From Tahibacter aquaticus (GTDB taxonomy: Bacteria; Pseudomonadota; Gammaproteobacteria; Xanthomonadales; Rhodanobacteraceae): DNA of 64,000 bases. The notes beneath the pieces were generated by a model that did not search any database, had not been told where the DNA came from, and saw only the letters and a program-made list of their open reading frames with translations. The stretch spans positions 62,001-126,000 of the forward strand of contig NZ_SNZH01000006.1 of assembly GCF_004363655.1 (NCBI RefSeq), read 5' to 3'. The position numbers and the translations under genes are program-made. Positions 1-64,000 of this stretch are shown piece by piece; the stretch's first letter is position 1; each line of letters starts with the position of its first letter.

Positions 1-1
1 A

Positions 2-1405
2 CCGCAGGGGCCGCAGGCACAGCCCTTCGCCATCGGCAACGGCAATACCTGGATCGACGATGCCGGCACCTGCATCACGCCCAGCGGCGACCAGTACGGC
101 GGTCCCTGCCGGCGCGGCCCGTATGCCTATGTGAACTACAAGCTGGAGCCCCCGCACGGCTGGCAGCAGTCGCCGCTGCACGCGAGTTCCGATCTGTGCG
201 GCACCTGCCATGACGTGTCCACGCCCGATACCGATGCCGGCCCGCTCAAGACCCTGGTGCTGGAAAACGGCACGGCGACGACGCGGCCGTTCCCGATCGA
301 GCGCACGTATACCGAATGGAAGCGCAGCCTGTTCGCCGACCTGATCTTCCGCGACGGCATACAGGCTCCATCCGGCACGCCGGTGCTGACCAAGGCGCAG
401 CAGTGCCAGGGCTGCCATATGCCGAACACCGACGATCCGCTGGCCCAGGCCTGCAATCTCAACCCGGAAGGGTCGCGCACGGGCAACATGCCGGTGCATA
501 CCTTTGTCGGTGCGAATACCTGGGTGCCGGCGATGATCAAGTCGCTTTACGGCGGCAGCGGCGGCCTGAATCGCAGCGGCGATTTCGACCGCACCATTGC
601 CTGGGCCCGCGCCCTGCTGCAGTCCAGCGCCAAGGTGACCACCACGCTGACTGCGTTCACGCCGCCGGGTCCGTCCAGCCCCGGCCAGATCGGTGTACGC
701 GTGCGCACGACCAATCTGAGCGGCCACAAGCTGCCGACCGGCTACGCCGAGGGCCGCCGCATGTGGCTCAATGTGAAAGTGTTCACTCCTTCCAATGTGC
801 TGGTGGCCGAGAGCGGCGCTTTCGATGCGGCCAGCGGCGTGCTGGGCGAAGACAGCCAGATCAAGATCTACGAGGCGCTGCAGGGCATCTGGGACGCGAC
901 GCCGCCGGGCGTCTGCCGTACCGAATCCGGCGGCGTGAAGAAGTTCCATTTTGTGCTGAACAATTGCGTCGCCAAGGACAACCGCATTCCGCCGCTGGGT
1001 TTCCGCCCTGCCGCGGCCGGCGATGCCAACGGCGACGAAGTGCGCCCGGTCGGCTACAGCTATGCGGAAACCGCACCGGGGTCGGGCGAGCTGGTCAACT
1101 ACGACGACACCGCGTACACGTTCGTGCTGCCGGCCGGCACGGCCTTGCCGGTGCGTATCGAGGCGAACCTGCAGCACCAGATTTCCAGCAAGGAATACAT
1201 CGAATTCCTGCGCAACCAGGCCCAGGCGGCACCGGCTGTGCCGGCGGAGAACGTGCTGTGCAGCGGCGCGCCCGGCCGGCCCTTCAACGTAGGCCCGCAG
1301 AACCAGTCGCGGGGCGAGTTCATGTACTCGCTGTGGGCCAACCCGGCCTATGGCAAGTCCCCGCCCGAGACAGCGGCGACGGCGACGTTGATGGCAGGAA
1401 ACTGA
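2..1405 (+). CDS. Multiheme cytochrome c-like protein, 3' part (cut by window edge)
   Basis: The reading frame is open from the first bases of the window, so the 5' end lies outside; a GTG at 131 is internal and not the true start. The visible part holds two heme-binding CxxCH motifs, CGTCH and CQGCH. It is clearly a paralogue of the next gene: both share blocks such as YGGPCRRGPY, EPPHGW, GANTWVP, NLSGHKLPTGY and GRRMWLN in the same order, and the missing upstream part should carry about three more CxxCH motifs. The protein is probably exported and involved in electron transfer or a redox reaction outside the cytoplasm; its partner is not known. It ends 105 bases before the GTG proposed for the paralogue and likely shares its transcript. 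I do not recognise a named family beyond multiheme c-type cytochrome. Confidence 0.8.
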   Translation, partial: PQGPQAQPFAIGNGNTWIDDAGTCITPSGDQYGGPCRRGPYAYVNYKLEPPHGWQQSPLHASSDLCGTCHDVSTPDTDAGPLKTLVLENGTATTRPFPIERTYTEWKRSLFADLIFRDGIQAPSGTPVLTKAQQCQGCHMPNTDDPLAQACNLNPEGSRTGNMPVHTFVGANTWVPAMIKSLYGGSGGLNRSGDFDRTIAWARALLQSSAKVTTTLTAFTPPGPSSPGQIGVRVRTTNLSGHKLPTGYAEGRRMWLNVKVFTPSNVLVAESGAFDAASGVLGEDSQIKIYEALQGIWDATPPGVCRTESGGVKKFHFVLNNCVAKDNRIPPLGFRPAAAGDANGDEVRPVGYSYAETAPGSGELVNYDDTAYTFVLPAGTALPVRIEANLQHQISSKEYIEFLRNQAQAAPAVPAENVLCSGAPGRPFNVGPQNQSRGEFMYSLWANPAYGKSPPETAATATLMAGN

Positions 1406-1510
1406 CGCGGCGTCGCGAGACGGCTGCGGCGCGGGTGAGTGCAAACACAAAGTGCAGGACGCGCTTTTTTGTTCGGTAGGGAACCGCACCGGATCAGTGG
1501 GGGTGTGCGT

Positions 1511-3373
1511 GTGGTGACGTATTTTCGAGCGGTTGTGTTGCTGGCCTGGGTCGTCGTGCTGTCTGCTTTTGCGCAACCGGCGCCGGCCGTGGATTACACG
1601 CCGCATGGCACCCAGCCCGGCCTGCTCTGGAGCATCGAGCCGGCCGATGCCTGCGAAGGCTGTCATCGCGGTTCCTCACCGCAGGACGAGGCGCTGCTGC
1701 CCTACAACGCCTGGTCCGGATCGATGAAGGCCAATGCCGGCCGCGACCCGCTGTTCTGGGCCGCGCTGGACGTGGCCAATCGCGACATTCCCGGCGTCGG
1801 CGACTTCTGCCTGCGCTGCCACGCGCCGATGGCCTGGTTCGAAGGCCGCGTCTCCAAGACCGCCACGCCGGGCCAGACAGTCAACGGCGAAAACGGCTGC
1901 ATGCTGCAGGGCAACTACGACCAGCCGGACTACAAAGGCAACGACTACGCCGGCATCAATTGCCAGTACTGCCACCGCATGATGCCGAAGGGGCCGGCCG
2001 GGCAGAGCGCGGCCATCGGCAGCTCGCGCCTGTGGCTGGACGACCAGACTCAATGCACCAACCCGGACGGCAGCACGTACGGCGGGCCCTGCCGGCGCGG
2101 GCCATATCGCTACAACTCCGGCAACGACCCGCTGGAGCCGCCGCACGGCTGGGTGCAGTCGTCTTTCCACGCTTCCGCCGAGATCTGCGGCAGCTGCCAC
2201 AATGGCGATGCGCCGGAAACGCCGGCGGGTCCGGTCAATACGCTGATTCTCAACGACGGGACCGATACCGGGCAGATCTTCCCGCTGGAACGCACCTACA
2301 GCGAATGGCTGCGCAGTGATTTCGCCGACGCGATCTTCCGCGACCGCCTCGGTGATGCACTGACCACTCAGCCAGCACTGGCTCGCGGTGAAAACTGCCA
2401 GGATTGCCATATGCGCAGTTCCACCTCGCCCGATGCGCGCGCCTGCGTCAACAACCCGGCCGGTTCGCGCCAGGGCAATCTGCCGGTGCACGAATTCGTC
2501 GGCGCGAATACCTGGGTGCCGCGCCTGATCAAGGCCAAGTACGGCGGCCCCGGCCAGCTCGATCGCGAAAGCGCGTTCGACCGCACCATCGCCTGGGCGC
2601 GGGAAATGCTGACCGACCGCAGCGCCGATGTGGCCGTGACGCTGGATCCGTTCGTCGCCGGCCAGAGCACCTTGGTGGCCAAGGTGAAAGTGACCAACCT
2701 GAGCGGCCACAAGCTGCCTACCGGCTATGGCGAAGGCCGGCGCATGTGGCTCAACGTGGTGGCGCGCGATGCGGCCAACCAGGTCGTGTTCGAAAGCGCC
2801 GCCTACGACACGGCAACGGCCGTGCTGAGCGAAGACAGCCAGGCGCGCATCTACGACATACAGCAGGGCATCTGGGACAGTGCCAGCAGCACCTGCAAGG
2901 TGGCCGACGCGCTGGGACGCAAGCAGTTCCACCTGGTACTCAACAACTGCATCGCCAAGGACACGCGCATCCCGCCGCTGGGTTTCCGTGGCGGCAGCGA
3001 TCCAACCCTGCGCCCGGTAGGGCGGGTGTATCCGCCGACGGCGCCCGGTTCGGACCGCCTGGTCAATTACGACCTGGCCACCTACGCGATCGCGGTGCCA
3101 CCGGGAACCGCACTGCCGATCACGGTCAAGGCCACACTGAAACACCAGATCGCCAGCCGCGACTACATCGAGTTCCTGCAGCGCGAAGCCGCGCTAGGCA
3201 GCATTCCCGCCGAGAACACCCTGTGCAGTGCATCGCCGGAACGGCCGTTCGACGTCGGTCCGCAGAACGTCAATCGCGGGCAGTACCTGTACGACCTCTG
3301 GAATGACCCTGCCCTCGGCAAATCGCCGCCCGAGGACATGCGCAGTGCCGCGGCGAGCACCGGAAGCCGTTGA
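1511..3373 (+). CDS. Secreted five-heme cytochrome c-like protein
   Basis: About 620 residues. I chose the GTG at 1511 because it follows a G-rich ribosome-binding stretch near 1498-1503 and opens directly into a signal peptide (hydrophobic residues about 6-22, followed by AQPAPA); GTG codons at 1505 and 1514 are alternatives, and the frame is open back to 1439. Five CxxCH heme motifs are visible: CEGCH (about residue 48), CLRCH (100), CQYCH (151), CGSCH (226) and CQDCH (296). The C-terminal half has no heme motif and looks like a beta-rich domain. Heme attachment by the Ccm system in the periplasm is expected. The stop codon overlaps the ATG of the following lipoprotein gene (TGATG), so the two are probably translationally coupled. 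The electron donor or substrate cannot be read from the sequence. Confidence 0.85.
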   Translation: MVTYFRAVVLLAWVVVLSAFAQPAPAVDYTPHGTQPGLLWSIEPADACEGCHRGSSPQDEALLPYNAWSGSMKANAGRDPLFWAALDVANRDIPGVGDFCLRCHAPMAWFEGRVSKTATPGQTVNGENGCMLQGNYDQPDYKGNDYAGINCQYCHRMMPKGPAGQSAAIGSSRLWLDDQTQCTNPDGSTYGGPCRRGPYRYNSGNDPLEPPHGWVQSSFHASAEICGSCHNGDAPETPAGPVNTLILNDGTDTGQIFPLERTYSEWLRSDFADAIFRDRLGDALTTQPALARGENCQDCHMRSSTSPDARACVNNPAGSRQGNLPVHEFVGANTWVPRLIKAKYGGPGQLDRESAFDRTIAWAREMLTDRSADVAVTLDPFVAGQSTLVAKVKVTNLSGHKLPTGYGEGRRMWLNVVARDAANQVVFESAAYDTATAVLSEDSQARIYDIQQGIWDSASSTCKVADALGRKQFHLVLNNCIAKDTRIPPLGFRGGSDPTLRPVGRVYPPTAPGSDRLVNYDLATYAIAVPPGTALPITVKATLKHQIASRDYIEFLQREAALGSIPAENTLCSASPERPFDVGPQNVNRGQYLYDLWNDPALGKSPPEDMRSAAASTGSR

Positions 3374-4026
3374 TGTTGTCCATGTCTATTACTTTGCGCT
3401 TTGTTCTGTCCTTGCTGGCTGCCGGCCTGCTGGCCGCCTGTGCCAGCGTGCCGCCGCGCGAAACGGCGGCTGCCGCCAAGGCGCCGCCGGGCGGCCTGTC
3501 GGGTACGGCCGGCGAAGCGGGGCCAGGCCTCAGTGCCTCGCGGGCTTCCCGCGACATCCAGCTGCCGGCCATCGTGGCGATACGGCGCTATGACGACGTG
3601 TTTCGCGAAAACGGCGCCGACGTGCCGGTCACCGTCGAATATGCCTGGGACTATTCCCGCGGCGTCGGCATTGAGCGCGTTTATGCCCGCGGCGGCGCGC
3701 TGCGCAGCCAGCGCGACCTGCCCAACCAGACCATGAACTTCACCGATACCGAGATGGAGCTGGCCTTCGCACTCGCCCGCGAAGACCAGCGCCTGAGCAG
3801 GGTACTGGCCGAGCCCGGGCTGAATTTCTACGCCGGCTTTGCCTATCTCGACGCGCGCGATGCGGACTGCAGCCGCGGCTCGCGCTGCGTGCACGTGATC
3901 GTATCCGGTGGCGCCGACGGCGAGCGCGCCGTTGCCCACGCCATCGTCGACCTGATGCAGCGCAAGGTCGTACACCCCTTCTACGGCACCGACAACCCGG
4001 CGCCTGTCTCGCAAATACACCCGTGA
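3373..4026 (+). CDS. Lipoprotein resembling an amine-oxidase N-terminal (N3-like) domain
   Basis: About 217 residues, starting at an ATG that overlaps the upstream stop codon (a TTG just before and an ATG at 3382 are alternatives). The N-terminus is a lipoprotein signal peptide ending in the lipobox LAAC near residue 25, so the protein should be lipid-anchored. After a flexible Ala/Gly/Pro linker comes a compact domain. Its pattern (TDTEMELAFAL, a run ending RVL, then CVHVIV, then AHAIVDL) resembles the small N2/N3 domains of copper amine oxidases. The gene lies 23 bases upstream of a protein that looks like the catalytic domain of that family. I therefore infer a split two-gene amine-oxidase-like system, but this rests on pattern reading only; a plain hypothetical lipoprotein is the safe description. 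Confidence 0.75.
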   Translation: MLSMSITLRFVLSLLAAGLLAACASVPPRETAAAAKAPPGGLSGTAGEAGPGLSASRASRDIQLPAIVAIRRYDDVFRENGADVPVTVEYAWDYSRGVGIERVYARGGALRSQRDLPNQTMNFTDTEMELAFALAREDQRLSRVLAEPGLNFYAGFAYLDARDADCSRGSRCVHVIVSGGADGERAVAHAIVDLMQRKVVHPFYGTDNPAPVSQIHP

Positions 4027-4049
4027 AGCCCTCGATCCAAGGAACTCCC

Positions 4050-5246
4050 ATGAAGACTGCTTATCTCGTGCGTGCAATGGCCGTGCTTGTGCTCGGCGGG
4101 TTCAGCGCCTCGCTGCTCGCCGCCCATCCGAATTGCGCCGTGTCCGGCGGCACCTTGCTGAAATGGCCGGCGACCGGCCCGGCAGTATGGGAAATGTGCT
4201 GGCTGGCGCCGGGCAGCAGCTCGGGCGTACAGGGCTCGGGCCTGGAAGTGCGCGATGTCTATTACAAGGGCATCCAGGTGGCCAAGCGCTTTCATTCGCC
4301 GATCCTGTTTGCCGAATACCGCAATGGTTCCGGCGGCGACTGCTACCGCGACTGGAAGGACGCCAACGCGAAATTCGCCGCGACCCCGGCCGTGCGCAAC
4401 CAGCTCGGCGTGCCCGGCAGCTTCCTCGCCACGACGACCTGCGACATCTCCAAGGATGCGACGGCTTCGCACGGCACCTGTCCCTTCAGCAACCTGTCGC
4501 CGAATCCCTTCGTCAATGCCGACTGCCAGGCCAGCGGCGTGGCGATCGAAGACCGCACCAATGCGCTCAACCCGGAGGACAGCTATGTACTGCTGACCAC
4601 GCAGTACTCGGCCAGCTGGTACCAGTACGCCAGCCGTATCGCGTTCTATGCCAACGGCGACATCAATCCCGAATTCGGCTACGGCAACTCCAACGGCACC
4701 TACAACAACGTCACCCACTGGCATCACAACTACTGGCGCCTGGACTTCGACATCGCCGGTGCCGCGCACGACCAGATCTCCGCCAACGGCGTGCTCAAGC
4801 CAACGGAATTCACCGACCTGCGCAGCCTGACCGGCGGTCCCGGCGGCGGACCGACCTACTGGGAAATCAGCGACAGCGTGCAGAACTTCGGTTTCCGCAT
4901 CACCTCGGGTGCTGGCGACTACACGCCGGTGAACGAATCCGGCCGCGGGCTGCATACCGTCGACGTGATCGGCACCAAGTTCATCAACAACGAGTTTTCC
5001 GACAAGGCCGACAACAACCTCAGCGATTGCCAGATGGTTGCGTCCAATCTTGCCAACGGCGAGAGCCTCGCCGATACCGACGTGGTGTTCTACTACACGG
5101 CGAGCGTGCGCGATTCCACGTCGAACAACTGGCCTACCTCGGGCAGTGGCGCGATTCCGCAGGATTCGATGGTCTGCAAGAAAGTGGGGCCGCTGATCAC
5201 GCCGGTCGGCGACTGGCCGCTGTTCCGCGACACCTTCGAGCCGTGA
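4050..5246 (+). CDS. Secreted copper amine oxidase-like protein with degenerate active site
   Basis: About 398 residues from the ATG at 4050; the frame extends to a GTG at 4023, but only the later start gives a clean signal peptide ending near LLAA. The core pattern follows the copper amine oxidase catalytic domain: a Tyr in WYQYASR at about residue 191, where the family has the cofactor-forming Asn-Tyr-Asp/Glu, then HWHHNYWRLDFDI near residues 223-235, matching the His-x-His copper ligands followed by RLDFD. Two features are odd. The residues flanking the Tyr are Trp and Gln instead of Asn and Asp/Glu, and near the C-terminus (PVGDWPLF) the third copper His of the family is not apparent. The protein ends in RDTFEP, a variant of the C-terminal tail found in five other exported proteins here. 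It may be an active variant or an inactive binding protein. Confidence 0.65.
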   Translation: MKTAYLVRAMAVLVLGGFSASLLAAHPNCAVSGGTLLKWPATGPAVWEMCWLAPGSSSGVQGSGLEVRDVYYKGIQVAKRFHSPILFAEYRNGSGGDCYRDWKDANAKFAATPAVRNQLGVPGSFLATTTCDISKDATASHGTCPFSNLSPNPFVNADCQASGVAIEDRTNALNPEDSYVLLTTQYSASWYQYASRIAFYANGDINPEFGYGNSNGTYNNVTHWHHNYWRLDFDIAGAAHDQISANGVLKPTEFTDLRSLTGGPGGGPTYWEISDSVQNFGFRITSGAGDYTPVNESGRGLHTVDVIGTKFINNEFSDKADNNLSDCQMVASNLANGESLADTDVVFYYTASVRDSTSNNWPTSGSGAIPQDSMVCKKVGPLITPVGDWPLFRDTFEP

Positions 5247-5387
5247 TCGTGCTCGACACGGTATTTCGCTGGTGAGATAAAGCCACACGTTGAAACGCAA
5301 TCGAAATGGTCGCCCGGCTGCCGATGTCGGCCGGGCGATGCCAGGGATTTTGCCGGGGCAGGGCGCAGATACCTATCAGAGGCAGCG

Positions 5388-7439
5388 ATGAACAATCGGA
5401 CCCGAGCGTGTTTACTGGTTCTGGCGCTGGGGGCGCCGGCAATTCCTGTAGTGGCCAGCACTGCCACGCAACAGGTGGCAGCGATGCAGACCTGGACTGC
5501 GCAGGGTGGCGACCTCGGCTTTATCTGGAACGAGGATCTGCTGCGTGATCTGGGCGTCGGCATCAAGGACGCCGTACGTGTCGGCGACGCTGACAGCCGT
5601 GGCTTCATCGCCGTGCCGCTGCGCGACCAGACCGGTCTTAGCTTTGCCGTCAGCAGTACCAATTTCGACCATTTCACCGCCGGCAGGCTGACCCTGCGCG
5701 GCGGCTTCACGCTGAAGACCCCGGATGGGGAGATTTCCCTGGTTGATGCGTCGCTGCGTCCGCGCGCCGGCGATGCGCAGACCCTGGACCTGGTCGATGC
5801 CGCCGGCAAGACCTGGTTCTATCTGGACAAGCTGATGTATTCGGTGGCCGAGGATGGCCGCCGTATCGATGTGCAGACCATGGACCTGCGCCTGCATCCG
5901 GATCTCGCCAAGCGTCTGGGCAAGCCGCAGGTCGCCGACTGGGCCGTGGCGCAGCTGCGCATGAACCTGGATGTGCGCGCCCAGGACGGCCAGTACATCC
6001 GCATCGTGCAGGCCGAACCGGTCTGGCCGGGCACGCCGGTGCCAGACGTGCCGAATGCCACCTACGAAGCCGACGTCTTCATGCTCAGCTTCAATGCACA
6101 GTATTCGCGCTGTACCAGTTCGCTGAGCAATACCAACCTGACCTGCGACGGCCCGGCCGGCACAACCGACGGCTATGCGGTGTTCACGCCGTCTTCTACA
6201 CTCAGAAACAATGTAAACAATGGAACGGCGGCGGAAACGGTAGCCGGCGATCCCAACGGCACCAGCGCGGCACTGTATACCGCCGACGTGGCCTGGTACC
6301 GCAAGTTCACCGGTTCGCGTCCGCCCTACGACAACGACCAGCATCCGAACCTGGTCTGGAACCTGTACCGCGTGCAGAACGGCCGCATCGAGCAGATCGG
6401 ACGCTCGGGCATGAAGCATGCCTTCGTCACCACCAACGGCGGCTGTTCCGCCGGCCCGGGCAGCGGCGGCAGCACCGGCGCGATTCTCGGCCGTTCCTGC
6501 TCCGATACCTACGGCACCGGCAACAACGACAGCAACGGCGACCTCGGTCCGCGCAGCGAACTGGTGCCGGCGACCGGCGAGTGGGGCCGCTGCGGTTCCA
6601 TCTTCGATCCGAACTGCGACCTGACCGCCGACGGCAACGGCAACGGCAACTACAGCCAGCGCATGATCGTGCGCGAATCGCAGCTGGCTGCCGGCGGAAC
6701 CTACTATTTCGAGTCCTGGTACATCGTCCGCGACGACGTGAACCCCTACAACACCATGGCCTCGCGTCCGGTCACTTTCAGTTACTCGGGCAGCGGCCCC
6801 TGGTCCATCGGCAATGGCTCGCCGATGCTGCTGGGACCGGTGATCAACCGCTGGATCAGTCCGACGACGACCGACCCGAACAAGAAAAATGTGGAAATTG
6901 CCAGCAAGGAAGGGCATACCCGCGTCGCAGTCTCGGCGACCGACCTGGGCGGCGGCCAGTGGCGCTACGACTACGCCGTGATGAACGTGGATTTTGCCCG
7001 CGCCGCGACCCAGGGCACCGGCAAGTACAGCGACGATACCGATCCCACGCAGCGCTTCCGCGTCATCCACAACATGGGTTACGACCGTTTCAGCGTACCG
7101 CTGCCGGTGGGCGTCAGCGCGGCGTCGTTCGAGTTCAACGACGGCGATCTGGACACGGCAAACAATTGGACCGCCGCCGTCGCTGACGGCAGCCTGACGT
7201 GGACGGCTCCGGTCAATCCGACACCGGCCGTCGGTGTGCCGGCGGTGCTCAACCCGCTGAGCTGGGGCACGCTGTATCGCTTCTCCTTCGTCAGCAGCCA
7301 GTCGCCGGGCGCGGCCGAGGTTGCCCTGCATGTGGCCCAGTCAGGCAGCCCGGACGCGTATACCGCGTCCAGTCTTGCCCCGGCAGCGCCCGTGTCGGAG
7401 GAGATCTTCGCGGACGATTTCCAGTTGGCTACGCCCTGA
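5388..7439 (+). CDS. Secreted protein of unknown function with C-terminal IFADDF tail
   Basis: 683 residues from an ATG preceded by a GAGGCAG ribosome-binding site. The first 23 residues form a signal peptide (hydrophobic core ending PVVAS). I do not recognise a family. The first 230 residues look beta-rich and globular. The middle has Cys-containing, Gly/Asn-rich stretches (GGCSAGPGSGG, RSCSDTYG, LGPRSEL), followed by segments with aromatic residues typical of extracellular beta-sandwich proteins (TYYFESWYIV, WRYDYAVMNVDF). The last 15 residues contain EEIFADDFQ, the same terminal pattern seen in the amine-oxidase-like protein just upstream and in the M14 peptidases. It lies 141 bases after the upstream gene in the same direction and may be co-transcribed with it. 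Function unknown; an extracellular or surface-bound role is the only inference I would make. Confidence 0.8.
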   Translation: MNNRTRACLLVLALGAPAIPVVASTATQQVAAMQTWTAQGGDLGFIWNEDLLRDLGVGIKDAVRVGDADSRGFIAVPLRDQTGLSFAVSSTNFDHFTAGRLTLRGGFTLKTPDGEISLVDASLRPRAGDAQTLDLVDAAGKTWFYLDKLMYSVAEDGRRIDVQTMDLRLHPDLAKRLGKPQVADWAVAQLRMNLDVRAQDGQYIRIVQAEPVWPGTPVPDVPNATYEADVFMLSFNAQYSRCTSSLSNTNLTCDGPAGTTDGYAVFTPSSTLRNNVNNGTAAETVAGDPNGTSAALYTADVAWYRKFTGSRPPYDNDQHPNLVWNLYRVQNGRIEQIGRSGMKHAFVTTNGGCSAGPGSGGSTGAILGRSCSDTYGTGNNDSNGDLGPRSELVPATGEWGRCGSIFDPNCDLTADGNGNGNYSQRMIVRESQLAAGGTYYFESWYIVRDDVNPYNTMASRPVTFSYSGSGPWSIGNGSPMLLGPVINRWISPTTTDPNKKNVEIASKEGHTRVAVSATDLGGGQWRYDYAVMNVDFARAATQGTGKYSDDTDPTQRFRVIHNMGYDRFSVPLPVGVSAASFEFNDGDLDTANNWTAAVADGSLTWTAPVNPTPAVGVPAVLNPLSWGTLYRFSFVSSQSPGAAEVALHVAQSGSPDAYTASSLAPAAPVSEEIFADDFQLATP

Positions 7440-7493
7440 GCCGATAGGCGGCAAAGACCTGCCGTGGCGGTCCAGGCATGGATCGCCGCGGTA

Positions 7494-9890
7494 TTACGGC
7501 TGCGGCGGCAGCAGCCGCAACTGATGCACCGTCGTACCCGGCAACAGCGGCGTCGGCTTGCCCTGCACCCAATCCGCATGACCCGCGCCATGGAACGGCG
7601 ACAGGGGATGCCCGCTCTGTCCGCCTGGCATCATCAGATAGCTTTCCGCCTCGTGCCCTGGCGCAATCGCAAAGCGCTGCGACGCACCGAAATCCGGCCC
7701 CTGTACACGCGGCATATTGCTGTCGCCGGGCAGTGCCTCGGCCGGCATGTCGAGCCAGCGGCCGAGGAAGCCCGGCAGCGCGCGGGACAGGGGATGACGG
7801 ATGCGGGCGACATTGCGGCTGCCCCAGCTGGCCCGGGCCAGCGGCGTGCCGTCCTGAGTCAGTGCGGCCACCGTGCTGCGCGCCGCGGCCAGCAGCAGTG
7901 CGTTCCAGTCGGCGTGCTGCGAGGCCAGCAGGTGTAGCGGCTTTTGTTGCAGCAATGTCCACACGGTTGCTTCGTAGCTTTGTGCGGGCGGCAGCTCGAA
8001 TTCGCTGTAGTGCTGCTTGACCAGAGCCTCGAACGGCGCCAGCACGGCGGCGATGGTCTGCTGGCGGAATTCCCGCACCAGGGTGTAATCGACCGCATCG
8101 ACGCCGGCGCGGCCGCTCCAGCGCGCACTCAGGCGCTTGAGTTCGGCCAGATCCGCGTCGTCGTTGGCGGCCAGCGTCTGCGCCAATAGCGCATGCCAGG
8201 GGGCGAGGAATTCGGCGCGGTCGTCCAGCTGTACCGCCAGCAGGTCGGCCGGGGCGAATTGCGTGCGTGCGAGCAGGTCGTCGCGGATCTGGCGCTGGCG
8301 TGCGCCCAGGTCGTAGCCGCCATCGCCCTGCAGGGCGAGCCAGTCGCCGTCGATGGTGCGTGCATTGGCGCTCCACAGGCGTGCGTTCGGCGGATCGAGC
8401 AGGCGCGGATAGTCGGCCACGTCGACCCAGCCCGACCAGCCTTTGCCGTCTTCGCTCCAGTCCGCCGGCTGGCTGGCATCGAAACCCTGGCGCCGCGGCA
8501 GCGCATTGCCGGTCAGGGTCCAGCCGATATGGCCGGCGCTGTCGCCGACCACGAAATTCTGTACTGGCATGCCCATGGTCGGCGCGATCGCCAGCGCCTG
8601 CGTGACATCGCGCGCGGTTTCCAGATGCAGCAATTGCAGATTGAGCGCGCGCGGCTGATGCGCCGTCCAGGCCAGCGCCAGCGGCGTGCCGTCGACATCG
8701 CGCGCGGTGATCGGACCCCAGCGTGTTTCGTCGATCAGCAGGGTTTCGCCAGGTGCGCTGCCGCTGCGCAGCACTTCCGCATGGCGCTGCAGTTTTTCCC
8801 AGCCCTGCGGCGTGCGGTAGCGCGTCGGATCGGCCGGGTCGATCTGTACGCGCACCCAGTCGGTCCAGTCGCCGTAGGAATTGGTAAAGCCCCAGGCGAT
8901 ATGGCCGTTGCTGCCGGCGACCAGGGCTGGCGTGCCGGGCAGGGTGAGTCCGTTCAGATCGACCGTGCCGCCGGCCTGGGTCGGGTCGGGATAGCGCAGC
9001 CGCGCGCGATACCAGATATTCGGCACGCGCAAGGTCAGATGCATATCGTCGGCGACCAGGGCTGCGCCGTTGCCGGTCAGGCTGCCGGCGACAGCGAAAT
9101 TATTGCTGCCGGGTAACTGGCCGACTACGTCGTCGTCCAGCCTGGCCACGGCTGTTGTCTGTGCCGGCGTGGCGGTGGGCAGGCGGCGCAGATCGATCAC
9201 CTCGGGCCCGGGCAGTGCCGCGGCCGGCAACACTTCGCCACGCAGCGGCGCATCCCAGGGCGAGCCGGGCTGGATCAGGAAGTCGTACAGCGGCGGCGGC
9301 ACGCTGGCCTTGAGCCGTGCCAGGTTCAGTTCGCGCTTGTTGGCGCCGTCGCGGTTCAGGTCGAAATACATGGCGTAGATGACCAGGGCCGAGTCTTCCC
9401 GCGTCCAGGCTGCCGGGGACTGGCGCAGCAGCAGGTATTCCCAGGGGCGTACGCGCAATTCGGCCAGGCCGGCATTGGCGCCGTCGCGATACGCATCGAG
9501 CAGATCCAGCTGCTCTGCCGGCAATTGCGCCAGCGCGATGGCGGCGCGGGCGCGGAAGCGGTGCTGGCGATGGCGCCGGTCCAGCGGCAGTGCCTGGTCG
9601 CCGAACAGTTCCGCCAGCTCGCCGGCGGCGGAGCGGCGTAGCAGGTCCATCTGGAAGTAGCGTTCCTGCGCGTGCACATAGCCCAGTCCCCAGGCCAGGT
9701 CGCGGCGGTTGTCGGCGGCCAGGGTGGCGGTGCCGAGGGCATCCCGCTCGATCAGCACGGGCTTGGCTACGCCGGCGATGCTGTCGCCGTCGAGCTTGGC
9801 CAGGCTGCCCCAGAGCAACACGCCGGCGCCGAGCAGCAGGGCAACAATCAGTACCACAAGATATTTCAGCAGGCGGCGTAGCAGTCGCAT
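7494..9890 (-). CDS. Penicillin acylase-family (S45) N-terminal nucleophile hydrolase
   Basis: 798 residues. An N-terminal hydrophobic segment (about residues 9-28) acts as a signal peptide or membrane anchor, so the enzyme works in the periplasm. The alpha-subunit-like part contains GYVHAQERYFQMDLLRR, typical of the family. The chain then reaches GQLPGSNNFAVAG, where the Ser at about residue 262, after a Gly, is the expected autocatalytic cleavage site and nucleophile of the beta subunit. Downstream signatures include ADDMHL and GLTLPGTPALVAGSNG. The family removes acyl groups from amides (beta-lactams, acyl-homoserine lactones or other N-acyl compounds); the substrate cannot be predicted. 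It is convergent with the upstream secreted protein gene and stands alone on its strand. Confidence 0.9.
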   Translation of the reverse strand: MRLLRRLLKYLVVLIVALLLGAGVLLWGSLAKLDGDSIAGVAKPVLIERDALGTATLAADNRRDLAWGLGYVHAQERYFQMDLLRRSAAGELAELFGDQALPLDRRHRQHRFRARAAIALAQLPAEQLDLLDAYRDGANAGLAELRVRPWEYLLLRQSPAAWTREDSALVIYAMYFDLNRDGANKRELNLARLKASVPPPLYDFLIQPGSPWDAPLRGEVLPAAALPGPEVIDLRRLPTATPAQTTAVARLDDDVVGQLPGSNNFAVAGSLTGNGAALVADDMHLTLRVPNIWYRARLRYPDPTQAGGTVDLNGLTLPGTPALVAGSNGHIAWGFTNSYGDWTDWVRVQIDPADPTRYRTPQGWEKLQRHAEVLRSGSAPGETLLIDETRWGPITARDVDGTPLALAWTAHQPRALNLQLLHLETARDVTQALAIAPTMGMPVQNFVVGDSAGHIGWTLTGNALPRRQGFDASQPADWSEDGKGWSGWVDVADYPRLLDPPNARLWSANARTIDGDWLALQGDGGYDLGARQRQIRDDLLARTQFAPADLLAVQLDDRAEFLAPWHALLAQTLAANDDADLAELKRLSARWSGRAGVDAVDYTLVREFRQQTIAAVLAPFEALVKQHYSEFELPPAQSYEATVWTLLQQKPLHLLASQHADWNALLLAAARSTVAALTQDGTPLARASWGSRNVARIRHPLSRALPGFLGRWLDMPAEALPGDSNMPRVQGPDFGASQRFAIAPGHEAESYLMMPGGQSGHPLSPFHGAGHADWVQGKPTPLLPGTTVHQLRLLPPQP

Positions 9891-10016
9891 GGCGGCAGGG
9901 ATGGCTCGTACAGGGAAGAGGGGCGGCGAACACGGGGCCGGCGCCGCCGGATCTTACGGTGTCCGCATTGCTGCGCGGATATGCCGCGACCATTTCGATC
10001 GTGGCGTGCGCCGCAA

Positions 10017-10973
10017 CTATTGCTGCGTGCGCTGCCGCTGGCGTGCCTGCGCTGCCACCAGGGCGTCGTCGGCCACGCCGACGGCTGCGTCCAGGCCGAC
10101 GCGGTCGGTGCGCAGCAGCGGCGGGCAATGCGTCAGCAGGTCGTCGATCACCGCCTGCTGCAGGCGCGTGTAATACGGCTGGTGGTGGTAGTGCAGGAAT
10201 ACCGGCACATCGAACGGCTTGAAGCCTGGCACGATGCGCACCGGAATGGACGGATCGAGCAGATGCACCGGCACGACGGCGCGGCCTATGCCCTCGGCCA
10301 CCGCGTCGATCAGCCCGTAGATATCGTCGAAATACGCGCGTTCCATGCGCGGCACGGTGGAACCGGTCTGGCTGAGGAAAAACTTCTCGGTGAAATTGTC
10401 GCGCGGATCATGGTCGATGAAGCAGCTGTCGCGCATCGAGAACTGCGAGGACTCGATCAGCACGTCGCGCTCGATGCCCAGCTGCACGTTCTCGATGCCG
10501 GCACGCTCGCATTCGGACAAACTAATACAGAAATCCACTTTGCCGTCGATCAGCATCTCGTGCAGTACCTCCACTTCGGCCTTGGCCGCATGGCAGGAAA
10601 GCTTGGGGTTGGCGCGGAGCACTGGGCCCAGCGCCGGCAGTACGATCGAGCGCAGGGCCGAGGAAAAGGTCACGATGCGGAAGAAGCCGGCGAGCTGGCC
10701 GGTGCGTTCGCCGACCAGGCTGGCCAGCAGTTCGGTCTCCTGGTGTTCCAGCGCGGCGCCGTAGCGCTGCAGGGTGCGGCCGCTCTCGGTCAGTTCCAGC
10801 GCGCCGTACTGGCGGATGAGCAAGGATTGGCCAAGCAGCGACTCGAGGTTCTGGATACGCTTGGTCAGTGCTGGCTGGGTGATATGCAACAGGTCGGCTG
10901 CTCGCGAGAAGTTCAGCTCGCGGGCGAGGACCAGGAACGACTCCAGCAATGGCGACGACAGCGGCAGGCGCAT
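10017..10973 (-). CDS. LysR-family transcriptional regulator
   Basis: 318 residues, the usual LysR length. The N-terminus is the winged helix-turn-helix DNA-binding domain (LARELNFSRAADLLHITQPA, then TKRIQNLESLLG). The rest follows the type-2 periplasmic-binding-like effector domain, including a segment with GRAVVPVHLL. LysR proteins usually sense a small molecule and regulate themselves and a divergent target. Here the divergent neighbour is the ECF sigma factor gene at 11107, with a palindrome of LysR type between them, so regulation of the sigma-kinase-CHAT cluster is possible. The penicillin acylase gene lies downstream in the same direction, 126 bases away, and is an alternative target. 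The ligand is not predictable. Confidence 0.9.
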   Translation of the reverse strand: MRLPLSSPLLESFLVLARELNFSRAADLLHITQPALTKRIQNLESLLGQSLLIRQYGALELTESGRTLQRYGAALEHQETELLASLVGERTGQLAGFFRIVTFSSALRSIVLPALGPVLRANPKLSCHAAKAEVEVLHEMLIDGKVDFCISLSECERAGIENVQLGIERDVLIESSQFSMRDSCFIDHDPRDNFTEKFFLSQTGSTVPRMERAYFDDIYGLIDAVAEGIGRAVVPVHLLDPSIPVRIVPGFKPFDVPVFLHYHHQPYYTRLQQAVIDDLLTHCPPLLRTDRVGLDAAVGVADDALVAAQARQRQRTQQ

Positions 10974-11008
10974 CGATTTGGCAGTCCTTGCATGAACTTC
11001 CGCACACT

Positions 11009-11023
11009 ATAACTTCAGGTTAT
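11009..11023. promoter_or_regulatory. Candidate LysR operator palindrome
   Basis: The site ATAAC-TTCAG-GTTAT is a perfect 5-5-5 inverted repeat, 36 bases upstream of the LysR start codon and 84 bases upstream of the sigma factor ATG. LysR regulators typically bind interrupted palindromes with a T-N11-A core in divergent intergenic regions. Binding by this protein is inference. Confidence 0.4.
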
Positions 11024-11106
11024 CGGTGGATACACAGCTTTCATTGGTCAGGCTATTCCGCCATGTGGCATTGTGCAAATCGGGGCTATACATGGGTGAG
11101 GGAACG

Positions 11107-11742
11107 ATGGCTGCTTCCAGTCTTGCGCGAGTTCTTCCGTTCGGTCGGCGCGATGCCGACAGACCGATACCGCTCCCTAGCAGCGAGCCTACCGAAGTTC
11201 TGATCCGCCGCGTGCGTTCCGGCGAAAATTTCGCCCGCGATGCACTGATGCGGCGTTTCCTGCCGCTGCTGCGGCAATGGGCGCACGGCCGCCTGCCACG
11301 CGCCGCGCGCGATCTGCACGAGACCGAAGACCTGGTCCAGCTGGCGCTGATGCGCGCGCTGCGCCAGATCGATCATTTCGAAAGCGAAGGCCCGGGCAGT
11401 TTCCTGGCTTATCTGCGCCAGATACTGCTCAACCAGGTGCGCGACGAAGTGCGCCGCCTGATGCGCCGTCCCGAAAGCACCGAGCTGGACACCGAGATGG
11501 CTGACAGCGATCTGCCTTCGCCGGTAGAACAACTGGTCGGACACGAACGCCTGCGCGCCTACGAGGCTGCCCTGGCCAGCCTGCCCAAGCGCCAGCAGGG
11601 GCTGGTGGTGATGCGGCTGGAATTCGGCATGAGCTATCCGGAAATCGCCAGCGAAGTCGGTAGTTCGCCCGATGCGGTGCGCGTGATGGTTGCGCGCGCC
11701 CTGGTGCAACTGGCCGGTGCGCTGAAGCCGCACCAGGCCTGA
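11107..11742 (+). CDS. ECF-type RNA polymerase sigma factor
   Basis: About 211 residues from the ATG at 11107, chosen because GAGGGA lies just before it; the frame is open to a GTG at 11026 and another ATG at 11092. The sequence shows sigma region 2 (HETEDLVQLALMRALRQI, then FLAYLRQILLNQVRDEVRR) and region 4 (LPKRQQGLVVMRLEFGMSYP, then EIASEVGSSPDAVRVMVARAL). Regions 1.1 and 3 are absent, as expected for an ECF factor. No anti-sigma gene with a zinc-binding motif follows; instead a transmembrane Ser/Thr kinase gene starts 212 bases downstream. In other bacteria some ECF groups without an anti-sigma factor are switched on by phosphorylation from a neighbouring kinase, and I infer the same arrangement here. 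The targets may include the kinase and CHAT genes. Confidence 0.92.
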   Translation: MAASSLARVLPFGRRDADRPIPLPSSEPTEVLIRRVRSGENFARDALMRRFLPLLRQWAHGRLPRAARDLHETEDLVQLALMRALRQIDHFESEGPGSFLAYLRQILLNQVRDEVRRLMRRPESTELDTEMADSDLPSPVEQLVGHERLRAYEAALASLPKRQQGLVVMRLEFGMSYPEIASEVGSSPDAVRVMVARALVQLAGALKPHQA

Positions 11743-11954
11743 GTCATGCGCTGCTGGCCCTGTTGCTGGCCAGCCCTGGCAATCCGTCGCGAGCGGACGC
11801 CGGCCCGGTTTACGGGCCGAAGCGGCCGCTACGCCGGTTGTTGCGGGCCCTCCTTGGTGATGCCGTTCACACTTCCCGACTGCGGTATGTTCTGATGGAC
11901 CGCTCGCCTACGTTATTGGGTGGGACGCCCGCACAGCACGGGCAGGGGGTGGCA

Positions 11955-13577
11955 ATGACAGGCGACAAGCACGATCTCGAGCGGATCGCTACCGGCATTG
12001 CCGACGATGCGGCATTGGACTGGCGCCTGCTGGCCAGGCTCGACGGCGAGTCCGCCGATGCTGGCGAAGGCCTGCGCGAACTATCCCAATTGGCACAAGT
12101 ATTCCGCGGCCTGCAGATCCGGCCCGAGCGCACCGGCCATCCGCGCGTGCAGTTCCGCTTTGCCAATCTCGATGTGCTGGAAAAGATCGGCGAGGGCGCC
12201 CAGGGCGAAGTCTGGCGCGCCTACGATTCCATGCTCGACCAGGAGGTCGCGCTGAAGCTGCGCCGGGTCGATTGCGATGCCCTGTCTCATCAGTTTCTGG
12301 CCGAAGGCCGCCGCCTGGCCAAGCTGCGTCATCCGAATATCGTCAGCGTCTACGGCGCGGCGGCCGAAGACGGCCGCGTCGGCCTGTGGACAGAACTGGT
12401 GCGCGGACGCAGCCTGGCCGAACTGCTGCAGCAGGACGGTGTATTCGCTGCCGCCGACGTGGTGCAGGTCGGCATCGAGCTGTGCCGGGGCCTGGCCGCG
12501 GTACACCGGTTGGGCCTGACCCATGGCGACGTCAAGGCGGAAAACGTGCTGCGCGACGTGAGCGGCCGCATCGTCCTGGCCGATTTCGGCGCGGCGCGCG
12601 AATTCGAACGCGATCCTGGCTTCGCCACGGTGTCGGGCACGCGCCAATACCTCGCGCCGGAAATACTGGCCGGCGACAACGCCGTGCCCGCCAGCGACCA
12701 GTACGCGCTGGCCGTGCTGCTGTATCGCCTGCTCACCGGCGTCTATCCCTACAGCGGCGAAGATCTGGACGAACTGCGCCGGCAGCAGCTGGCCCAGGCG
12801 TACAAGCCGCTGCGCGAATTGCGCCCGTATCTGCCGCGTGCACTGGCCCGGGCCATCGAGCGCGGCCTGGCGAGCGATCCGAACCGCCGCCATGCCGGCG
12901 TGCTGGTGTTCCTCGCCGCCCTGGAGGCCAGCCTGCGGCCCTGGCGGCCGCAGGCGCTGCACTGGGCGGCCCTGGCGGCTACGCTATTTGTTGCCTTTGT
13001 CGCTTTTGTCGGCATGCTGTGGCGCGCCATGCCGGTGGCGGAATTCAAGCTCGACAGCCATTTCTATCGCGACGCGGGCGGCCAGCGCGAACGCCTCGGC
13101 GATGGTGCGCCGATTGCGCTCGGCGACAAGCTGCGGCTGGAAGTCGCCGCGGCGCAGCCGACCTGGGTCTATGTGTTCAACGACGATGGCTCGCCCGAGC
13201 CCACCGTGCTGTATCCGCTGCCCGGCGTCACGCCGGGCAATCCGCTCAAGCCCGGTACGCGCTGGCAACTGCCGGGTCACGACGGGGTCACTGGCCTGAG
13301 CTGGCAGGTGGACAGCGAGGCCGAGCGCGAAACCTTCGTCGTGATCGCATCGAGCACACCGCTGGACCTGGTCGAGACACGCATCGCGCAATGGCAGCGC
13401 GCGGTCACGCCGGAGACGGCGCTGGTGTCGCGCGGTGTCGGCCGGCTGGCACCGGTCAGCAGCGCGGCGTCGGCCGAAGGCACCAACCTGGCCGGCCTGT
13501 GGCAGCGCCTGGGCTGCGACACGGCCACAGCGGTGCTGCGCTGTGAGCGCTTCGTGTTTCCACACAGCCACAGGTAG
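11955..13577 (+). CDS. Transmembrane Ser/Thr protein kinase (Hanks type)
   Basis: About 540 residues from the ATG at 11955, which has GCAGGGGG six bases upstream; the frame is open to 11763. The kinase domain shows the Gly loop GEGAQGEVW (about residue 79), the VALK lysine, HGDVKAEN with the catalytic Asp near 192 (HGD instead of the usual HRD), DFGAAR with the metal-binding Asp near 210, and YLAPE. Replacement of the HRD Arg suggests activity without activation-loop phosphorylation, as in non-RD kinases. One membrane helix follows (about 335-356). The C-terminal domain, presumably extracytoplasmic, contains YVFNDDGSPEPTVLYP and resembles DUF4384-type beta domains linked to kinases. It probably senses an envelope signal and phosphorylates a cytoplasmic partner, perhaps the upstream sigma factor. 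Confidence 0.9.
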   Translation: MTGDKHDLERIATGIADDAALDWRLLARLDGESADAGEGLRELSQLAQVFRGLQIRPERTGHPRVQFRFANLDVLEKIGEGAQGEVWRAYDSMLDQEVALKLRRVDCDALSHQFLAEGRRLAKLRHPNIVSVYGAAAEDGRVGLWTELVRGRSLAELLQQDGVFAAADVVQVGIELCRGLAAVHRLGLTHGDVKAENVLRDVSGRIVLADFGAAREFERDPGFATVSGTRQYLAPEILAGDNAVPASDQYALAVLLYRLLTGVYPYSGEDLDELRRQQLAQAYKPLRELRPYLPRALARAIERGLASDPNRRHAGVLVFLAALEASLRPWRPQALHWAALAATLFVAFVAFVGMLWRAMPVAEFKLDSHFYRDAGGQRERLGDGAPIALGDKLRLEVAAAQPTWVYVFNDDGSPEPTVLYPLPGVTPGNPLKPGTRWQLPGHDGVTGLSWQVDSEAERETFVVIASSTPLDLVETRIAQWQRAVTPETALVSRGVGRLAPVSSAASAEGTNLAGLWQRLGCDTATAVLRCERFVFPHSHR

Positions 13578-13665
13578 GAGAAGATCCGCAGCGGTAGATG
13601 CCGGTCGGTGCGCACGTCGCTGCCGATCGCATCACGGCCTATCCGTCCACCGCCAGGATCAGCGC

Positions 13666-16659
13666 ATGCCTCGCCGCCCGTTTCGCCCGGTTCTGCTGTT
13701 GCTGTTGCTGTGCCTCGCGCCGCTGGCGCGGGCCGATACTGTCGCCGAGCTGGATAGCCTGATTCCGGGCGAGGCCTACCTGCAGGCCAAGCAACTCGGC
13801 ATGGCAGCGCTGCTGCAGCCGCGCGAGCACGACGCGCTGGTCGAGTTCATGTTCAACCTCATGCTGGAAAGCCCGGCCGATTTCAGCGAAGCCGAGTGGA
13901 CTCCCTGGCGCGACGAACTGGCCGCCCGCCGCAGTGCGCAGAGCCCGCGCGCGAAATCCCTGGCCACGCTGACGATATGGCAGGCGCAGCGCGACTGGCG
14001 CGGCGGCCAGCGCGAGCAGGCCGGCGAGGGCGTGACGCAGGCCCTGGACCTGCTGCACAACGGCGAAGGCCGCATCGCGCCGGCCGAGGCGGCGTTCGTG
14101 CTGGCCATGGCCGCGCAGATGCGCGGCGCCAACGGCGATTACGCCGAAGCGGCGAAACTGGCCGAAGAAGGTGTCGAGCTGCTGCGCCAGCCGCGCAGCA
14201 TGCTGGAACGTGCGCGGCGCCTGCGCGCGATGTTCTTCCTCACGGTCTTCTCCGACCGTCTCGGCCACTACGACGTCGCCATGAGCACGGCGCGGCAGGG
14301 CATCAAGGAAGCCGAGGCATTCAGTTCGTCCAACAACAACGGCTATCGCCGGCGGCTGGTCGGTGCCTTGTGCGAAAGCCTGATTTCCCGCGGCGAATTT
14401 GCCCAGGTGCGCGATTTGATGCGACCGGAACTGCAGCGCCTGCGCAGCCAGCCCGATGTTTCCAAGCGCGACTTGGCCATGACACTGGGACACCTGGCCG
14501 AAGCCGAGCGCAATCTCGGCGATCGCGAGCTGGCCTTGAGCCTGTACCGCGAATCCGCCGCCGCCGCGGCACAGGAACCGGGCCTGGTCGCTTCCGGCAG
14601 CTATGCAGCCATCCTGGGCAACCTGGGCACCCTGGCCTACGAACTGCAGCAGTACGAGGAAGCCGACAGGGCCTTGACGCAGAACCTGGCGCTGCAGGAA
14701 GAACAGTTCGGCAAGGACAGCCAGCGCGTCGTCGAACCGCTGATCGTCGCGGGCGAAATCGCCTACGAACGCAATCTGCTGGACGAGGCCGAGGCGCGCT
14801 ACCGCCGCGCGCTGGCCATTATTGCGCAGCGCCTGCAGCCCGAGCATATCGATGGCGCCCCGGCCCTGCGTGGCCTGGCCAAAGTGCTGCTGCGCCGCGG
14901 CGATGCCGCCGCGGCCGCAGCCATGCTTACCGGCGCGCTGGCGCAATTCGAGTCCGGTGCGGGTACCGAGCATCCGCAGTTGCTGCGCTGGCGCTGCGAA
15001 CTGGCCGATGCGCTGGCGCAAAGCGGCGATCATGCGGGCGCCTTGCGCAATGCCTTGCTGGTAGAGCAGCGCCGCAGCCAGCTGGTCGCCGCGGTGACGC
15101 CGGTACTCGGTGAGACCCAGGCGCTGGATTTCAAACGCGGCCTGGGCCGTTGCAGCGAACGCCTGCTGGCCGAGGCCGCGGTCGGCGATGCCGATCAGGT
15201 GACCGCGGCCTGGAACGAGATTGCCGCCGCGCGTGGCCTGGCCACGCGCCTGGCCAGCCTGCGCCTTGCGCAGGCGCGGCAGAATTCCAAGGGCGAAGAA
15301 AAGCAGCGCTGGGAACGCTGGTCGAAAGCGGCCGGCGCCTATGCCGATGCCTTGCGCGGCAATTCCGATGCGCCGACCCTGGCGGGACTGCGGCGCGAAC
15401 TCGATGCTGCCATCGAAGCCCTGGGCGCCGGCGCGCCGGTGATGCCGCTGCAACGCGCTGCGATGCCTGCATTGCTGGCCAAGCTGCCGGCGCAGGCCAG
15501 CCTGGTCGCCTTTGCCAGCGGTGCCGGAGCCGACAAGCCGCACCTCTACGCCTTCGTCGCCGAAACCGGCGCTGTGCCACAGCTGCGTGACCTGGGAGAA
15601 GTCGCCGCACTGGATGCACTGACCGAGCGCTGGTACCGCCTGATGCGCGAACCCGGTCATGACAGCGAATTGCGCGAAGCTGGCCTGGCCGTGCGCAAGC
15701 GCCTCTACGACGCACTGGCACTGAAAAACCCGAACGGCCGTGTGTTGGTAGTCGCCGATGCCGGCGTGCACCGGCTGAATTTCGCCGCGCTACCCGATGG
15801 CGAAGGCTATCTGATCGAACGCGGCCTGCGCACCCACCTGCTGGAAACCGAGCATGACCTCGGTGCCGCTGCCGCGGCTGCCGGCGAGGGGCGCCTGCTG
15901 TTGCTGGGCGTGCCGGAGCTGGCGCGCAGCGATGCGAGCGAACTGGGCCGCCTGCGCGGCAGCTGTCCCGAACTAGGCAGTGCGTTCGAGGCGCTGCCTG
16001 GCGCCGAACGTGAAATCGACGCCCTGGCTGAGGTATCGCGTGCGGCCGGCGTCAGCGAAGTCACTGCGCTCAAGGGCAAGGCGGCCACCGCCAGCGCCCT
16101 GCGCAAGGCGGGGCCACAATCGCGCATTATCCATTTTGCAACGCACGCCTTCGAGATCGGCGCCAGCTGTGCGCAACAGGCTGGTGCAACCCGCCGCGGC
16201 ATAGGCCTGCGCCGCGACGACGGCGGCAATGCACCCAGTGCCCGCGAAGCGCTGGCGCGCGAGGCCGGACTGGTACTCAGCGGCGAGCGGGGCAGCAACG
16301 GCCTGTTGCTGGGCGCCGATGTCAGCACGCTGGCGCTGGACGGTGTCGGCTGGGTCGTACTGTCGGCCTGCGATACGGGTCTGGGCGCGCGCCTGGACGA
16401 CGAAGGCGTATTCGGCCTGCGCCGCGCATTTCGCCTGGCGGGCGCGCGTACCGTTGTCATGAGCCTGTGGCCGGTCGACGATGCGGCGACTTCGGCCTGG
16501 ATGGAGGCGTTGTATCGGGCGCGGCTGCAGCAGGGCAGCGATACGGTGGACGCCGTGGCGGCGGCGGACCTGGCCGTGCTGACGGCGAGGCGCGCGCGCG
16601 GGGAGTCGGTGCATCCGTTTTATTGGGCGGGATTTGTGGCTTCGGGGGATTGGCGCTGA
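13666..16659 (+). CDS. Secreted TPR-CHAT (caspase-like) protein
   Basis: About 997 residues from the ATG at 13666, with AGGA upstream and a clear signal peptide (LLLLLLCLAPLARA). Residues of about 100-550 are alpha-helical and Ala/Leu-rich with tetratricopeptide-like repeats. The last 350 residues are a CHAT domain: the predicted catalytic His is in HFATHAF (about residue 827) and Cys in LSACDTGLG (about 902), followed by GARTVVMSLWPVDD and HPFYWAGF. CHAT proteases are caspase relatives that cleave specific partner proteins, often when the helical sensor part detects a signal. This one should act in the periplasm, where the C-terminal domain of the upstream kinase is also expected. The gene starts 88 bases after the kinase gene and is probably in the same operon. 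Its substrate is unknown. Confidence 0.92.
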   Translation: MPRRPFRPVLLLLLLCLAPLARADTVAELDSLIPGEAYLQAKQLGMAALLQPREHDALVEFMFNLMLESPADFSEAEWTPWRDELAARRSAQSPRAKSLATLTIWQAQRDWRGGQREQAGEGVTQALDLLHNGEGRIAPAEAAFVLAMAAQMRGANGDYAEAAKLAEEGVELLRQPRSMLERARRLRAMFFLTVFSDRLGHYDVAMSTARQGIKEAEAFSSSNNNGYRRRLVGALCESLISRGEFAQVRDLMRPELQRLRSQPDVSKRDLAMTLGHLAEAERNLGDRELALSLYRESAAAAAQEPGLVASGSYAAILGNLGTLAYELQQYEEADRALTQNLALQEEQFGKDSQRVVEPLIVAGEIAYERNLLDEAEARYRRALAIIAQRLQPEHIDGAPALRGLAKVLLRRGDAAAAAAMLTGALAQFESGAGTEHPQLLRWRCELADALAQSGDHAGALRNALLVEQRRSQLVAAVTPVLGETQALDFKRGLGRCSERLLAEAAVGDADQVTAAWNEIAAARGLATRLASLRLAQARQNSKGEEKQRWERWSKAAGAYADALRGNSDAPTLAGLRRELDAAIEALGAGAPVMPLQRAAMPALLAKLPAQASLVAFASGAGADKPHLYAFVAETGAVPQLRDLGEVAALDALTERWYRLMREPGHDSELREAGLAVRKRLYDALALKNPNGRVLVVADAGVHRLNFAALPDGEGYLIERGLRTHLLETEHDLGAAAAAAGEGRLLLLGVPELARSDASELGRLRGSCPELGSAFEALPGAEREIDALAEVSRAAGVSEVTALKGKAATASALRKAGPQSRIIHFATHAFEIGASCAQQAGATRRGIGLRRDDGGNAPSAREALAREAGLVLSGERGSNGLLLGADVSTLALDGVGWVVLSACDTGLGARLDDEGVFGLRRAFRLAGARTVVMSLWPVDDAATSAWMEALYRARLQQGSDTVDAVAAADLAVLTARRARGESVHPFYWAGFVASGDWR

Positions 16660-16670
16660 CGCGCTTTTTT
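16653..16670 (+). terminator. Likely intrinsic terminator after the CHAT gene
   Basis: A short GCGC-TGAC-GCGC stem-loop overlaps the stop codon of the CHAT gene and is followed directly by six T residues. The stem is only four base pairs but fully G/C, so termination may be partial. Confidence 0.5.
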
Positions 16671-16763
16671 GTTTCTTTTCGTGTTGCTTTTCTGCGGGAC
16701 TTTTTGCGAAAGACAAAACCAGGTATCGCGTGGCGGGGCGTTCCTGGTTTCGATTTGCGAAAT

Positions 16764-16845
16764 CAAGAGCGTGTCGCGCGCCTGCGGAGGCTCGTGGCTT
16801 CGCTTCCGGCGGGGGCAAAGCAAGAGCGTATCGCGCGCCTGCGGA
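16764..16845. repeat. Pair of 25-base direct repeats
   Basis: Two copies of a 25-base unit beginning CAAGAGCGT and ending GCCTGCGGA lie at 16764-16788 and 16821-16845, 57 bases apart, with a single difference (GTG against GTA). The unit is probably a dispersed intergenic repeat. Confidence 0.65.
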
Positions 16846-16999
16846 CCCTCCGGGCTTTTCCCTACGTGCCTCGCCGCGGCATATGGGGCCCCGGTAAGGC
16901 GCGCTTCCTGCGCGCAGAAGCAAGTGCCAAAGCCAATGCACAATCACGAGCAAAGGCAACGGCGGTGGCGTTATGTTGCGGGGCGTTGTTTGCGCTTTA

Positions 17000-17045
17000 G
17001 CCCCTCTCCCCCGACTGCGTCGGGGGAGAAGATGGGAGAGGGGGC
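17000..17045. repeat. Nested palindrome, REP-like
   Basis: The outer arms CCCCTCTCCC and GGGAGAGGGG (10 pairs) flank an inner hairpin CCCCCGAC-TGC-GTCGGGGG (8 pairs, sharing a few bases with the outer arm). Such C/T-rich palindromes are common dispersed intergenic elements in proteobacteria. It may also act as a transcript end for one of the convergent genes. Confidence 0.6.
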
Positions 17046-17192
17046 AGGCGTTGAGGCGTACTGGGAAAAAACTGCCTTCGCCGCAGACCGCGGCAATACC
17101 GACGCCTATCAATTCGAGCCGGTAGCCAACTTGGTTTTCTACATTTCCAGCAAAAAGAAACCAACTACGCATTTCTTCCCAAGCCCAATCCA

Positions 17193-19433
17193 CTAACCAC
17201 TCGTCTCGATCCGCTCCACCCGCTGCAGCCCGCGCGGCAGCAGTCCGCCGCGGCCGGCGCGATTGCCGCCGTATTCGACCAGGTCGGCCCAGCGCAAGGT
17301 GAGTTTGCGTGCGCCGGCATACAAGGTGACTTCGCCTTTGCCTTCGGTCACGACGGTGATGCCGACTACGCGTTCGCCGTCGCCGAGCTTGGCTTTGGGT
17401 ATCTCGATCAATTTGTTGCCTTTGCCGCCATTTTCCAGTTCGGGCAGCTCGGCCACCGAGAACATGAGCAGATGCCCGGCACTGGTCACGACGACGATGC
17501 GGTCGCGCGCAGCGTCGGCGATATAGGCCGGCGCAAGCACGTGGGCGTTGTCGTCGATGTTGAGAATCTGCTTGCCGGCCTTCTTGTTGCCGATCAGGTT
17601 GGCGAAGCGCGTGACGAAGCCGTAGCCGAAGTCGGAAGCCAGCACCAGGCGCGTGTCGGCGTCGGCCATGGCCACGGTCTCGAAGCGGGCGCCGGCAGGC
17701 GGGGCGAAGCGGCCGGTCAGCGGCTCGCCGTTGCCGCGGGCGGAGGGCAGGCTGTGAGCGGCGGCGGAATAGCTGCGGCCGGTGGAGTCCACAAAGGCTA
17801 CTTGCTGCGTCGTTCGCCCGCGCGCGTAGGCCTGCAAGGCATCGCCTTCGCGGTAGTTCATGCCGGCTGGGTCGACTTCGTGGCCCTTGGCGGCGCGGAT
17901 CCAGCCTTTCTGCGACAGCACGACGGTGGTGGGTTCGCTTGCCACCAGGGCGGCTTCGTCCAGGGCCTGGGCGACCTGGCGCTCGACGATGGGCGAACGG
18001 CGCTCGTCGCCGTATTTCTTCGCGTCTTCCTTCAGTTCGTCCTTGATCAGCGTCTTCAGGCGCTGCTTGGAATTGAGGATGACATTGATGCGCGCGCGCT
18101 CTTCTTCGAGCTGGTCGCGCTCGGCGTTGATCTTCATCTCTTCCAGGCGCGCGAGCTGGCGCAGCCGGGTTTCGAGGATGTAGTCGGTCTGTTCTTCGCT
18201 GAGCTTGAAGCGCGCCATCAGCACCGGCTTGGGTTCATCCTCGGTGCGCACGATGCGGATGACTTCGTCCAGGTTCAGATAGGCGATGCGCAGGCCTTCC
18301 AGCAGGTGCAGGCGGCGTTCGACCTTGGCCAGGCGGTAGTTGAGGCGGCGCGTCACCGTGTCGGTGCGGAAGCGCAGCCATTCGTTGAGTACCTGCTTGA
18401 GGTTCTTCACCTGCGGCCTGCCGTCCAGGCCGATGATGTTGAGATTGACGCGGTAGCTCTTTTCCAGGTCGGTCGTGGCAAACAGGTGCTGCATCATCTC
18501 GTCGGCGTCGACGCGATTGGAGCGCGGGATCAGCACCAGGCGGCACGGGTTCTCGTGATCGGATTCGTCGCGAAGGTCTTCCAGCATGGGCAGTTTCTTC
18601 GCCCGCATCTGCGCCGCGATCTGCTCCAGGATCTTCGACGGCGATACCTGGTAGGGCAGGGCGGTGATGACGACGTTGCCGTCTTCTTTCAGATACACGG
18701 CGCGTGCGCGTACGCTGCCGATGCCGGTTTCGTACATGGCCTGCAGGTCGGCCTTGGCGGTGATGATTTCCGCGCGGGTCGGGTAGTCGGGGCCCAGTAC
18801 GTGCTCGCACAGGTCGCGCACGGTGGCATCGGGATCGTCGAGCAGGCGGATGCAGGCGCTGGCGATTTCGCGCAGGTTGTGCGGCGGAATGTCGGTGGCC
18901 ATGCCGACGGCGATGCCCATGGAGCCGTTCAGCAGCACGTGCGGCACACGCGCCGGCAGCCAGGACGGTTCTTCCAGGGTGCCGTCGAAATTCGGCGTGA
19001 AATCCACCGTGCCCTGGCCGATTTCGCTGAGCAGCAGCGAGGCCATCGGCGTGAGTTTGGATTCGGTATAGCGCATGGCCGCGAACGACTTGGGATCGTC
19101 GGGCGAACCGAAGTTGCCCTGGCCTTCGATCAGCGGATAGCGGTAGGAGAACGGCTGGGCCATCAGCACCAGCGCTTCGTAGCAGGCGGAATCGCCGTGC
19201 GGATGGAATTTGCCGATGACGTCGCCGATGGTGCGGGCCGACTTCTTCGGCTTGGACGCGGCGTCCAGGCCCAGCTCGCTCATGGCGAAGACGATGCGGC
19301 GCTGTACCGGCTTCAGCCCGTCGCCGACGAAGGGCAGGGCGCGGTCCAGTACCACGTACATGGAGTAATCCAGATAGGCGCGCTCGGCGTATTGCTTGAG
19401 CGGAATCTGTTCGAAATTGGCTTGCAGGCTCAT
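17193..19433 (-). CDS. parC: DNA topoisomerase IV subunit A
   Basis: 746 residues from the ATG at 19433 ([12 protein letters not shown]); the frame runs 14 codons further upstream, but that part is not ParC-like. ParC forms the breakage-reunion subunit that, with ParE, unlinks daughter chromosomes. Visible signatures are [31 protein letters not shown] (the quinolone-resistance region), [12 protein letters not shown] and [10 protein letters not shown] with the catalytic Tyr. The coiled-coil and C-terminal beta-propeller region follows, and the overall length is normal for the family (E. coli ParC is about 750 residues). A Ser at the position following GD (HGDSACYEA) matches the fluoroquinolone-sensitive form. 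parE is not in the window. The gene is convergent with the CHAT operon and stands alone. Confidence 0.97.
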
Positions 19434-19552
19434 CGGTCGACCGGTCAGGCGCGCCGGCCGCTGCAGCCGGCGCAAAGACCGCTATTGTGCCGCAACCAAT
19501 GCCGTGCTGCCTGCCCGGGCGCCGCAGCGGGCACCGGCGGGCCGATGAAGCG

Positions 19553-19792
19553 TCAGGCGGCCGGCGGCGCCGTGCCGAGGATCTGTTTGAGCATGGTCAG
19601 CACTTCGTCCTTGCCACCCATGACGGTGAGCTGGGTTTCGCGCGGAATGTCGGTGCCGATGTTCACGTTATAGCCCTGGCCCAGGTCGTTGCCGTCTTCG
19701 TCGATGCGCGGATAGGTTTCGACTTTGCCGATGTACATGATGCGGTTGGCATCGACGAAGCGGCCGTCGGGAAGTTTGATCCATCGCTGCAT
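19553..19792 (-). CDS. Small conserved protein, function unknown
   Basis: 79 residues beginning MQRWIKLPDGRFVDANRI. The sequence is compact, with alternating hydrophobic residues (MYIGKVETY, YNVNIGTDI, QLTVMGG), suggesting a small beta-rich domain followed by a C-terminal helix (DEVLTMLKQIL). I see no signal peptide, membrane segment or metal-binding motif. It lies about 100 bases downstream of the transporter gene and 120 bases upstream of parC on the same strand, so it may belong to either transcript. An upstream in-frame ATG (MFRPIHP) is possible but has a poor ribosome-binding site. I do not recognise the family. Confidence 0.7.
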   Translation of the reverse strand: MQRWIKLPDGRFVDANRIMYIGKVETYPRIDEDGNDLGQGYNVNIGTDIPRETQLTVMGGKDEVLTMLKQILGTAPPAA

Positions 19793-19896
19793 GGGCTTGG
19801 TCTCTGGGTGAATGGGCCGAAACATAGCATGCGGCCTGCGCCGCGGCTGCGACCCGGCGCGACGCTTGCGCCGCGGCCGGCAGATCGTGGCAACAC

Positions 19897-21102
19897 TCAG
19901 GTCACTGCCGCCTGCGGCCGCGTCTGCACGCGATAGACGCGCCAGGCAACGAAGCCGATCAGGGTCAGCGTCGCCGCGCCCAGGGCCAGGTACAAGGCCG
20001 AGCCGGACAGCACGACCGCGACCAGCCCGGCCAGCACGGCATTGAATACCAGGCTGACGAAAGCCTGCAGCGAAGATGCGCCGCCACGGTGCAGCGGAAA
20101 ACGGTCGAGCAGCAGCAGGGTCAGGCTGGGAAACGACAGGGAAATGCCGATCGCGTGCAGGCCTATGGGCAGCACCGACCAGGGCAGCTGCGGCTGCGGC
20201 AGCCAGAGCGCCGTGCCGATATTCACGGCTGAGGCCGCCAGCATGATCAGGTAGCCGGTGCCGACAGTGCGCGGCACGCTGAGGTGTCCGGCCAGGCGGC
20301 TGGACAGCAGTGCGCCGAGGAACATGCCGCTGACCGCTGGCACGAACAGCCAGCCGAATTGCTGCGGACCCAGCTTGAGCAGGTCGACCACGAAGGCGGG
20401 CGCCGAGGAGATGTAGAGGAACAGGGCGCTGAAATTCATCGTGCCGGCGATGGCCAGCGGCCAGAACTGGCGGTCCAGCAGCATTTCCACATAGCCGCCG
20501 ATCAGGGCGCGCGGACGCAGGGCGATGCGCTTTTCCGGCGGATGCGATTCGGGCAGGCGCCAGATCGAGGCGACCAGCAGCAGGCCGCCCCAGAGGGCGA
20601 GAAACCAGAAGATCCAGCGCCAGTGGCCCATCAGCAGCACCCAGCCGCCGATCATCGGCGCCAGTGCCGGCGCGACGGTGAACAGCATGGAGACGTTCGA
20701 CATCAGCCGCTGCACCTGCGGCCCATCGTAAAGGTCGCGCATGATGGCGCGGGCGACGATCCAGCCCGCGCCGGCGCACATGCCCTGCAGCGCGCGGAAT
20801 GCCCACAGGCTTTCTATCGACCAGGTCAGGGCACAGCCGATCGAGGCGAGGGTGAACAAGGCCACGCCGCCGATCACCACTGGGCGCCGCCCCAGCGCGT
20901 CGGACAGCGGTCCGTGCAGCAGCGACATGACGGCCAGCGCGATGAGGTAGATCGACAGCGTCTGCTGCAGCTGGAATTCGTCGGCCTTGAATTCCGCGGC
21001 GATGGCGGGGAACGCCGGGAACATGGTGTCGATCGCGAACGGCCCGAACATCGCCAGGCCGGCCAGCAGCAGGGTCAGCCCGCGCTTGGGTGCTACGTTC
21101 AT
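19897..21102 (-). CDS. Bcr/CflA-type MFS multidrug transporter
   Basis: 401 residues with about 12 hydrophobic segments, an inner-membrane proton-driven exporter. The N-terminal part matches the drug/H+ antiporter family: AIDTMFPAFPAI in helix 1, then the MFS loop motif GPLSDALGRRPVV, then ALQGMCAGAGWIVARAIMRD with the conserved Arg of helix 4, and the motif around APALAPMIGGW in helix 5, which is typical of Bcr/CflA exporters. Substrates of relatives include bicyclomycin, chloramphenicol and cysteine-like compounds; the one used here cannot be told. No regulator gene is adjacent. The gene is preceded on its strand by the YecA-like gene, with a long hairpin between them, so it probably has its own promoter. 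Confidence 0.9.
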   Translation of the reverse strand: MNVAPKRGLTLLLAGLAMFGPFAIDTMFPAFPAIAAEFKADEFQLQQTLSIYLIALAVMSLLHGPLSDALGRRPVVIGGVALFTLASIGCALTWSIESLWAFRALQGMCAGAGWIVARAIMRDLYDGPQVQRLMSNVSMLFTVAPALAPMIGGWVLLMGHWRWIFWFLALWGGLLLVASIWRLPESHPPEKRIALRPRALIGGYVEMLLDRQFWPLAIAGTMNFSALFLYISSAPAFVVDLLKLGPQQFGWLFVPAVSGMFLGALLSSRLAGHLSVPRTVGTGYLIMLAASAVNIGTALWLPQPQLPWSVLPIGLHAIGISLSFPSLTLLLLDRFPLHRGGASSLQAFVSLVFNAVLAGLVAVVLSGSALYLALGAATLTLIGFVAWRVYRVQTRPQAAVT

Positions 21103-21138
21103 TTGTTGCTTTTTCCCATCGGTGCGGGTGGGCGCAAC

Positions 21139-21181
21139 TGCACAGTGGGCAGGGCGCGGCTGCGCCTTGTCCCACTGTGCA
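21139..21181. terminator. Long hairpin between yecA-like and transporter genes
   Basis: Arms TGCACAGTGGG and CCCACTGTGCA pair perfectly (11 pairs), with an imperfect GC-rich inner part. It starts about 20 bases after the stop codon of the YecA-like gene. There is no clear T-run on the minus strand, so it may be a terminator of atypical form or a repeat element. Confidence 0.5.
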
Positions 21182-21201
21182 CTTTTACCGTCGTGGCGGC
21201 G

Positions 21202-21915
21202 TTACTGCCCTTTGCCGCAGCATTGCTTGTATTTCTTGCCGCTGCCGCAGCGGCAGTCGTCGTTGCGGCCCTGCTTGGGCTCGGTGCGGCGCACGGTGCT
21301 GGGCGTCAGGCGTTGTTCCAGCCAGAAGTCGTGGGCGTCGAGGGCAAAGCCGACCAGGTCGTCGATCAGCGCGTCGCGCTGTTCCTGGCTGGCGACTTCG
21401 CCGCCGGTTTCCTCGTCGTCGGGACCACGGGCGAGCAGGTCCAGGGCTTCCAGGTCGCCACTCCAGTCCTCGTCGGACAGCAGCTCGTCCCAGGCTTCCT
21501 CGCGCAGGCCGATGCCGCGCAGATAGCCCAGCGCCCATTCCTGGGCAAACGCGGCGACTTCGCCGTCTTCCAGCTCGACTTCGCCGATCCACGGCTCGAA
21601 TTCGGCGCCGCCCTGGGCCAGCACGCCGGCGATGGTGTTGTAGTGGCGCATGACGAGGCCAAGCATGCGTTCGGCTTCGGCCTGGTCTTCGAACACTTCC
21701 ACCGGCGCTTCGCCGGGATCTTCGCCGGTCCAGATCGGCGGCAGCCATTCCGACGGCATGATCAGTTCGGGGCCGGACAGCACGGCGGTGAGATAGCCGT
21801 CGAGCATTTCGAAACTCATGCCGTCGCGTTCGAGCACGCGTTCGTCGAGGAAACGCGCCAGCGTCTGGATGTCTTCTTCGCTAAGCGGCTGCTGGTGGTC
21901 AGGATTCGGCGACAT
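21202..21915 (-). CDS. YecA/UPF0149 family protein with SEC-C zinc motif
   Basis: 237 residues. The N-terminal 180 residues follow the UPF0149 (YgfB/YecA) all-helical fold, with [15 protein letters not shown] and WLPPIW, and acidic composition. The C-terminus is a SEC-C motif, [13 protein letters not shown], whose four cysteines bind zinc as in the SecA tail. Proteins of this architecture are thought to associate with ribosomes or the Sec system, but their exact role is not settled. No membrane segment is present, so it is cytoplasmic. It lies divergently from crcB, with 162 bases between the two starts. Confidence 0.9.
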
Positions 21916-22077
21916 GGATAGATTCCGTCAGGAGGGCGGGAGCGCGGCAGGGGCGACATGATGCACCATGCGCGTGCCTGGCGGGTGCGGCAATCGAGGC
22001 CTGCAGCCTACGACGATCGTCCGCGCGCGGCCAGCGCATAAACTGCACTGCTTGCCCAGTTGCCGAGGAAAGGTTTG

Positions 22078-22464
22078 ATGCCGTGGATTTCCTTCATCGC
22101 TGTCGGTGTCGGCGCCGCAGTCGGGGCGTGGCTGCGCTGGGGTCTGAGCCTGTGGCTGAATCCGCTGTTTGTGCAACTGCCGTTGGGCACGCTCGCGGTC
22201 AACCTCGGCGGCGGCCTGCTGATGGGTGTGCTGATGGGTGTGTTCGACGCGCATGCAGGGCTGTCGCCGCAATGGCGGCTGTTCGTCGGCACAGGCTTTC
22301 TCGGCGGCCTGACTACTTTTTCTACATTTTCCGGCGAGGCAGGTTTTCTGCTCGAACGCGGCGAGTACGGCTGGGCCGGTGCGCTGGTTGCCGCGCACGT
22401 GATCGGCTCGGTCGGTGCGACCTTGTTCGGCCTGTGGCTGGTGCGGCTGCTGTTGCGCGCCTGA
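22078..22464 (+). CDS. crcB: Fluoride ion channel CrcB/Fluc
   Basis: 128 residues from the ATG at 22078, with the strong ribosome-binding site GAGGAAAGG; a TTG at 22060 is an unlikely alternative. Four hydrophobic segments fit the small inner-membrane Fluc fold, which assembles as an antiparallel dimer and exports fluoride. Diagnostic motifs are GAAVGAWLRW, PLGTLAVNLGGG (pore Asn) and GFLGGLTTFSTFS (the phenylalanine-box and Thr/Ser track). Length is typical. I looked upstream for a fluoride riboswitch and did not find its conserved core. The gene is convergent with the M2 peptidase gene. Confidence 0.96.
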   Translation: MPWISFIAVGVGAAVGAWLRWGLSLWLNPLFVQLPLGTLAVNLGGGLLMGVLMGVFDAHAGLSPQWRLFVGTGFLGGLTTFSTFSGEAGFLLERGEYGWAGALVAAHVIGSVGATLFGLWLVRLLLRA

Positions 22465-22576
22465 GGCGTCGGCGTCGCGCCGACTCGCGGTTCGCAGCGC
22501 CGGGTGCTGCGGCAAACACCATCCCCGTCGCGGCCGGGTGGCCCATGCCGGGGATGGTGTTGCCCGGCTGCCGCGT

Positions 22577-24382
22577 TTATTCCCAGCCGCAGCTCTTGCC
22601 CTTGTTCTGCTGCTTCAGCCAGGCATGCAGCGGCGCGAAGTAGTCGAGGATGGCCGAGGCGTCCATTTCGCCCTTGCCGGTGAGTTCCTTCAGGGTTTCC
22701 TGCCAGGGCTGGCTGGAGCCCTTCTGCAGCATGGCCCAGTACTTGGCGCCGGCAGTCTTGTTGCCGTAGATCGAGCACTCGTGCAGCGGGCCTTTGACGC
22801 CGCCGGCCTTGCACAGCTCGCGCTGGAACTGGAACTGCAGGATGTGGGCAAGGAAATAGCGCATGTACGGCGTATTGCCCGGTACGTGGTATTTCGCGCC
22901 CGGATCGAAATCTTCCTCGCTGCGCGTGACGCTTGGGGCAACGCCCTGGTATTTCTTTTTCAGCGCCCACCAGGCCGCGTTGTAGTTTTCCGGCTTGATC
23001 GAGCCGTCGAACACGCCCCAGCGCCATTCATCGATCAGCTTGCCGAACGGCAGGAAGGCGATCTTCTCCAGCGCGAGTTTCATCTGCGCATTGAGCATGG
23101 CTTCCTTGCTCGGCCGGGTGGCGCCGGCCAGCCCGATCTGGGCCAGGTAGCCCGGCGTAAGGCTGAGCTGGATGGTGTCGCCGATGGCTTCGTGGAAACC
23201 GTCGTGTGCCCCGGTCTGGAACAGCGGCGGCAGCGTGTTATAGGCCAGGTAGTAATAGATGTGGCCGAGTTCGTGATAGATGGTGCGGAAGTCTTCCTCG
23301 TTGGCGTTGATGCACATCTTGATGCGCACGTCGCCGTCGAGATTGAGATCCCAGGCACTGGCATGGCAGACCACGTCGCGATCGGCCGGCCGGGTCAGCT
23401 GCGATTTTTCGTAGAACGATTTCGGCAGCGGCGGAAAGCCGACCGAGCTGTAGAAATCCTCGGCACGCTGCACCATGGCGACCGGCGTGTATTGTTTTTC
23501 CTTCAGCGCCGCGTCGACGTCGAGATTGGACACGCCGGGATAGGGCTGCAGCAGCGGATACAGCGCGGCCCAGTCCTGCGACCACATGTTGCCGGTGATA
23601 TGCGCCGGAATGGTGCCGTCCTTGGCCAGCTTGCCCGGATACTGCTGCTCAAGCTTGTGCTGCGCATAGCACTGCAGATCCTTGTACAGCGGCTGCACCT
23701 GGCTCCACAGGCGGTCGGTTTCCTTGCGGAAATCCGCCGAGGACATGTCGTAGCCGGCGCGCCACATGTCGCCGGCATTGGCATAGCCCATCTCGCGCGA
23801 ACCTTCGTTGACCAGTTCGGCGAAGCGCACATAGTCCTTGCGCATGCCGCGGGCCGTGCGGTGCCAGGCAGTCCAGGCTTCCAGGTCGGCATCCCAGTCG
23901 CGATTCTCCGCCAGCACCTTGCTCAGCTGGTCGAGGTTGCGGCAGGTCTCGGGCTTGGCTTCGTCGCTGCAGGACTTGCCCGAGCCATAGGCGGCGTTCA
24001 GGCGCGAGGCGATCTGGGTCAGTTCAGCCAGCTTGGCCGGATCTTTCGGTGCCGGCATCGCCGTCTGCAGCTTGAGCAGGTCGATGCCGCGGCGGGTCAG
24101 CGGCGACAGGCCGGCTAGGCCGTCGAACTGCCTGGATTTGTCCACATTGACAGAAAGCCGGCCCAGCGCGCGTTCGTTGGCCTTGGCCACCAGGGTTTCG
24201 GTATCGCCGTTGATATAGGTTTCGGCCACCCATTGTGCGGCGGTGATCTCGACGTAGTTGTCGCGCAGTTCCTGGTTGACGGCGGCGACGAAGCTGTCCG
24301 CATCGGCGGTCGTGGCGGCGGGTGCCGCTGCCGTTACGCCAAAAGCCACGGCCAGGGCAAGTGCACAACGAACTGGATTCAC
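22577..24382 (-). CDS. M2-family peptidyl-dipeptidase (bacterial ACE homologue)
   Basis: About 601 residues from a GTG at 24382, chosen because GGGGAGA precedes it and a signal peptide follows directly (CALALAVAFGVTAAAPAA); the frame is open 38 codons further upstream. The zinc site is HELGH at about residues 370-374 with the third ligand Glu at about 398 (GFHEAIGD), 24 residues after the second His, the same spacing as in human ACE. Other family marks are CHASAWDL, CINANEEDF and a chloride/substrate-region segment KYHVPGNTPYMRYFLA. The enzyme removes C-terminal dipeptides from peptides in the periplasm. Homologues are known from Xanthomonas. The gene stands alone and is convergent with crcB. 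Confidence 0.95.
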   Translation of the reverse strand: MNPVRCALALAVAFGVTAAAPAATTADADSFVAAVNQELRDNYVEITAAQWVAETYINGDTETLVAKANERALGRLSVNVDKSRQFDGLAGLSPLTRRGIDLLKLQTAMPAPKDPAKLAELTQIASRLNAAYGSGKSCSDEAKPETCRNLDQLSKVLAENRDWDADLEAWTAWHRTARGMRKDYVRFAELVNEGSREMGYANAGDMWRAGYDMSSADFRKETDRLWSQVQPLYKDLQCYAQHKLEQQYPGKLAKDGTIPAHITGNMWSQDWAALYPLLQPYPGVSNLDVDAALKEKQYTPVAMVQRAEDFYSSVGFPPLPKSFYEKSQLTRPADRDVVCHASAWDLNLDGDVRIKMCINANEEDFRTIYHELGHIYYYLAYNTLPPLFQTGAHDGFHEAIGDTIQLSLTPGYLAQIGLAGATRPSKEAMLNAQMKLALEKIAFLPFGKLIDEWRWGVFDGSIKPENYNAAWWALKKKYQGVAPSVTRSEEDFDPGAKYHVPGNTPYMRYFLAHILQFQFQRELCKAGGVKGPLHECSIYGNKTAGAKYWAMLQKGSSQPWQETLKELTGKGEMDASAILDYFAPLHAWLKQQNKGKSCGWE

Positions 24383-24537
24383 GCGATTCTCCCCGAAGAG
24401 TACGGCCCACGGCGGCCGTCCAAGTGGCGGGACACTAGTCCGCGCCTGCACCGAAAGCAACCGCAGCCGCTTGAATTTCCTGGCAGCCGGCAACATCTGC
24501 GAAACTCGTGCATGACTTTCGTGAGGACAAGCTATCC

Positions 24538-24744
24538 ATGAGCGCAGGCCAGGGTTCCGCCGGCAATGTCATTGCCGCCTTGTGCAGCTTTTTCATCCCC
24601 GGCCTGGGCCAGCTGGTACAGGGCCGCGTGCTGATGGCCGCGGTGCAGTTCGTGCTTGCCGCCTTGCTGTGGCTGATCCTGCTGGGCTGGGTGATCCATC
24701 TGTGGTCGATCATCGACGCGGCGCTGTTCAAGCCAGGCCGGTGA
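24538..24744 (+). CDS. Small two-helix membrane protein
   Basis: 68 residues from the ATG at 24538 with GAGGA about 10 bases upstream (an ATG at 24508 is also in frame). Two hydrophobic segments are seen, about residues 10-25 around FFIPGLGQLVQGR and 33-56. The FIPGLGQ loop pattern is shared by small TM2-like and DUF5683-like membrane proteins whose function is not established. The gene is divergent from the M2 peptidase gene and is followed after 12 bases by the left arm of a fold-back repeat. Confidence 0.75.
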   Translation: MSAGQGSAGNVIAALCSFFIPGLGQLVQGRVLMAAVQFVLAALLWLILLGWVIHLWSIIDAALFKPGR

Positions 24745-24756
24745 AACACCGAAGAG

Positions 24757-24929
24757 CGTAGGTTGGGATAAGCCGCAGGTGCGCCCCGACATCGAGGTGT
24801 ACCCACCGACGAAAAGCCTGTGCCGAAGGAATCTCGCCGCGTTCCGGAGGAAAACTTCTTCAGCACGGGGATCTTCGATGGTGAACCACCTCGATGTCGG
24901 GGTGCGCCTGCGGCTTACCCCGACCTACG
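24757..24929. repeat. 173-base fold-back element with 42-base terminal inverted repeats
   Basis: The left arm at 24757-24798 begins CGTAGGTTGGGATAAGCC. The right arm at 24888-24929 is its reverse complement with four mismatches in 42. The inner 89 bases carry no gene. This is the structure of a small non-autonomous (MITE-like) or BIME-like intergenic repeat. No target duplication is obvious at the ends. It sits between the small membrane protein gene and the rhomboid gene and could form a long mRNA hairpin separating them. Confidence 0.8.
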
Positions 24930-25005
24930 TGCGGATTCACGTCGCGAATTTTGCAGCACGGGTTCGCGGCGCAGGTTGCAGAGACCTTTTACGGAGTTCC
25001 TGTTC

Positions 25006-25590
25006 ATGCTGGTTACCCTGATCATCATCGGCGTCACTGTCGCCGTGTCCATCATTGCCTGGGGCAATCCGCGCCTGCAGCAGCAGCTGATCCTCTGGCC
25101 GCCGGCGGTGAAGCGCAAGAAGGAATACTGGCGCCTGCTGTCGTATGGACTGATCCATGCCGACGGCATGCATCTATTCTTCAACATGTTCACTATGTTC
25201 TTTTTCGGCCGGAACATGGAGATCGTGCTAGGCCGCCTGATCGGGCCGCTGGGCCTGCCGCTGCTCTACCTGGGTGGGCTGGTGGTGTCGATACTGCCCA
25301 GCTACCTCAAGCACCAGAACGACCCGAACTATCGCAGTCTGGGCGCTTCCGGCGCCGTCTCGGCGGTGCTGTTCGCGTTCATCCTGGTAGCACCGGGTTC
25401 CACGCTCGCGTTCTTCTTCATCCCCATGCCGGCGATCGTGTTCGGCGTGATCTATCTCGCCTATACCTGGTACATGGATCGCCAGTCCCAGGACAACATC
25501 AACCACAGCGCGCACTTGTGGGGCGCCGGTTTCGGCGTGCTGTTCATGGCTCTGCTGGAGCCGCGCCTGATTGGCGAATTCCTGCGCTGA
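25006..25590 (+). CDS. Rhomboid-family intramembrane serine protease
   Basis: 194 residues from the ATG at 25006; the frame continues upstream into the fold-back repeat, but that part is repeat-derived and not part of the protein. Six hydrophobic segments are present. Catalytic elements are LGASGAVSA (nucleophile Ser) and NHSAHLWGAGFG (His), with HLFFNMFTMFFFG as the conserved Asn/His region of the second helix. The enzyme cleaves substrate proteins within or close to the membrane. The N-terminus lacks an extra cytoplasmic domain, the simplest architecture. The natural substrate is unknown. Confidence 0.92.
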   Translation: MLVTLIIIGVTVAVSIIAWGNPRLQQQLILWPPAVKRKKEYWRLLSYGLIHADGMHLFFNMFTMFFFGRNMEIVLGRLIGPLGLPLLYLGGLVVSILPSYLKHQNDPNYRSLGASGAVSAVLFAFILVAPGSTLAFFFIPMPAIVFGVIYLAYTWYMDRQSQDNINHSAHLWGAGFGVLFMALLEPRLIGEFLR

Positions 25591-25881
25591 CCCGCGGCTA
25601 CCCTGGTGCAGGGCGGGCACGCCGGCCGACCATCTGCTGGCGTTCTTTGTCGCCCCATGCAACGGTGCTATGAGCCATCGTCGCCGACGAAAATACGGCA
25701 CAGCGCTCAGGCGCAATGCCGTGGCAGTTGCCGACCGAAGGGGCGGCTGCTGTCTGCCTCAGGGCGGCAGGTGTCTGCAAGCCTGCTCCGGCTCGAGTCG
25801 ATGGGGCCGCTTTAGCATCGATAACGGTCCCATCGCGGGCAACTCCGCGCTGGAGACACATAACCAAGTCCAAGTCCCATT

Positions 25882-26864
25882 TTGCGGCCGCCCCTGGCGG
25901 CCTGTTCCTTTGCGCCTGCGGCAGCCTTGCCGCTGGCAATGGTGGAGAAAAACCCGCTGCGGCGAACCAATCCCGCGACGGGCGCGTACCTGACCTCGTC
26001 GCCGCCGATCTGGGCGACCTACCCGTACGACACCGAGACCGGCAAATACTGGAGCGCGATGACGAATGCCGAACGCGTCGCGTCGGCGATTACCGATCCC
26101 GACCTGATCTGGTCTGGTCTGGTCTGGTCTGGACCAGCAAGCGGGTGAACAAGCAGTCAAAGAAGTTCCTCGGTCCGCCGGCCAAGGTCACGGTGAATAC
26201 GCCGGCCGGCATTGCCGGCGTCTACGACGCCCAGACCGCCGAATTCGGCGCCAGCGTGGCAGCCAACCCGGTCACTGCCGACGTGGTACTGGTCAATGAC
26301 GGCAGCGGCACCGCCACGGACGGCTGCGAAACGCCCTTCGTCAACGCTGCGGCCATCGCCGGCAAGATGGCCCTGATCGATCGCGGTACTTGTGATTTTA
26401 CGATAAAAGTAAAGAATGCGCAGGACGGAGGGGCCGTCGGCGTGATCATCGCCAACAATGCTGCGGGCCTGCCCGGCATGAGCGGTGTCGATCCGACCAT
26501 CACGATCCCTTCGCTGGGCACCACCCAGGCGGCAGGCACGGCGATGAAAGCCAATCTGCCGGCACCCGGTGTGAATGCGAAGCTGGGCGTGCAGACCGGC
26601 GCCGGTCTGGCCGGCACGCAGCAGGGCTGCGTGCGCATGTTCGCACCGAATCCGGTGCGGACCGGTTCATCGGTATCGCATTTCCATTCCGAGGACTTCC
26701 CCAACCTGCTGATGGGGCCGTCCTTGAACCGCAGCATCTTCAACAAGGTCGACCTGACCCTGCCGCTGTTCCAGGACATCGACTGGCGCACCAATCCGGA
26801 AGACACCCTGTTCATCGACGATTTCGAACCCAACCCCTGCGCGGCTTCCGCGTCGGTGCCGTAG
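25882..26864 (+). pseudogene. Broken or phase-variable PA-domain secreted protein
   Basis: Two reading frames together look like one protein. The first (to about 26107) contains YPYDTETGKYWSAMTNAERV; the second (from about 26133 to 26864) contains a protease-associated domain, with GKMALIDRGTCDFTIKVKNA, GAVGVIIANN and an end LFIDDFEPNPC. The join falls inside a (TCTGG)5 repeat; removing one unit puts both parts in one frame. The 5' end also looks incomplete: no good start or normal signal peptide is seen upstream, only a short TTG-initiated frame at 25882, so the gene may in addition be truncated. PA domains usually occur in secreted peptidases, but no catalytic domain remains here. The C-terminal tail matches that of five other exported proteins, with a few extra residues after it. 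Confidence 0.65.
26108..26132. repeat. Pentanucleotide microsatellite (TCTGG)5
   Basis: Five perfect tandem copies of TCTGG lie inside the PA-domain gene. A five-base unit changes the reading frame with each gain or loss, so slippage could switch the gene between states. Confidence 0.9.
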
Positions 26865-26976
26865 GCGCGGCGACCGCCGTTTGTTTGTCGAAGAGGGCTG
26901 CTGGAAGCGCGAGTCTGGCAGCTGTATCGGGGCGGGCAGGCCCGCTGGTCGAACCGTCAGGGCGGTACGCAGCAGC

Positions 26977-27483
26977 TTAGGCTTCGCGCCGGCCGCCGCC
27001 TTGCGAGGTGCGGTAGGGCACCTTCTCCGCATTCAGCAGGCGCTCGATGCGCATGAACACTTCGGCGCGGGAGAACGGCTTTTTCATGAAGTCGTCGGCG
27101 CCGATGCGCTGGGCGTAGAACTGCTCGGTCGCCTGTTCGTTGCCGCTGATCATGATGATGGGAATGTCCTTGGTGCGCGGGTCGCGGCGCAGCTGGCGCA
27201 GCGCGGCAAAACCGTTCATGCCCGGCAGGACAATATCGAGAAAGATCAGGTCGGGCGCCTCGGCCTGGGCCATGCGTATGCCTTCTTCCGCATCGCCGGC
27301 TTCCAGCGTGGCATAGCCGTTCTGTTGCAGCAGTTTGCGCAGCAGCGCGACGATGGTCGGCGAGTCGTCGACGATCAGTACGCGGGTGCCTTCGCGCGCA
27401 TTCATGCGCGGCTTGTCGCGGCGCTCTGCAGTGGCGGTCTTGCCGCCGCCAAAAATCCGTTGGAAAAAAGCGAAAAACCCCAC
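26977..27483 (-). CDS. Single-domain CheY-like response regulator
   Basis: 168 residues. After a basic, Phe-rich N-terminal tail of about 30 residues (MGFFAFFQRIFGGGK), a receiver domain follows: VLIVDDSPTI with the acidic pair, LDIVLPGMNG with the phospho-acceptor Asp, MISGN with the Thr/Ser position, and MKKPFSR with the conserved Lys. No output domain follows, as in PilG/PilH and CheY proteins. The unusual amphipathic N-terminal tail could direct the protein to the membrane. No histidine kinase gene is adjacent, so the partner is elsewhere. It probably has its own promoter. Confidence 0.9.
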   Translation of the reverse strand: MGFFAFFQRIFGGGKTATAERRDKPRMNAREGTRVLIVDDSPTIVALLRKLLQQNGYATLEAGDAEEGIRMAQAEAPDLIFLDIVLPGMNGFAALRQLRRDPRTKDIPIIMISGNEQATEQFYAQRIGADDFMKKPFSRAEVFMRIERLLNAEKVPYRTSQGGGRREA

Positions 27484-27635
27484 GTTGCTTCCCCTGCCCC
27501 CGTCCCCTGGATGCGCAGTGTCGGGGTATAACCCGGTCGGGTCAAACCTGGCAATAGGTCAACAGCCGCCAGGCCCGGCCTTCGCCACCGTACTGCCGCT
27601 GGTCGGCACGGGCGTGGCCGTAGCAGCACAGGCAC

Positions 27636-27665
27636 AAAAAAACCCGCGGCCAAAAGGGCCGCGGG
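27636..27665 (-). terminator. Intrinsic terminator of the dcp gene
   Basis: Read on the minus strand: a perfect CCCGCGGCC/GGCCGCGGG stem with a four-base loop, followed by seven T residues, about 60 bases after the peptidase stop codon. Confidence 0.9.
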
Positions 27666-27727
27666 CTGAAGTGGGCAATACGTTTACTGTCCGGCCTGTT
27701 GTGCCGGATCGGTTGTTTCAGGCGGTT

Positions 27728-29893
27728 TTACTTTGCGTCCAGGCCGCGGCGTTCCAGCAGCGGCTTGACGTCCGGATCGCGGCCGCGGAAATCCTTGAAC
27801 AGCTGCATCGCATCTTCGCTGCCGCCGCGGGAAAGCAGGGTCTTGCGGAAATGATCGCCGTTCTCGCGCTTGAGGCCGCCGTTTTCCTTGAACCATTCCA
27901 CGCTGTCTGCATCCAGCACTTCGCTCCAGATGTAGGCGTAGTAGCCGGCAGCGTAGCCACCCATGATGTGGGAGAAATACGCACTGCGGTAACGCGGCGG
28001 TACCGGCGCGAAATCGACGCCAGCCTTCTTCAGCGCAGCGGCTTCGAAGCCGAGTACGCCGTCGGCGCCGGGCGCATCGGCAGCCTTGATCTGGTGCCAG
28101 GACTGGTCGAGCAGGGCCGCACCCAGGTACTCGGTGGTGGTAAAGCCCTGGTTGAACTTCTGTGCCGCCAGCACCTTGTCTACCAGTGCCTGCGGAATCG
28201 GTTCGCCGGTTTTGTAGTGCTTGGCGTAGTTCTTCATGATTTCCGGCCAGGTCATCCACATTTCATTGACCTGGGACGGATATTCGACGAAGTCGCGCGG
28301 CACGCTGGTGCCGGAGAAACGCGGGTATTTCACGTTCGAGAACATGCCGTGCAAGGCATGGCCGAATTCGTGGAATGCCGTATTCACCTCGTCGAAGCTC
28401 AGCAGGGTCGGCTCGCCCTTGGGCGGCTTGGGAATGTTGAGGTGGTTGGCCACCACCGGATGCGTGCCGAACAGGCCGCTCTGCGACACGTATTCGTTCA
28501 TCCAGGCGCCGCCGCGCTTGTTGTCGCGCGCATACCAGTCGACCAGGAAGATCGCCAGCGGCTTGCCGTCGGCATCGGTCACGTCGAACACGCGCACGTC
28601 CGGGTTGTAGACCGGCAGGTCGGTGCGTTCCTTGAAGCTCAGGCCGTACAGCTTGTTGGCGGCGAAGAACACGCCGTTCTTCAGCACATTGTCGAACTCG
28701 AAATACGGACGCAGCTGGCTTTCGTCAAAACTATACTTTTCCGAACGTACTTTTTCGGCGTAGTAGGACCAGTCCCAGGCGGCGAGCTGGAAGCCGCCCT
28801 TTTCCTTGTCGATCATCGCCTGCAGGTCGGCCGCTTCCTTCTTCGCATTGGTCACGGCAGCCGGGGCAAGCTGGGCGAGGCGGTCGTTGACGGCCTTCAC
28901 GGTCTTGGCGGTTTCGTCTTCCAGCGTATACGCGGCGTGGTTCTCGTAGCCCAGCAGCGCAGCGCGCTCGGCGCGGATCTTCGCCACCTTGGCCACGATG
29001 GCGCGATTGTCGAATTCGCCGCCATGGCTGGCGCGATTGACCGAGGCCTTCTGCAGGCGTTCGCGCAGGGCGCGGTTCTGCAATTGCGCCAGCGCCGGCT
29101 GGCCCGAGGTGTTCTGCAGCGCGATGACGTACTTGCCGTCGAGCTTGCGCTGCTTGGCGGCTTCGGCTGCCGCGGCGATGCCGGCTTCCGACATGCCCTT
29201 GAGTTCTTCCTTGCTGTCGACGATCACTGCATTCGCGTTGTTTTCCTTCAACATGTTCTGGCTGAACGAGGTTTGCAGCGTGGCCAGCTCGGAATTCATC
29301 GCCTTGAGCTTGCCCTTGTCGGCCTCGTTGAGCTTGGCGCCGGCGCGGACGAAGTCGGTGTAGTAGCGCTCGACCAGGCGCTTGCTTTCCGCGTCCAGGC
29401 CCAGGCCGTCGCGCTTGTCGTACAGCGCCTGCACGCGGGCGAACAGCTTGGGATTCAGTGCAATGGCATCCTGGTGGGCCGACAGCTTCGGCGCCATTTC
29501 GCTCTGGATCTTCTCGATCGTGTCGTTGGTATTGGCGCCGCTGAGGTTGAAGAACACCGTGGTGGCGCGGTTGAGCAACTGACCGGCCTTTTCCATCGCA
29601 ACGATGGTGTTGTCGAAGGTCGGTGCGTCCTTGGCGTTGGCGATCGCGTCGATCTCGGCGCGGTGCTCCAGCATGCCGGCTTCCATGGCCGGCACGAAGT
29701 GCTCGTTCTTGATCTTGTCGAAGGCCGGATACTGGAACGGCAGGGTGCTGGGCTTGGCGAAAGGATTGTTGGCCATGTCGGGTTTGCTCGCGGCGGCGGC
29801 GGTTGCCGCGGCGGGAGCCGCCTTGTCGGCGGCGTACAGCGGAGCCGCGATGCCCAGCGCGAGGGCCAGGGCGACGGCAAGACGGTTCTTCAT
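27728..29893 (-). CDS. dcp: M3-family peptidyl-dipeptidase (Dcp)
   Basis: 721 residues with an N-terminal signal peptide (ALALALGIAAPLYAA), so the enzyme is periplasmic. The sequence begins after the signal with NPFAKPSTLPFQYPAFDKI, typical of Dcp. The zinc site is FHEFGHALHGM (HEFGH at about residue 508-512). The C-terminal region includes GYAAGYYAYIWSEVLDAD, the helical lid and Tyr-rich substrate site of the family. Dcp removes dipeptides from the C-terminus of peptides. E. coli Dcp is about 680 residues, so length is normal for a secreted form. The gene ends in a strong terminator and stands alone. Confidence 0.93.
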   Translation of the reverse strand: MKNRLAVALALALGIAAPLYAADKAAPAAATAAAASKPDMANNPFAKPSTLPFQYPAFDKIKNEHFVPAMEAGMLEHRAEIDAIANAKDAPTFDNTIVAMEKAGQLLNRATTVFFNLSGANTNDTIEKIQSEMAPKLSAHQDAIALNPKLFARVQALYDKRDGLGLDAESKRLVERYYTDFVRAGAKLNEADKGKLKAMNSELATLQTSFSQNMLKENNANAVIVDSKEELKGMSEAGIAAAAEAAKQRKLDGKYVIALQNTSGQPALAQLQNRALRERLQKASVNRASHGGEFDNRAIVAKVAKIRAERAALLGYENHAAYTLEDETAKTVKAVNDRLAQLAPAAVTNAKKEAADLQAMIDKEKGGFQLAAWDWSYYAEKVRSEKYSFDESQLRPYFEFDNVLKNGVFFAANKLYGLSFKERTDLPVYNPDVRVFDVTDADGKPLAIFLVDWYARDNKRGGAWMNEYVSQSGLFGTHPVVANHLNIPKPPKGEPTLLSFDEVNTAFHEFGHALHGMFSNVKYPRFSGTSVPRDFVEYPSQVNEMWMTWPEIMKNYAKHYKTGEPIPQALVDKVLAAQKFNQGFTTTEYLGAALLDQSWHQIKAADAPGADGVLGFEAAALKKAGVDFAPVPPRYRSAYFSHIMGGYAAGYYAYIWSEVLDADSVEWFKENGGLKRENGDHFRKTLLSRGGSEDAMQLFKDFRGRDPDVKPLLERRGLDAK

Positions 29894-30078
29894 GGAAACG
29901 CACTCCGGACAGGTAAACGGGCGCCGATCCTAAACGGAATTGGCTGGGCCTGCCCCTGACGGAAGTCCCGTACGCGTTGCCATGCACGCGGGTTGGAACA
30001 ATATGCCGCGGCCGATGCATGTTTCGGCGAGGTCTTTCCGCCTAGAATCAGATAATTACGGTTGGGGAGAACCGCTTC

Positions 30079-32607
30079 ATGAAGACCATTGCGACCTCGC
30101 GCCTGTGCGCGTTGCTTGTGCATTTGTGCGGCGCAGGCCTGGCGATGTCCGCCGTGGCGGCCTGGACCGAGCCCGGCGCGCTGAATCCGCGCGACCAGGC
30201 CCTGCTGGATGCGCGGCCGGCGCGGCCGCAGCCGCTGGCGCCTCTGCACAATACGCCCTGCGTCAACGGCATGGCGGCAACCTATCCCTGTTCCAATGTG
30301 GACCTGCTTTCGTTCACGCCGGTGGCAACATTCGCCGCCACCAGCACCAACAGCCTGTGGGGCTGGACCGATCCGACCACGCAGATCGAATACGCCCTGA
30401 TCGGCGCGAACAACGGCCTGGCCATGTTCGAACTGGCCGATGCCACCCATCCCAAATACCTGGGCAAGCTGCCGACCAAGACCGGTAGCTCGGCCTGGCG
30501 CGACGTGCGCGTCTATGCCGACCATGCCTACGTGGTCAGCGACAACAACGGCAGCCACGGCCTGCAGGTGTTCGACCTGACCCGGCTGCGCGGCGTGACC
30601 ACGCCGCAGACCTTCACCGAAGACGCCTACCGGGGCGACTTCGGCCGCGGCCATACCATCGGCATCAACGAGACCACCGGCTTCGCCTACGTCGCCGGCA
30701 GCGACACCTGTCCCGCGCCGACCGCGGTCGGCGGGCTGCGCATCTACGACATCCATACGCCGGACAACCCCACTTTCGTGAGCTGCGTGGCCACCGGCGG
30801 CTATACCCACGAAAGCCAGTGCTTCAACTACCACGGTCCGGACACCCAGCACCAGGGCAAGGAAATCTGCCTGAATGCGAACGGACCTACCGACCGCCTC
30901 GCCATCGTCGACGTGACCAGCAAGGCGGCACCGGTGACCCTGTCTTCGCTGACCTGGACCGGTGCGGGCTATCCGCACCAGGCCTGGTTCACCGAAGACC
31001 AGCGCTACGCCCTGCTCAACGACGAACTCGACGAAAGCCAGTTCGGCCACAACGCCCGCACCCTGGTATTCGACCTGTCCGATCTCGATGCGCCGGTGCT
31101 GGTCGGCTACCACCAGCACGCACTCAGCGTGATCGACCACAACCTCTACGTGCATGGCCAGTACGTGTACGAGTCCAACTACGAGGCCGGCCTGCGCATC
31201 CTGCGCCTGGACAACCTGTCCCAGGCGCAGATGACCGAAGTGGCCTATTTCGACGTCTACCCGGCCAGCAACAACGCCGAGTTCAATGGCAATTGGAACA
31301 ATTACCGTTTTCCTGGCAGCGGCAATGTAATCCTCACCGGCATCGACGAAGGCTTTTTCGTGGTGCAGCCGCAGCTGTGCACGCCGGTGGCGACGCCGGG
31401 CGGCTTCACCGCCACGCCGAGCGGCAACCAGCAGATCAGCCTGGGCTGGACCGGCTCGGGCAGCAGCGGCAACGTCTGGGACGTGGAGCGCGCCCAAGGC
31501 GGTTGCGCTGGTGCCTTCGCGCGCATCGGCCAGAACCTGACCACGCCGACCTTTACCGACAACACCGCCTCGGGCCTGGTCACCTACGGCTATCGCGTGG
31601 TGGAAAAGAATGCCAGCGGGCAGTGCGTATCGACCGCATCGAGCTGCGTCGAAGCCCAGACCACCGGCGCCTGCAACGCACCGCCGCTGTTCAATGGCCT
31701 GACCGGCATCACCAACGCCGGCACGGCCAGCTGCCAGTTGAACCTGGCCTGGAATGCGGCAGCACCGGCCTGTGGCGGCCCGGCCAGCTATTCGGTGTAT
31801 CGCGGCGACAGTGCTGGCTTCACGCCGGCCGCAGGCAATCGCATCGCCACCGGCGTCAGTGGCGCGAGCTATGCCGACAGCGGCGTCGCCGGCGGCGTCA
31901 ACCGCTACTACGTCGTGCGCTCCACCGACGGCGCCAACGGCGTGGAGGACGGCAATGCGATCGAACTGTCCGGTTACGCCACCGGACCGCTGACCGACGG
32001 CACCTTCGCTTCCGGTGCCGAACCGGGCGAGCCGCCGTTCGATACCTCCAGCGCGGCACCCGTGACCGAGTCCGGCAACAGCGTGCAGCACGCCGGCTGG
32101 CATACCTCGACCACACGCATCCGCAACGGCACGCAGAGCTTCTGGTCGACCTCGGCCAACAACCTGTGCGTATCACTGGTCAGCCAGAACCTCGTCCTGA
32201 CGGCCGGACAAAGCCAGCAGCTGTCGTTCTGGAGTCTGTGGGACATCGAACAAGGCTACGACGGCGGCGTTGTGGAAATCTCCACCGACAACGGCACCAG
32301 CTGGACCCGCTTGACCCCGACCGGTGGCTATCCCTCGACCATCAGCAACGGCGGCAACCTCTGCGGCATTGCCCAGGGTTCCGGCGCATTCACCGGCACC
32401 AATCACTTGACCACGTGGACCCAGTCGCAGATCAGCCTGGCGGCATATGCGGGCCAGACCGTGCAATTACGCTGGCTGTACCGCACGGACGGCGGCCAGG
32501 CGGGGCAGGGCTGGTATGTCGACGACATCAGCCTGACGCACGCACAGGTGCCGGGCATGTGCACGGGCGGGAGCGATCCGATTTTCGCGAACGGGTTTCA
32601 GCCGTAG
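30079..32607 (+). CDS. LVIVD-repeat choice-of-anchor B family secreted protein
   Basis: 842 residues with a signal peptide and GGGGAG as ribosome-binding site. Residues of about 75-430 form a repeat region of beta-propeller type with segments like GLAMFELADATHPKYLG, GLQVFDLTRLRG, GLRIYDIHTPDNPTFV, LAIVDVTSKAAPV and GLRILRLDNL; this is the LVIVD/choice-of-anchor B pattern. A fibronectin-III-like part (about 435-640) and a final beta-sandwich (about 650-830) follow. The protein ends DPIFANGFQP. The choice-of-anchor B family was named because its members carry different C-terminal sorting or anchoring signals in different bacteria, which makes the tail here of special interest. Function is not known; a surface or extracellular role is likely. 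Confidence 0.85.
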   Translation: MKTIATSRLCALLVHLCGAGLAMSAVAAWTEPGALNPRDQALLDARPARPQPLAPLHNTPCVNGMAATYPCSNVDLLSFTPVATFAATSTNSLWGWTDPTTQIEYALIGANNGLAMFELADATHPKYLGKLPTKTGSSAWRDVRVYADHAYVVSDNNGSHGLQVFDLTRLRGVTTPQTFTEDAYRGDFGRGHTIGINETTGFAYVAGSDTCPAPTAVGGLRIYDIHTPDNPTFVSCVATGGYTHESQCFNYHGPDTQHQGKEICLNANGPTDRLAIVDVTSKAAPVTLSSLTWTGAGYPHQAWFTEDQRYALLNDELDESQFGHNARTLVFDLSDLDAPVLVGYHQHALSVIDHNLYVHGQYVYESNYEAGLRILRLDNLSQAQMTEVAYFDVYPASNNAEFNGNWNNYRFPGSGNVILTGIDEGFFVVQPQLCTPVATPGGFTATPSGNQQISLGWTGSGSSGNVWDVERAQGGCAGAFARIGQNLTTPTFTDNTASGLVTYGYRVVEKNASGQCVSTASSCVEAQTTGACNAPPLFNGLTGITNAGTASCQLNLAWNAAAPACGGPASYSVYRGDSAGFTPAAGNRIATGVSGASYADSGVAGGVNRYYVVRSTDGANGVEDGNAIELSGYATGPLTDGTFASGAEPGEPPFDTSSAAPVTESGNSVQHAGWHTSTTRIRNGTQSFWSTSANNLCVSLVSQNLVLTAGQSQQLSFWSLWDIEQGYDGGVVEISTDNGTSWTRLTPTGGYPSTISNGGNLCGIAQGSGAFTGTNHLTTWTQSQISLAAYAGQTVQLRWLYRTDGGQAGQGWYVDDISLTHAQVPGMCTGGSDPIFANGFQP

Positions 32608-32622
32608 CGGAGATTTTGCGGG

Positions 32623-32650
32623 CTGAGGCTTCGTTTGGGCGAAGCCTCAG
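32623..32650 (+). terminator. Hairpin after the LVIVD gene
   Basis: A perfect 11-pair stem, CTGAGGCTTCG and CGAAGCCTCAG, with a six-base loop, 16 bases after the stop codon. The bases after it are only moderately T-rich. Confidence 0.6.
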
Positions 32651-32998
32651 TCTTGGCGGGGCTTTGCTTTGATCGGACTTTGGCTTTGCACGGCGTTTGC
32701 TTTGTGCAGAGATTCCGGCTCGCGCAGAGCTTTTGTTTTGATCGGAGCCTTCGTCCCGGGCTGGCGCAAGCGATTCGCTTTGCCCCTCGCCCGTATTGAC
32801 CGAATGGCCTGCACTCTGCGTTCTTATTTTTTTCGGCAATTACCCGACAGGCGCCACGTTCGCCATGACCCCCTTACGGCTGGTTTTGCCCACGGCGCCG
32901 GGAAAAGGAATGTCCGTGTGGCTCGGCGACAGTTTGTTTCGATACAACGGCCGATTTGAAACGCAGTCGGAAAATTCACCCACTCGCCATCGCACCGT
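32651..32998. other. Intergenic region, no gene seen
   Basis: This stretch between convergent genes has degenerate repeats: TTTGATCGGA occurs twice (near 32668 and 32738), next to runs of CTTTG. Small frames on both strands show no start site, domain or codon use of a real gene. Confidence 0.6.
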
Positions 32999-34078
32999 TC
33001 AGACCTTCCAGTACCAGCGTCGCCGATCCAGGCCAATCGCCACCGTCCACCAAATGGCGACAATTGCGCAAGCCCACGCGGCAGAAGCGGCTTCGGGACC
33101 GAAGAGCGGTGTGATCCAGCGCGCAAACGCCTGCTCGTACAACCAGCTGTCGGCGCCGAAGGCAGCAAGCAGACACACCATCAGCCACGAGCCCGCATAG
33201 GCCAGTATGGCGTTCAGTCCCAAGGCCCGGCCCGGCAGCCACAGGCCGTGACGATCGACGAACTGGTGGGCCAGGGCAAGCACCAGCAAGGCCACGCCGC
33301 CGGTCCACAGCACATAGCTCGGTGTCCACAATGCCTTGTTGAACGGCAGTGCGAAATTCCAAAGGCCGCCGAGCACCGCCAGCAGGGCGCCACAGCCGAT
33401 CAGCGCGCGCAGGTTGCCGCGGCGTAGCCAACTGCCCGCGCGCAAACCCAGGACGGTGGTCGCCAGCGCGCCCAGCGTGCTCAGTACGCCTTCCGGATCG
33501 AAGGCGCGGCCGCTGGCGGCATCGAATGCGTACGCATAGCGGCCGAGCACTGCGGTGTCGATGCGCAGGTTGAGGCTGTCGGCCTGGGCGACGCCGCCGA
33601 TGGCGAGCAGGCAGGCATAGCCCAGCACAAGTGCAGCGAACACTGTCCATTGCGCACGCTCGCGCAGGTAAATCGCGACGGGGCCGGCCACGGCCAGGCA
33701 CAGGCCGATGCGCTGCAATACGCCGGGCAGGCGTAGGCTGCGCTCGGGGATCAGCAGGGCGGCAGCGACATGCAGCAGGAGGCCGACGGCGACGATGCGC
33801 AGTGCGCGCAGCAGCACGGCGCGTGCCAGGCGGCGCGGCTCGGCGCCGCGTTCGAGCTGCGGCTCAAGCGCCAGGCTCAGCGAAGCGCCGGCGATGAACA
33901 GGAATAAGGGAAAAATATAGTCTGCCGCAAGGCAGCCGTGCCAGCTCGCGTGTTCAAGCCAGGGCCAGACATGGTTCCAGTCGCCAGCATTGTTGACCAG
34001 CAGCATAGCCGCGACGGTAAGGCCGCGCAGGATGTCGACCGAAGCCAGGCGCAGGGGAGCAGCAGCGGTCGTAGCCAT
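32999..34078 (-). CDS. HGSNAT-like membrane acyltransferase (DUF5009/YeiB-related)
   Basis: 359 residues from the ATG at 34078 (MATTAAAPLRLASVDILRGL); the frame upstream is not family-like. About ten hydrophobic segments. The opening motif SVDILRGLTVAAMLLVN and the following AADYIFPLFLFIAGAS are diagnostic for the heparan-alpha-glucosaminide N-acetyltransferase family and its bacterial homologues. These transfer an acetyl group across the membrane to an amino sugar; in bacteria some are linked to peptidoglycan or chitin sugar use. No sugar genes are nearby, so the substrate is not defined by context. The gene is divergent from the Kelch-PKD gene. Confidence 0.88.
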   Translation of the reverse strand: MATTAAAPLRLASVDILRGLTVAAMLLVNNAGDWNHVWPWLEHASWHGCLAADYIFPLFLFIAGASLSLALEPQLERGAEPRRLARAVLLRALRIVAVGLLLHVAAALLIPERSLRLPGVLQRIGLCLAVAGPVAIYLRERAQWTVFAALVLGYACLLAIGGVAQADSLNLRIDTAVLGRYAYAFDAASGRAFDPEGVLSTLGALATTVLGLRAGSWLRRGNLRALIGCGALLAVLGGLWNFALPFNKALWTPSYVLWTGGVALLVLALAHQFVDRHGLWLPGRALGLNAILAYAGSWLMVCLLAAFGADSWLYEQAFARWITPLFGPEAASAAWACAIVAIWWTVAIGLDRRRWYWKV

Positions 34079-34432
34079 GGCGGTGCCAGTCGGGAAAGTG
34101 CCGAGGTTCGCACAGGAAGTGCTGGCCCTGAAACAAGACGGGTGCATCGCGGCTGCATAGCGCGCTTGTGCAGCCGGCGCCGTGCGGGCTGGGCGGCTGG
34201 GCAGCAGGCCGGTCGCATCCGGCAGCAGGGCGCACGGCGGGCCAATGCCTGGCGTGCGCGGTTCGCCGGGCCGTTTCGGCGCAGGCTTTGAGACGGCCGC
34301 GCGGGATGCTGTCCGCCAGCTGCCATCCACGCGGCTGATCTCGCGCCGCCAGCGCGCTCCGTTTTGCAATTTTTCCGACAGTCTTGATCGGTACGCTGCC
34401 TTTCCACCCCTTTTTCCCACAACCCTCGCGAG
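34079..34432. other. Divergent intergenic region with likely promoters
   Basis: The region separates two divergent start codons, so promoters for both must lie here. I see no gene and no promoter match clear enough to mark. An AT-richer patch near 34360-34385 is the best place for the promoter of the Kelch gene. Confidence 0.5.
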
Positions 34433-36955
34433 ATGATCACCACCATGCTCTGTTCACTCCGATACACACGACCGTTAATGTTTCAGTTGTTCTCGGCGAT
34501 GCTTCTGCTGCTGTCCGTCGCGCCGGCCGCGGACGCCGTGGAACCTACCGGCGCCATGTCGCTGGTCCGCGCCGACCACGCGGCTGCCAGGCTGCCCGAT
34601 GGCCGCGTGCTTGTCGCAGGCGGCTACTCCAGCGGCGGCCTCAGTACCACCAGCGTCGAAATCTACGATCCGGCCAGCGGCTCTTTCGCGCTGGCTTCGC
34701 CGCTCATCGTGGCGCGCAGCCAGGCCGGCGTGGCCACGCTGGCCGACGGACGCATCCTCGTCGTTGGCGGTGTGCGGCAGACCGCTTCCGGTGGCGAATT
34801 CCTGCGCAGCGCCGAAATCTACGATCCGTCCAGCGCGAGCTGGAGCATGACGGCAGGTTCGCTGACCGGTAATACCTCGACGACCTATCCCACTACCGTC
34901 ACCTTGCTCGATGGCAAGGTGCTCGTCATCGACAGCACCAATTCCCAGGTATTCGATCCGGCCAGCGGCCAGTTCAGCCAGGCCATCAGCCTGAGCACTT
35001 CACGGCTGCGTGCCAGTGCGGCGCGGCTGGTGGACGGTCGCGTGCTGCTGGCAGGTGGCCAGGACAATTCGAATGCCTATCTGACGAGCGCCGAGATCTG
35101 GAATCCCGCAACGGGTACCTGGAGTGCCACGGGCTCGATGGCGACGGCGCGCACGTCGGCTACGGCAACGCGTCTGGCCGATGGCCGCATCCTCATTGCC
35201 GGTGGACACAACAGTGCGGGCAAGCAGGGCAGTGCCGAACTGTTCGATCCCGCGACGCAGACCTTTTCCACCACCGGCGCCATGGCGACGCCGCGTTCGG
35301 GCCAGCTCGCCGTGGCACTGGCCGATGGCGGTGTGCTGGTCAGCGGCGGCTATACCAACTCCTCCGTGACGACCAGCCTGGAGCGCTATAACACCGCCGC
35401 GGGAACCTGGTCGGATGCGGGTGCATTGGCCGCCGCGCGTTCGCGCATGTTCACGGCCACCTTGCTGAATACGGGCAATGTGCTGTTCACCGGTGGCTCC
35501 GGCCCGGTCGCGACGGCCGAGATCTACGCCGCCGGCGGTGGCAATGTGCCGCCGATCGCCAACTTCTCGCAGACCACGGCAAACCTGACCGTGACGTTCG
35601 CCGATGCGTCCAGCGATGCCGACGGCACGATTGCCTCGCGCCTGTGGAACTTCGGCGACGGCACGACATCGACGGCGACCAGCCCGGTAAAAACGTATAC
35701 GGCCAGCGGCACCTACAGCGTCAGCTTGAGCGTGACGGACAACAGCGGTGCGACCAACACAGTCACCAAGTCGATCGGCGTCGGCACGCCGGCAAACATC
35801 GCGCCGACCGCGAACTTCAGCTTCATGACGAACGGGCTTGTGGCCACCTTCACGGATAGCTCCAGCGACAGCGACGGCAGCATCGTTGCGCGGGCCTGGA
35901 GTTTCGGCGACGGCACCACGTCGAGCGCGACGAATCCCGGCAAGACCTACAGTGCCGCCGGCACGTATACCGTGTCGCTGACCGTGACGGACAACGCCGG
36001 CGCGACGCATACGAAGACGGCGCCGGTGACGCTCGTCTCCAGCGGCTGCGGCGGCACGGTGCTGTGCAACGGCGTTGCCGCGACCGGCCTGGCCGCTGCC
36101 GCGGGCGGTACGACGGCGACCTATAGCCTGGTCGTTCCTGCGGGCGCGACGAACCTCAGCTTCGTCACCGCCGGCGGCACTGGCGATGCGGATCTCTACG
36201 TCAAGTTCGGCTCCGCACCGACGACGTCGAGCTACGACTGCCGTCCCTACATCGGCGGCAACGCAGAAACCTGCAGCATCGCGAATGTGCAGGCCGGCAC
36301 GTACTACGTCGTGTTGCGCGCGTACTCGGCGTTCTCCGGCGTCTCGCTGACGGGCAGCTTCACGACGGGCGGAGCGAATATCGTCCCTGTCGCGAACTTC
36401 TCGTTCGTGGCCAGTGGGCTGACCGCGACGTTCACCGATACCTCCACCGATGCCGACGGCACTGTCGTTGCGCGGGCGTGGAACTTCGGCGACGGCACCA
36501 CGTCGAGCGCGATCAACCCGAGCAAGACCTACAGCGTGGCCGGCACGTATAGCGTCTCGCTGACGGTTACCGACAACGCCGGAGCGACGCAGACGAAGAC
36601 CCTGCCGGTGGCGGTCTATGCGGGCGGCTGCGGCGGCACGATGCTGTGCAACGGCGTCGCGGTGAGCGGACTGGGAACCGGCTCGGGCCTGACGACGGCA
36701 ACGTATACGCTCGCCGTTCCCGCGGGCGCGACGAATCTCAGCTTCGTCACTTCCGGCGGAACGGGTGATGCCGATCTCTACGTCAAGTTCGGCTCCGCAC
36801 CGACGGCGTCGAGCTACGACTGCCGCCCCTATATCGGCGGCAACGCGGAAACCTGCACAATTGCCAATGTTCAGGCCGGCACCTACTACGTCGTGCTGCG
36901 GGCGTTCTCGACGTTCTCCGGCGTTTCGCTGCAGGCCAGCTATACCAGCCCGTAA
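34433..36955 (+). CDS. Secreted Kelch-PKD-PPC repeat protein
   Basis: 840 residues; ATG codons at 34433, 34445 and 34478 are all possible starts, the last giving the shortest signal peptide (MFQLFSAMLLLLSVAPAADA). Residues of about 45-360 form a Kelch/galactose-oxidase-like propeller with repeats such as ARLPDGRVLVAGGYSSGG, TLADGRILVVGG and RLADGRILIAGG, each followed by EIYDPAS-type motifs. Three PKD domains follow (each with WNFGDGTTS or WSFGDGTTS and TYSVSLSVTDN-type strands). A pre-peptidase C-terminal (PPC) domain comes after the second and third, with TGDADLYVKFGSAPT. The protein ends on the second PPC domain and lacks the IFxDxFE tail of its neighbours. No catalytic domain is present. 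It is probably an extracellular binding or adhesion protein. Confidence 0.9.
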   Translation: MITTMLCSLRYTRPLMFQLFSAMLLLLSVAPAADAVEPTGAMSLVRADHAAARLPDGRVLVAGGYSSGGLSTTSVEIYDPASGSFALASPLIVARSQAGVATLADGRILVVGGVRQTASGGEFLRSAEIYDPSSASWSMTAGSLTGNTSTTYPTTVTLLDGKVLVIDSTNSQVFDPASGQFSQAISLSTSRLRASAARLVDGRVLLAGGQDNSNAYLTSAEIWNPATGTWSATGSMATARTSATATRLADGRILIAGGHNSAGKQGSAELFDPATQTFSTTGAMATPRSGQLAVALADGGVLVSGGYTNSSVTTSLERYNTAAGTWSDAGALAAARSRMFTATLLNTGNVLFTGGSGPVATAEIYAAGGGNVPPIANFSQTTANLTVTFADASSDADGTIASRLWNFGDGTTSTATSPVKTYTASGTYSVSLSVTDNSGATNTVTKSIGVGTPANIAPTANFSFMTNGLVATFTDSSSDSDGSIVARAWSFGDGTTSSATNPGKTYSAAGTYTVSLTVTDNAGATHTKTAPVTLVSSGCGGTVLCNGVAATGLAAAAGGTTATYSLVVPAGATNLSFVTAGGTGDADLYVKFGSAPTTSSYDCRPYIGGNAETCSIANVQAGTYYVVLRAYSAFSGVSLTGSFTTGGANIVPVANFSFVASGLTATFTDTSTDADGTVVARAWNFGDGTTSSAINPSKTYSVAGTYSVSLTVTDNAGATQTKTLPVAVYAGGCGGTMLCNGVAVSGLGTGSGLTTATYTLAVPAGATNLSFVTSGGTGDADLYVKFGSAPTASSYDCRPYIGGNAETCTIANVQAGTYYVVLRAFSTFSGVSLQASYTSP

Positions 36956-37133
36956 GGTTCGCCGATAGCGTCGCGGTTCCCGATGGGTGCATGAGCGGGA
37001 GCGGCGCGGCGGTAACGGAACCGGAAAGCTGTGGCGGTAAACCTGTCAGGCTTGGCCGTGTTCGTGAAGGGCCCGGCGAAAGCACCCAGGGCAGGCCGCC
37101 GGTGCAGGGCATCGGCGGCTTTTCCACACGCAT

Positions 37134-37164
37134 AAAAAACGCGCACCGGCGAACCGGTGCGCGT
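37134..37164 (-). terminator. Intrinsic terminator of the rhlE-like gene
   Basis: On the minus strand, a perfect 11-pair stem ACGCGCACCGG/CCGGTGCGCGT with a TTCG tetraloop is followed by six T residues, about 30 bases after the helicase stop codon. Confidence 0.93.
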
Positions 37165-37194
37165 TGTATTGACAGCTATGCCTGTGGCTGCGGT

Positions 37195-38607
37195 TTAGCG
37201 CGGCGAACGCGGACCACGCGCACTGCCGCCACCGCCATTGGCGCCACCAGCACTGCGACCGCCGCCACCGGCACCGCCGGCACTGCGGCCGCCGCCAGCG
37301 CGACGACCCTGGCCGGTGCCGGCGCCTGCGCCGGCACCACCACCGCGACGCTGGTCCTTGCCGGCGTGGTGCTTGCCACCGACGTTGGGCTGGGCGGCAT
37401 GCGGACGGCGTGCGCCACGGCCAGGCTTTGCGGCGCGCTGGGCATCGGCACCGGTGCGCAGCGGAATTTTCGGTTCGAAGCCCGGCAGCACGGCAATTTC
37501 AATATCGCGTTTGAGCAGGCGCTGAATTTCGTTGAGCAGGGCCTGCTCGTCACGGCTTACCAGGGACAGGGCCAGGCCGTCGTGGCCGGCGCGGCCGGTA
37601 CGGCCGATGCGATGCACGTAGTCGGCAGCCACCATGGGCAGGTCGTAGTTGATCACGACCGGCAGCTGGTCGATGTCCAGGCCGCGGGCGGCAATGTCGG
37701 TGGCGACCAGCACGGTGATGCGGCCGTCCTTGAAATCTTTCAGTGCGCGCTGGCGCGCGTTCTGGCTCTTGTTGCCGTGGATGGCGTCAGCCTTGAAGCC
37801 GGCCTGGACCAGCTGGCGGGCGAGACGGTCCGAGCCGTGCTTGGTGCGGCCGAACACCAGGGTCTGGCGGCGGCTGTCCTGCGCCAGCAGTTCGACCAGC
37901 ACGTCCTTCTTGCGGTCGTTGTCGACGGCGTAGACGCGGTGTTCGACGCCGGTGGCGACGCTGTTCTGCTGTGCGATCTGGATCTGCGCCGGATCGTTGA
38001 GCATTTCCGTGGCGAGCTTGCGGATGTCTTCGGCATAGGTGGCCGAGAACATCAGGTTCTGGCGCTGGCGCGGCAACTGGCCGAGGATTTTCTTGATCGC
38101 CGGCAGGAAGCCCATGTCGAGCATGCGGTCGGCTTCGTCCAGTACCAGGATTTCCACGTCGCGCAGGTTCAGCGTGCGCTGGTCGAGATGGTCGATCAGG
38201 CGGCCCGGCGTGGCCACGACGATGTCCATGCCGCGGCGCAGCGACTGCACCTGGCCGCCCATGCCGACGCCACCGAAGATGGTGCAAGAGGCAAAGCGGA
38301 TGTTCTTGCCGTAGGCGCGGATGCTTTCGTGCACCTGTACGGCCAGTTCACGCGTCGGGGTGAGTACCAGGGCGCGGATCTTGCGCGGCTGGTCGGTGCG
38401 CAGCGCACCCTTGGGGTAAAGCCGTTCCAGCAGCGGCAGCGCGAACGCGGCGGTCTTGCCGGTGCCGGTCTGTGCGCCGGCGAGCAGATCGCGGCCGGCG
38501 AGGACCAGCGGAATCGCTTCGGACTGGATCGGCGTGGGGTTGGTGTAGCCTTGTTCGTTGAGCGCGCACAGCAGGGCAGGCGACAGCCCGAGGTTGTCGA
38601 AAGACAT
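37195..38607 (-). CDS. rhlE: DEAD-box RNA helicase, RhlE type
   Basis: 470 residues with AGGAG as ribosome-binding site. Motifs in order: Q motif GYTNPTPIQ, Walker A AQTGTGKT, PTRELA, GG and TPGR, DEAD (VLDEADRMLDMGF), SAT, ARGLDID and HRIGRTGR. The core ends near residue 380. The tail of about 90 residues is basic and Gly-rich, with GRGARR and repeated GGGRSAGG units, a low-complexity RNA-binding tail typical of RhlE-like helicases. The enzyme unwinds short RNA duplexes, acting in ribosome maturation and RNA turnover. The tail is richer in Gly-Ala than most. The gene has its own terminator and is divergent from hisS. Confidence 0.93.
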   Translation of the reverse strand: MSFDNLGLSPALLCALNEQGYTNPTPIQSEAIPLVLAGRDLLAGAQTGTGKTAAFALPLLERLYPKGALRTDQPRKIRALVLTPTRELAVQVHESIRAYGKNIRFASCTIFGGVGMGGQVQSLRRGMDIVVATPGRLIDHLDQRTLNLRDVEILVLDEADRMLDMGFLPAIKKILGQLPRQRQNLMFSATYAEDIRKLATEMLNDPAQIQIAQQNSVATGVEHRVYAVDNDRKKDVLVELLAQDSRRQTLVFGRTKHGSDRLARQLVQAGFKADAIHGNKSQNARQRALKDFKDGRITVLVATDIAARGLDIDQLPVVINYDLPMVAADYVHRIGRTGRAGHDGLALSLVSRDEQALLNEIQRLLKRDIEIAVLPGFEPKIPLRTGADAQRAAKPGRGARRPHAAQPNVGGKHHAGKDQRRGGGAGAGAGTGQGRRAGGGRSAGGAGGGGRSAGGANGGGGSARGPRSPR

Positions 38608-38974
38608 GGAAAGCTCCTAGTTGAACCCAGAGCGTTCCCGACAGCCATCCAGGGCCATACATCCGCGCTTAGGTAAATATTGTCAGCGGCGGGCAAGAGT
38701 GCCCAGGCCGTGTCGTCGTGGAAAACCGGTGGAGGGAGAAAACTGAAGACGTGCCGAGCGGAATTACTGCTCGTCTCGTCACGTCAGGATCCGGAAGGGA
38801 AGCCGGAGTGTTCGCACGAAAACTCGTCGACTATACGCGAACACCGCGCGGAAAGCGAATGGCGTCACTGTTCCAGCCGGTTATTACATGGCAAAGCCGC
38901 GCCGCAGGCTTCTGCTAGGCTATGCGCCCTTCGCGCGCAATGGCCGCGCCTGCTGCGAATCGACGAGGATTTTC
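38608..38974. other. Divergent intergenic region rhlE-hisS
   Basis: The region holds the promoters of both genes. On the minus strand, CTGACA at 38681-38686 and GATGTA at 38658-38663, 17 bases apart, form a weak sigma-70 candidate for rhlE, giving a 5' leader of about 45 bases. No gene is seen. Long cold-regulated leaders known from some helicase genes are not apparent. Confidence 0.4.
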
Positions 38975-40366
38975 ATGGCATTGACTGCCGCCCGCACGCC
39001 GCCCGGCGTGCTCGAACTGCTGCCGCTGGAACAGATCGCCTTCCAGGACATGCTCGACACCATCCGCCGCAGCTTCGAGCGCTTCGGCTTCCTGCCGGTA
39101 GAGACGCCGGTGATGGAACTGAGCGAAATCCTGCTGACCAAGGAAGGCGGCGAAACCGAGCGCCAGGTCTATTTTGTGCAATCCACCGGCAACCTGGAAA
39201 AAGCCGGTACGCCGGAACTGGCCCTGCGCTTCGACCTGACCGTGCCCCTGGCGCGCTACGTGGCCGAGCACGAGCACAAGCTGAATTTTCCGTTCCGCCG
39301 CTACCAGATGCAGCGCGTCTACCGCGGCGAACGCCAGCAGCGCGGCCGTTTCCGCGAGTTCTACCAGTGCGACATCGATGTGATCGGCAAGGACTCCCTG
39401 TCGATCCGCTTCGATGCGGAACTGCCGGCGGTCATCTACCAAGTGTTCCGCGACCTGAAGATCGGTCCGTTCGCGATCCAGCTCAATAACCGCAAGCTGC
39501 TGCGCGGTTTCTTCGAAAACCTCGGCCAGGGCGATGCGGCGACGCAGGCACTGATCCTGCGCGAGATCGACAAGCTGGACAAAGTCGGTGCGGAAAAAGT
39601 CGCCGAAAGCCTGCGCAGCAACGACTTTGGCCTTGACGAAGCAGCCATCGCCAAGATCCTGCATTTCGTGCAGATCCGCAGCAGCGGCCATGCCGATGCG
39701 CTGGCCCAGCTCGATGCACTGGGCCGGGGCAGCGATGCGTTCAACCAGGGACTGGACGAACTGCGCCAGGTACTGGAACTGATCCGCGCGCTGGGCGTGC
39801 CGGAAGCGTTCTATGCGCTGAACCTGTCGATTGCCCGCGGCCTGGACTACTACACCGGCACGGTCTACGAAACGCACCTGCTGGAACACCCGCACATCGG
39901 TTCGATCTGCTCGGGCGGGCGCTACGAAAACCTCGCCGGCCACTACACCAAGTCGCACCTGCCTGGCGTCGGCATTTCCATCGGCGCGACGCGGCTGTTC
40001 TGGCAGCTGCGCGAGGCGGGGCTGATCGGCACCGGTGCAAGCACGGTGCAGGTGCTGGTCACGCAGATGGACGAGGCCGAGCTGCCGCGCTATCTCGCCA
40101 TTGCGAATGAACTGCGCCAGGCCGGCATCAACAGCGAAGTGGTGCTGGAACCGGGCAAGCTGGCAAAGCAGATGAAATATGCGGAAAAGGCCGGCATTCC
40201 GTTCGCAGTGATCGCCGGCGGCGACGAGTTCGCCAAGGGCACGGTACTGATCAAGGATCTGCACAAGCGCGAACAGTTCGAAGTGGCACGTGGCGAACTG
40301 GTCAAGCAGCTGCGGGTAGAGCTGGAACAGGCGCAGGCCATGAGTCACGGCACGGGAAAAAAATAA
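38975..40366 (+). CDS. hisS: Histidyl-tRNA synthetase
   Basis: 463 residues from the ATG at 38975, with GAGGA upstream. A class II synthetase charging tRNA-His. Motif 2 ([20 protein letters not shown]) and the histidine-binding element [10 protein letters not shown] are clear, as is [15 protein letters not shown]. The C-terminal anticodon-binding domain begins around [10 protein letters not shown]. HisS from E. coli has 424 residues; the longer form here (about 460) fits the second bacterial subtype. Motif 1 near the N-terminus begins [11 protein letters not shown]. The stop codon lies only two bases before the ATG of the ammonia-lyase gene, an unusual pairing that suggests one transcript. 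Confidence 0.95.
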
Positions 40367-40368
40367 TA

Positions 40369-42261
40369 ATGACGATTTCTACGATTAGCCTCGACGGCTC
40401 CTCGCTGGGCCGCGCCCAGGTCGCCGCGATCGCCTATTCCGGCGCGCGCATCGTGCTCGATCCGGCGCAGCTGCAGCGCGTGCAGGCCACGGCGGATTTC
40501 CTTGCCGACAAGGTCAGCTGCGGCGAACCGATCTACGGAGTCACCACCGGCTTCGGCAGCAACGCGGACAAGCTGCTCGGCGCCTACCGGGCCCGCGACG
40601 AACTGCCCGGCGGCAATCCGGAGCAGCGCGACGGCACGCTGATGGAAGAGCTGCAATACAACCTGGTCGTCACGCATGCGGTCTGCGTCGGCCAGCCGTT
40701 CGGCATCGACGTGGTGCGCGCCATGCTGGGCATCCGCGTCAACACGCTGATGCGCGGCCATTCGGGCATTCGCGCCAGCACCTTGCAGGCGCTGGCAGAC
40801 CTGCTCAACCACGACGTGATTCCGGTGATTCCGCAGAAAGGCTCGGTCGGCGCCAGCGGCGATCTGGCACCGCTGTCGCACCTGGCCATCGTGCTGCTCG
40901 GCGGCGGCGAAGCCTTCGTCGGCGGCCAGCGCCTGCCCGGCGCCGAGGCGCTGGCCAAGGCCGGGCTGAAGCCGCTGCGGCTGTCGTTCAAGGAAGGCCT
41001 GGCGCTGAACAACGGCACTACGCAGATGCTGGCGACCGCGGCGCTGGCATTGCACAAGATGGAACAGCTGATCGCCACCGCTGATCTGGCCGCGGCGATG
41101 ACGCTGGACGCGTTCGCCGGCCGCACCGGCGCGCTGAAGGCCGAAGTGCACCAGCTGCGGCCGCATCCGGGACAAGTGGAATCGGCGGCCAATCTGCGCG
41201 CGCACCTGCGCGGCTCCACCCTGGCGGACATTCCGTATCACCTGGTGCCGCGTTTCCGTACCTGGCTGGCCAGCTCCTGGTCGCATGCGGAAGACCAGAG
41301 CGCGCGCTTCGACCTGTCCTGGGACTACGTGCCGGCCGCACAACGCCATGGCAAGGAATCGTTCTACGCACGCTTCCTGCCGTTCAAGGGCGGCAAGAAG
41401 CACCAGCCGCAGGATGCTTACTGCCTGCGCTGCGCACCGCAGGTACACGGCGCCGTGCGCGACGCCTGGGCCCAGGCCTGTCGCGTGATCGACATCGAGC
41501 TGAACGCCGTCACCGACAATCCGCTGATCTTTCCACACATGGAAAACGCGGCTGTGATCGAGGACCAGGTGGTCTCCGCCGGGCACTTCCACGGCATGCC
41601 GCTGGCACTGGCGATGAGTTACCTCAAGGCATCGATCGCGGTGCTGGCGTCGATCTCCGAGCGGCGCCTGAACAAGCTGGTCGATCCGGCCAACAACGAC
41701 GGCCTGCCGGCCTTCCTGATCGGCAACGAAGACGCGACCGACTCGGGCTTCATGATCGTGCAGTACACCGCCGCCGCCCTGGTCAACGATCTGGCCACGC
41801 GCTCGCACCCGGCTTCGGTGTATTCGATTCCGACCAGCGCGAACGCCGAAGACCATGTCTCCATGGGCGCCAACGAAGCACGCCACGTGCTGGACATGAC
41901 AGAAGATCTTTCGCATGTGCTGGCGCTGGAAATCTATACCGCGGCCCAGGCGCTGGAATACCGCCAGGACATGCTCAACGCGGCACGGCGCCTGGCCGAC
42001 CGCGGCGACTGGCAGGCATTGGCCGCCAAGGTACAGGGCGCACCCGCGCCGGGCAGTGCCGAGCAGGCGCAGTTCGAGACGGAAGTGAAGGCCTTGATGC
42101 AGGCCTTGAGCGAAGCCGGCGAATTCCGTGCCGGCGATGCGGTGCGCAAAGCCTTCGCCCAGGTGCGCGAAGTGGTTGGCTTCATGCAGCGCGATCGCGC
42201 CATGGATGCGGAAGTGCAGCGCATGTGCGCGCTGATCGCCAGCGGCGTGTTGGTGCAGTAA
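40369..42261 (+). CDS. hutH: Histidine/aromatic amino acid ammonia-lyase with extra segment
   Basis: 630 residues. The lyase core is certain: YGVTTGFGSNAD near the N-terminus and GSVGASGDLAPLSH, whose Ala162-Ser163-Gly164 cyclise to the MIO cofactor. LQYNLVVTHA resembles the substrate-selecting LQRNLVLSHA of histidine ammonia-lyase; phenylalanine lyases have Phe-Leu here, so histidine is the best guess, tyrosine possible. The enzyme releases ammonia to give urocanate. The protein is about 100 residues longer than usual. Much of the excess is an insertion before QDAYCLRCAPQVHG, around residues 285-345, with FRTWLASSWSHAEDQSA and FLPFKGGKKH. No hutU, hutI or hutG is nearby, so urocanate breakdown must be encoded elsewhere or the enzyme serves another pathway, such as pigment synthesis. 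Confidence 0.88.
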   Translation: MTISTISLDGSSLGRAQVAAIAYSGARIVLDPAQLQRVQATADFLADKVSCGEPIYGVTTGFGSNADKLLGAYRARDELPGGNPEQRDGTLMEELQYNLVVTHAVCVGQPFGIDVVRAMLGIRVNTLMRGHSGIRASTLQALADLLNHDVIPVIPQKGSVGASGDLAPLSHLAIVLLGGGEAFVGGQRLPGAEALAKAGLKPLRLSFKEGLALNNGTTQMLATAALALHKMEQLIATADLAAAMTLDAFAGRTGALKAEVHQLRPHPGQVESAANLRAHLRGSTLADIPYHLVPRFRTWLASSWSHAEDQSARFDLSWDYVPAAQRHGKESFYARFLPFKGGKKHQPQDAYCLRCAPQVHGAVRDAWAQACRVIDIELNAVTDNPLIFPHMENAAVIEDQVVSAGHFHGMPLALAMSYLKASIAVLASISERRLNKLVDPANNDGLPAFLIGNEDATDSGFMIVQYTAAALVNDLATRSHPASVYSIPTSANAEDHVSMGANEARHVLDMTEDLSHVLALEIYTAAQALEYRQDMLNAARRLADRGDWQALAAKVQGAPAPGSAEQAQFETEVKALMQALSEAGEFRAGDAVRKAFAQVREVVGFMQRDRAMDAEVQRMCALIASGVLVQ

Positions 42262-42278
42262 AGCGCAGGCTCGCATCC

Positions 42279-42312
42279 GCAGCCCCAGGCTCGTTGCAGA
42301 GCCTGGGGCTGC
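42279..42312. terminator. Hairpin between convergent hutH and M14 genes
   Basis: A perfect 14-pair stem, GCAGCCCCAGGCTC and GAGCCTGGGGCTGC, with a six-base loop, lies between the two convergent stop codons. No T-run follows on either strand, so it may work as a shared rho-assisted end. Confidence 0.65.
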
Positions 42313-42325
42313 AGGAGAGCGGGGC

Positions 42326-44713
42326 TTACTCGAAGCCGTTGTCGAAGATGCCGTCTGCCACCGCGCGGCAGGCCGTGCCACCGGCTTCGACGCGGATGTT
42401 GTCCAGCGACCAGCCTTCGCGCACTTCGCTGGAATCGCTGGTCAGGCGGAAGCGCAGCTTCACCGCGCCCTGGTTCGCCGCCGCAGGCAGGGCGATGCGC
42501 TGGTTCTGCCAGGTGCTGCCGCCGTCGCAGCGATACAGCTCGGCCCAGCTCGGCGTGCCGGCGCTGGCATTGGTGCTGATTTCCACAATGCCGAAATCGT
42601 AGGTGGCCTCGGTCACGCACTTGTGATCGAAGCTCAGCACGGCGTCGTCGTAGCCGGTGAAGTTCAGCAGTGGCGAGGTCAGGCTGAGGTTGATGTTGTT
42701 GGCGTAATTGCCGGCGGGGCTGTCGGTCCAGACCTTGGTGGCGTTGCCGGCGACGTTGTTGGCCACGCCCCAGGGCGATTGCGCAGTCCAGCCCGGATTG
42801 GCGCCTTCGGCGTTGTCGCTGAACACGGTGCAGTTCGGCGCCAGCTGGAAGTTGCGCACGATATCGCTGCCGCCGCTCAGGGCAAGGCCGGCGATGCGCT
42901 CGGTGATATGCCCCGGCGCGCTGACTTCCACATCGACCGTGCCGGCGCGCAGGCGCTTGCTGTAGGCGCCGGCCGCATCGGCCTGTACGGTGGCTGTGCC
43001 GAGCTTGATACTGGCCGCCAGCGGCACGCTGCTTTGTGCATCGGTGACCGTGCCGTGCAGCGTGGCGATTTCATTCGCCTGGGCGACTTCGACGAATACC
43101 GCATTGGGCGGACCGGCCGCGCCGTTCAGGTCGACGCCCTGCACGTAGACCAGGTGCTTGCCGCTGGCCATACCGGTCGTGGCGATATCGGCGCGCACGG
43201 CTTCGCTGCCGCTGTTGAAGCTGCCGTCGCTGGCGGTCATGGCTTGCGACACCACGCCCGGCTCCCAGGGCAGGGCGTCGATGTAGACACGCGCCGAGGC
43301 CACGTTCTGCGTGGTCGGCACCGGCGGCGCGCCGCTCTGCGGCTGCGGCGTGAGGTTCAGGCGCGAATCGTCGACGCGGCCCTCGATGCGAACCGTGTCG
43401 CCGGCGACGACCAGGTCGGGCGTGGCCGTGAGTTGCAGCGCGTCGGGCCCGAACGGCAGTTTGTACGGCGCCGACAAGGTGCGCGAGGCGTAGCGCAGCG
43501 CCGCGACGTTGAGGGGATAGGTGCTGGCCTCGAAACTACCGCAGTTTTCGAAGAAGGCGGTGCCCAGTTCGATCGTATAGGCTGGCACGCCCAGCGGGCC
43601 GTAGGCGCTGTCGTCGGTGGTGCCGCTGGTCGGGTACAGGCCTACCGACTGCTGCGGGTCGTAGTTGTTGAACCAGGCGATGCGCCGGCCGAGGATTTCC
43701 AGCGCGGCCGCGTTCGGTGCCAGCGTGGTGGTGTCGCCCCAGGGCCACAGCACCAGCTGCGAGAAACTGTGGATGTCCAGGAACAGGCCCTGGGTGGTGT
43801 CGGGCGCCGGCGTGGTCAGGTCGTCCGGGCGCAGGTCGGGAAATATACTTTGCACATAGTTTACGACCGCCTGGGTTTCCGGCTCGGACGCCGACGTCGC
43901 GCCGCGGTAGGTTTCGTCGCATTGCGAGCTGCTGGCGCCGGGGCCTCCCCAGTGGAACGGGTAGTTGCGGTTGAGGTCGGCGCCGCGGGAGTTGCTGGTG
44001 GTGCCGCAATAGGCGGTGTTGACGTTCTTGCGCCAGGACAGGCCGGTTTCGGCTTTCTTGCGCCCGTCCGGGTTGGACTGCAGCAGCAGGTGGAATTCGT
44101 TGTGGTCGAGCAGCCAGGTGGCTTCCGCGTCGGTGCCGTAGTTGTTGACCAGCCATTCGGCGAAGCGCGTATTGAGTTCGGCCGTGGTGTATTCGCGCGC
44201 GTGGATCGCCGTCATCGCGAATAGCTTGGGCTTGGGCCCGGGAATGGCCGAATTGGTCAGCTTCAGCACGACCAGGTCGTATCCCGGGTTGCCGCCGGCG
44301 GTGACCTTTTCCCAGGTGTCGCCGATGTCGATCTTGCTGGCGAGGTTGGGCCGCGCGGCGATCAGCGCGTCCATGCTGGCCTGGGTTTCTTCCACCGTGC
44401 GATAGCAGGCAAAGCCGGGAATGCTGCGCAGGGAATTGCCGGAGGTCTGCGCCTGTACGGCCTGGGTCGCTGCCAGTTCGACGGTCGCGTCCACATGCTG
44501 GTCCTTGAGCCAGCTCATCTGCGTGGCGTCGGCCTCGACCATCACCACGCCCTTGTGCCGGTCCACGCGCATATGGCCGAACTTCTCGCTCATGCGCGCA
44601 ATCAGCGCCGCATCGCGCGTATGCACCGAAACCACCTGCAGCGTGTCGCCGGCGGCGTATGCCGCGGTGCTGGCCAGGGCCAGCAGGATGCTTGTCACTA
44701 TCGTCTTGCGCAT
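42326..44713 (-). CDS. Secreted M14 zinc carboxypeptidase, copy 1
   Basis: 795 residues with a signal peptide (LLALASTAAYAA) and GAGGG ribosome-binding site. A propeptide-like part of about 90 residues comes first. The peptidase M14 domain carries the zinc motif HARE (His about 171, Glu about 174), LLLQSNPDGRKK, DLNRNYPFHWGG, a third His in DIHSFSQ, and the catalytic Glu in YTIELGTAFFENC. A beta domain with carboxypeptidase-regulatory-like repeats (TLHGTVTDAQSS) and a final jelly-roll-like domain follow. The protein ends DGIFDNGFE. It removes C-terminal residues from peptides outside the cell. Its neighbour at 44967 is a close copy with the same domain order, showing a recent tandem duplication. 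Confidence 0.93.
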   Translation of the reverse strand: MRKTIVTSILLALASTAAYAAGDTLQVVSVHTRDAALIARMSEKFGHMRVDRHKGVVMVEADATQMSWLKDQHVDATVELAATQAVQAQTSGNSLRSIPGFACYRTVEETQASMDALIAARPNLASKIDIGDTWEKVTAGGNPGYDLVVLKLTNSAIPGPKPKLFAMTAIHAREYTTAELNTRFAEWLVNNYGTDAEATWLLDHNEFHLLLQSNPDGRKKAETGLSWRKNVNTAYCGTTSNSRGADLNRNYPFHWGGPGASSSQCDETYRGATSASEPETQAVVNYVQSIFPDLRPDDLTTPAPDTTQGLFLDIHSFSQLVLWPWGDTTTLAPNAAALEILGRRIAWFNNYDPQQSVGLYPTSGTTDDSAYGPLGVPAYTIELGTAFFENCGSFEASTYPLNVAALRYASRTLSAPYKLPFGPDALQLTATPDLVVAGDTVRIEGRVDDSRLNLTPQPQSGAPPVPTTQNVASARVYIDALPWEPGVVSQAMTASDGSFNSGSEAVRADIATTGMASGKHLVYVQGVDLNGAAGPPNAVFVEVAQANEIATLHGTVTDAQSSVPLAASIKLGTATVQADAAGAYSKRLRAGTVDVEVSAPGHITERIAGLALSGGSDIVRNFQLAPNCTVFSDNAEGANPGWTAQSPWGVANNVAGNATKVWTDSPAGNYANNINLSLTSPLLNFTGYDDAVLSFDHKCVTEATYDFGIVEISTNASAGTPSWAELYRCDGGSTWQNQRIALPAAANQGAVKLRFRLTSDSSEVREGWSLDNIRVEAGGTACRAVADGIFDNGFE

Positions 44714-44918
44714 TGCTTTTCCCTCACCCGGAAGCTGTGGAGCGTAGAAGCTGTGCGGCTGCCGTGCGCGTTTACGGGCCGCAAAAAAATGTGACGAGTT
44801 TCACGAGTTTTCACTTGCTGTTTTTTGCACGGCTGTAGCCGGAGCGCGCCATCCTGCGTCTGCCCTAGCGCTGCGGCAGGCGGCAGGGCGGACGGCGGAG
44901 TACGGCCTGCGGCACGGG

Positions 44919-44942
44919 GCGCCGCACGACTCCGTGCGGCGC
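44919..44942. terminator. Hairpin between the two M14 genes
   Basis: Arms GCGCCGCACG and CGTGCGGCGC pair perfectly with a four-base loop, 24 bases downstream of the stop codon of M14 copy 2. There is no T-run. Confidence 0.55.
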
Positions 44943-44966
44943 TTGTCCTGCGTGAACCGTGACGAC

Positions 44967-47357
44967 TTATTCGAAGTCGTCGGCAAAAATGCCGTCGCCG
45001 CTGGCGCGGCAGGCCGCGCCGCCCGCTTCCAGCCGGATAGTGTCGATCGACCAGCCTTCGCGCGCGCTGCCGCTGTCGCTGGTCAGGCGGAAGCGCAGTT
45101 TGAGCGCCGGCTGGTTGTTGGCGCCGGCAGGCAGGGCGATATGCTGGGTCTGCCAGCTGGGCAGGTTGCTGCAGCGGTAGATTTCGCTCCAGCTCGGCGT
45201 GGCTGCGCCGGGATTTGTGCTGAATTCCACAATGCCGAAATCGTAGCCAGCCTCGGTCAGGCATTTGTGGCTGAAGCTCAGCACCGCGTCTTCGTAGCCG
45301 CTCAGGTTCAGCGTGGGCGAGGTCAGGCTGGTATTGACGTTGTTGGCGTAGTTGCCGGCAGGGCTGTCGGTCCAGACCTTGGTGGCGTTGCCGGCGACGT
45401 TGTTCGCAACACCCCAGGGCGACTGCGCAGTCCAGCCGGGGTTGGCGCCTTCGACATCGTCGCTGAATACGCTGCAATTGGGTGAGAGGGAAAAGTCGCG
45501 CACCGTCTCGCTGCCGCCGGCGAGGTTCAGCCCGCTGACGCGCTCGGTCATGTAGCCGGGCGCGCTGGCCTGTATGTCGACGCTGCCGCCGCGCAGGCGC
45601 TTGGCGTAGTTGCCCGCCGCATCGGACTGCACGCTGGCGCTGCCGATCTTCAGCGTCGCCGCCAGTGGCGCAGCGCTCTGGCTGTCGCGCACCGTGCCGC
45701 GCAGGCGGGCGATCTCCGCCGCCGGCGCCACCTCGACGAATACCGCGTTCGGCGCGCCGGCGGCGCTGCCGCTGTCGACGCCCTGTACGTAGACCAGATG
45801 GCGTCCGTTGGAAAGTCCGCCGGTGGACAAATCCAGTTGTACCGCCTCGCTGCCGCTGTTGAACGCACCGTCGCTGGCGGCCATGGCCTCGCCGGCAGTG
45901 CCGCTGCTCCAGGGCAGACTGTCGACATAGGCCCTGGCCGAGGCGATGGTCTGCGTCGCTGGCACCGGCGGTGCGCCGCTCTGCGGCTGCGGCGTGAGGT
46001 TCAGGCGCGAATCGTCGACGCGGGCCTCGATGCGCACGTTTTCGCCGATGGCGACCAGGTCGGGCGTGGCAGAAATCTGCGTGGTATCCGGGCCGAACGG
46101 CAGTTTGTACGGCGCCTGCAGAATGCGCGCGCCGTAGCGCAGCGCGGCGATGTTGACCGGATAGGTGCTGGCCTCGAAGCTGGCACAGTTCTCGAAGAAG
46201 GCCGTGCCCAGCTCGATGCTGAGGCCCGGCACGCCGAGCTGGCCGTAGGCCGTGTCGGCGGTGGTGCCGGTCGTGGGATACAGGCCGATGATCTGCATCG
46301 GCCGGTAGCCGTTGAACCAGGCCATGCGCCGGCCGATCATCTCCATGCCGGGGCCGTTCGGCGCGACCGCCGTGGTGTCGCCCCAGGCCCACAGCACCAG
46401 CTGCGAGAAACTGTGGATATCCATGAACAGGCCCTGGGTGGTATCCGGCGCCGGCGTGGTGGTGTCGTCCGGGCGCAGGTCCGGAAATATACTTTGCACA
46501 TAGTTCACGACGGACTGGGTTTCCGGTTCGGAACCGGCGCTGGGGCCGCGATAGGTTTCGTCGCAGGGGGCGGCGCTGGAGCCGCCCGCGCCCCAGTGGA
46601 ACGGGTAGTTGCGGTTCAGATCGGCGCCGCGGCTGTTGCTGGTGGCGCCGCAGTAGCTGGTGTTGACGTTCTTGCGCCAGGACAGGCCGGTTTCGGCCTG
46701 CTTGCGTCCGTCCGGATTGGACTGCAGCAGCAGGTGGAATTCGTTATTGTCCAGCAGCCAGGTGGCTTCGGCATCGGTGCCGTAGTTGTTGACCAGCCAT
46801 TCGGCGAAGCGGGTGTTGAGTTCGGCCGTGGTGTACTCGCGGGCATGGATCGCCGTCATCAGGAACATCTTGGGCTTGGGGCCGGGGATGGCATTGTTGG
46901 TCAGCTTGAGCACCGTCAGGTCGTAGCCTGGGTTGCCGCCAGCGGTGACCTTGTCCCACGTATCGCCGATGTCGATCTGGCTGGCCAGCTCCGGATGGGC
47001 GGCGACCAGGGCGTTCACTGTCGCCTGGGTTTCTTCCACCGTGCGATAGCAGGCGAAGCCGGGAATGCTCTTGAGCGAGCGTCCGCTGCTTTGTGCCTGC
47101 AGCAGCTCGGTCGCGACTTTCTCCGGGCGCAGCACGGCGCCTTGCGCCTGCAGCCAGGTGCGCTGGGCCGCATCGGCTTCGACCGTGACCTGGCCCTTGT
47201 CCGTATCGACGTGCAGATGGCCGAATTTTTCGCCCATGCGGGCGATCAGTGCCGGATCGCGCGTCTGCACGCTGAGCACCTGTATCTCGCTGTCGGCGGC
47301 CTGCAGCGGAGCGGCAAGGGCGGCCAGCAAGGCACAGACTAGGATTCGCAACGGCAT
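44967..47357 (-). CDS. Secreted M14 zinc carboxypeptidase, copy 2
   Basis: 796 residues from the ATG at 47357 (MPLRILVCALLAALAAPLQA is the signal peptide); the frame extends 16 codons upstream. The M14 domain has the same motifs as copy 1: HARE zinc site, LLLQSNPDGRKQ, DLNRNYPFHWGA, DIHSFSQ and IELGTAFFENC. The C-terminal domains (ending in the block SAREGWSIDTIRLEAGG) are also parallel, and the chain ends DGIFADDFE. The two copies are near identical over long blocks but differ in the propeptide, so the substrates may differ. The gene is upstream of copy 1 on the same strand with 253 bases between them. The region upstream carries the promoter and, further on, a fold-back repeat. Confidence 0.93.
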   Translation of the reverse strand: MPLRILVCALLAALAAPLQAADSEIQVLSVQTRDPALIARMGEKFGHLHVDTDKGQVTVEADAAQRTWLQAQGAVLRPEKVATELLQAQSSGRSLKSIPGFACYRTVEETQATVNALVAAHPELASQIDIGDTWDKVTAGGNPGYDLTVLKLTNNAIPGPKPKMFLMTAIHAREYTTAELNTRFAEWLVNNYGTDAEATWLLDNNEFHLLLQSNPDGRKQAETGLSWRKNVNTSYCGATSNSRGADLNRNYPFHWGAGGSSAAPCDETYRGPSAGSEPETQSVVNYVQSIFPDLRPDDTTTPAPDTTQGLFMDIHSFSQLVLWAWGDTTAVAPNGPGMEMIGRRMAWFNGYRPMQIIGLYPTTGTTADTAYGQLGVPGLSIELGTAFFENCASFEASTYPVNIAALRYGARILQAPYKLPFGPDTTQISATPDLVAIGENVRIEARVDDSRLNLTPQPQSGAPPVPATQTIASARAYVDSLPWSSGTAGEAMAASDGAFNSGSEAVQLDLSTGGLSNGRHLVYVQGVDSGSAAGAPNAVFVEVAPAAEIARLRGTVRDSQSAAPLAATLKIGSASVQSDAAGNYAKRLRGGSVDIQASAPGYMTERVSGLNLAGGSETVRDFSLSPNCSVFSDDVEGANPGWTAQSPWGVANNVAGNATKVWTDSPAGNYANNVNTSLTSPTLNLSGYEDAVLSFSHKCLTEAGYDFGIVEFSTNPGAATPSWSEIYRCSNLPSWQTQHIALPAGANNQPALKLRFRLTSDSGSAREGWSIDTIRLEAGGAACRASGDGIFADDFE

Positions 47358-47699
47358 GGTCGGACTCGCATAGTGAGCGCAGGCGGCTGGGCGGATTCGC
47401 AGCATGCTGCCGGCCTGCGGCGGCGGCGCGTCATAGTAGGGTAGGCAACGGCGCGGCGTGAGCGGTGGCAGCGACCGTTATGTAGCGATCGGGCTTTTGC
47501 GTGCGGTTGGTTGGAGCAAGGTGCGGGTTTTGTACAGTGGTGGGATAAACCGTTGCGCGGCCGAGGGTGTTGCGGCGCAATTCGCTGTGCTCATCGGCGC
47601 CCTACGTGAAACGTCGCGGCGCCCGGCCTGCCTTCGTAGGGTGCCGATGAGCGCAGCGAATTGCACCGCAAGGTGCCTCCCACTGGTGGCCAGGCCGCA
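47358..47699. other. Intergenic region with promoter side of M14 copy 2 and repeat
   Basis: This stretch lies between the start of M14 copy 2 and the end of the diguanylate cyclase gene, both on the minus strand. It holds the 98-base fold-back element described separately. I see no gene and no clear promoter boxes. Confidence 0.5.
47572..47669. repeat. 98-base fold-back element with 35-base inverted repeats
   Basis: The left arm at 47572-47606 (starting GCGGCGCAATTCGCTG) and the right arm at 47635-47669 (starting CGTAGGGTGCCGATGAG) are reverse complements with three mismatches. The 28-base centre contains no gene. It lies 30 bases after the cyclase stop codon and could act as its transcript end. 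The right-arm type is typical of dispersed intergenic repeats in proteobacteria. Confidence 0.8.
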
Positions 47700-49526
47700 T
47701 CAGGCCGCGACCGGTCCCTGCACCACGCGATTGCGGCCGCCGCGCTTGGCTTCGTACAGGGCGTCGTCGGCGCGGCGCAGCAGGGTTTCGGCAGCAATCT
47801 GTGCCTCGCTGCCGGCGCTGGCCACGCCGATGCTTACGGTCAGGTGCAACTGGCGTCCACCTTCCAGCGCGAAGCGGTGCGCTGCCACCCGCTGGCGCAG
47901 CATCTCTGCGCTGCGGCGCGCGCCGAGTTCGTCGGTACCCGGCATCAGCACGACGAATTCCTCGCCGCCGAAGCGGGCGACCAGGGCGTGCTCGCCGGCA
48001 CATTGCTGCAGGCTGGTGGCAATGCAGCGCAGGCAGTCGTCGCCGGTCAGATGGCCGTGTTCGTCGTTGACGCGCTTGAAGTGGTCCAGGTCGGCGATCA
48101 GCAGCGAGAACGGTCGCGCATCGGCGCGGCACTGTGCCAGCAGCGGCGCGAAATGCTGATCGAAATGGCGCCGGTTGAACACGCCCGTAAGGCCGTCGCG
48201 GGCACTGTGCTCGCGCAGGCGCACATGCGCCTCGCTCAGTTGCTGCAGGGCGGTCGACAGTTCGCTGGTGCGTGCTTCCACGCGCTGTTCCAGCTGTTCG
48301 TTGGCTTCCCGGGCGATGCGCTCGTTCTCGCTGCGCAAAGCGGCCCAGCGGTAGGCCAGGGCGAAGGACAGGAAGATCATTTCCGCAGCCGAACCGATCT
48401 GCATGCCGTATTCGGTGGCGAAACTCTTGCCCAGCATGCCGAAGGAAACCAGCGCATACACCAGGGTGCCGGCCAGCAGCATGGCCCAGGCCAGCAGAAA
48501 CAGCAGCGCCGGGCGGAAGCCGCGCCGCGCCACCACGATGGCCACGGCAATCACGGCGCCGACGCCGGGAAAGACCATGCCGGTGCCGATCAGTACCGCC
48601 ACGCGGTAGTCCAGCCAGGGGCTGGCCGCAAGCATCAGTGCATGGAAGGCGATCATGCCCAGCAGCACGCGGTTGCCCCAGGGCAGGCGCCGCGGCAGTT
48701 CGAGGAAGTCGCGGGCGAACAGATGCATGGCCAGCATCGCCAGGGCCATCGACATGGGTACGGCGGCATTTGCCAGCCAGGTCGAATTCGGCCAGAAATA
48801 CTCGAAGGCAAAGCCGTTGAGGCAGAACAGCACCAGGCCGAAGCCGAGTACGTGCAGGCTGTAGAGGAAATGCGAGCGGTCGCGCAGCGAAACGAACAGA
48901 ATCAAATTGTAGAAAAGTAGCGCAAGCAGGATGCCGTAGTAGATGCCCATGCCCAGCTGCGCGTCGCGCGCCAGCTCGATGAAGGCGGTGGGCGTGTACA
49001 GCGCCAGCGGCACCTGCATCGAGCTTTGGCTCTGCACGCGCAGCAGCAGGTCGAGCGGCTGGCCGGGCGGCATCTGCAGCCAGAAATTCGGGTGGCGGTA
49101 GCTGACCGCGCGCTGGCTGAAGGGATGGTAGTCGCCGGACTGGAAGTGCTCGATGCGGCCATCCGCATGACGCAGGTAAAGATCGACCTGGTCGAGCAGG
49201 GCGTATTCAAGCACCAGCAGCCAGCGCATGTCGGCGCTGCCGGCGTTGGCGACGCGGGCATGGAACCAGTAGGCGCCGTCGACGAAGCCGAAGGTGGCGT
49301 TGTCCGCAGGCACCGGCTTGAACGCGGCGTCATCGGCACGGCCGAACATCTGCGCGGCATCAGCCTGGCCGCTGGCGTCGACGGCATAGGTGGTGACACT
49401 GCCCAGTGTGGCGCGGCTCTGGCCGGGCGAGAGGTCGAGTACCGGTGCGGCCAGGGCACAGGCACTGGCCAGCAGCAACGCCGCCTGCAGGCCTAAACGG
49501 CAGAACCAGCTGCTTCGCTGTGCCAC
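47700..49526 (-). CDS. 7TM-DISM diguanylate cyclase
   Basis: About 608 residues from a GTG at 49526, preceded by GGGAGG and leading into a signal peptide (LLLASACALA); the frame is open 38 codons upstream. The N-terminal periplasmic part is a 7TMR-DISM extracellular domain (GAYWFHARVANAG, YWFHA and PLALYTPTAF), likely binding a ligand such as a sugar. About seven membrane helices follow (residues of about 180-390), then a coiled coil, then a GGDEF domain with DHFKRVNDEHGH and RFGGEEF. The active site is intact, so it should make cyclic di-GMP. The usual inhibitory RxxD motif five residues before GGEEF reads AGEH here and is absent, so product inhibition is probably lost. It is divergent from the his operon. 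Confidence 0.92.
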   Translation of the reverse strand: MAQRSSWFCRLGLQAALLLASACALAAPVLDLSPGQSRATLGSVTTYAVDASGQADAAQMFGRADDAAFKPVPADNATFGFVDGAYWFHARVANAGSADMRWLLVLEYALLDQVDLYLRHADGRIEHFQSGDYHPFSQRAVSYRHPNFWLQMPPGQPLDLLLRVQSQSSMQVPLALYTPTAFIELARDAQLGMGIYYGILLALLFYNLILFVSLRDRSHFLYSLHVLGFGLVLFCLNGFAFEYFWPNSTWLANAAVPMSMALAMLAMHLFARDFLELPRRLPWGNRVLLGMIAFHALMLAASPWLDYRVAVLIGTGMVFPGVGAVIAVAIVVARRGFRPALLFLLAWAMLLAGTLVYALVSFGMLGKSFATEYGMQIGSAAEMIFLSFALAYRWAALRSENERIAREANEQLEQRVEARTSELSTALQQLSEAHVRLREHSARDGLTGVFNRRHFDQHFAPLLAQCRADARPFSLLIADLDHFKRVNDEHGHLTGDDCLRCIATSLQQCAGEHALVARFGGEEFVVLMPGTDELGARRSAEMLRQRVAAHRFALEGGRQLHLTVSIGVASAGSEAQIAAETLLRRADDALYEAKRGGRNRVVQGPVAA

Positions 49527-49880
49527 GCCACGCCTCCCGGTTATGGATTCAGCGCACTCGCTACAGACCACCCCGAATTTGCAGGATTCGCGCCGTATCT
49601 GTCTGTCAGCAACAGAGTTAACGGGCATCGGTGCCTCCACAGATCAGCGCCGTTGCCGCGGCGGGGCGAGGCTTTGCGCCTTCGCTGTATGGAGTTGGCG
49701 TGCTGGGTAGTACTCGGTTCGCCGACGCGGATTTGCCAAGTCATTGATTAGCTTGGATACCCGACGCTTGCCGGGCGCGCTGCAGTGCAGCGCGGGCGTC
49801 GCATTTGCCGGCTGTGCTGGGTGTAAGCACGACCTGCAACATTTTGTAACGTGACCGTCACGGCCCTGGGACCGGCGGGG

Positions 49881-49910
49881 TTTACAGCCGCCGCCCACCT
49901 GCGCTAGATT
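49881..49910 (+). promoter_or_regulatory. Sigma-70 promoter of the yerC-his operon
   Basis: A -35 box TTTACA at 49881-49886 and a -10 box TAGATT at 49905-49910 are separated by 18 bases. Transcription would start near 49917, leaving a leader of about 29 bases. Confidence 0.6.
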
Positions 49911-49918
49911 CGCGTCAC

Positions 49919-49938
49919 TGTACTAACGCGTTATTACA
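49919..49938. promoter_or_regulatory. TrpR-like operator palindrome
   Basis: TGTACTAACG-CGTTATTACA is a 20-base palindrome with one mismatched pair, placed just past the predicted transcription start and 8 bases before the start codon of the TrpR/YerC-family gene. The outer part (TGTACTA) resembles the E. coli TrpR operator. Binding by the adjacent gene product is an inference. Confidence 0.55.
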
Positions 49939-49945
49939 TTGAGTC

Positions 49946-50404
49946 ATGAAGCGACGCTATCTGGAACCTGAGAACACGCCCGTACCAGCCGAGGAAAGCC
50001 TGTGCCGGGCGCTGCTGTCGCTGGACACCCCGGCGGAAATGATGGCCTTCCTGCGCGACCTGTGTACGCCGGCCGAACTGGAAGCGCTGATCGATCGCTG
50101 GCGCGTCGTGCCGTATCTGCTGGCCGGCTACGCCTATCGCGAAATCCACGACCGCACCTCGGTCAGCGTCACCACCATTGGCCGCGTCGCGCGCTTTCTG
50201 CAGCAGGGCAACGGCGGCTATCTCGCTGTGGTCGCGCACGAAGCGCTGCCGCCGCTGCCCAAGCCGCCGCGCCGGCGCAACGGCCTGCCCAGCCCGGTGC
50301 TGACGGCATTGCCGGCGCTGTCGGGCAAGACGCCAGGCAGCAAGCCGCAGCCCGGCAAACCTGCGGCCAAGCCGCCGAGCAATCGTGGCGGAGACCGCTC
50401 ATGA
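49946..50404 (+). CDS. TrpR/YerC-family regulator, first gene of the his operon
   Basis: 152 residues. The N-terminal 95 residues follow the TrpR/YerC (YecD) helix-turn-helix family: LCRALLSLDTPAEMMAFLRD, LCTPAELEALIDRW and YREIHDRTSVSVTTIGRVAR, the last being the recognition helix. The C-terminal 50 residues are Pro/Lys-rich and look disordered, an addition to the usual length. It overlaps hisG by four bases (ATGA), so it belongs to the his operon. Homologues in Xanthomonas also precede hisG. It probably represses or adjusts the operon, perhaps in response to histidine; the effector is not known. A TrpR-like palindrome lies directly before the gene. Confidence 0.88.
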   Translation: MKRRYLEPENTPVPAEESLCRALLSLDTPAEMMAFLRDLCTPAELEALIDRWRVVPYLLAGYAYREIHDRTSVSVTTIGRVARFLQQGNGGYLAVVAHEALPPLPKPPRRRNGLPSPVLTALPALSGKTPGSKPQPGKPAAKPPSNRGGDRS

Positions 50405-51300
50405 AGCCCCGTGACCGCCTGCGTATCGCGGTACAGAAATCCGGCCGTCTGTCGGAAGTGTCGCAAGACCTGCTCGCGCGCTGCGGCCTGAAATTCCGCC
50501 ACAGCCGCGACAAGCTGTTCTGTTTCGGCGAAAGCCTGGCCATCGATCTGCTGCTGGTGCGCGACGACGACATTCCCGGCCTGATCGCCGACGGCGTCTG
50601 CGACCTGGGCATCGTCGGGCGCAATGTGCTGGCCGAGCAGCAGGCGGCGCTGCAGTCGCGCGAAGCGGTTGTGCCGTTCCGCGAACTGCTGCCACTGGGC
50701 TTCGGCCGCTGCCGCTTGTCCATCGCAATACCGCAGGAGCTGGACTATGCCGAGCCGTCCAGCCTGCAAGGCCTGCGCATCGCCACGACGTATCCGGCGC
50801 TGACGGCGCAATGGCTGCAGCAGGCCGGCGTGACCGCCAAGGTCGTCGTGCTTTCTGGATCTGTGGAAATTGCACCAAAACTCGGCACGGCGGACGCGAT
50901 CTGCGACCTGGTCTCCAGCGGTGCCACCCTGCAGGCCAACCAGTTGCGCGAAGTGGCTGGCATTCTCGACAGCGAAGCCGTGCTGGCCGCGGCGCCTGGC
51001 CTGCCGCCGGACGAGCGCGGCGAGTTGCAGGAACTGCTGTTGCGGCGTATCGAAGGCGTGATCCAGGTGCGCGAGTCCAAGCTGGTCTTGCTGCAGACCA
51101 CGCGTGCGGCGCTGGCCGGAGTTACCCGCCTGCTGCCGCCGGGACAGCAGCCAACCGTCACCAGCATCGAAGGCAGCGCAGACGACGTTGCGCTGCAGGC
51201 CGTCTGCCACGGCGCCATTACCTGGCAGCATCTGGAAGACATGCGCCGGGCCGGCGCGCGCCACATGCTGGTTCTGCCGGTGGAGAAGATGCTCGCATGA
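50401..51300 (+). CDS. hisG: ATP phosphoribosyltransferase (long form)
   Basis: 299 residues, the long form that carries a C-terminal regulatory domain and needs no HisZ. It joins ATP and PRPP in the first, feedback-controlled step of histidine synthesis. Motifs include [12 protein letters not shown] at the start, [12 protein letters not shown], and the PRPP site [16 protein letters not shown]. The last 90 residues form the ACT-like histidine-binding domain (NVTSIEG-type sequence, [17 protein letters not shown]). The ATG overlaps the yerC-like stop and the stop codon overlaps the hisD start by four bases. Confidence 0.97.
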
Positions 51301-52607
51301 AGCGCCTGGTGTGGAACGAACTGGACGCGGCCGGCCGCGCCGCGGCACTGGCACGGCCGCTGCCTGCGCGGGCGGAAGAACTGGCGGTTGCGGTCGCACG
51401 CCTGATTGCCCAGGTGCGTGCCGATGGCGACGCGACCCTGCGTGCGCTGACGCGGCGCTACGACGGTTGCGAACTCGACGACATCGCCGTCGGCGAAGCC
51501 GAATTCGCCCAGGCCGCGGCACAGGTGCCCGCGCCGCTGCGCGAAGCGATCGCGCAGGCGCGCGAACGCATCGAGGCTTTCCACCGCGCCACCGCGCCGG
51601 GCGAGGTCAGCCTGGAAACGGCGCCCGGCGTGCGTTGCGAACGCGTGCTGCGGCCGCTGCACCGCGCTGGCCTGTATGTGCCGGCGGGCACGGCACCGCT
51701 GCCGTCGACGGTGCTGATGCTGGCGGTGCCGGCACAGATTGCCGGTTGTGAAGAAATACTCATGTGCACGCCGGCAAATGCGCAGGGGTTGTGCGATCCG
51801 GTAGTGCTGTATACGGCGCAGCTCTGCGGCGTCAGCCGCGTATTCAAGCTCGGCGGCGCCCAGGCCATCGCCGCCATGGCCTATGGCACGGCCAGCGTGC
51901 CGCGCTGCGACAAGCTGTTCGGCCCGGGCAATGCCTGGGTCACCGAGGCGAAGCGCCAGGTCGGCATGGATGCCCAGGGTGCGGCGATCGACCTGCCGGC
52001 TGGGCCGTCGGAAGTGCTGGTCATCGCCGATGCGAACGCGGACGCGGAGTTTGTCGCCGCCGATCTGCTGTCCCAGGCCGAACACGGCAGCGATTCCCAG
52101 GCACTGCTGCTGACACCTTGCGCGACGCTGCTCGATGCGGTTGCCGCGGCCGTGGAGCAGCAGCTGCAGACCTTGCCGCGGGCCGAGCTGGCGCGCGCGG
52201 CGCTGCAGTACAGCCGCCTGATCCGGGTGCCCGACTTGCCCACGGCACTGCAGATCGGCAACGACTACGCCGCCGAGCATCTTATTCTTAATGTGGACAA
52301 TGCGCGTTCCTGGCTGGGCCAGGTGCGCAATGCGGGCTCGGTATTCCTCGGCGCCTGGTCGCCGGAAGCGGTCGGCGACTATTGCAGCGGCACCAACCAC
52401 GTTCTGCCGACTTACGGCTATGCCCGCGCCTGGAGCGGCGTGTCGGTGGCAAGTTTCGTCAAACTGGTCACGGTGCAGGAACTCAGCCCCGACGGGCTGC
52501 GCCGCATCGGTCCGTGCGCGCAGATACTCGCCACGGCCGAGCAACTGCACGCGCATGAGCGCGCGGTCGGCCTGCGCCTGGAAAAACTGGCGGAGACGCC
52601 GGCATGA
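51297..52607 (+). CDS. hisD: Histidinol dehydrogenase
   Basis: 436 residues. The zinc enzyme carries out the last two steps, oxidising histidinol to histidine with two NAD+. Signatures are [30 protein letters not shown], the NAD-binding region [42 protein letters not shown] (zinc ligands Gln-His) and [14 protein letters not shown]. Length fits the family (about 430). Overlaps of four bases on both sides tie it to hisG and hisC. Confidence 0.97.
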
Positions 52608-53674
52608 GCGTGCTCGACCTGGCGCGGCCGGAAATCCGCGCCCTGACGCCGTATTCCTCGGCGCGTCTCGAAGCCAGCGGCGGCGAGATTTTCCTCAATG
52701 CGAACGAATCGCCCTGGGCGCCGGCCGCCGACGCCGGCGAGGGACTGAACCGCTATCCCGACCCGCAGCCCGCCGCATTGCGCGAGCGCCTCGCGCAGCT
52801 GTACGGCGTGGCCGGCGAGCAGTTGCTGATTGGCCGCGGCAGCGACGAAGCCATCGACCTGCTGGTGCGCGCGTTCTGCCGGGCGCAGGCCGATGCGATC
52901 CTGATTTCTCCGCCAACCTTCGGCATGTACAGCGTGGCGGCGGCGATCCAGGGCGCGGCTGTGCAGGTCTGTCCGCTGCGTGCCGATTTCAGTGTCGATG
53001 TCGACCGGCTGCTGGCCGGGCTGACGCCGGCGGTGAAACTGGTATTCGTCTGCACGCCGAACAATCCCACCGGCGGTCTGCTGCCGCTGGCGGAGATAGC
53101 CCGCATGGCCACGGCCTTGCGGGGCCGCGCTCTGCTGGTTGTGGACGAGGCCTACATCGAATTCGCCGCAGCGCCCAGTGCGCAGACATTGCTGGCGCAG
53201 CATGAAAATCTCGCCGTGCTGCGTACCTTGTCCAAGGCTTATGCACTGGCTGGCGCCCGCGTCGGCGTGCTGCTGGCCGCGCCCTGCGTGATCGAATTGC
53301 TGCGGCGCATTCTGGCGCCGTATCCGCTGCCGCTGGGCAGCATCGATGCTGCACTGGCGGCAACCAGTGACGCCGGGCTGGAACAGGCAGGCGGGCGCAT
53401 CGCCATGCTGCGCAAGCAGCGCGACCTGCTGCGGCATGAACTTGGGCTGTTGCCCCAGGTGCGCGAGGTGCTGCCGTCGGCGGCGAATTTTCTTTGCGTG
53501 CGCTGGGACGATGCGGGAGCCACTTATGCGCAGCTGCGCAGCGCCGGCATCGTCGTGCGCGATGCGACGCGTTACCCCGGACTGGCCGGCTGCCTGCGCA
53601 TTTCGGTCGGCACGCCGGCAGAAAACCGCCGCCTGCTCGATGTGCTGGGCGCCTGCGGCAAGGATGCAGAATGA
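52604..53674 (+). CDS. hisC: Histidinol-phosphate aminotransferase
   Basis: 356 residues, a PLP-dependent fold-type I aminotransferase, making histidinol phosphate from imidazole acetol phosphate. Motifs: [25 protein letters not shown], the PLP-contact segment [20 protein letters not shown] and the PLP Lys in [16 protein letters not shown]. Near the C-terminus, [19 protein letters not shown] contains the substrate-carboxylate Arg. Overlaps by four bases with hisD and hisB. Confidence 0.97.
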
Positions 53675-54768
53675 AAAAGTACCTTTTTGTCGACCGCGAC
53701 GGCACCCTGATCGAAGAGCCGGCCGACCAGCAGATCGACAGCTACGCCAAGCTGGCCCTGCTGCCGGAAGTGATCCCGGCGCTGCGCCAGTGCCAGGCGG
53801 CGGGCTACGAGCTGATCATGGTGACCAACCAGGACGGCCTGGGCACCGCCAGTTTTCCGGAAGAGCAGTTCTGGGGACCGCACCGCCTGATGCTGCAGAT
53901 TTTCGAATCGCAGGGTGTGCGTTTCGCCGATACCCTGATCGACCGAAGCTTCGCCCACGAAGGGTTGGCGACGCGCAAGCCCGGCACTGGCCTGATGCAC
54001 GGCTATCTCGCCGACGACGGCTGGAGCCGGCAGGCCTCGGCCATGGTCGGCGACCGCGACACAGACATCCAGTTCGCCGCGAATATCGGCGTACGCGGTT
54101 TTCGTCTGGGCGACGGCGAGTGGAACTGGCCCGAGATCGCGCGCACCCTGTGCAGCGCCCCGCGGCGCGCCCAGGTCGAGCGCAAGACACGGGAAACACG
54201 CATCCGCGTGCGCGTCGACCTGGACAAACCGGGCGATGCCGTCGTCGCAACCGGCCTGGGCTTCTTCGACCATATGCTCGAACAGATCGGCAAGCACGCC
54301 GGTATCGGCCTGGCGCTGGAATGCGCCGGCGATACGCATATCGACGAACACCACACCGTGGAAGACTGCGCGCTGGCGCTGGGCCAGGCGCTGCGCCAGG
54401 CCCTGGGCGACAAGCGCGGCATAGGCCGCTACGGCCAGGCACTGGAAGGCGAGGGCGAGGGCGCCGACAGCATCGTGCTGCCGATGGACGAAACGCTGGC
54501 ACGCGCGGCGCTGGATCTGTCCGGCCGGCCGTATTTCATCTTCGATGGCAGCTTTCCGCGCGAACGCGTCGGCGATCTGCCGACCGAACTGGTGCCGCAT
54601 TTTTTCCGTTCGCTCTGCGAAACCCTGGCGGCCAACCTGCACCTGGCCGTGCGGGGCGACAATGCGCATCACATGGTGGAAGCCTGCTTCAAGGCGGTGG
54701 CGCGCGCCCTGCGCCAGGCGTTGCGGCGCGACGGCGACGACTTGCCCAGCACCAAGGGCCTGCTGTGA
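53671..54768 (+). CDS. hisB: Bifunctional histidinol-phosphatase / IGP dehydratase
   Basis: 365 residues from the ATG at 53671 ([17 protein letters not shown]), which overlaps the hisC stop. The N-terminal half is a HAD-type histidinol phosphatase with nucleophile [16 protein letters not shown] and [10 protein letters not shown]. The C-terminal half is imidazoleglycerol-phosphate dehydratase with the metal-binding motifs [10 protein letters not shown] and [13 protein letters not shown]. The fused form is the enterobacterial/xanthomonad type. It catalyses steps 7 and 9 of the pathway. The stop overlaps the GTG of hisH. Confidence 0.97.
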
Positions 54769-55358
54769 GCGGCGTGGTGCTGGTCGACGGCGGTGGCACC
54801 AATATCGGTTCGGTGCGGCATGCCCTGCAGCGCCTGGGTGTGGATGCGCCACTGGTGACTGAGGCAGCGCGCATCCGCGCCGCCTCGCACGTGATCCTGC
54901 CCGGTGTCGGCGCCGCCGGCCCGGCCATGCGGCGGCTGCGCGAACTCGACCTGGTCGATACCCTGCGCGGGCTGACCCAGCCGGTACTCGGCGTCTGCCT
55001 CGGCATGCAGCTGCTGTTTCGTGCTTCCAGCGAAAGCGAGCTGCCTTGCCTCGGCCTGATCGATGCCATGGTGGAAAAGTTGACGCCGGCAGCTGGCCTG
55101 CGCATACCGCACATGGGCTGGAATGCCTTGCAGCGGGTGCGCGACCACGCCCTGCTGGCCGGTATCGAATCGGGCGAGCAGGCCTATTTCGTGCACAGCT
55201 ATGCGGCAAGCGCCGGCGCCTGGACCCTGGCCGCCTGCGACCACGGCCAGCGATTTTCTGCGATAGTGCAAAAAGATAATTTCCACGGCATGCAGTTCCA
55301 TCCGGAACGCTCTGCCGGCGTCGGTTCCCGCCTACTGAAGAATTTCCTAGCCCTGTGA
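54765..55358 (+). CDS. hisH: Imidazole glycerol phosphate synthase, glutaminase subunit
   Basis: 197 residues, starting at a GTG that overlaps the hisB stop. A class I glutamine amidotransferase: [10 protein letters not shown] forms the oxyanion region, [10 protein letters not shown] has the catalytic Cys, and [11 protein letters not shown] holds His and Glu of the triad. It releases ammonia and passes it to His[10 protein letters not shown] is the HisH-specific motif. Gene overlaps of four bases on both sides. Confidence 0.96.
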
Positions 55359-56083
55359 ACTTTACCGTCATCCCCGCCATAGACCTGCGCGCCGGCAATG
55401 TGGTCCGCCTGCGCCAGGGCGACTATTCCCAGCAGACCAGCTACCGCGTCGATCCGCTGCGCCTGGCCCAGGACTACGCCGCTGCCGGTGCAAGCTGGCT
55501 GCACGTGGTCGACCTCGACGGTGCGCGCGACGGCAGCCTGGCGAATTTCCGCCTGATCGAGGCATTGGCCGGCACCGCGCTGCAGGTACAGGCCGGTGGC
55601 GGCGTGCGCAGCGAGGACGATGTGCAGCGCCTGCTCGATGCGGGCGTGGCGCGCGTCGTGCTCGGCAGCGTGGCGATCCGCCAGCCGTTGCAGACCATGC
55701 AATGGCTGCAGCGGCTGGGCGCCGACAGGCTTTGCATTGCGCTGGACACGCGCCAGCAGGACGGCCACTGGCGCCTGCCCAGTGAAGGCTGGACCCAGAG
55801 CGAAGCGCCGACGCTGGACGAGCTGGCGCCACGCTATGCCGATGCCGGCGCGGTCCATGTGCTGTGCACCGACATTCACCGCGACGGCATGCTGGCCGGG
55901 CCAAATATTTCTTTGTATACCTATCTGCGCCAGCTGGTGCCCGGCCTGCAGATCCAGGCATCCGGCGGCGTGCGCGATGTGGCCGACCTGCACGCGCTGC
56001 GCGACTGCGGCGTGGCCGGCGCAGTGCTCGGGCGCAGCCTGCTGGAAGGCCGGCTCGATCTGACGGCCGCGCTGAAATGCTGA
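55355..56083 (+). CDS. hisA: Phosphoribosylformimino-AICAR-P isomerase
   Basis: 242 residues, starting at a GTG overlapping the hisH stop. A TIM-barrel isomerase (ProFAR to PRFAR). Catalytic Asp is in [12 protein letters not shown] near the N-terminus, the second Asp in [16 protein letters not shown]; phosphate-binding loops are GGGVRS and SGGVRD. The start overlaps hisH by four bases, and the end overlaps hisF by seven, the only junction in the operon with a different overlap. Confidence 0.96.
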
Positions 56084-56847
56084 GCCGGCGGCTGATTCCC
56101 TGTCTCGACGTGAAGGACGGCCAGGTGGTCAAGGGTGTGCGCTTTCGCGACCACGTCGTGATGGGCAGCATTGTGGAACTGGCCCTGCGCTACCGCGACG
56201 AAGGCGCCGACGAGCTGGTGTTCTACGACATTACCGCCAGCCCGCAGCAGCGCCAGGTCGAGCGAAGCTGGGTGGAGCGTGTGGCGGAAGTGATCGACAT
56301 TCCGTTCTGCGTCGCCGGCGGCATCGACAGCGTCGCCAGTGCGCGCGAGGTGCTGATGGCCGGTGCGGACAAGGTCTCGATCAATTCGCCGGCGCTGAGC
56401 CGGCCGCAACTGATCGGCGAGCTGGCCGATGCATTTGGCGTGCAATGTGTGGTGGTCGGCATCGACAGCCTGCGCGACGAAGACGGGGAATGGCGCGTGC
56501 GCCAGTTCACCGGCGATCCGGCCAAGACCCGCGCGCTCGCGCGGCGCAGCCTGGACTGGCTGGAGGAAGCCGTAGAACGCGGCGCCGGCGAGATCGTGCT
56601 CAACTGCATGGGCGCCGACGGTGTGCGCCAGGGCTACGACCTGGAACAGCTGGTCGCGGCGCGGGCGCGCTGCGCCGTGCCGCTGGTGGCGTCTGGTGGA
56701 GCCGGCATGGCGGCGCATTTCGTCGACGTGTTCCGCCACGCCGACGTGGACGCCGCGCTTGCCGCCAGCGTGTTTCATTCGGGCAGCATCGCCATTCCTG
56801 CGCTCAAGCGCGAACTCGCCGCCAACGGCGTGGCGGTGCGGCCATGA
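56077..56847 (+). CDS. hisF: Imidazole glycerol phosphate synthase, cyclase subunit
   Basis: 256 residues. The TIM-barrel subunit that accepts ammonia from HisH and forms IGP and AICAR. Signatures: [18 protein letters not shown] with catalytic Asp, [40 protein letters not shown] with the second catalytic Asp, and VASGGAG. The ATG lies seven bases inside hisA. The last codons overlap the hisI start. Confidence 0.97.
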
Positions 56848-57470
56848 GCCCCGATACGCCGTCGCTGGACCTTGCTACGCTGGACTGGAACAAGGGCGAC
56901 AGCGGCCTGCTGCCGGCGATCGTCCAGCACAGCCGCAACGGTCAGGTGCTGATGCAGGGCTGGATGAACGCCGCCGCCTTGCAGCAGACGCTGGATTCGG
57001 GAAAAGTGACTTTTTTCAGCCGCAGCAAGCAGCGCCTGTGGACGAAGGGCGAAAGTTCGCAGCACTGGCTGCTGCTGCAGACGGTAGCTACCGACTGCGA
57101 CCGCGATTCGCTGCTGCTGCAGGCGCTGCCGCAGGGGCCGACCTGTCACCTGGGCTGCGCCAGCTGTTTCGGCGAAGCGGCGCAGTTCGATTCGGGCTTT
57201 CTCGGCCGGCTGGATGCGCTGGTAGCGCGGCGCGAGCGCGAGCGGCCGCCCGGCAGCTATACCACGCGCCTGTTCGAAGCCGGTGTGCGCCGCATCGCGC
57301 AGAAAGTAGGCGAGGAAGGCGTGGAAACGGCGCTGGCTGCCGTGGCCCAGGACGAGGCTGCGCTGGTCGGCGAGGCGGCCGACCTGTTGTTCCATCTGAC
57401 CGTATTGCTGCGCGCGCGTGGCCTTTCCCTGGCCGATGCCGTGGCAGAGCTGGAAAGACGGCAGCGTTGA
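56844..57470 (+). CDS. hisI: Bifunctional PR-AMP cyclohydrolase / PR-ATP pyrophosphatase
   Basis: 208 residues, the fused HisIE type. The N-terminal cyclohydrolase part has [27 protein letters not shown] and zinc/catalytic [10 protein letters not shown]. The C-terminal pyrophosphatase part has the MazG-like motif [13 protein letters not shown] and [13 protein letters not shown]. It carries out steps 2 and 3 of the pathway. It closes the operon; no strong terminator is seen in the 147 bases before the next gene, so readthrough into the diguanylate cyclase gene is possible. Confidence 0.97.
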
Positions 57471-57617
57471 AAAACAGCAGCTGCGCTTCAGTGACGAGGG
57501 CAAAAGCGCGAATTTGGCACAGCGGCGGCCGGCGGAAATCCCCCAGCAGGCCAGTTTGCCAATGCGGCGGGCTCAGCGCCTTGCTAGACTCGGCCAAAAT
57601 CGCCAGCGAGGAGCGCC

Positions 57618-59267
57618 ATGCCGCAACTCGGTTCCAGCGACAGCGGCCACCACGGCCGCGAACGCGAGGATAGACAGCTCGCGTTGATTCACCGTGTCGC
57701 CCGCGTCGCCAGCGGGCCGGACGATCTTCGTCCAAAGCTGCAGCAGATCGTCCGCCTGCTGAAGGATCACCTGGCCTGCGAGTTCGTCGCCTGTGCTTCC
57801 GTCGATGTGCAGGCCGGGCGTTTCCGCTGCGAAGCGCTGGCAGCCGATGCGCCTGCCTCGATTCATGTGGGTTACGCCCGCGACCTGGGCAGCGGTATCG
57901 TCGGCGAGGTGGCAGTCAGTGGCGAGACCTTGTACGTCGCCGATGTGAAAACCTATCCCAACTACATAGAAACCATGCCGGGCGTGTGCTCGGAACTGTG
58001 CGTGGCGATACGTCACAACGGCCGCACCGTCGGCGTGATCAATGCCGAATCGCTGCGCACGGACGCCTTCGCCGACGACGTCGACCTGCTGGTTACCGTG
58101 GCCGAACAGGTAGCCGGGCTGTTTGCTGCCGACTGGCTCAGCCACGCGCAGCAGCAGCGTGTGGAACTGCTCGGCATGCTCAGCGAGCTTTCCCGTACCG
58201 CGATCGAGGCCGACAGCCTGGACGAAGTACTTCAACGCATTGTGCATTTTTTTCGCGAACGCTTCGCCTTCGAATCGGTTGGCGTGCTGCTGGTTGACGA
58301 CGATGCCAGCAACCTGCGCTTTTCCGCGCATGCGGGCAATTCGGTGTTTCACGGCCGCAGCGGCGGTAAATGGCCGGCCAGCCTGGGGGTCATCGGCCGC
58401 GCGTTCCGCAGCGCACAGGCGCAGTACGTGCCCGATGTGGCCGAAGATCCGGACTATGTGCTGGGCAATCCGTCGGTCGTATCCGAATACGTGATTCCGA
58501 TCCGCATGCGCAACGAATTCCTCGGCCTGCTGAACCTGGAAACGGCCGATGCGCACGCCCTGTGTCCGGCCAAGCGCGAGATGCTAGCGGCGCTCGCCGA
58601 GCAGATCGCCGGCGCCGTACACCTGGCCGTGGCCAATGCGCGCCTGCACGAGATCAACCGCGTCGTCGAGGAAAAGTCCGCCGCACTGGCGCTGGCGAAC
58701 CAGCGTCTGCGCCGGGCCAATACCCAGCTGGCCGAACTGTCGCACCGCGACGGCCTGACTGGCATCGCCAACCGCCGCCGCTTCGACGAAATGCTCGCGA
58801 CCGAATGGGGCAGGGCTCTGCGCCACGCGTATTCGCTGGCCTTGCTGATGCTGGATATCGACGACTTCAAAAGCTACAACGATGGCTACGGCCATCTGGC
58901 CGGCGACGAGGCTTTGCGCCAGGTCACCAAGGTACTGAGCAATGCGCTCGGCCGCGGCGAGGATTGCATCGCACGCTACGGCGGCGAGGAATTCGCCGTG
59001 CTGCTGCCGCATACCACCCTGGGCGAGGCGCTGCATGTTGCTGCGCACATCGGCCGTACCCTGAACCGGCTGGCCCTGCCGCATGCGCATTCGCGCGCGG
59101 CGGACATCCTCACCCTGAGCATAGGCGCTGCCGCGCTGGTGCCGCAGGGCGAACTCGATCCGCGCGTACTGGTGAACCAGGCGGACTGTGCGCTCTACCG
59201 GGCCAAGTCGCAGGGGCGCAATCGCATCGAGACCGCGCCGATCTCGCTGTCTGCCGGCGGCCGCTGA
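57618..59267 (+). CDS. GAF-GAF-GGDEF diguanylate cyclase
   Basis: 549 residues without membrane helices, so cytoplasmic. Two GAF sensory domains occupy residues of about 25-175 and 190-350 (LGSGIVGEVAVSGETLYVAD in the first, SLGVIGRAFRSAQAQYVPDV in the second). A short coiled coil (LALANQRLRRANTQLAELS) joins them to the GGDEF domain with DIDDFKSYNDGYGH and RYGGEEF. The allosteric motif RGED (RxxD) lies five residues upstream, so it should be inhibited by cyclic di-GMP. The GAF ligands are not known. It follows hisI in the same direction. Confidence 0.93.
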   Translation: MPQLGSSDSGHHGREREDRQLALIHRVARVASGPDDLRPKLQQIVRLLKDHLACEFVACASVDVQAGRFRCEALAADAPASIHVGYARDLGSGIVGEVAVSGETLYVADVKTYPNYIETMPGVCSELCVAIRHNGRTVGVINAESLRTDAFADDVDLLVTVAEQVAGLFAADWLSHAQQQRVELLGMLSELSRTAIEADSLDEVLQRIVHFFRERFAFESVGVLLVDDDASNLRFSAHAGNSVFHGRSGGKWPASLGVIGRAFRSAQAQYVPDVAEDPDYVLGNPSVVSEYVIPIRMRNEFLGLLNLETADAHALCPAKREMLAALAEQIAGAVHLAVANARLHEINRVVEEKSAALALANQRLRRANTQLAELSHRDGLTGIANRRRFDEMLATEWGRALRHAYSLALLMLDIDDFKSYNDGYGHLAGDEALRQVTKVLSNALGRGEDCIARYGGEEFAVLLPHTTLGEALHVAAHIGRTLNRLALPHAHSRAADILTLSIGAAALVPQGELDPRVLVNQADCALYRAKSQGRNRIETAPISLSAGGR

Positions 59268-59324
59268 GGGCTGGGCAGGTGTGCGTGCGCAGGTCAGAAT
59301 CGCTTTTTTCGGCGAGGCTGGTCC

Positions 59325-59984
59325 ATGCAAGAGCAACGCTATGCCGTGTCCTGGAGCGGCGGCAAGGATTCGGCCCTCAGCCTGTGGCGGCTGTGGCAGC
59401 AATCCGGACCGCCCCAGACCCTGGTCACTACCTTGTTCGACGACGGCGCGCGCACGCGCTCGCACCGGCTGCGGCCGGACGTGCTGCGGGCGCAGGCTGC
59501 GGCGATGAACCTGCGCGTGATGGAACTGGCTACCAGCCTGCCGGACTACCGGCGCAACTTCAGCGATTGCCTCGCACGGCTGCGCGACACGGACGGCATT
59601 GCCGCGGTGGCTTTCGGCGACATCGATCTGGAAGCCCATCGCAGTTGGTGCCGCAGCGTCTGCGCCGAGCTGTCGCTGGAGTGCCTGCATCCGCTGTGGG
59701 AAGCGCCGCGCGAGGCTTTGCTGGAGGAGTTCCTCGCCGCGGGCTTTGTCACCCGATTGGTGGCCGTGCAGGACGGCAAGCTCGACGCAGGCTTGCTCGG
59801 CCGCGTACTCGATACTGGCCTGATCGGCGAATTCCGCCGCGCTGGCATCGATCTGTGCGGCGAGAATGGCGAATACCACACGGTTGTCGTCGACGGCCCC
59901 TGCTTCCACCGGCCGCTGCGCCTGCGCGACGCGGGCCGCGACCACGCCGACGGTTATTCCTTTGTGGACTTTGTTCTTGAGTGA
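59325..59984 (+). CDS. Dph6-like PP-loop ATP-binding protein
   Basis: 219 residues. The PP-loop SWSGGKDSALSLWRL near the N-terminus binds ATP. The rest matches the DUF71 family related to diphthamide synthase Dph6 (CAELSLECLHPLWEAPREAL and LCGENGEYHTVVVDGP). Bacteria lack diphthamide, so the substrate here is an unknown acid activated by adenylation and probably amidated. It lies 57 bases after the cyclase gene. Its last 31 bases overlap the end of the convergent C13 peptidase gene. Confidence 0.88.
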   Translation: MQEQRYAVSWSGGKDSALSLWRLWQQSGPPQTLVTTLFDDGARTRSHRLRPDVLRAQAAAMNLRVMELATSLPDYRRNFSDCLARLRDTDGIAAVAFGDIDLEAHRSWCRSVCAELSLECLHPLWEAPREALLEEFLAAGFVTRLVAVQDGKLDAGLLGRVLDTGLIGEFRRAGIDLCGENGEYHTVVVDGPCFHRPLRLRDAGRDHADGYSFVDFVLE

Positions 59985-61054
59985 GGCGCGCCGGCCTTGC
60001 CGGCCGGTTCGAACGCCTGCGCCGGGCCAAGCACGATGCCGCGGCGCCAGTCGGCCAGCTTGGCTTCGATCAGCGGCGTGCTGGCGATCTGCGGTTCGGA
60101 ATGCTCCTGCTCGTCCCGGTCTTCCCATTCCTCGACGAGCTGGCGTGCCAGTTCGAATGCACCGCGGAAGGAGTCGGTCTGGTTCAGGCCCTCGACCAGG
60201 AAGGCCTTGCCGAAATAGGTGATGTCCGAATCGCTGCCGCAGCCGAACGAGGTGCGGTCGCCGCGCGCGGCGGTGATGACCATGCTGGTGGAATTTTTCA
60301 AACCATCGAGGAAGCCGCCGGAATAGCAGGCGGAAACGATGTTCACACGCCAGCGGAACGGGCGCGCGTTGAGCGTCTGCGACAAGTCGTCGGCGCGTAT
60401 CCAGTCCAGCGGCAGATCGCCCATGCCGACGTAGAAGTAGTGGTCCTCGTCGCCGTGGCTGGTCATGAACAGCAGCAGGATGTCTTCGTCCGGATCGAAG
60501 CGGTTGTCGCGCAGCAGGCCGTCGAGTACGAGTTCGAGATTGCTCCAGCTCGCCAGCGGGCGCTGCTGCACTGTATACGGGCTGTTCTGCAGCACGACGA
60601 TGCGGTCTTTCGCACCGTAGCGCTGCGAAAATAATTTCTCCACATATTCGGTTTCGTTGCGGAACACGTTCTCGTCGCCGTCGCCGGCAAAGGCGACGAC
60701 GTAGAGATCGGTCTTGCCCGGCGTCTGCGGCGCCAGCCGCGCCAGAGCCTCGTCGACCAGGCGGCGCTGGTCGTACAGCACGCGCTCGGCACTGTAGTCG
60801 GGCGCGTCGTCTTTTGCCCCGGCAGTCGGGTCGCGCAGGATGGGGAACCAGTCGCCCAGGGTTGCGCGTGCCTGGGCCAGGGTTTCGCCGGTCTGGTACA
60901 GCGCGCCCAGCGCGGCGTTTTGCGCTGCGGCGTCGTGCGGCACTGGCATGGGCAGGTAGAGCGGGGCCGGCGCCAGCGTGCGGGCGAGATACAGGCCCGC
61001 GCCGAGGCCGGCGAGCATGGCCAGGGCGAGGCGGCCGGTCTGGCCCCAGTGCAC
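59954..61054 (-). CDS. Membrane-anchored C13 (caspase/legumain-like) peptidase
   Basis: About 366 residues from a GTG at 61054, two bases after the mtnC stop; the frame continues upstream into mtnC. One N-terminal membrane helix (about residues 8-24) anchors a periplasmic domain. The catalytic dyad is the His in TSHGDED (about 200) and the Cys in VSACYSGGF (about 243), spaced as in clan CD peptidases. A further mark is TDLYVVAFAGDGDENVF before the dyad. These enzymes cleave after specific residues, often Asn, Asp or Arg; the target is unknown. Coupling to the methionine-salvage genes is unexpected and has no clear reason. The 3' end overlaps the convergent PP-loop gene. Confidence 0.88.
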   Translation of the reverse strand: MHWGQTGRLALAMLAGLGAGLYLARTLAPAPLYLPMPVPHDAAAQNAALGALYQTGETLAQARATLGDWFPILRDPTAGAKDDAPDYSAERVLYDQRRLVDEALARLAPQTPGKTDLYVVAFAGDGDENVFRNETEYVEKLFSQRYGAKDRIVVLQNSPYTVQQRPLASWSNLELVLDGLLRDNRFDPDEDILLLFMTSHGDEDHYFYVGMGDLPLDWIRADDLSQTLNARPFRWRVNIVSACYSGGFLDGLKNSTSMVITAARGDRTSFGCGSDSDITYFGKAFLVEGLNQTDSFRGAFELARQLVEEWEDRDEQEHSEPQIASTPLIEAKLADWRRGIVLGPAQAFEPAGKAGAPHSRTKSTKE

Positions 61055-61056
61055 GC

Positions 61057-61737
61057 TCAGGCCGTTATCGCGTCGAAGTCGGCGACGCAGGCATGGCTGG
61101 CGTCGGCCGGACACTGCAGCGGCGGGCGGCACAGCCAGGTCGTCGCCAGTCCGGCGGCGCGGGCGGCATCAAGCTCCTCGACGATGTCGGAAAGGAACAG
61201 GATGTCGGCGGGAGCGTGGCCGATCTGTGCCGCGATGCGTTCGTACGAGGCCTGCTCGCGCTTGCCGCCGATCTCGGTATCGAAGTAGCCGCTGAACAGC
61301 GGCGTGAGATCACCGGCTTCGCTGAAGCCGAAGAACAGTTTCTGTGCCGCGACCGAACCGGATGAATATACGTACAGGTCCAGGCCCTGCTGTTTCCAGC
61401 CGTGCAGTCGCGCGGCGACTTCTGCGTACAGGTGGGCGCGATAGGCACCGCTGGCATAGCCGTCGGCCCAGATAAGCCCCTGCAGCGCTTTCAGCGGCGT
61501 GATCTTGCGGTCTTCGTCGATCCAGCGCTGCAAGGTGGCGACGATGCCGGCGCGGTCGTCGGCGGCCAGGCCGGCTTCGCTGGCGGTGGCGGCAAGCCAG
61601 CGGGCTGTTTCAGGCTCGTCGCCGTGGGCGGCGACAAAGGCTGGCAGGTGTTCGCGCGCATACGGAAACAGCACGTCCTTGACGAAGCTGATGGAGCTGG
61701 TGGTGCCTTCGATGTCGGTCAGGATGGCGCGCGTCAT
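61057..61737 (-). CDS. mtnC: Enolase-phosphatase E1
   Basis: 226 residues from the ATG at 61737 ([20 protein letters not shown]). A HAD-superfamily enzyme of methionine salvage: it enolises and dephosphorylates 2,3-diketo-5-methylthiopentyl-1-phosphate to the acireductone used by MtnD. The nucleophile motif is DIEGTTS, followed by [13 protein letters not shown] and [12 protein letters not shown]. The gene is 25 bases downstream of mtnD, and only two bases separate its stop from the C13 peptidase start. Confidence 0.95.
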
Positions 61738-61762
61738 TGGATACGTGTTCGCAAGTGGAAAA

Positions 61763-62308
61763 TCAGACTTCCAGGCGCGGAAAGCGCTGGGCGATTTCGC
61801 TGCCGGTGAAATTCGCCACCCAGCCCGCGGCATTGGTGAACAGGCGGATCGCGACGAAGTGCGGCTGTTCGCTCATGTCGAACCAGTGGCGCGTGTTGTC
61901 GGGTACGCCGATCAGGTCGCCCTGGGTGCACAGCACCTCGTAGACCTTGTCGTCGATGTGCAGGGTGAACAGGCCGCGGCCGGCGACGAAGAAGCGCACC
62001 TCGTCTTCCGAATGGGTGTGCTCGTTGAGAAATTTCTGCCGCAACGTCGCCTTGTCCGGGTGGTCGGCATTGAGGCTGATCACGTCGACGGCCTGGTAGC
62101 CTTCGCTGTTCATCAGGCGGTCGATGTCATGCCGGTAGGCGGCGATGACTGCTTCGGGCGCAGCGCCGGGAACGATGTCGGCGCTGGCCTGCCAGCGCTC
62201 GAAGCGCACGCCGACCTTGCCCAGTTCGGCCGCGATGGCGGGGTGATCGTCGCTGTCAAACAGCACCTGGGCGGGCTGGTCTTCGGCGAAAATGCGCAGT
62301 CGGCTCAT
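61763..62308 (-). CDS. mtnD: Acireductone dioxygenase
   Basis: 181 residues, a cupin enzyme that splits acireductone to 2-keto-4-methylthiobutyrate and formate (iron form), or off-pathway products (nickel form). Metal ligands are visible in [11 protein letters not shown] (two His and a Glu) and a further His in [21 protein letters not shown] is the core strand. The start overlaps the mtnB stop by four bases, so the two are translationally coupled. Confidence 0.96.
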
Positions 62309-62946
62309 GCTCTCAGTCTCCTCAGGTCCAGCTCCACCGCAAGCAGGAACTCGAATGCCTCGAGATGCCGCCGCGCTTCGGCCATGGTCCGGCCCCAGGT
62401 ATAGATGCCGTGGCCGTCTATCAAGTAGCCGTGCAGCGGCTTGCCTGCATCGAGCCAGGCGTCGACCTGGTCTACCAGTTCGGGCATGTCCTGGGTATTC
62501 GGGAATACCGGCAGGTCGAGCTCGCTGTCGTGCGTGGTATAGCCGGTGATGGCCTTCTGCAGTTCCAGGCCGCTGAAGCGGATCAGACCGGCCGGCGCGT
62601 AAAGGCGCGAGGCTACGGTCTGGTTGTGGGAATGCGTATGCAGCACCGCGCCTATGCTGGCATCGCGCCGGTACATCTGTACGTGCAGCAGGGTTTCCGC
62701 CGACGGCCGCGCGCTGGTGCCGACTGCGTTGCCGGCGAAATCGACCAGCATGATGTCATCCACGCTGAGGCGACCCTTGTCGCGGCCGGAAACCGTCACG
62801 GCGGCATGTGTGTCGTCGTAGCGCAGGGAAAAGTTGCTGCTGGTCGCCGGCGTCCAGCCACGCGCGCCGAGGTCGCGTCCGGCGTCGGCGATCTCGCGCG
62901 CGCAGGCGGCGAGACGTTCGGGGTCGGGAAGAGTCGTAGTGGCCAT
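62305..62946 (-). CDS. mtnB: Methylthioribulose-1-phosphate dehydratase
   Basis: 213 residues, a class II aldolase-fold zinc enzyme that dehydrates methylthioribulose-1-phosphate. Marks are [15 protein letters not shown] near the N-terminus, [25 protein letters not shown] with the zinc His ligands, and DGHGIYTWG with a third His. It is the first gene of the mtnB-mtnD-mtnC-C13 cluster. mtnA and mtnN or mtnP are not in the window. A -10-like TATAGT lies about 30 bases upstream of the start on the minus strand. Confidence 0.95.
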
Positions 62947-63123
62947 GGGCTGCTGCGATCGAATGGGCGAGCACTATAACTGAGGCCCGTAAACGCATCG
63001 ACCGCGCGCTTTGCGAACGATACGCAGCGCCGCAGACCTGTGCTGCGACGATTACGATGGCGAACGCGCGGCGCCGCATGGCCTGCGCGCTTGTACGTTC
63101 CCAGCCAGGACTCAAGGATGCTT

Positions 63124-63450
63124 ATGTCTCAGCCAGAACACGTCATATCGCGCCGCCGTTTTGTGCAGATGGTGCTGCTCGGCGGTGCTGCCGCCGTCGT
63201 CCTGCCCGCCGCAGCACAGGGTGACGCACTGCCGCCGCTGAGCGGCAGCGACCCCACTGCCAGCGCGCTGGCCTATACCGAAGATGCCGCTGCCGTCGAT
63301 GCGAAGCGCTTTCCCCAGCACAAGGCTGGCGATACCTGCCTGAGCTGCAATTTCTACCAGGGCAAGTCCGCACGCGGCGCCTGCTCGCTGTTTCCGGGCA
63401 AGTCGGTAGCAGGCAAGGGCTGGTGCTCGGCCTTCGTCGCCAAGGCTTGA
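63124..63450 (+). CDS. High-potential iron-sulfur protein (HiPIP)
   Basis: 108 residues from the ATG at 63124 (an ATG at 63118 is in frame but leaves too little space after AAGG). A Tat signal (SRRRFVQMVLLGGAAAVVLP) sends the folded protein to the periplasm. The mature part carries the four [4Fe-4S] Cys: two in CLSCNFY, then CSLFPGK and GWCSAF. HiPIPs carry electrons, in some bacteria to reaction centres or cytochrome oxidases. It stands alone and is divergent from mtnB. Confidence 0.93.
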   Translation: MSQPEHVISRRRFVQMVLLGGAAAVVLPAAAQGDALPPLSGSDPTASALAYTEDAAAVDAKRFPQHKAGDTCLSCNFYQGKSARGACSLFPGKSVAGKGWCSAFVAKA

Positions 63451-63670
63451 AATACAGGCAGCGCACTGCACCCGGAGAGGGGTGTCGGTCGGCAAGCAAG
63501 GGGGCGAAACGAAGGGCGGTGGACTGAATAGTCGCTGCCCGGATGCGCCCAGACCGAGGAGCTAACCCGTCTGAACGCATCCGAGCCGCATTCCGTGGGG
63601 CCCACTGCCAAGTGTATTTCCCGCGGACCTCGATCATAACCGCTGCGGTTGCGGGCAGCTAACACAGGGC

Positions 63671-63679
63671 TGTGGATAA
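63671..63679 (-). promoter_or_regulatory. DnaA-box-like site
   Basis: A perfect match to the DnaA box TTATCCACA on the minus strand, with a weaker TTCCCCACA on the plus strand at 63701-63709. Two sites alone do not prove an origin. Confidence 0.3.
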
Positions 63680-63929
63680 GCCGTGGATTGCTTGTGGGCG
63701 TTCCCCACAAACCAGAGCCAGCTCAGGTGCTTAAACGATTTTTGTCGAGCGCGCCGAAACTGTGTACAGATTGCTGCCGAATCGACCCGGACTGCGAAGT
63801 GCGTCGCTAAGTGATTGAGCGCAAAGGGGCTTACGAAATTGTCCCGGCGGACAGCAACAAGGCGCTGCAAGGCAGCGCCAAGTTGTTGATTACACAGAAA
63901 CCCGGCGGTTCGTGCGCGGTTTACGGCGC

Positions 63930-63958
63930 GCTTGCCCCCGCACGACGCGGGGGCAAGC
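63930..63958. terminator. Strong hairpin near the window end
   Basis: A 12-pair stem, GCTTGCCCCCGC and GCGGGGGCAAGC, with a five-base loop. It would lie just after a possible minus-strand gene ending at 63967. No T-run follows. Confidence 0.55.
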
Positions 63959-64000
63959 TGACGGACTCAGCCTTTATTGGCGAGATGGCTGTGCTTTTTG

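Follow-up and report, generated by a model that had tools for sequence, protein, structure and literature searches.

A short C-terminal tail with the consensus (I/L/V)-F-x-(D/N)-(mostly G)-F-(E/Q/D), followed by 0–3 residues, ends exported proteins of Tahibacter aquaticus, and it is nearly certain that this tail is a genuine C-terminal tag. We put at about even the probability that the tail is a linear signal for secretion or for sorting to the surface, with a type II secretion system that has a PDZ-carrying GspC as its most likely reader. The preliminary description of the window (the whole 64,000-nucleotide stretch of DNA that was analysed) had listed six proteins with such an ending at or near the last residue. 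All six tails are present (Table 1); four of them form the exact end or are followed by a single P, and the two at 7439 and 26864 carry a trailer. The tail ending at 5246, described as a weaker variant, is genuine, and a homologue of its protein in another genome (G056) ends in LFADGFE. Signal peptides had been ascribed to all but the gene of the PA-domain protein, and they were clear on inspection for the genes at 4050, 5388, 30079, 42326, and 44967.

Table 1 Tagged genes and their C-terminal tags in the window.
Feature	Position	Strand	Evidence
Exported protein, no known family, 398 aa, tagged	4050..5246	+	signal peptide MKTAYLVRAMAVLVLGGFSASLLAA
C-terminal tag LFRDTFEP and stop	5220..5246	+	
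Exported protein, no known family, 683 aa, tagged	5388..7439	+	signal peptide MNNRTRACLLVLALGAPAIPVVAS
C-terminal tag IFADDFQ, trailer LATP, stop	7404..7439	+	
Degenerate PA-domain remnant of M36-type peptidase, tag kept	25716..26864	+	PF02225 (E 4.3e-19)
C-terminal tag LFIDDFEP, 10-residue trailer NPCAASASVP, stop	26808..26864	+	
Choice-of-anchor B protein with MAM-like domain, 842 aa	30079..32607	+	TIGR04312, PF20773, signal peptide
C-terminal tag IFANGFQP and stop	32581..32607	+	
M14 zinc carboxypeptidase with CarboxypepD_reg and MAM-like domains, 795 aa	42326..44713	-	PF00246 (1e-50), signal peptide
C-terminal tag IFDNGFE and stop	42326..42349	-	
Second M14 zinc carboxypeptidase, tagged	44967..47357	-	PF00246 (1.1e-45), signal peptide MPLRILVCALLAALAAPLQAA
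C-terminal tag IFADDFE and stop	44967..44990	-	

Pfam and NCBIfam searches gave no match for the 4050..5246 protein and no family match for 5484–7439. No start could be recognised for the PA remnant, whose partial matches to M36 models (103–127 bits) are far below the whole-protein cut-offs. The 30079..32607 protein scored 451 bits against TIGR04312 (cut-off 100); homologues with other anchors were not found outside the order, the only one of 140 genomes with a hit being its own. The six proteins had been called unrelated, which holds only in part within the window: the two M14 enzymes are paralogues with 74% identity in alignment (the model from their two-row alignment had a mean pLDDT of 34.5), and the 30079..32607 protein has their MAM-like domain. 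Beyond the window, on the other hand, 48 tagged proteins from five genomes fell into 29 BLAST clusters after removal of the tails.

We counted the motif [ILVM]F.[DN].F[EQD]P? over 1132 genes (432,760 aa) in 1.595 Mb of the T. aquaticus genome, using simple in-house scripts for gene calls, starts, and signal peptides. The motif was the exact protein end in 18 of the 1132 genes, where 0.02 was expected from the internal rate, and lay no more than 12 residues from the end in 24 proteins. Only four copies were found elsewhere, all in host proteins without a terminal tag, and the reversed motif, used as a control, occurred at none of the C-termini. The pattern is thus not equally common inside proteins. 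Over the whole genome, 71 pattern matches were obtained vs four with the reversed control, namely ca. 67 above control. A signal-peptide-like start was predicted by a lenient home-made predictor for 50 of 53 sampled tagged proteins vs 472 of 1015 others, indicating that the motif is not typical of cytoplasmic proteins. Tags in other genomes are DNA pattern matches, with exported-protein ends checked in the stretches holding M14 homologues and the 53 proteins; in G102, such an end was verified for one protein.

The conserved part of the tail comprises about eight residues, and the preceding sequence varies. Tag carriers include Kelch, RCC1, delta-60 repeat, PKD, glucose dehydrogenase-like, and M14 proteins. 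In the M14 enzyme family, the tag or a near variant, in some cases with a short trailer, ends 12 of 13 homologues (found in nine of 62 hand-picked genomes), whose last domains differ. These diverse carriers, the 29 clusters, and the retention of the tail after different domains argue against one homologous terminal domain, and make it very improbable that the tail is a structural end cap or part of a shared terminal domain with no trafficking role, even though a MAM-like domain precedes it in several tagged proteins; nor does a structural role predict the patchy spread of the tag within one gammaproteobacterial order. Judged from the sequences, the tag is modular and restricted to exported proteins.

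Repetition of the tail at many gene ends might also be a by-product of a DNA-level repeat or mobile element, for which nothing speaks beyond the repetition itself. However, the tag is encoded with different codons for each of Phe, Gly, and Glu, 49 of the 53 sampled 18-mers are distinct, synonymous positions change freely, and AT-rich codons encode the identical tag peptide in G026. This reading, which had next to no probability, is already refuted for the sampled genes, and the freely varying codons indicate that the tag is under selection at the protein level.

The residues directly upstream of the stop in the tags are E, Q, D, P, and N, and the consensus of the 53 tagged proteins is devoid of Cys and Gly-Gly. 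The membrane helix and basic end, reported missing in the preliminary description, are indeed rare: helix-like last 50 residues and at least two K/R within the last eight residues were each observed in one of 53 tagged proteins. Any Cys within the last 30 residues was observed in 15 of 53. No description of the tail was found in curated models or in the literature searched (open-licence papers), and none of the best-scoring NCBIfam stretches of the six window proteins and nine further tagged proteins covers it.

The candidate reader is the GspC of a second type II secretion system. GspC of T. aquaticus scored 108.5 bits against TIGR01713 (cut-off 101.6), contains Pfam T2SSC (PF11356) followed by PDZ_2 (PF13180), and aligns with GspC chains in the PDB, among them OutC and PulC. 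The second system has the gene order gspC-D-E, with gspC adjoining gspD, and also gspF. In the part of the T. aquaticus genome that was read, no near-full pseudopilin genes were found beyond the Xps-like set, pilin-like matches being 33.5 bits or less. The secretion loci show no visible clustering of tagged genes: three of the 41 loci listed hold one, according to rough gene calls that missed some gsp genes. A PDZ loop (NGk..G) was considered as a marker of tagged and untagged genomes; with 16 GspC sequences added, it turned out to be a lineage trait of families f8 and f10, tagged or not. Sorting of GspD by TIGR02517 score misplaced Xps-like copies of family f2, which were set right by homology and gene order.

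We compared the tag with PDZ-type GspC in 135 genomes (121 and 14 additional genomes). A genome was classed as tag-rich when its count exceeded that of the reversed control by 15 or more and was also 1.8-fold the control or higher, thresholds set after the counts were known. Among the 121 genomes, PDZ-type GspC was present in 41 of 44 tag-rich vs 24 of 77 other genomes. The Fisher value of this association, 6e-12, ignores relatedness; when labels were shuffled within the five families holding both states, which corrects only partially for relatedness, the observed value was reached in 3 of 100,000 shufflings. In family f1, four genomes with GspC (tag excess, 39 to 67) were completely separated from 16 without it (−4 to 7), and in f2, one genome with GspC had a tag excess of 54 vs −3 to 4 in 19 without it. 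Among the 14 additional genomes, which include six congeners of T. aquaticus, GspC was present in six of seven tag-rich and none of seven tag-poor genomes. The tag-rich genomes G063 (90% complete) and G123 (460 contigs, no full GspD), both lacking GspC, may be incomplete assemblies, as may G005 (680 contigs) among the additional genomes.

Exceptions were also found. G073 and G102 of family f8 gave 13 and 16 matches to a wider pattern (control, 2 and 0, respectively), and have neither PDZ-type GspC nor a second full GspD. Conversely, most of family f10 has PDZ-type GspC with few or no tags: all 12 genomes of genus g21 and G087 have GspC, with a tag excess of only −1 to 11, and the wider pattern, run in this family on G027 and G087, gave one match each. 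The wider pattern was run on 12 and full GspD checked in 14 hand-picked genomes; in a sample of 46 hand-picked genomes, two or more full GspD copies also occurred in some tag-poor genomes. Co-occurrence of the tag with PDZ-type GspC is a strong association with exceptions in f8 and f10. Co-occurrence with one transporter, proposed in the preliminary description as a check, points to the PDZ-type type II system, with these exceptions.

The exceptions bear on the main alternative, to which we assign a substantial but minority probability: another protein, e.g., a periplasmic protease or a transferase anchoring the tagged proteins at the surface, would read the tail as a signal for sorting or processing, and the second type II system would match the tag in distribution owing to loss of both from the same lineages. 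Other genes may indeed have been lost in the same lineages as the second system. Both the tagged f8 genomes without the second system and the g21 genomes with this system and few or no tags favor such a reader, as does the precedent of Gram-negative C-terminal tags with a dedicated enzyme, rhombosortase and myxosortase (PMC6219818 and PMC11980579, respectively). In contrast, the tail shows no obvious cleavage handle, considering its composition described above. Rhombosortase was above cut-off in nine of 121 genomes, none of which has PDZ-type GspC; two genomes of family f9 with PDZ-type GspC, G044 and G118, were within 2 bits of the cut-off of 84 (82.7 and 82.1 bits, respectively). In T. aquaticus, the best rhombosortase match was 47.1 bits, below the same cut-off, and this enzyme was ruled out as the reader of the tail.

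Returning to the type II system as the reader, the tail may be the address label of the second export machine because it occurs mainly in species keeping that machine; this assignment is a correlation drawn from gene content. The N-terminal signal peptide would bring the protein to the periplasm via Sec, a step strongly supported by the sequences. The protein would then fold, and its exposed C-terminal h-F-x-[DN]-G-F-E would be recognised by the second type II secretion system (gspC-D-E, gspF) with GspC ending in a PDZ domain, to which co-occurrence points. Finally, the protein would cross the outer membrane and be released or retained at the surface. It is a further guess that the reading is done by the PDZ domain itself. 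PDZ is a fold known to bind C-terminal peptides, and classical PDZ ligands have a hydrophobic end, which the residues before the stop in the tag do not resemble.

PDZ domains also occur in HtrA-type proteases, and the tail might signal quality control or degradation in the periplasm, or assist folding, like the C-terminal peptides that these proteases read. A short C-terminal peptide with aromatic residues and the resemblance of the GspC PDZ to HtrA-type PDZ domains are consistent with this role. However, the carriers are enzymes and repeat proteins of many families with no sign of short life, and PDZ matches of DegP/Deg-like length are present in tag-less genomes as well; we regard this role as unlikely. 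The earlier proposal that the tail could be a recognition signal for secretion, surface attachment, or processing, which named no machine, is partly supported.

According to PMC7949064, PMC11981180, and PMC12369372, no linear signal common to type II substrates has been recognised. With a short portable tail tied to one PDZ-type system, the question of the type II signal could be tested by simple reporter fusions. If true, such an address label would be of a kind not yet recognised for type II machines. The fuller proposal is that a type II system here has its first recognised signal of a linear and portable kind, a C-terminal octapeptide read by a dedicated GspC PDZ for export of folded periplasmic cargo; this is tentative and rather doubtful at present. 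Under it, bacteria with two type II systems would direct each cargo protein to one or the other according to whether it carries the tail. The tail would also label several dozen proteins, secreted or at the surface, in each genome of a large bacterial order, and several of these proteins belong to no known family.

Signals of type IX secretion and PEP-CTERM likewise sit at the C-termini of many different exported proteins. The type IX signal is a folded domain of ca. 70–100 residues found in another phylum, and PEP-CTERM combines a helix with a basic end. In contrast to a folded terminal domain, the tail is an octapeptide-sized element after varied sequence, and it has neither a PEP or LPXTG motif nor a helix and basic end. 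GlyGly-CTERM, processed by rhombosortase, similarly tags the C-termini of different exported proteins in a gammaproteobacterium and is linked to type II secretion (PMC6219818); NCBIfam models bearing its name gave matches below cut-off to parts of some tagged proteins. However, GlyGly-CTERM has a Gly/Ser-rich motif, a hydrophobic stretch, and a basic end, and the tail has no Gly-Gly, hydrophobic helix, or basic end. MYXO-CTERM with myxosortase (PMC11980579) likewise involves dozens of tagged proteins per genome and predicted type II export, but has an invariant Cys, a helix, and an Arg-rich end, all absent from the tail. A further comparison is with the pairs EpsC-VesB and OutC-PelI, in which an exported protein also has a PDZ-type GspC as its suspected reader; there (PMC12369372 and PMC7949064), what is read is a structural element within a folded domain and varies from substrate to substrate, whereas here one linear terminal motif is common to dozens of different proteins.

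The preliminary description had reported a shared short C-terminal tail on six proteins of the window, and all six tails were found where it had placed them. The window corresponds to C6:62001-126000 of a 7.27 Mb genome whose ParC shares 91–92% identity with the ParC proteins of Tahibacter caeni, Tahibacter harae, and a MAG labelled Lysobacteraceae, which makes a Tahibacter, a gammaproteobacterium, the most likely source. With our own script, we called 1132 genes (432,760 residues) in 1.595 Mb (22%) of the Tahibacter genome. The motif [ILVM]F.[DN].F[EQD]P? formed the exact protein end in 18 of them, against 0.02 expected from its internal rate, and lay within 12 residues of the C-terminus in 24 proteins, with only 4 copies elsewhere. 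The reversed motif was found at none of the 1132 C-termini. Across the whole genome, a degenerate DNA pattern (tail plus stop codon) gave 71 matches versus 4 for the backwards pattern. The internal copies lay in long proteins lacking a terminal tag.

Features of the Tahibacter genome (G000) discussed in the text; window positions unless a contig (C) is given
Feature	Position	Strand	Observation
Rhomboid-type protease gene	25006-25590	+	Adjoins the tagged PA/M36 remnant
Part matching the rhombosortase model	25084-25548		43.1 bits, under the 84-bit cut-off
PA/M36 remnant	25716-26864		Tagged
Choice-of-anchor B protein	30079-32607		Tagged; MAM-like domain
M14 carboxypeptidase	42326-44713		Tagged; MAM-like domain
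M14 carboxypeptidase, paralogue	44967-47357		Tagged; MAM-like domain
Internal motif copy	C6:185962		
Internal motif copy	C2:60121		
Internal motif copy	C3:180054		
Internal motif copy	C8:60300		Followed by a linker-like stretch, then more protein; fusion-like

The consensus rests on 53 tagged proteins, taken from our own genome and from stretches of four others (G021, G056, G041, and G032), many stretches having been picked for dense tags. The tag starts with D at −3 (25 of 53), any residue, and [ILV] at −1 (52 of 53), both starting preferences lying outside the search pattern. The core consists of F (53), any residue, [DN] (53), G at +3 (43; one of seven residues allowed), F (53), and E, Q, or D (39, 9, and 5), where the invariance of both F, of D/N, and of the last E/Q/D is by construction since the pattern fixed them. 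The core was followed directly by the stop in 38 proteins, by P in 7, by N in 3, and otherwise by other short ends. Because the tag codons vary freely (TTC/TTT, all four Gly codons, and GAG/GAA, with distinct 18-mers in 49 of 53), selection acts on the peptide.

One lenient test, applied to both groups, found a signal-peptide-like start in 50 of the 53 tagged proteins and in 472 of the 1015 others that are 200 aa or longer. After removal of the tails, 48 tagged proteins (at least 100 aa) fell into 29 BLAST clusters. Among the families represented are M14 carboxypeptidase, choice-of-anchor B, Kelch, YncE-like propeller, Vps10/PKD, delta-60 repeat, ELWxxDGT repeat, RCC1, endonuclease/phosphatase, trypsin-like, and glucose/sorbosone dehydrogenase proteins; Pfam and NCBIfam scans assigned no family to several others. 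In none of the proteins scanned did the tail lie inside the best-scoring NCBIfam or Pfam stretch. The tag almost certainly serves exported proteins as a signal for targeting or processing.

Genomes were compared in a first set of 31 and a second, partly overlapping set of 121 of the order, and the spread of the tag was patchy in both; family and genus numbers (f1, g21, and so on) are internal labels of the search tool. Tag-rich genomes were defined, after the counts had been seen, as those with a match excess (matches minus those of the backwards control) of at least 15 and a count at least 1.8 times the control. Eight genomes of the own genus, ours included, held 28–72 matches, while most other genera of its family were at background level. 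Nearly all samples of families f3, f4, f5, and f12 were tag-rich (G048 of f4 fell just under the threshold), f9 was mostly so, and f2 was so in just a single genus; f8 and f10 were low or mixed. The tag is real, and within part of the order it is general. In 138 genomes outside the order, a stricter pattern gave at most 4 matches per genome; because it finds only 13 in our own genome, tag-poor genomes may still occur outside the order. A coding stretch for FADGFEYG, which fits the strict pattern without the stop codon, recurs in many gammaproteobacterial families, mostly once per genome, and appears to be a segment of a single conserved protein rather than a C-terminus.

Homologues of the first M14 enzyme in the table (E ≤1e-30; 62 hand-picked genomes) were found in 8 of 8 tag-rich genomes and in 1 of 54 others (G102). 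The tag or a near variant, in some cases with a short trailer, ended 12 of 13 homologues, the exception being L241; some tagged frames stop after the catalytic part (565–666 aa), and others continue into further domains. Because the G102 copy ends in LFKSGFEN, a wider tail pattern was adopted.

In a GspD screen (TIGR02517) of hand-picked genomes, two type II secretins were present in all 21 tag-rich genomes, one of the two being a fragment in G128; at least two were also found in some of the 25 tag-poor genomes (f10 genus g21, G087, G072, and G017). The loci were distinguished by gene order and homology. The Xps-like operon runs from E to N and then D, and its GspC-like protein, which ends in a charged, coiled-coil-like part, gave no match in Pfam. 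In the second locus, gspC-D-E stand together with gspF, and the neighbours frequently include rho, trxA, and a gene for an RNA helicase; no pseudopilin genes were recognised beside L209 and similar loci. The GspC of this second locus carries T2SSC and PDZ_2 domains (Pfam), exceeds the TIGR01713 cut-off, and aligns with OutC, PulC, and other GspC chains. Searching the 121 genomes with a 25-row alignment gave a clear match to this PDZ-type GspC (E ≤8.5e-40) in 65, the G119 match covering just over half of the model. The others had no match or short PDZ matches only, except G072, whose distant relative (1.6e-25) was scored as absent. The GspC tree groups broadly by family, which fits old inheritance with repeated loss.

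PDZ-type GspC was present in 41 tag-rich genomes and absent from 3 (G063, G073, and G123), and was present in 24 tag-poor genomes and absent from 53. The match excess with and without GspC was 39, 39, 53, and 67 versus −4 to 7 (16 genomes) in f1, 54 (one genome) versus −3 to 4 (19) in f2, and 7 and 15 versus −2 to 17 (18) in f8. In f9 it was 7 to 95 in 18 genomes with GspC, and 1 (G036) and 61 (fragmented G123) without it. When GspC labels were shuffled within the five families holding both states, the observed value was reached 3 times in 100,000. Among 14 further genomes, with tag counts from the 31-genome set, GspC was found in 6 of 7 tag-rich genomes, two of these matches being incomplete or split, and in none of the 7 tag-poor ones, although six of the tag-rich ones belong to the own genus and add little independent phylogeny.

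There are counterexamples on both sides. G073 and G102 (f8) had 13 and 16 wide-pattern matches versus 2 and 0 in the control, with neither a second full GspD nor PDZ-type GspC. All 20 f10 genomes hold GspC with an excess of −5 to 19; the 12 of genus g21 and G087 reached only −1 to 11, by contrast, G075 and G080 (g48) combine GspC with tags, the wide pattern matching 14 times in the former (control 0) and 20 times in the latter (control 1). Either the tag is able in some lineages to outlast or predate the machine, or its reader is a different factor. The four internal motif copies, in proteins untagged at the end, also speak against the association. On the genomic association, the candidate machine with the strongest support is the PDZ-type type II system, which has perhaps an even chance of being the reader; that the PDZ domain itself binds the tag is plausible but rather less likely. 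Separately, Gln-ending tags made up 9 of 21 in the Tahibacter sample versus 0 of 32 in the stretches of four other genomes, and the Tahibacter GspC PDZ domain reads INN at the point where almost every other aligned sequence carries NG after the N; the two traits may have changed together, within this single lineage.

Type II substrates are held to share no common linear signal (PMC7949064, PMC11981180), and no published description of the present tail was found in the literature searched. Some tagged proteins match parts of NCBIfam models whose names refer to a sorting system (rhombosortase-, myxosortase-, or T9SS-dependent M36, and choice-of-anchor J), all under cut-offs; choice-of-anchor B alone was matched over its cut-off. 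These names suggest, without proving it, that relatives elsewhere carry different sorting tags at their ends. Rhombosortase exceeded the 84-bit cut-off in 9 of the 121 genomes (G064, G030, G102, G057, G068, G116, G112, G127, and G015), all lacking PDZ-type GspC, while G044 and G118 (f9), which have it, scored 82.7 and 82.1 bits, less than 2 bits under. The rhombosortase and PDZ-type GspC routes may be alternatives. Two known C-terminal tags, GlyGly-CTERM (PMC6219818) and MYXO-CTERM (PMC11980579), are linked to type II secretion; each combines a basic end with a hydrophobic stretch, and intramembrane proteases cleave them. Among the 53 tagged proteins, a helix-like stretch in the last 50 residues was seen in 1 and a basic end in 1; unlike both known tags, the present tail has neither the hydrophobic stretch nor the basic end.
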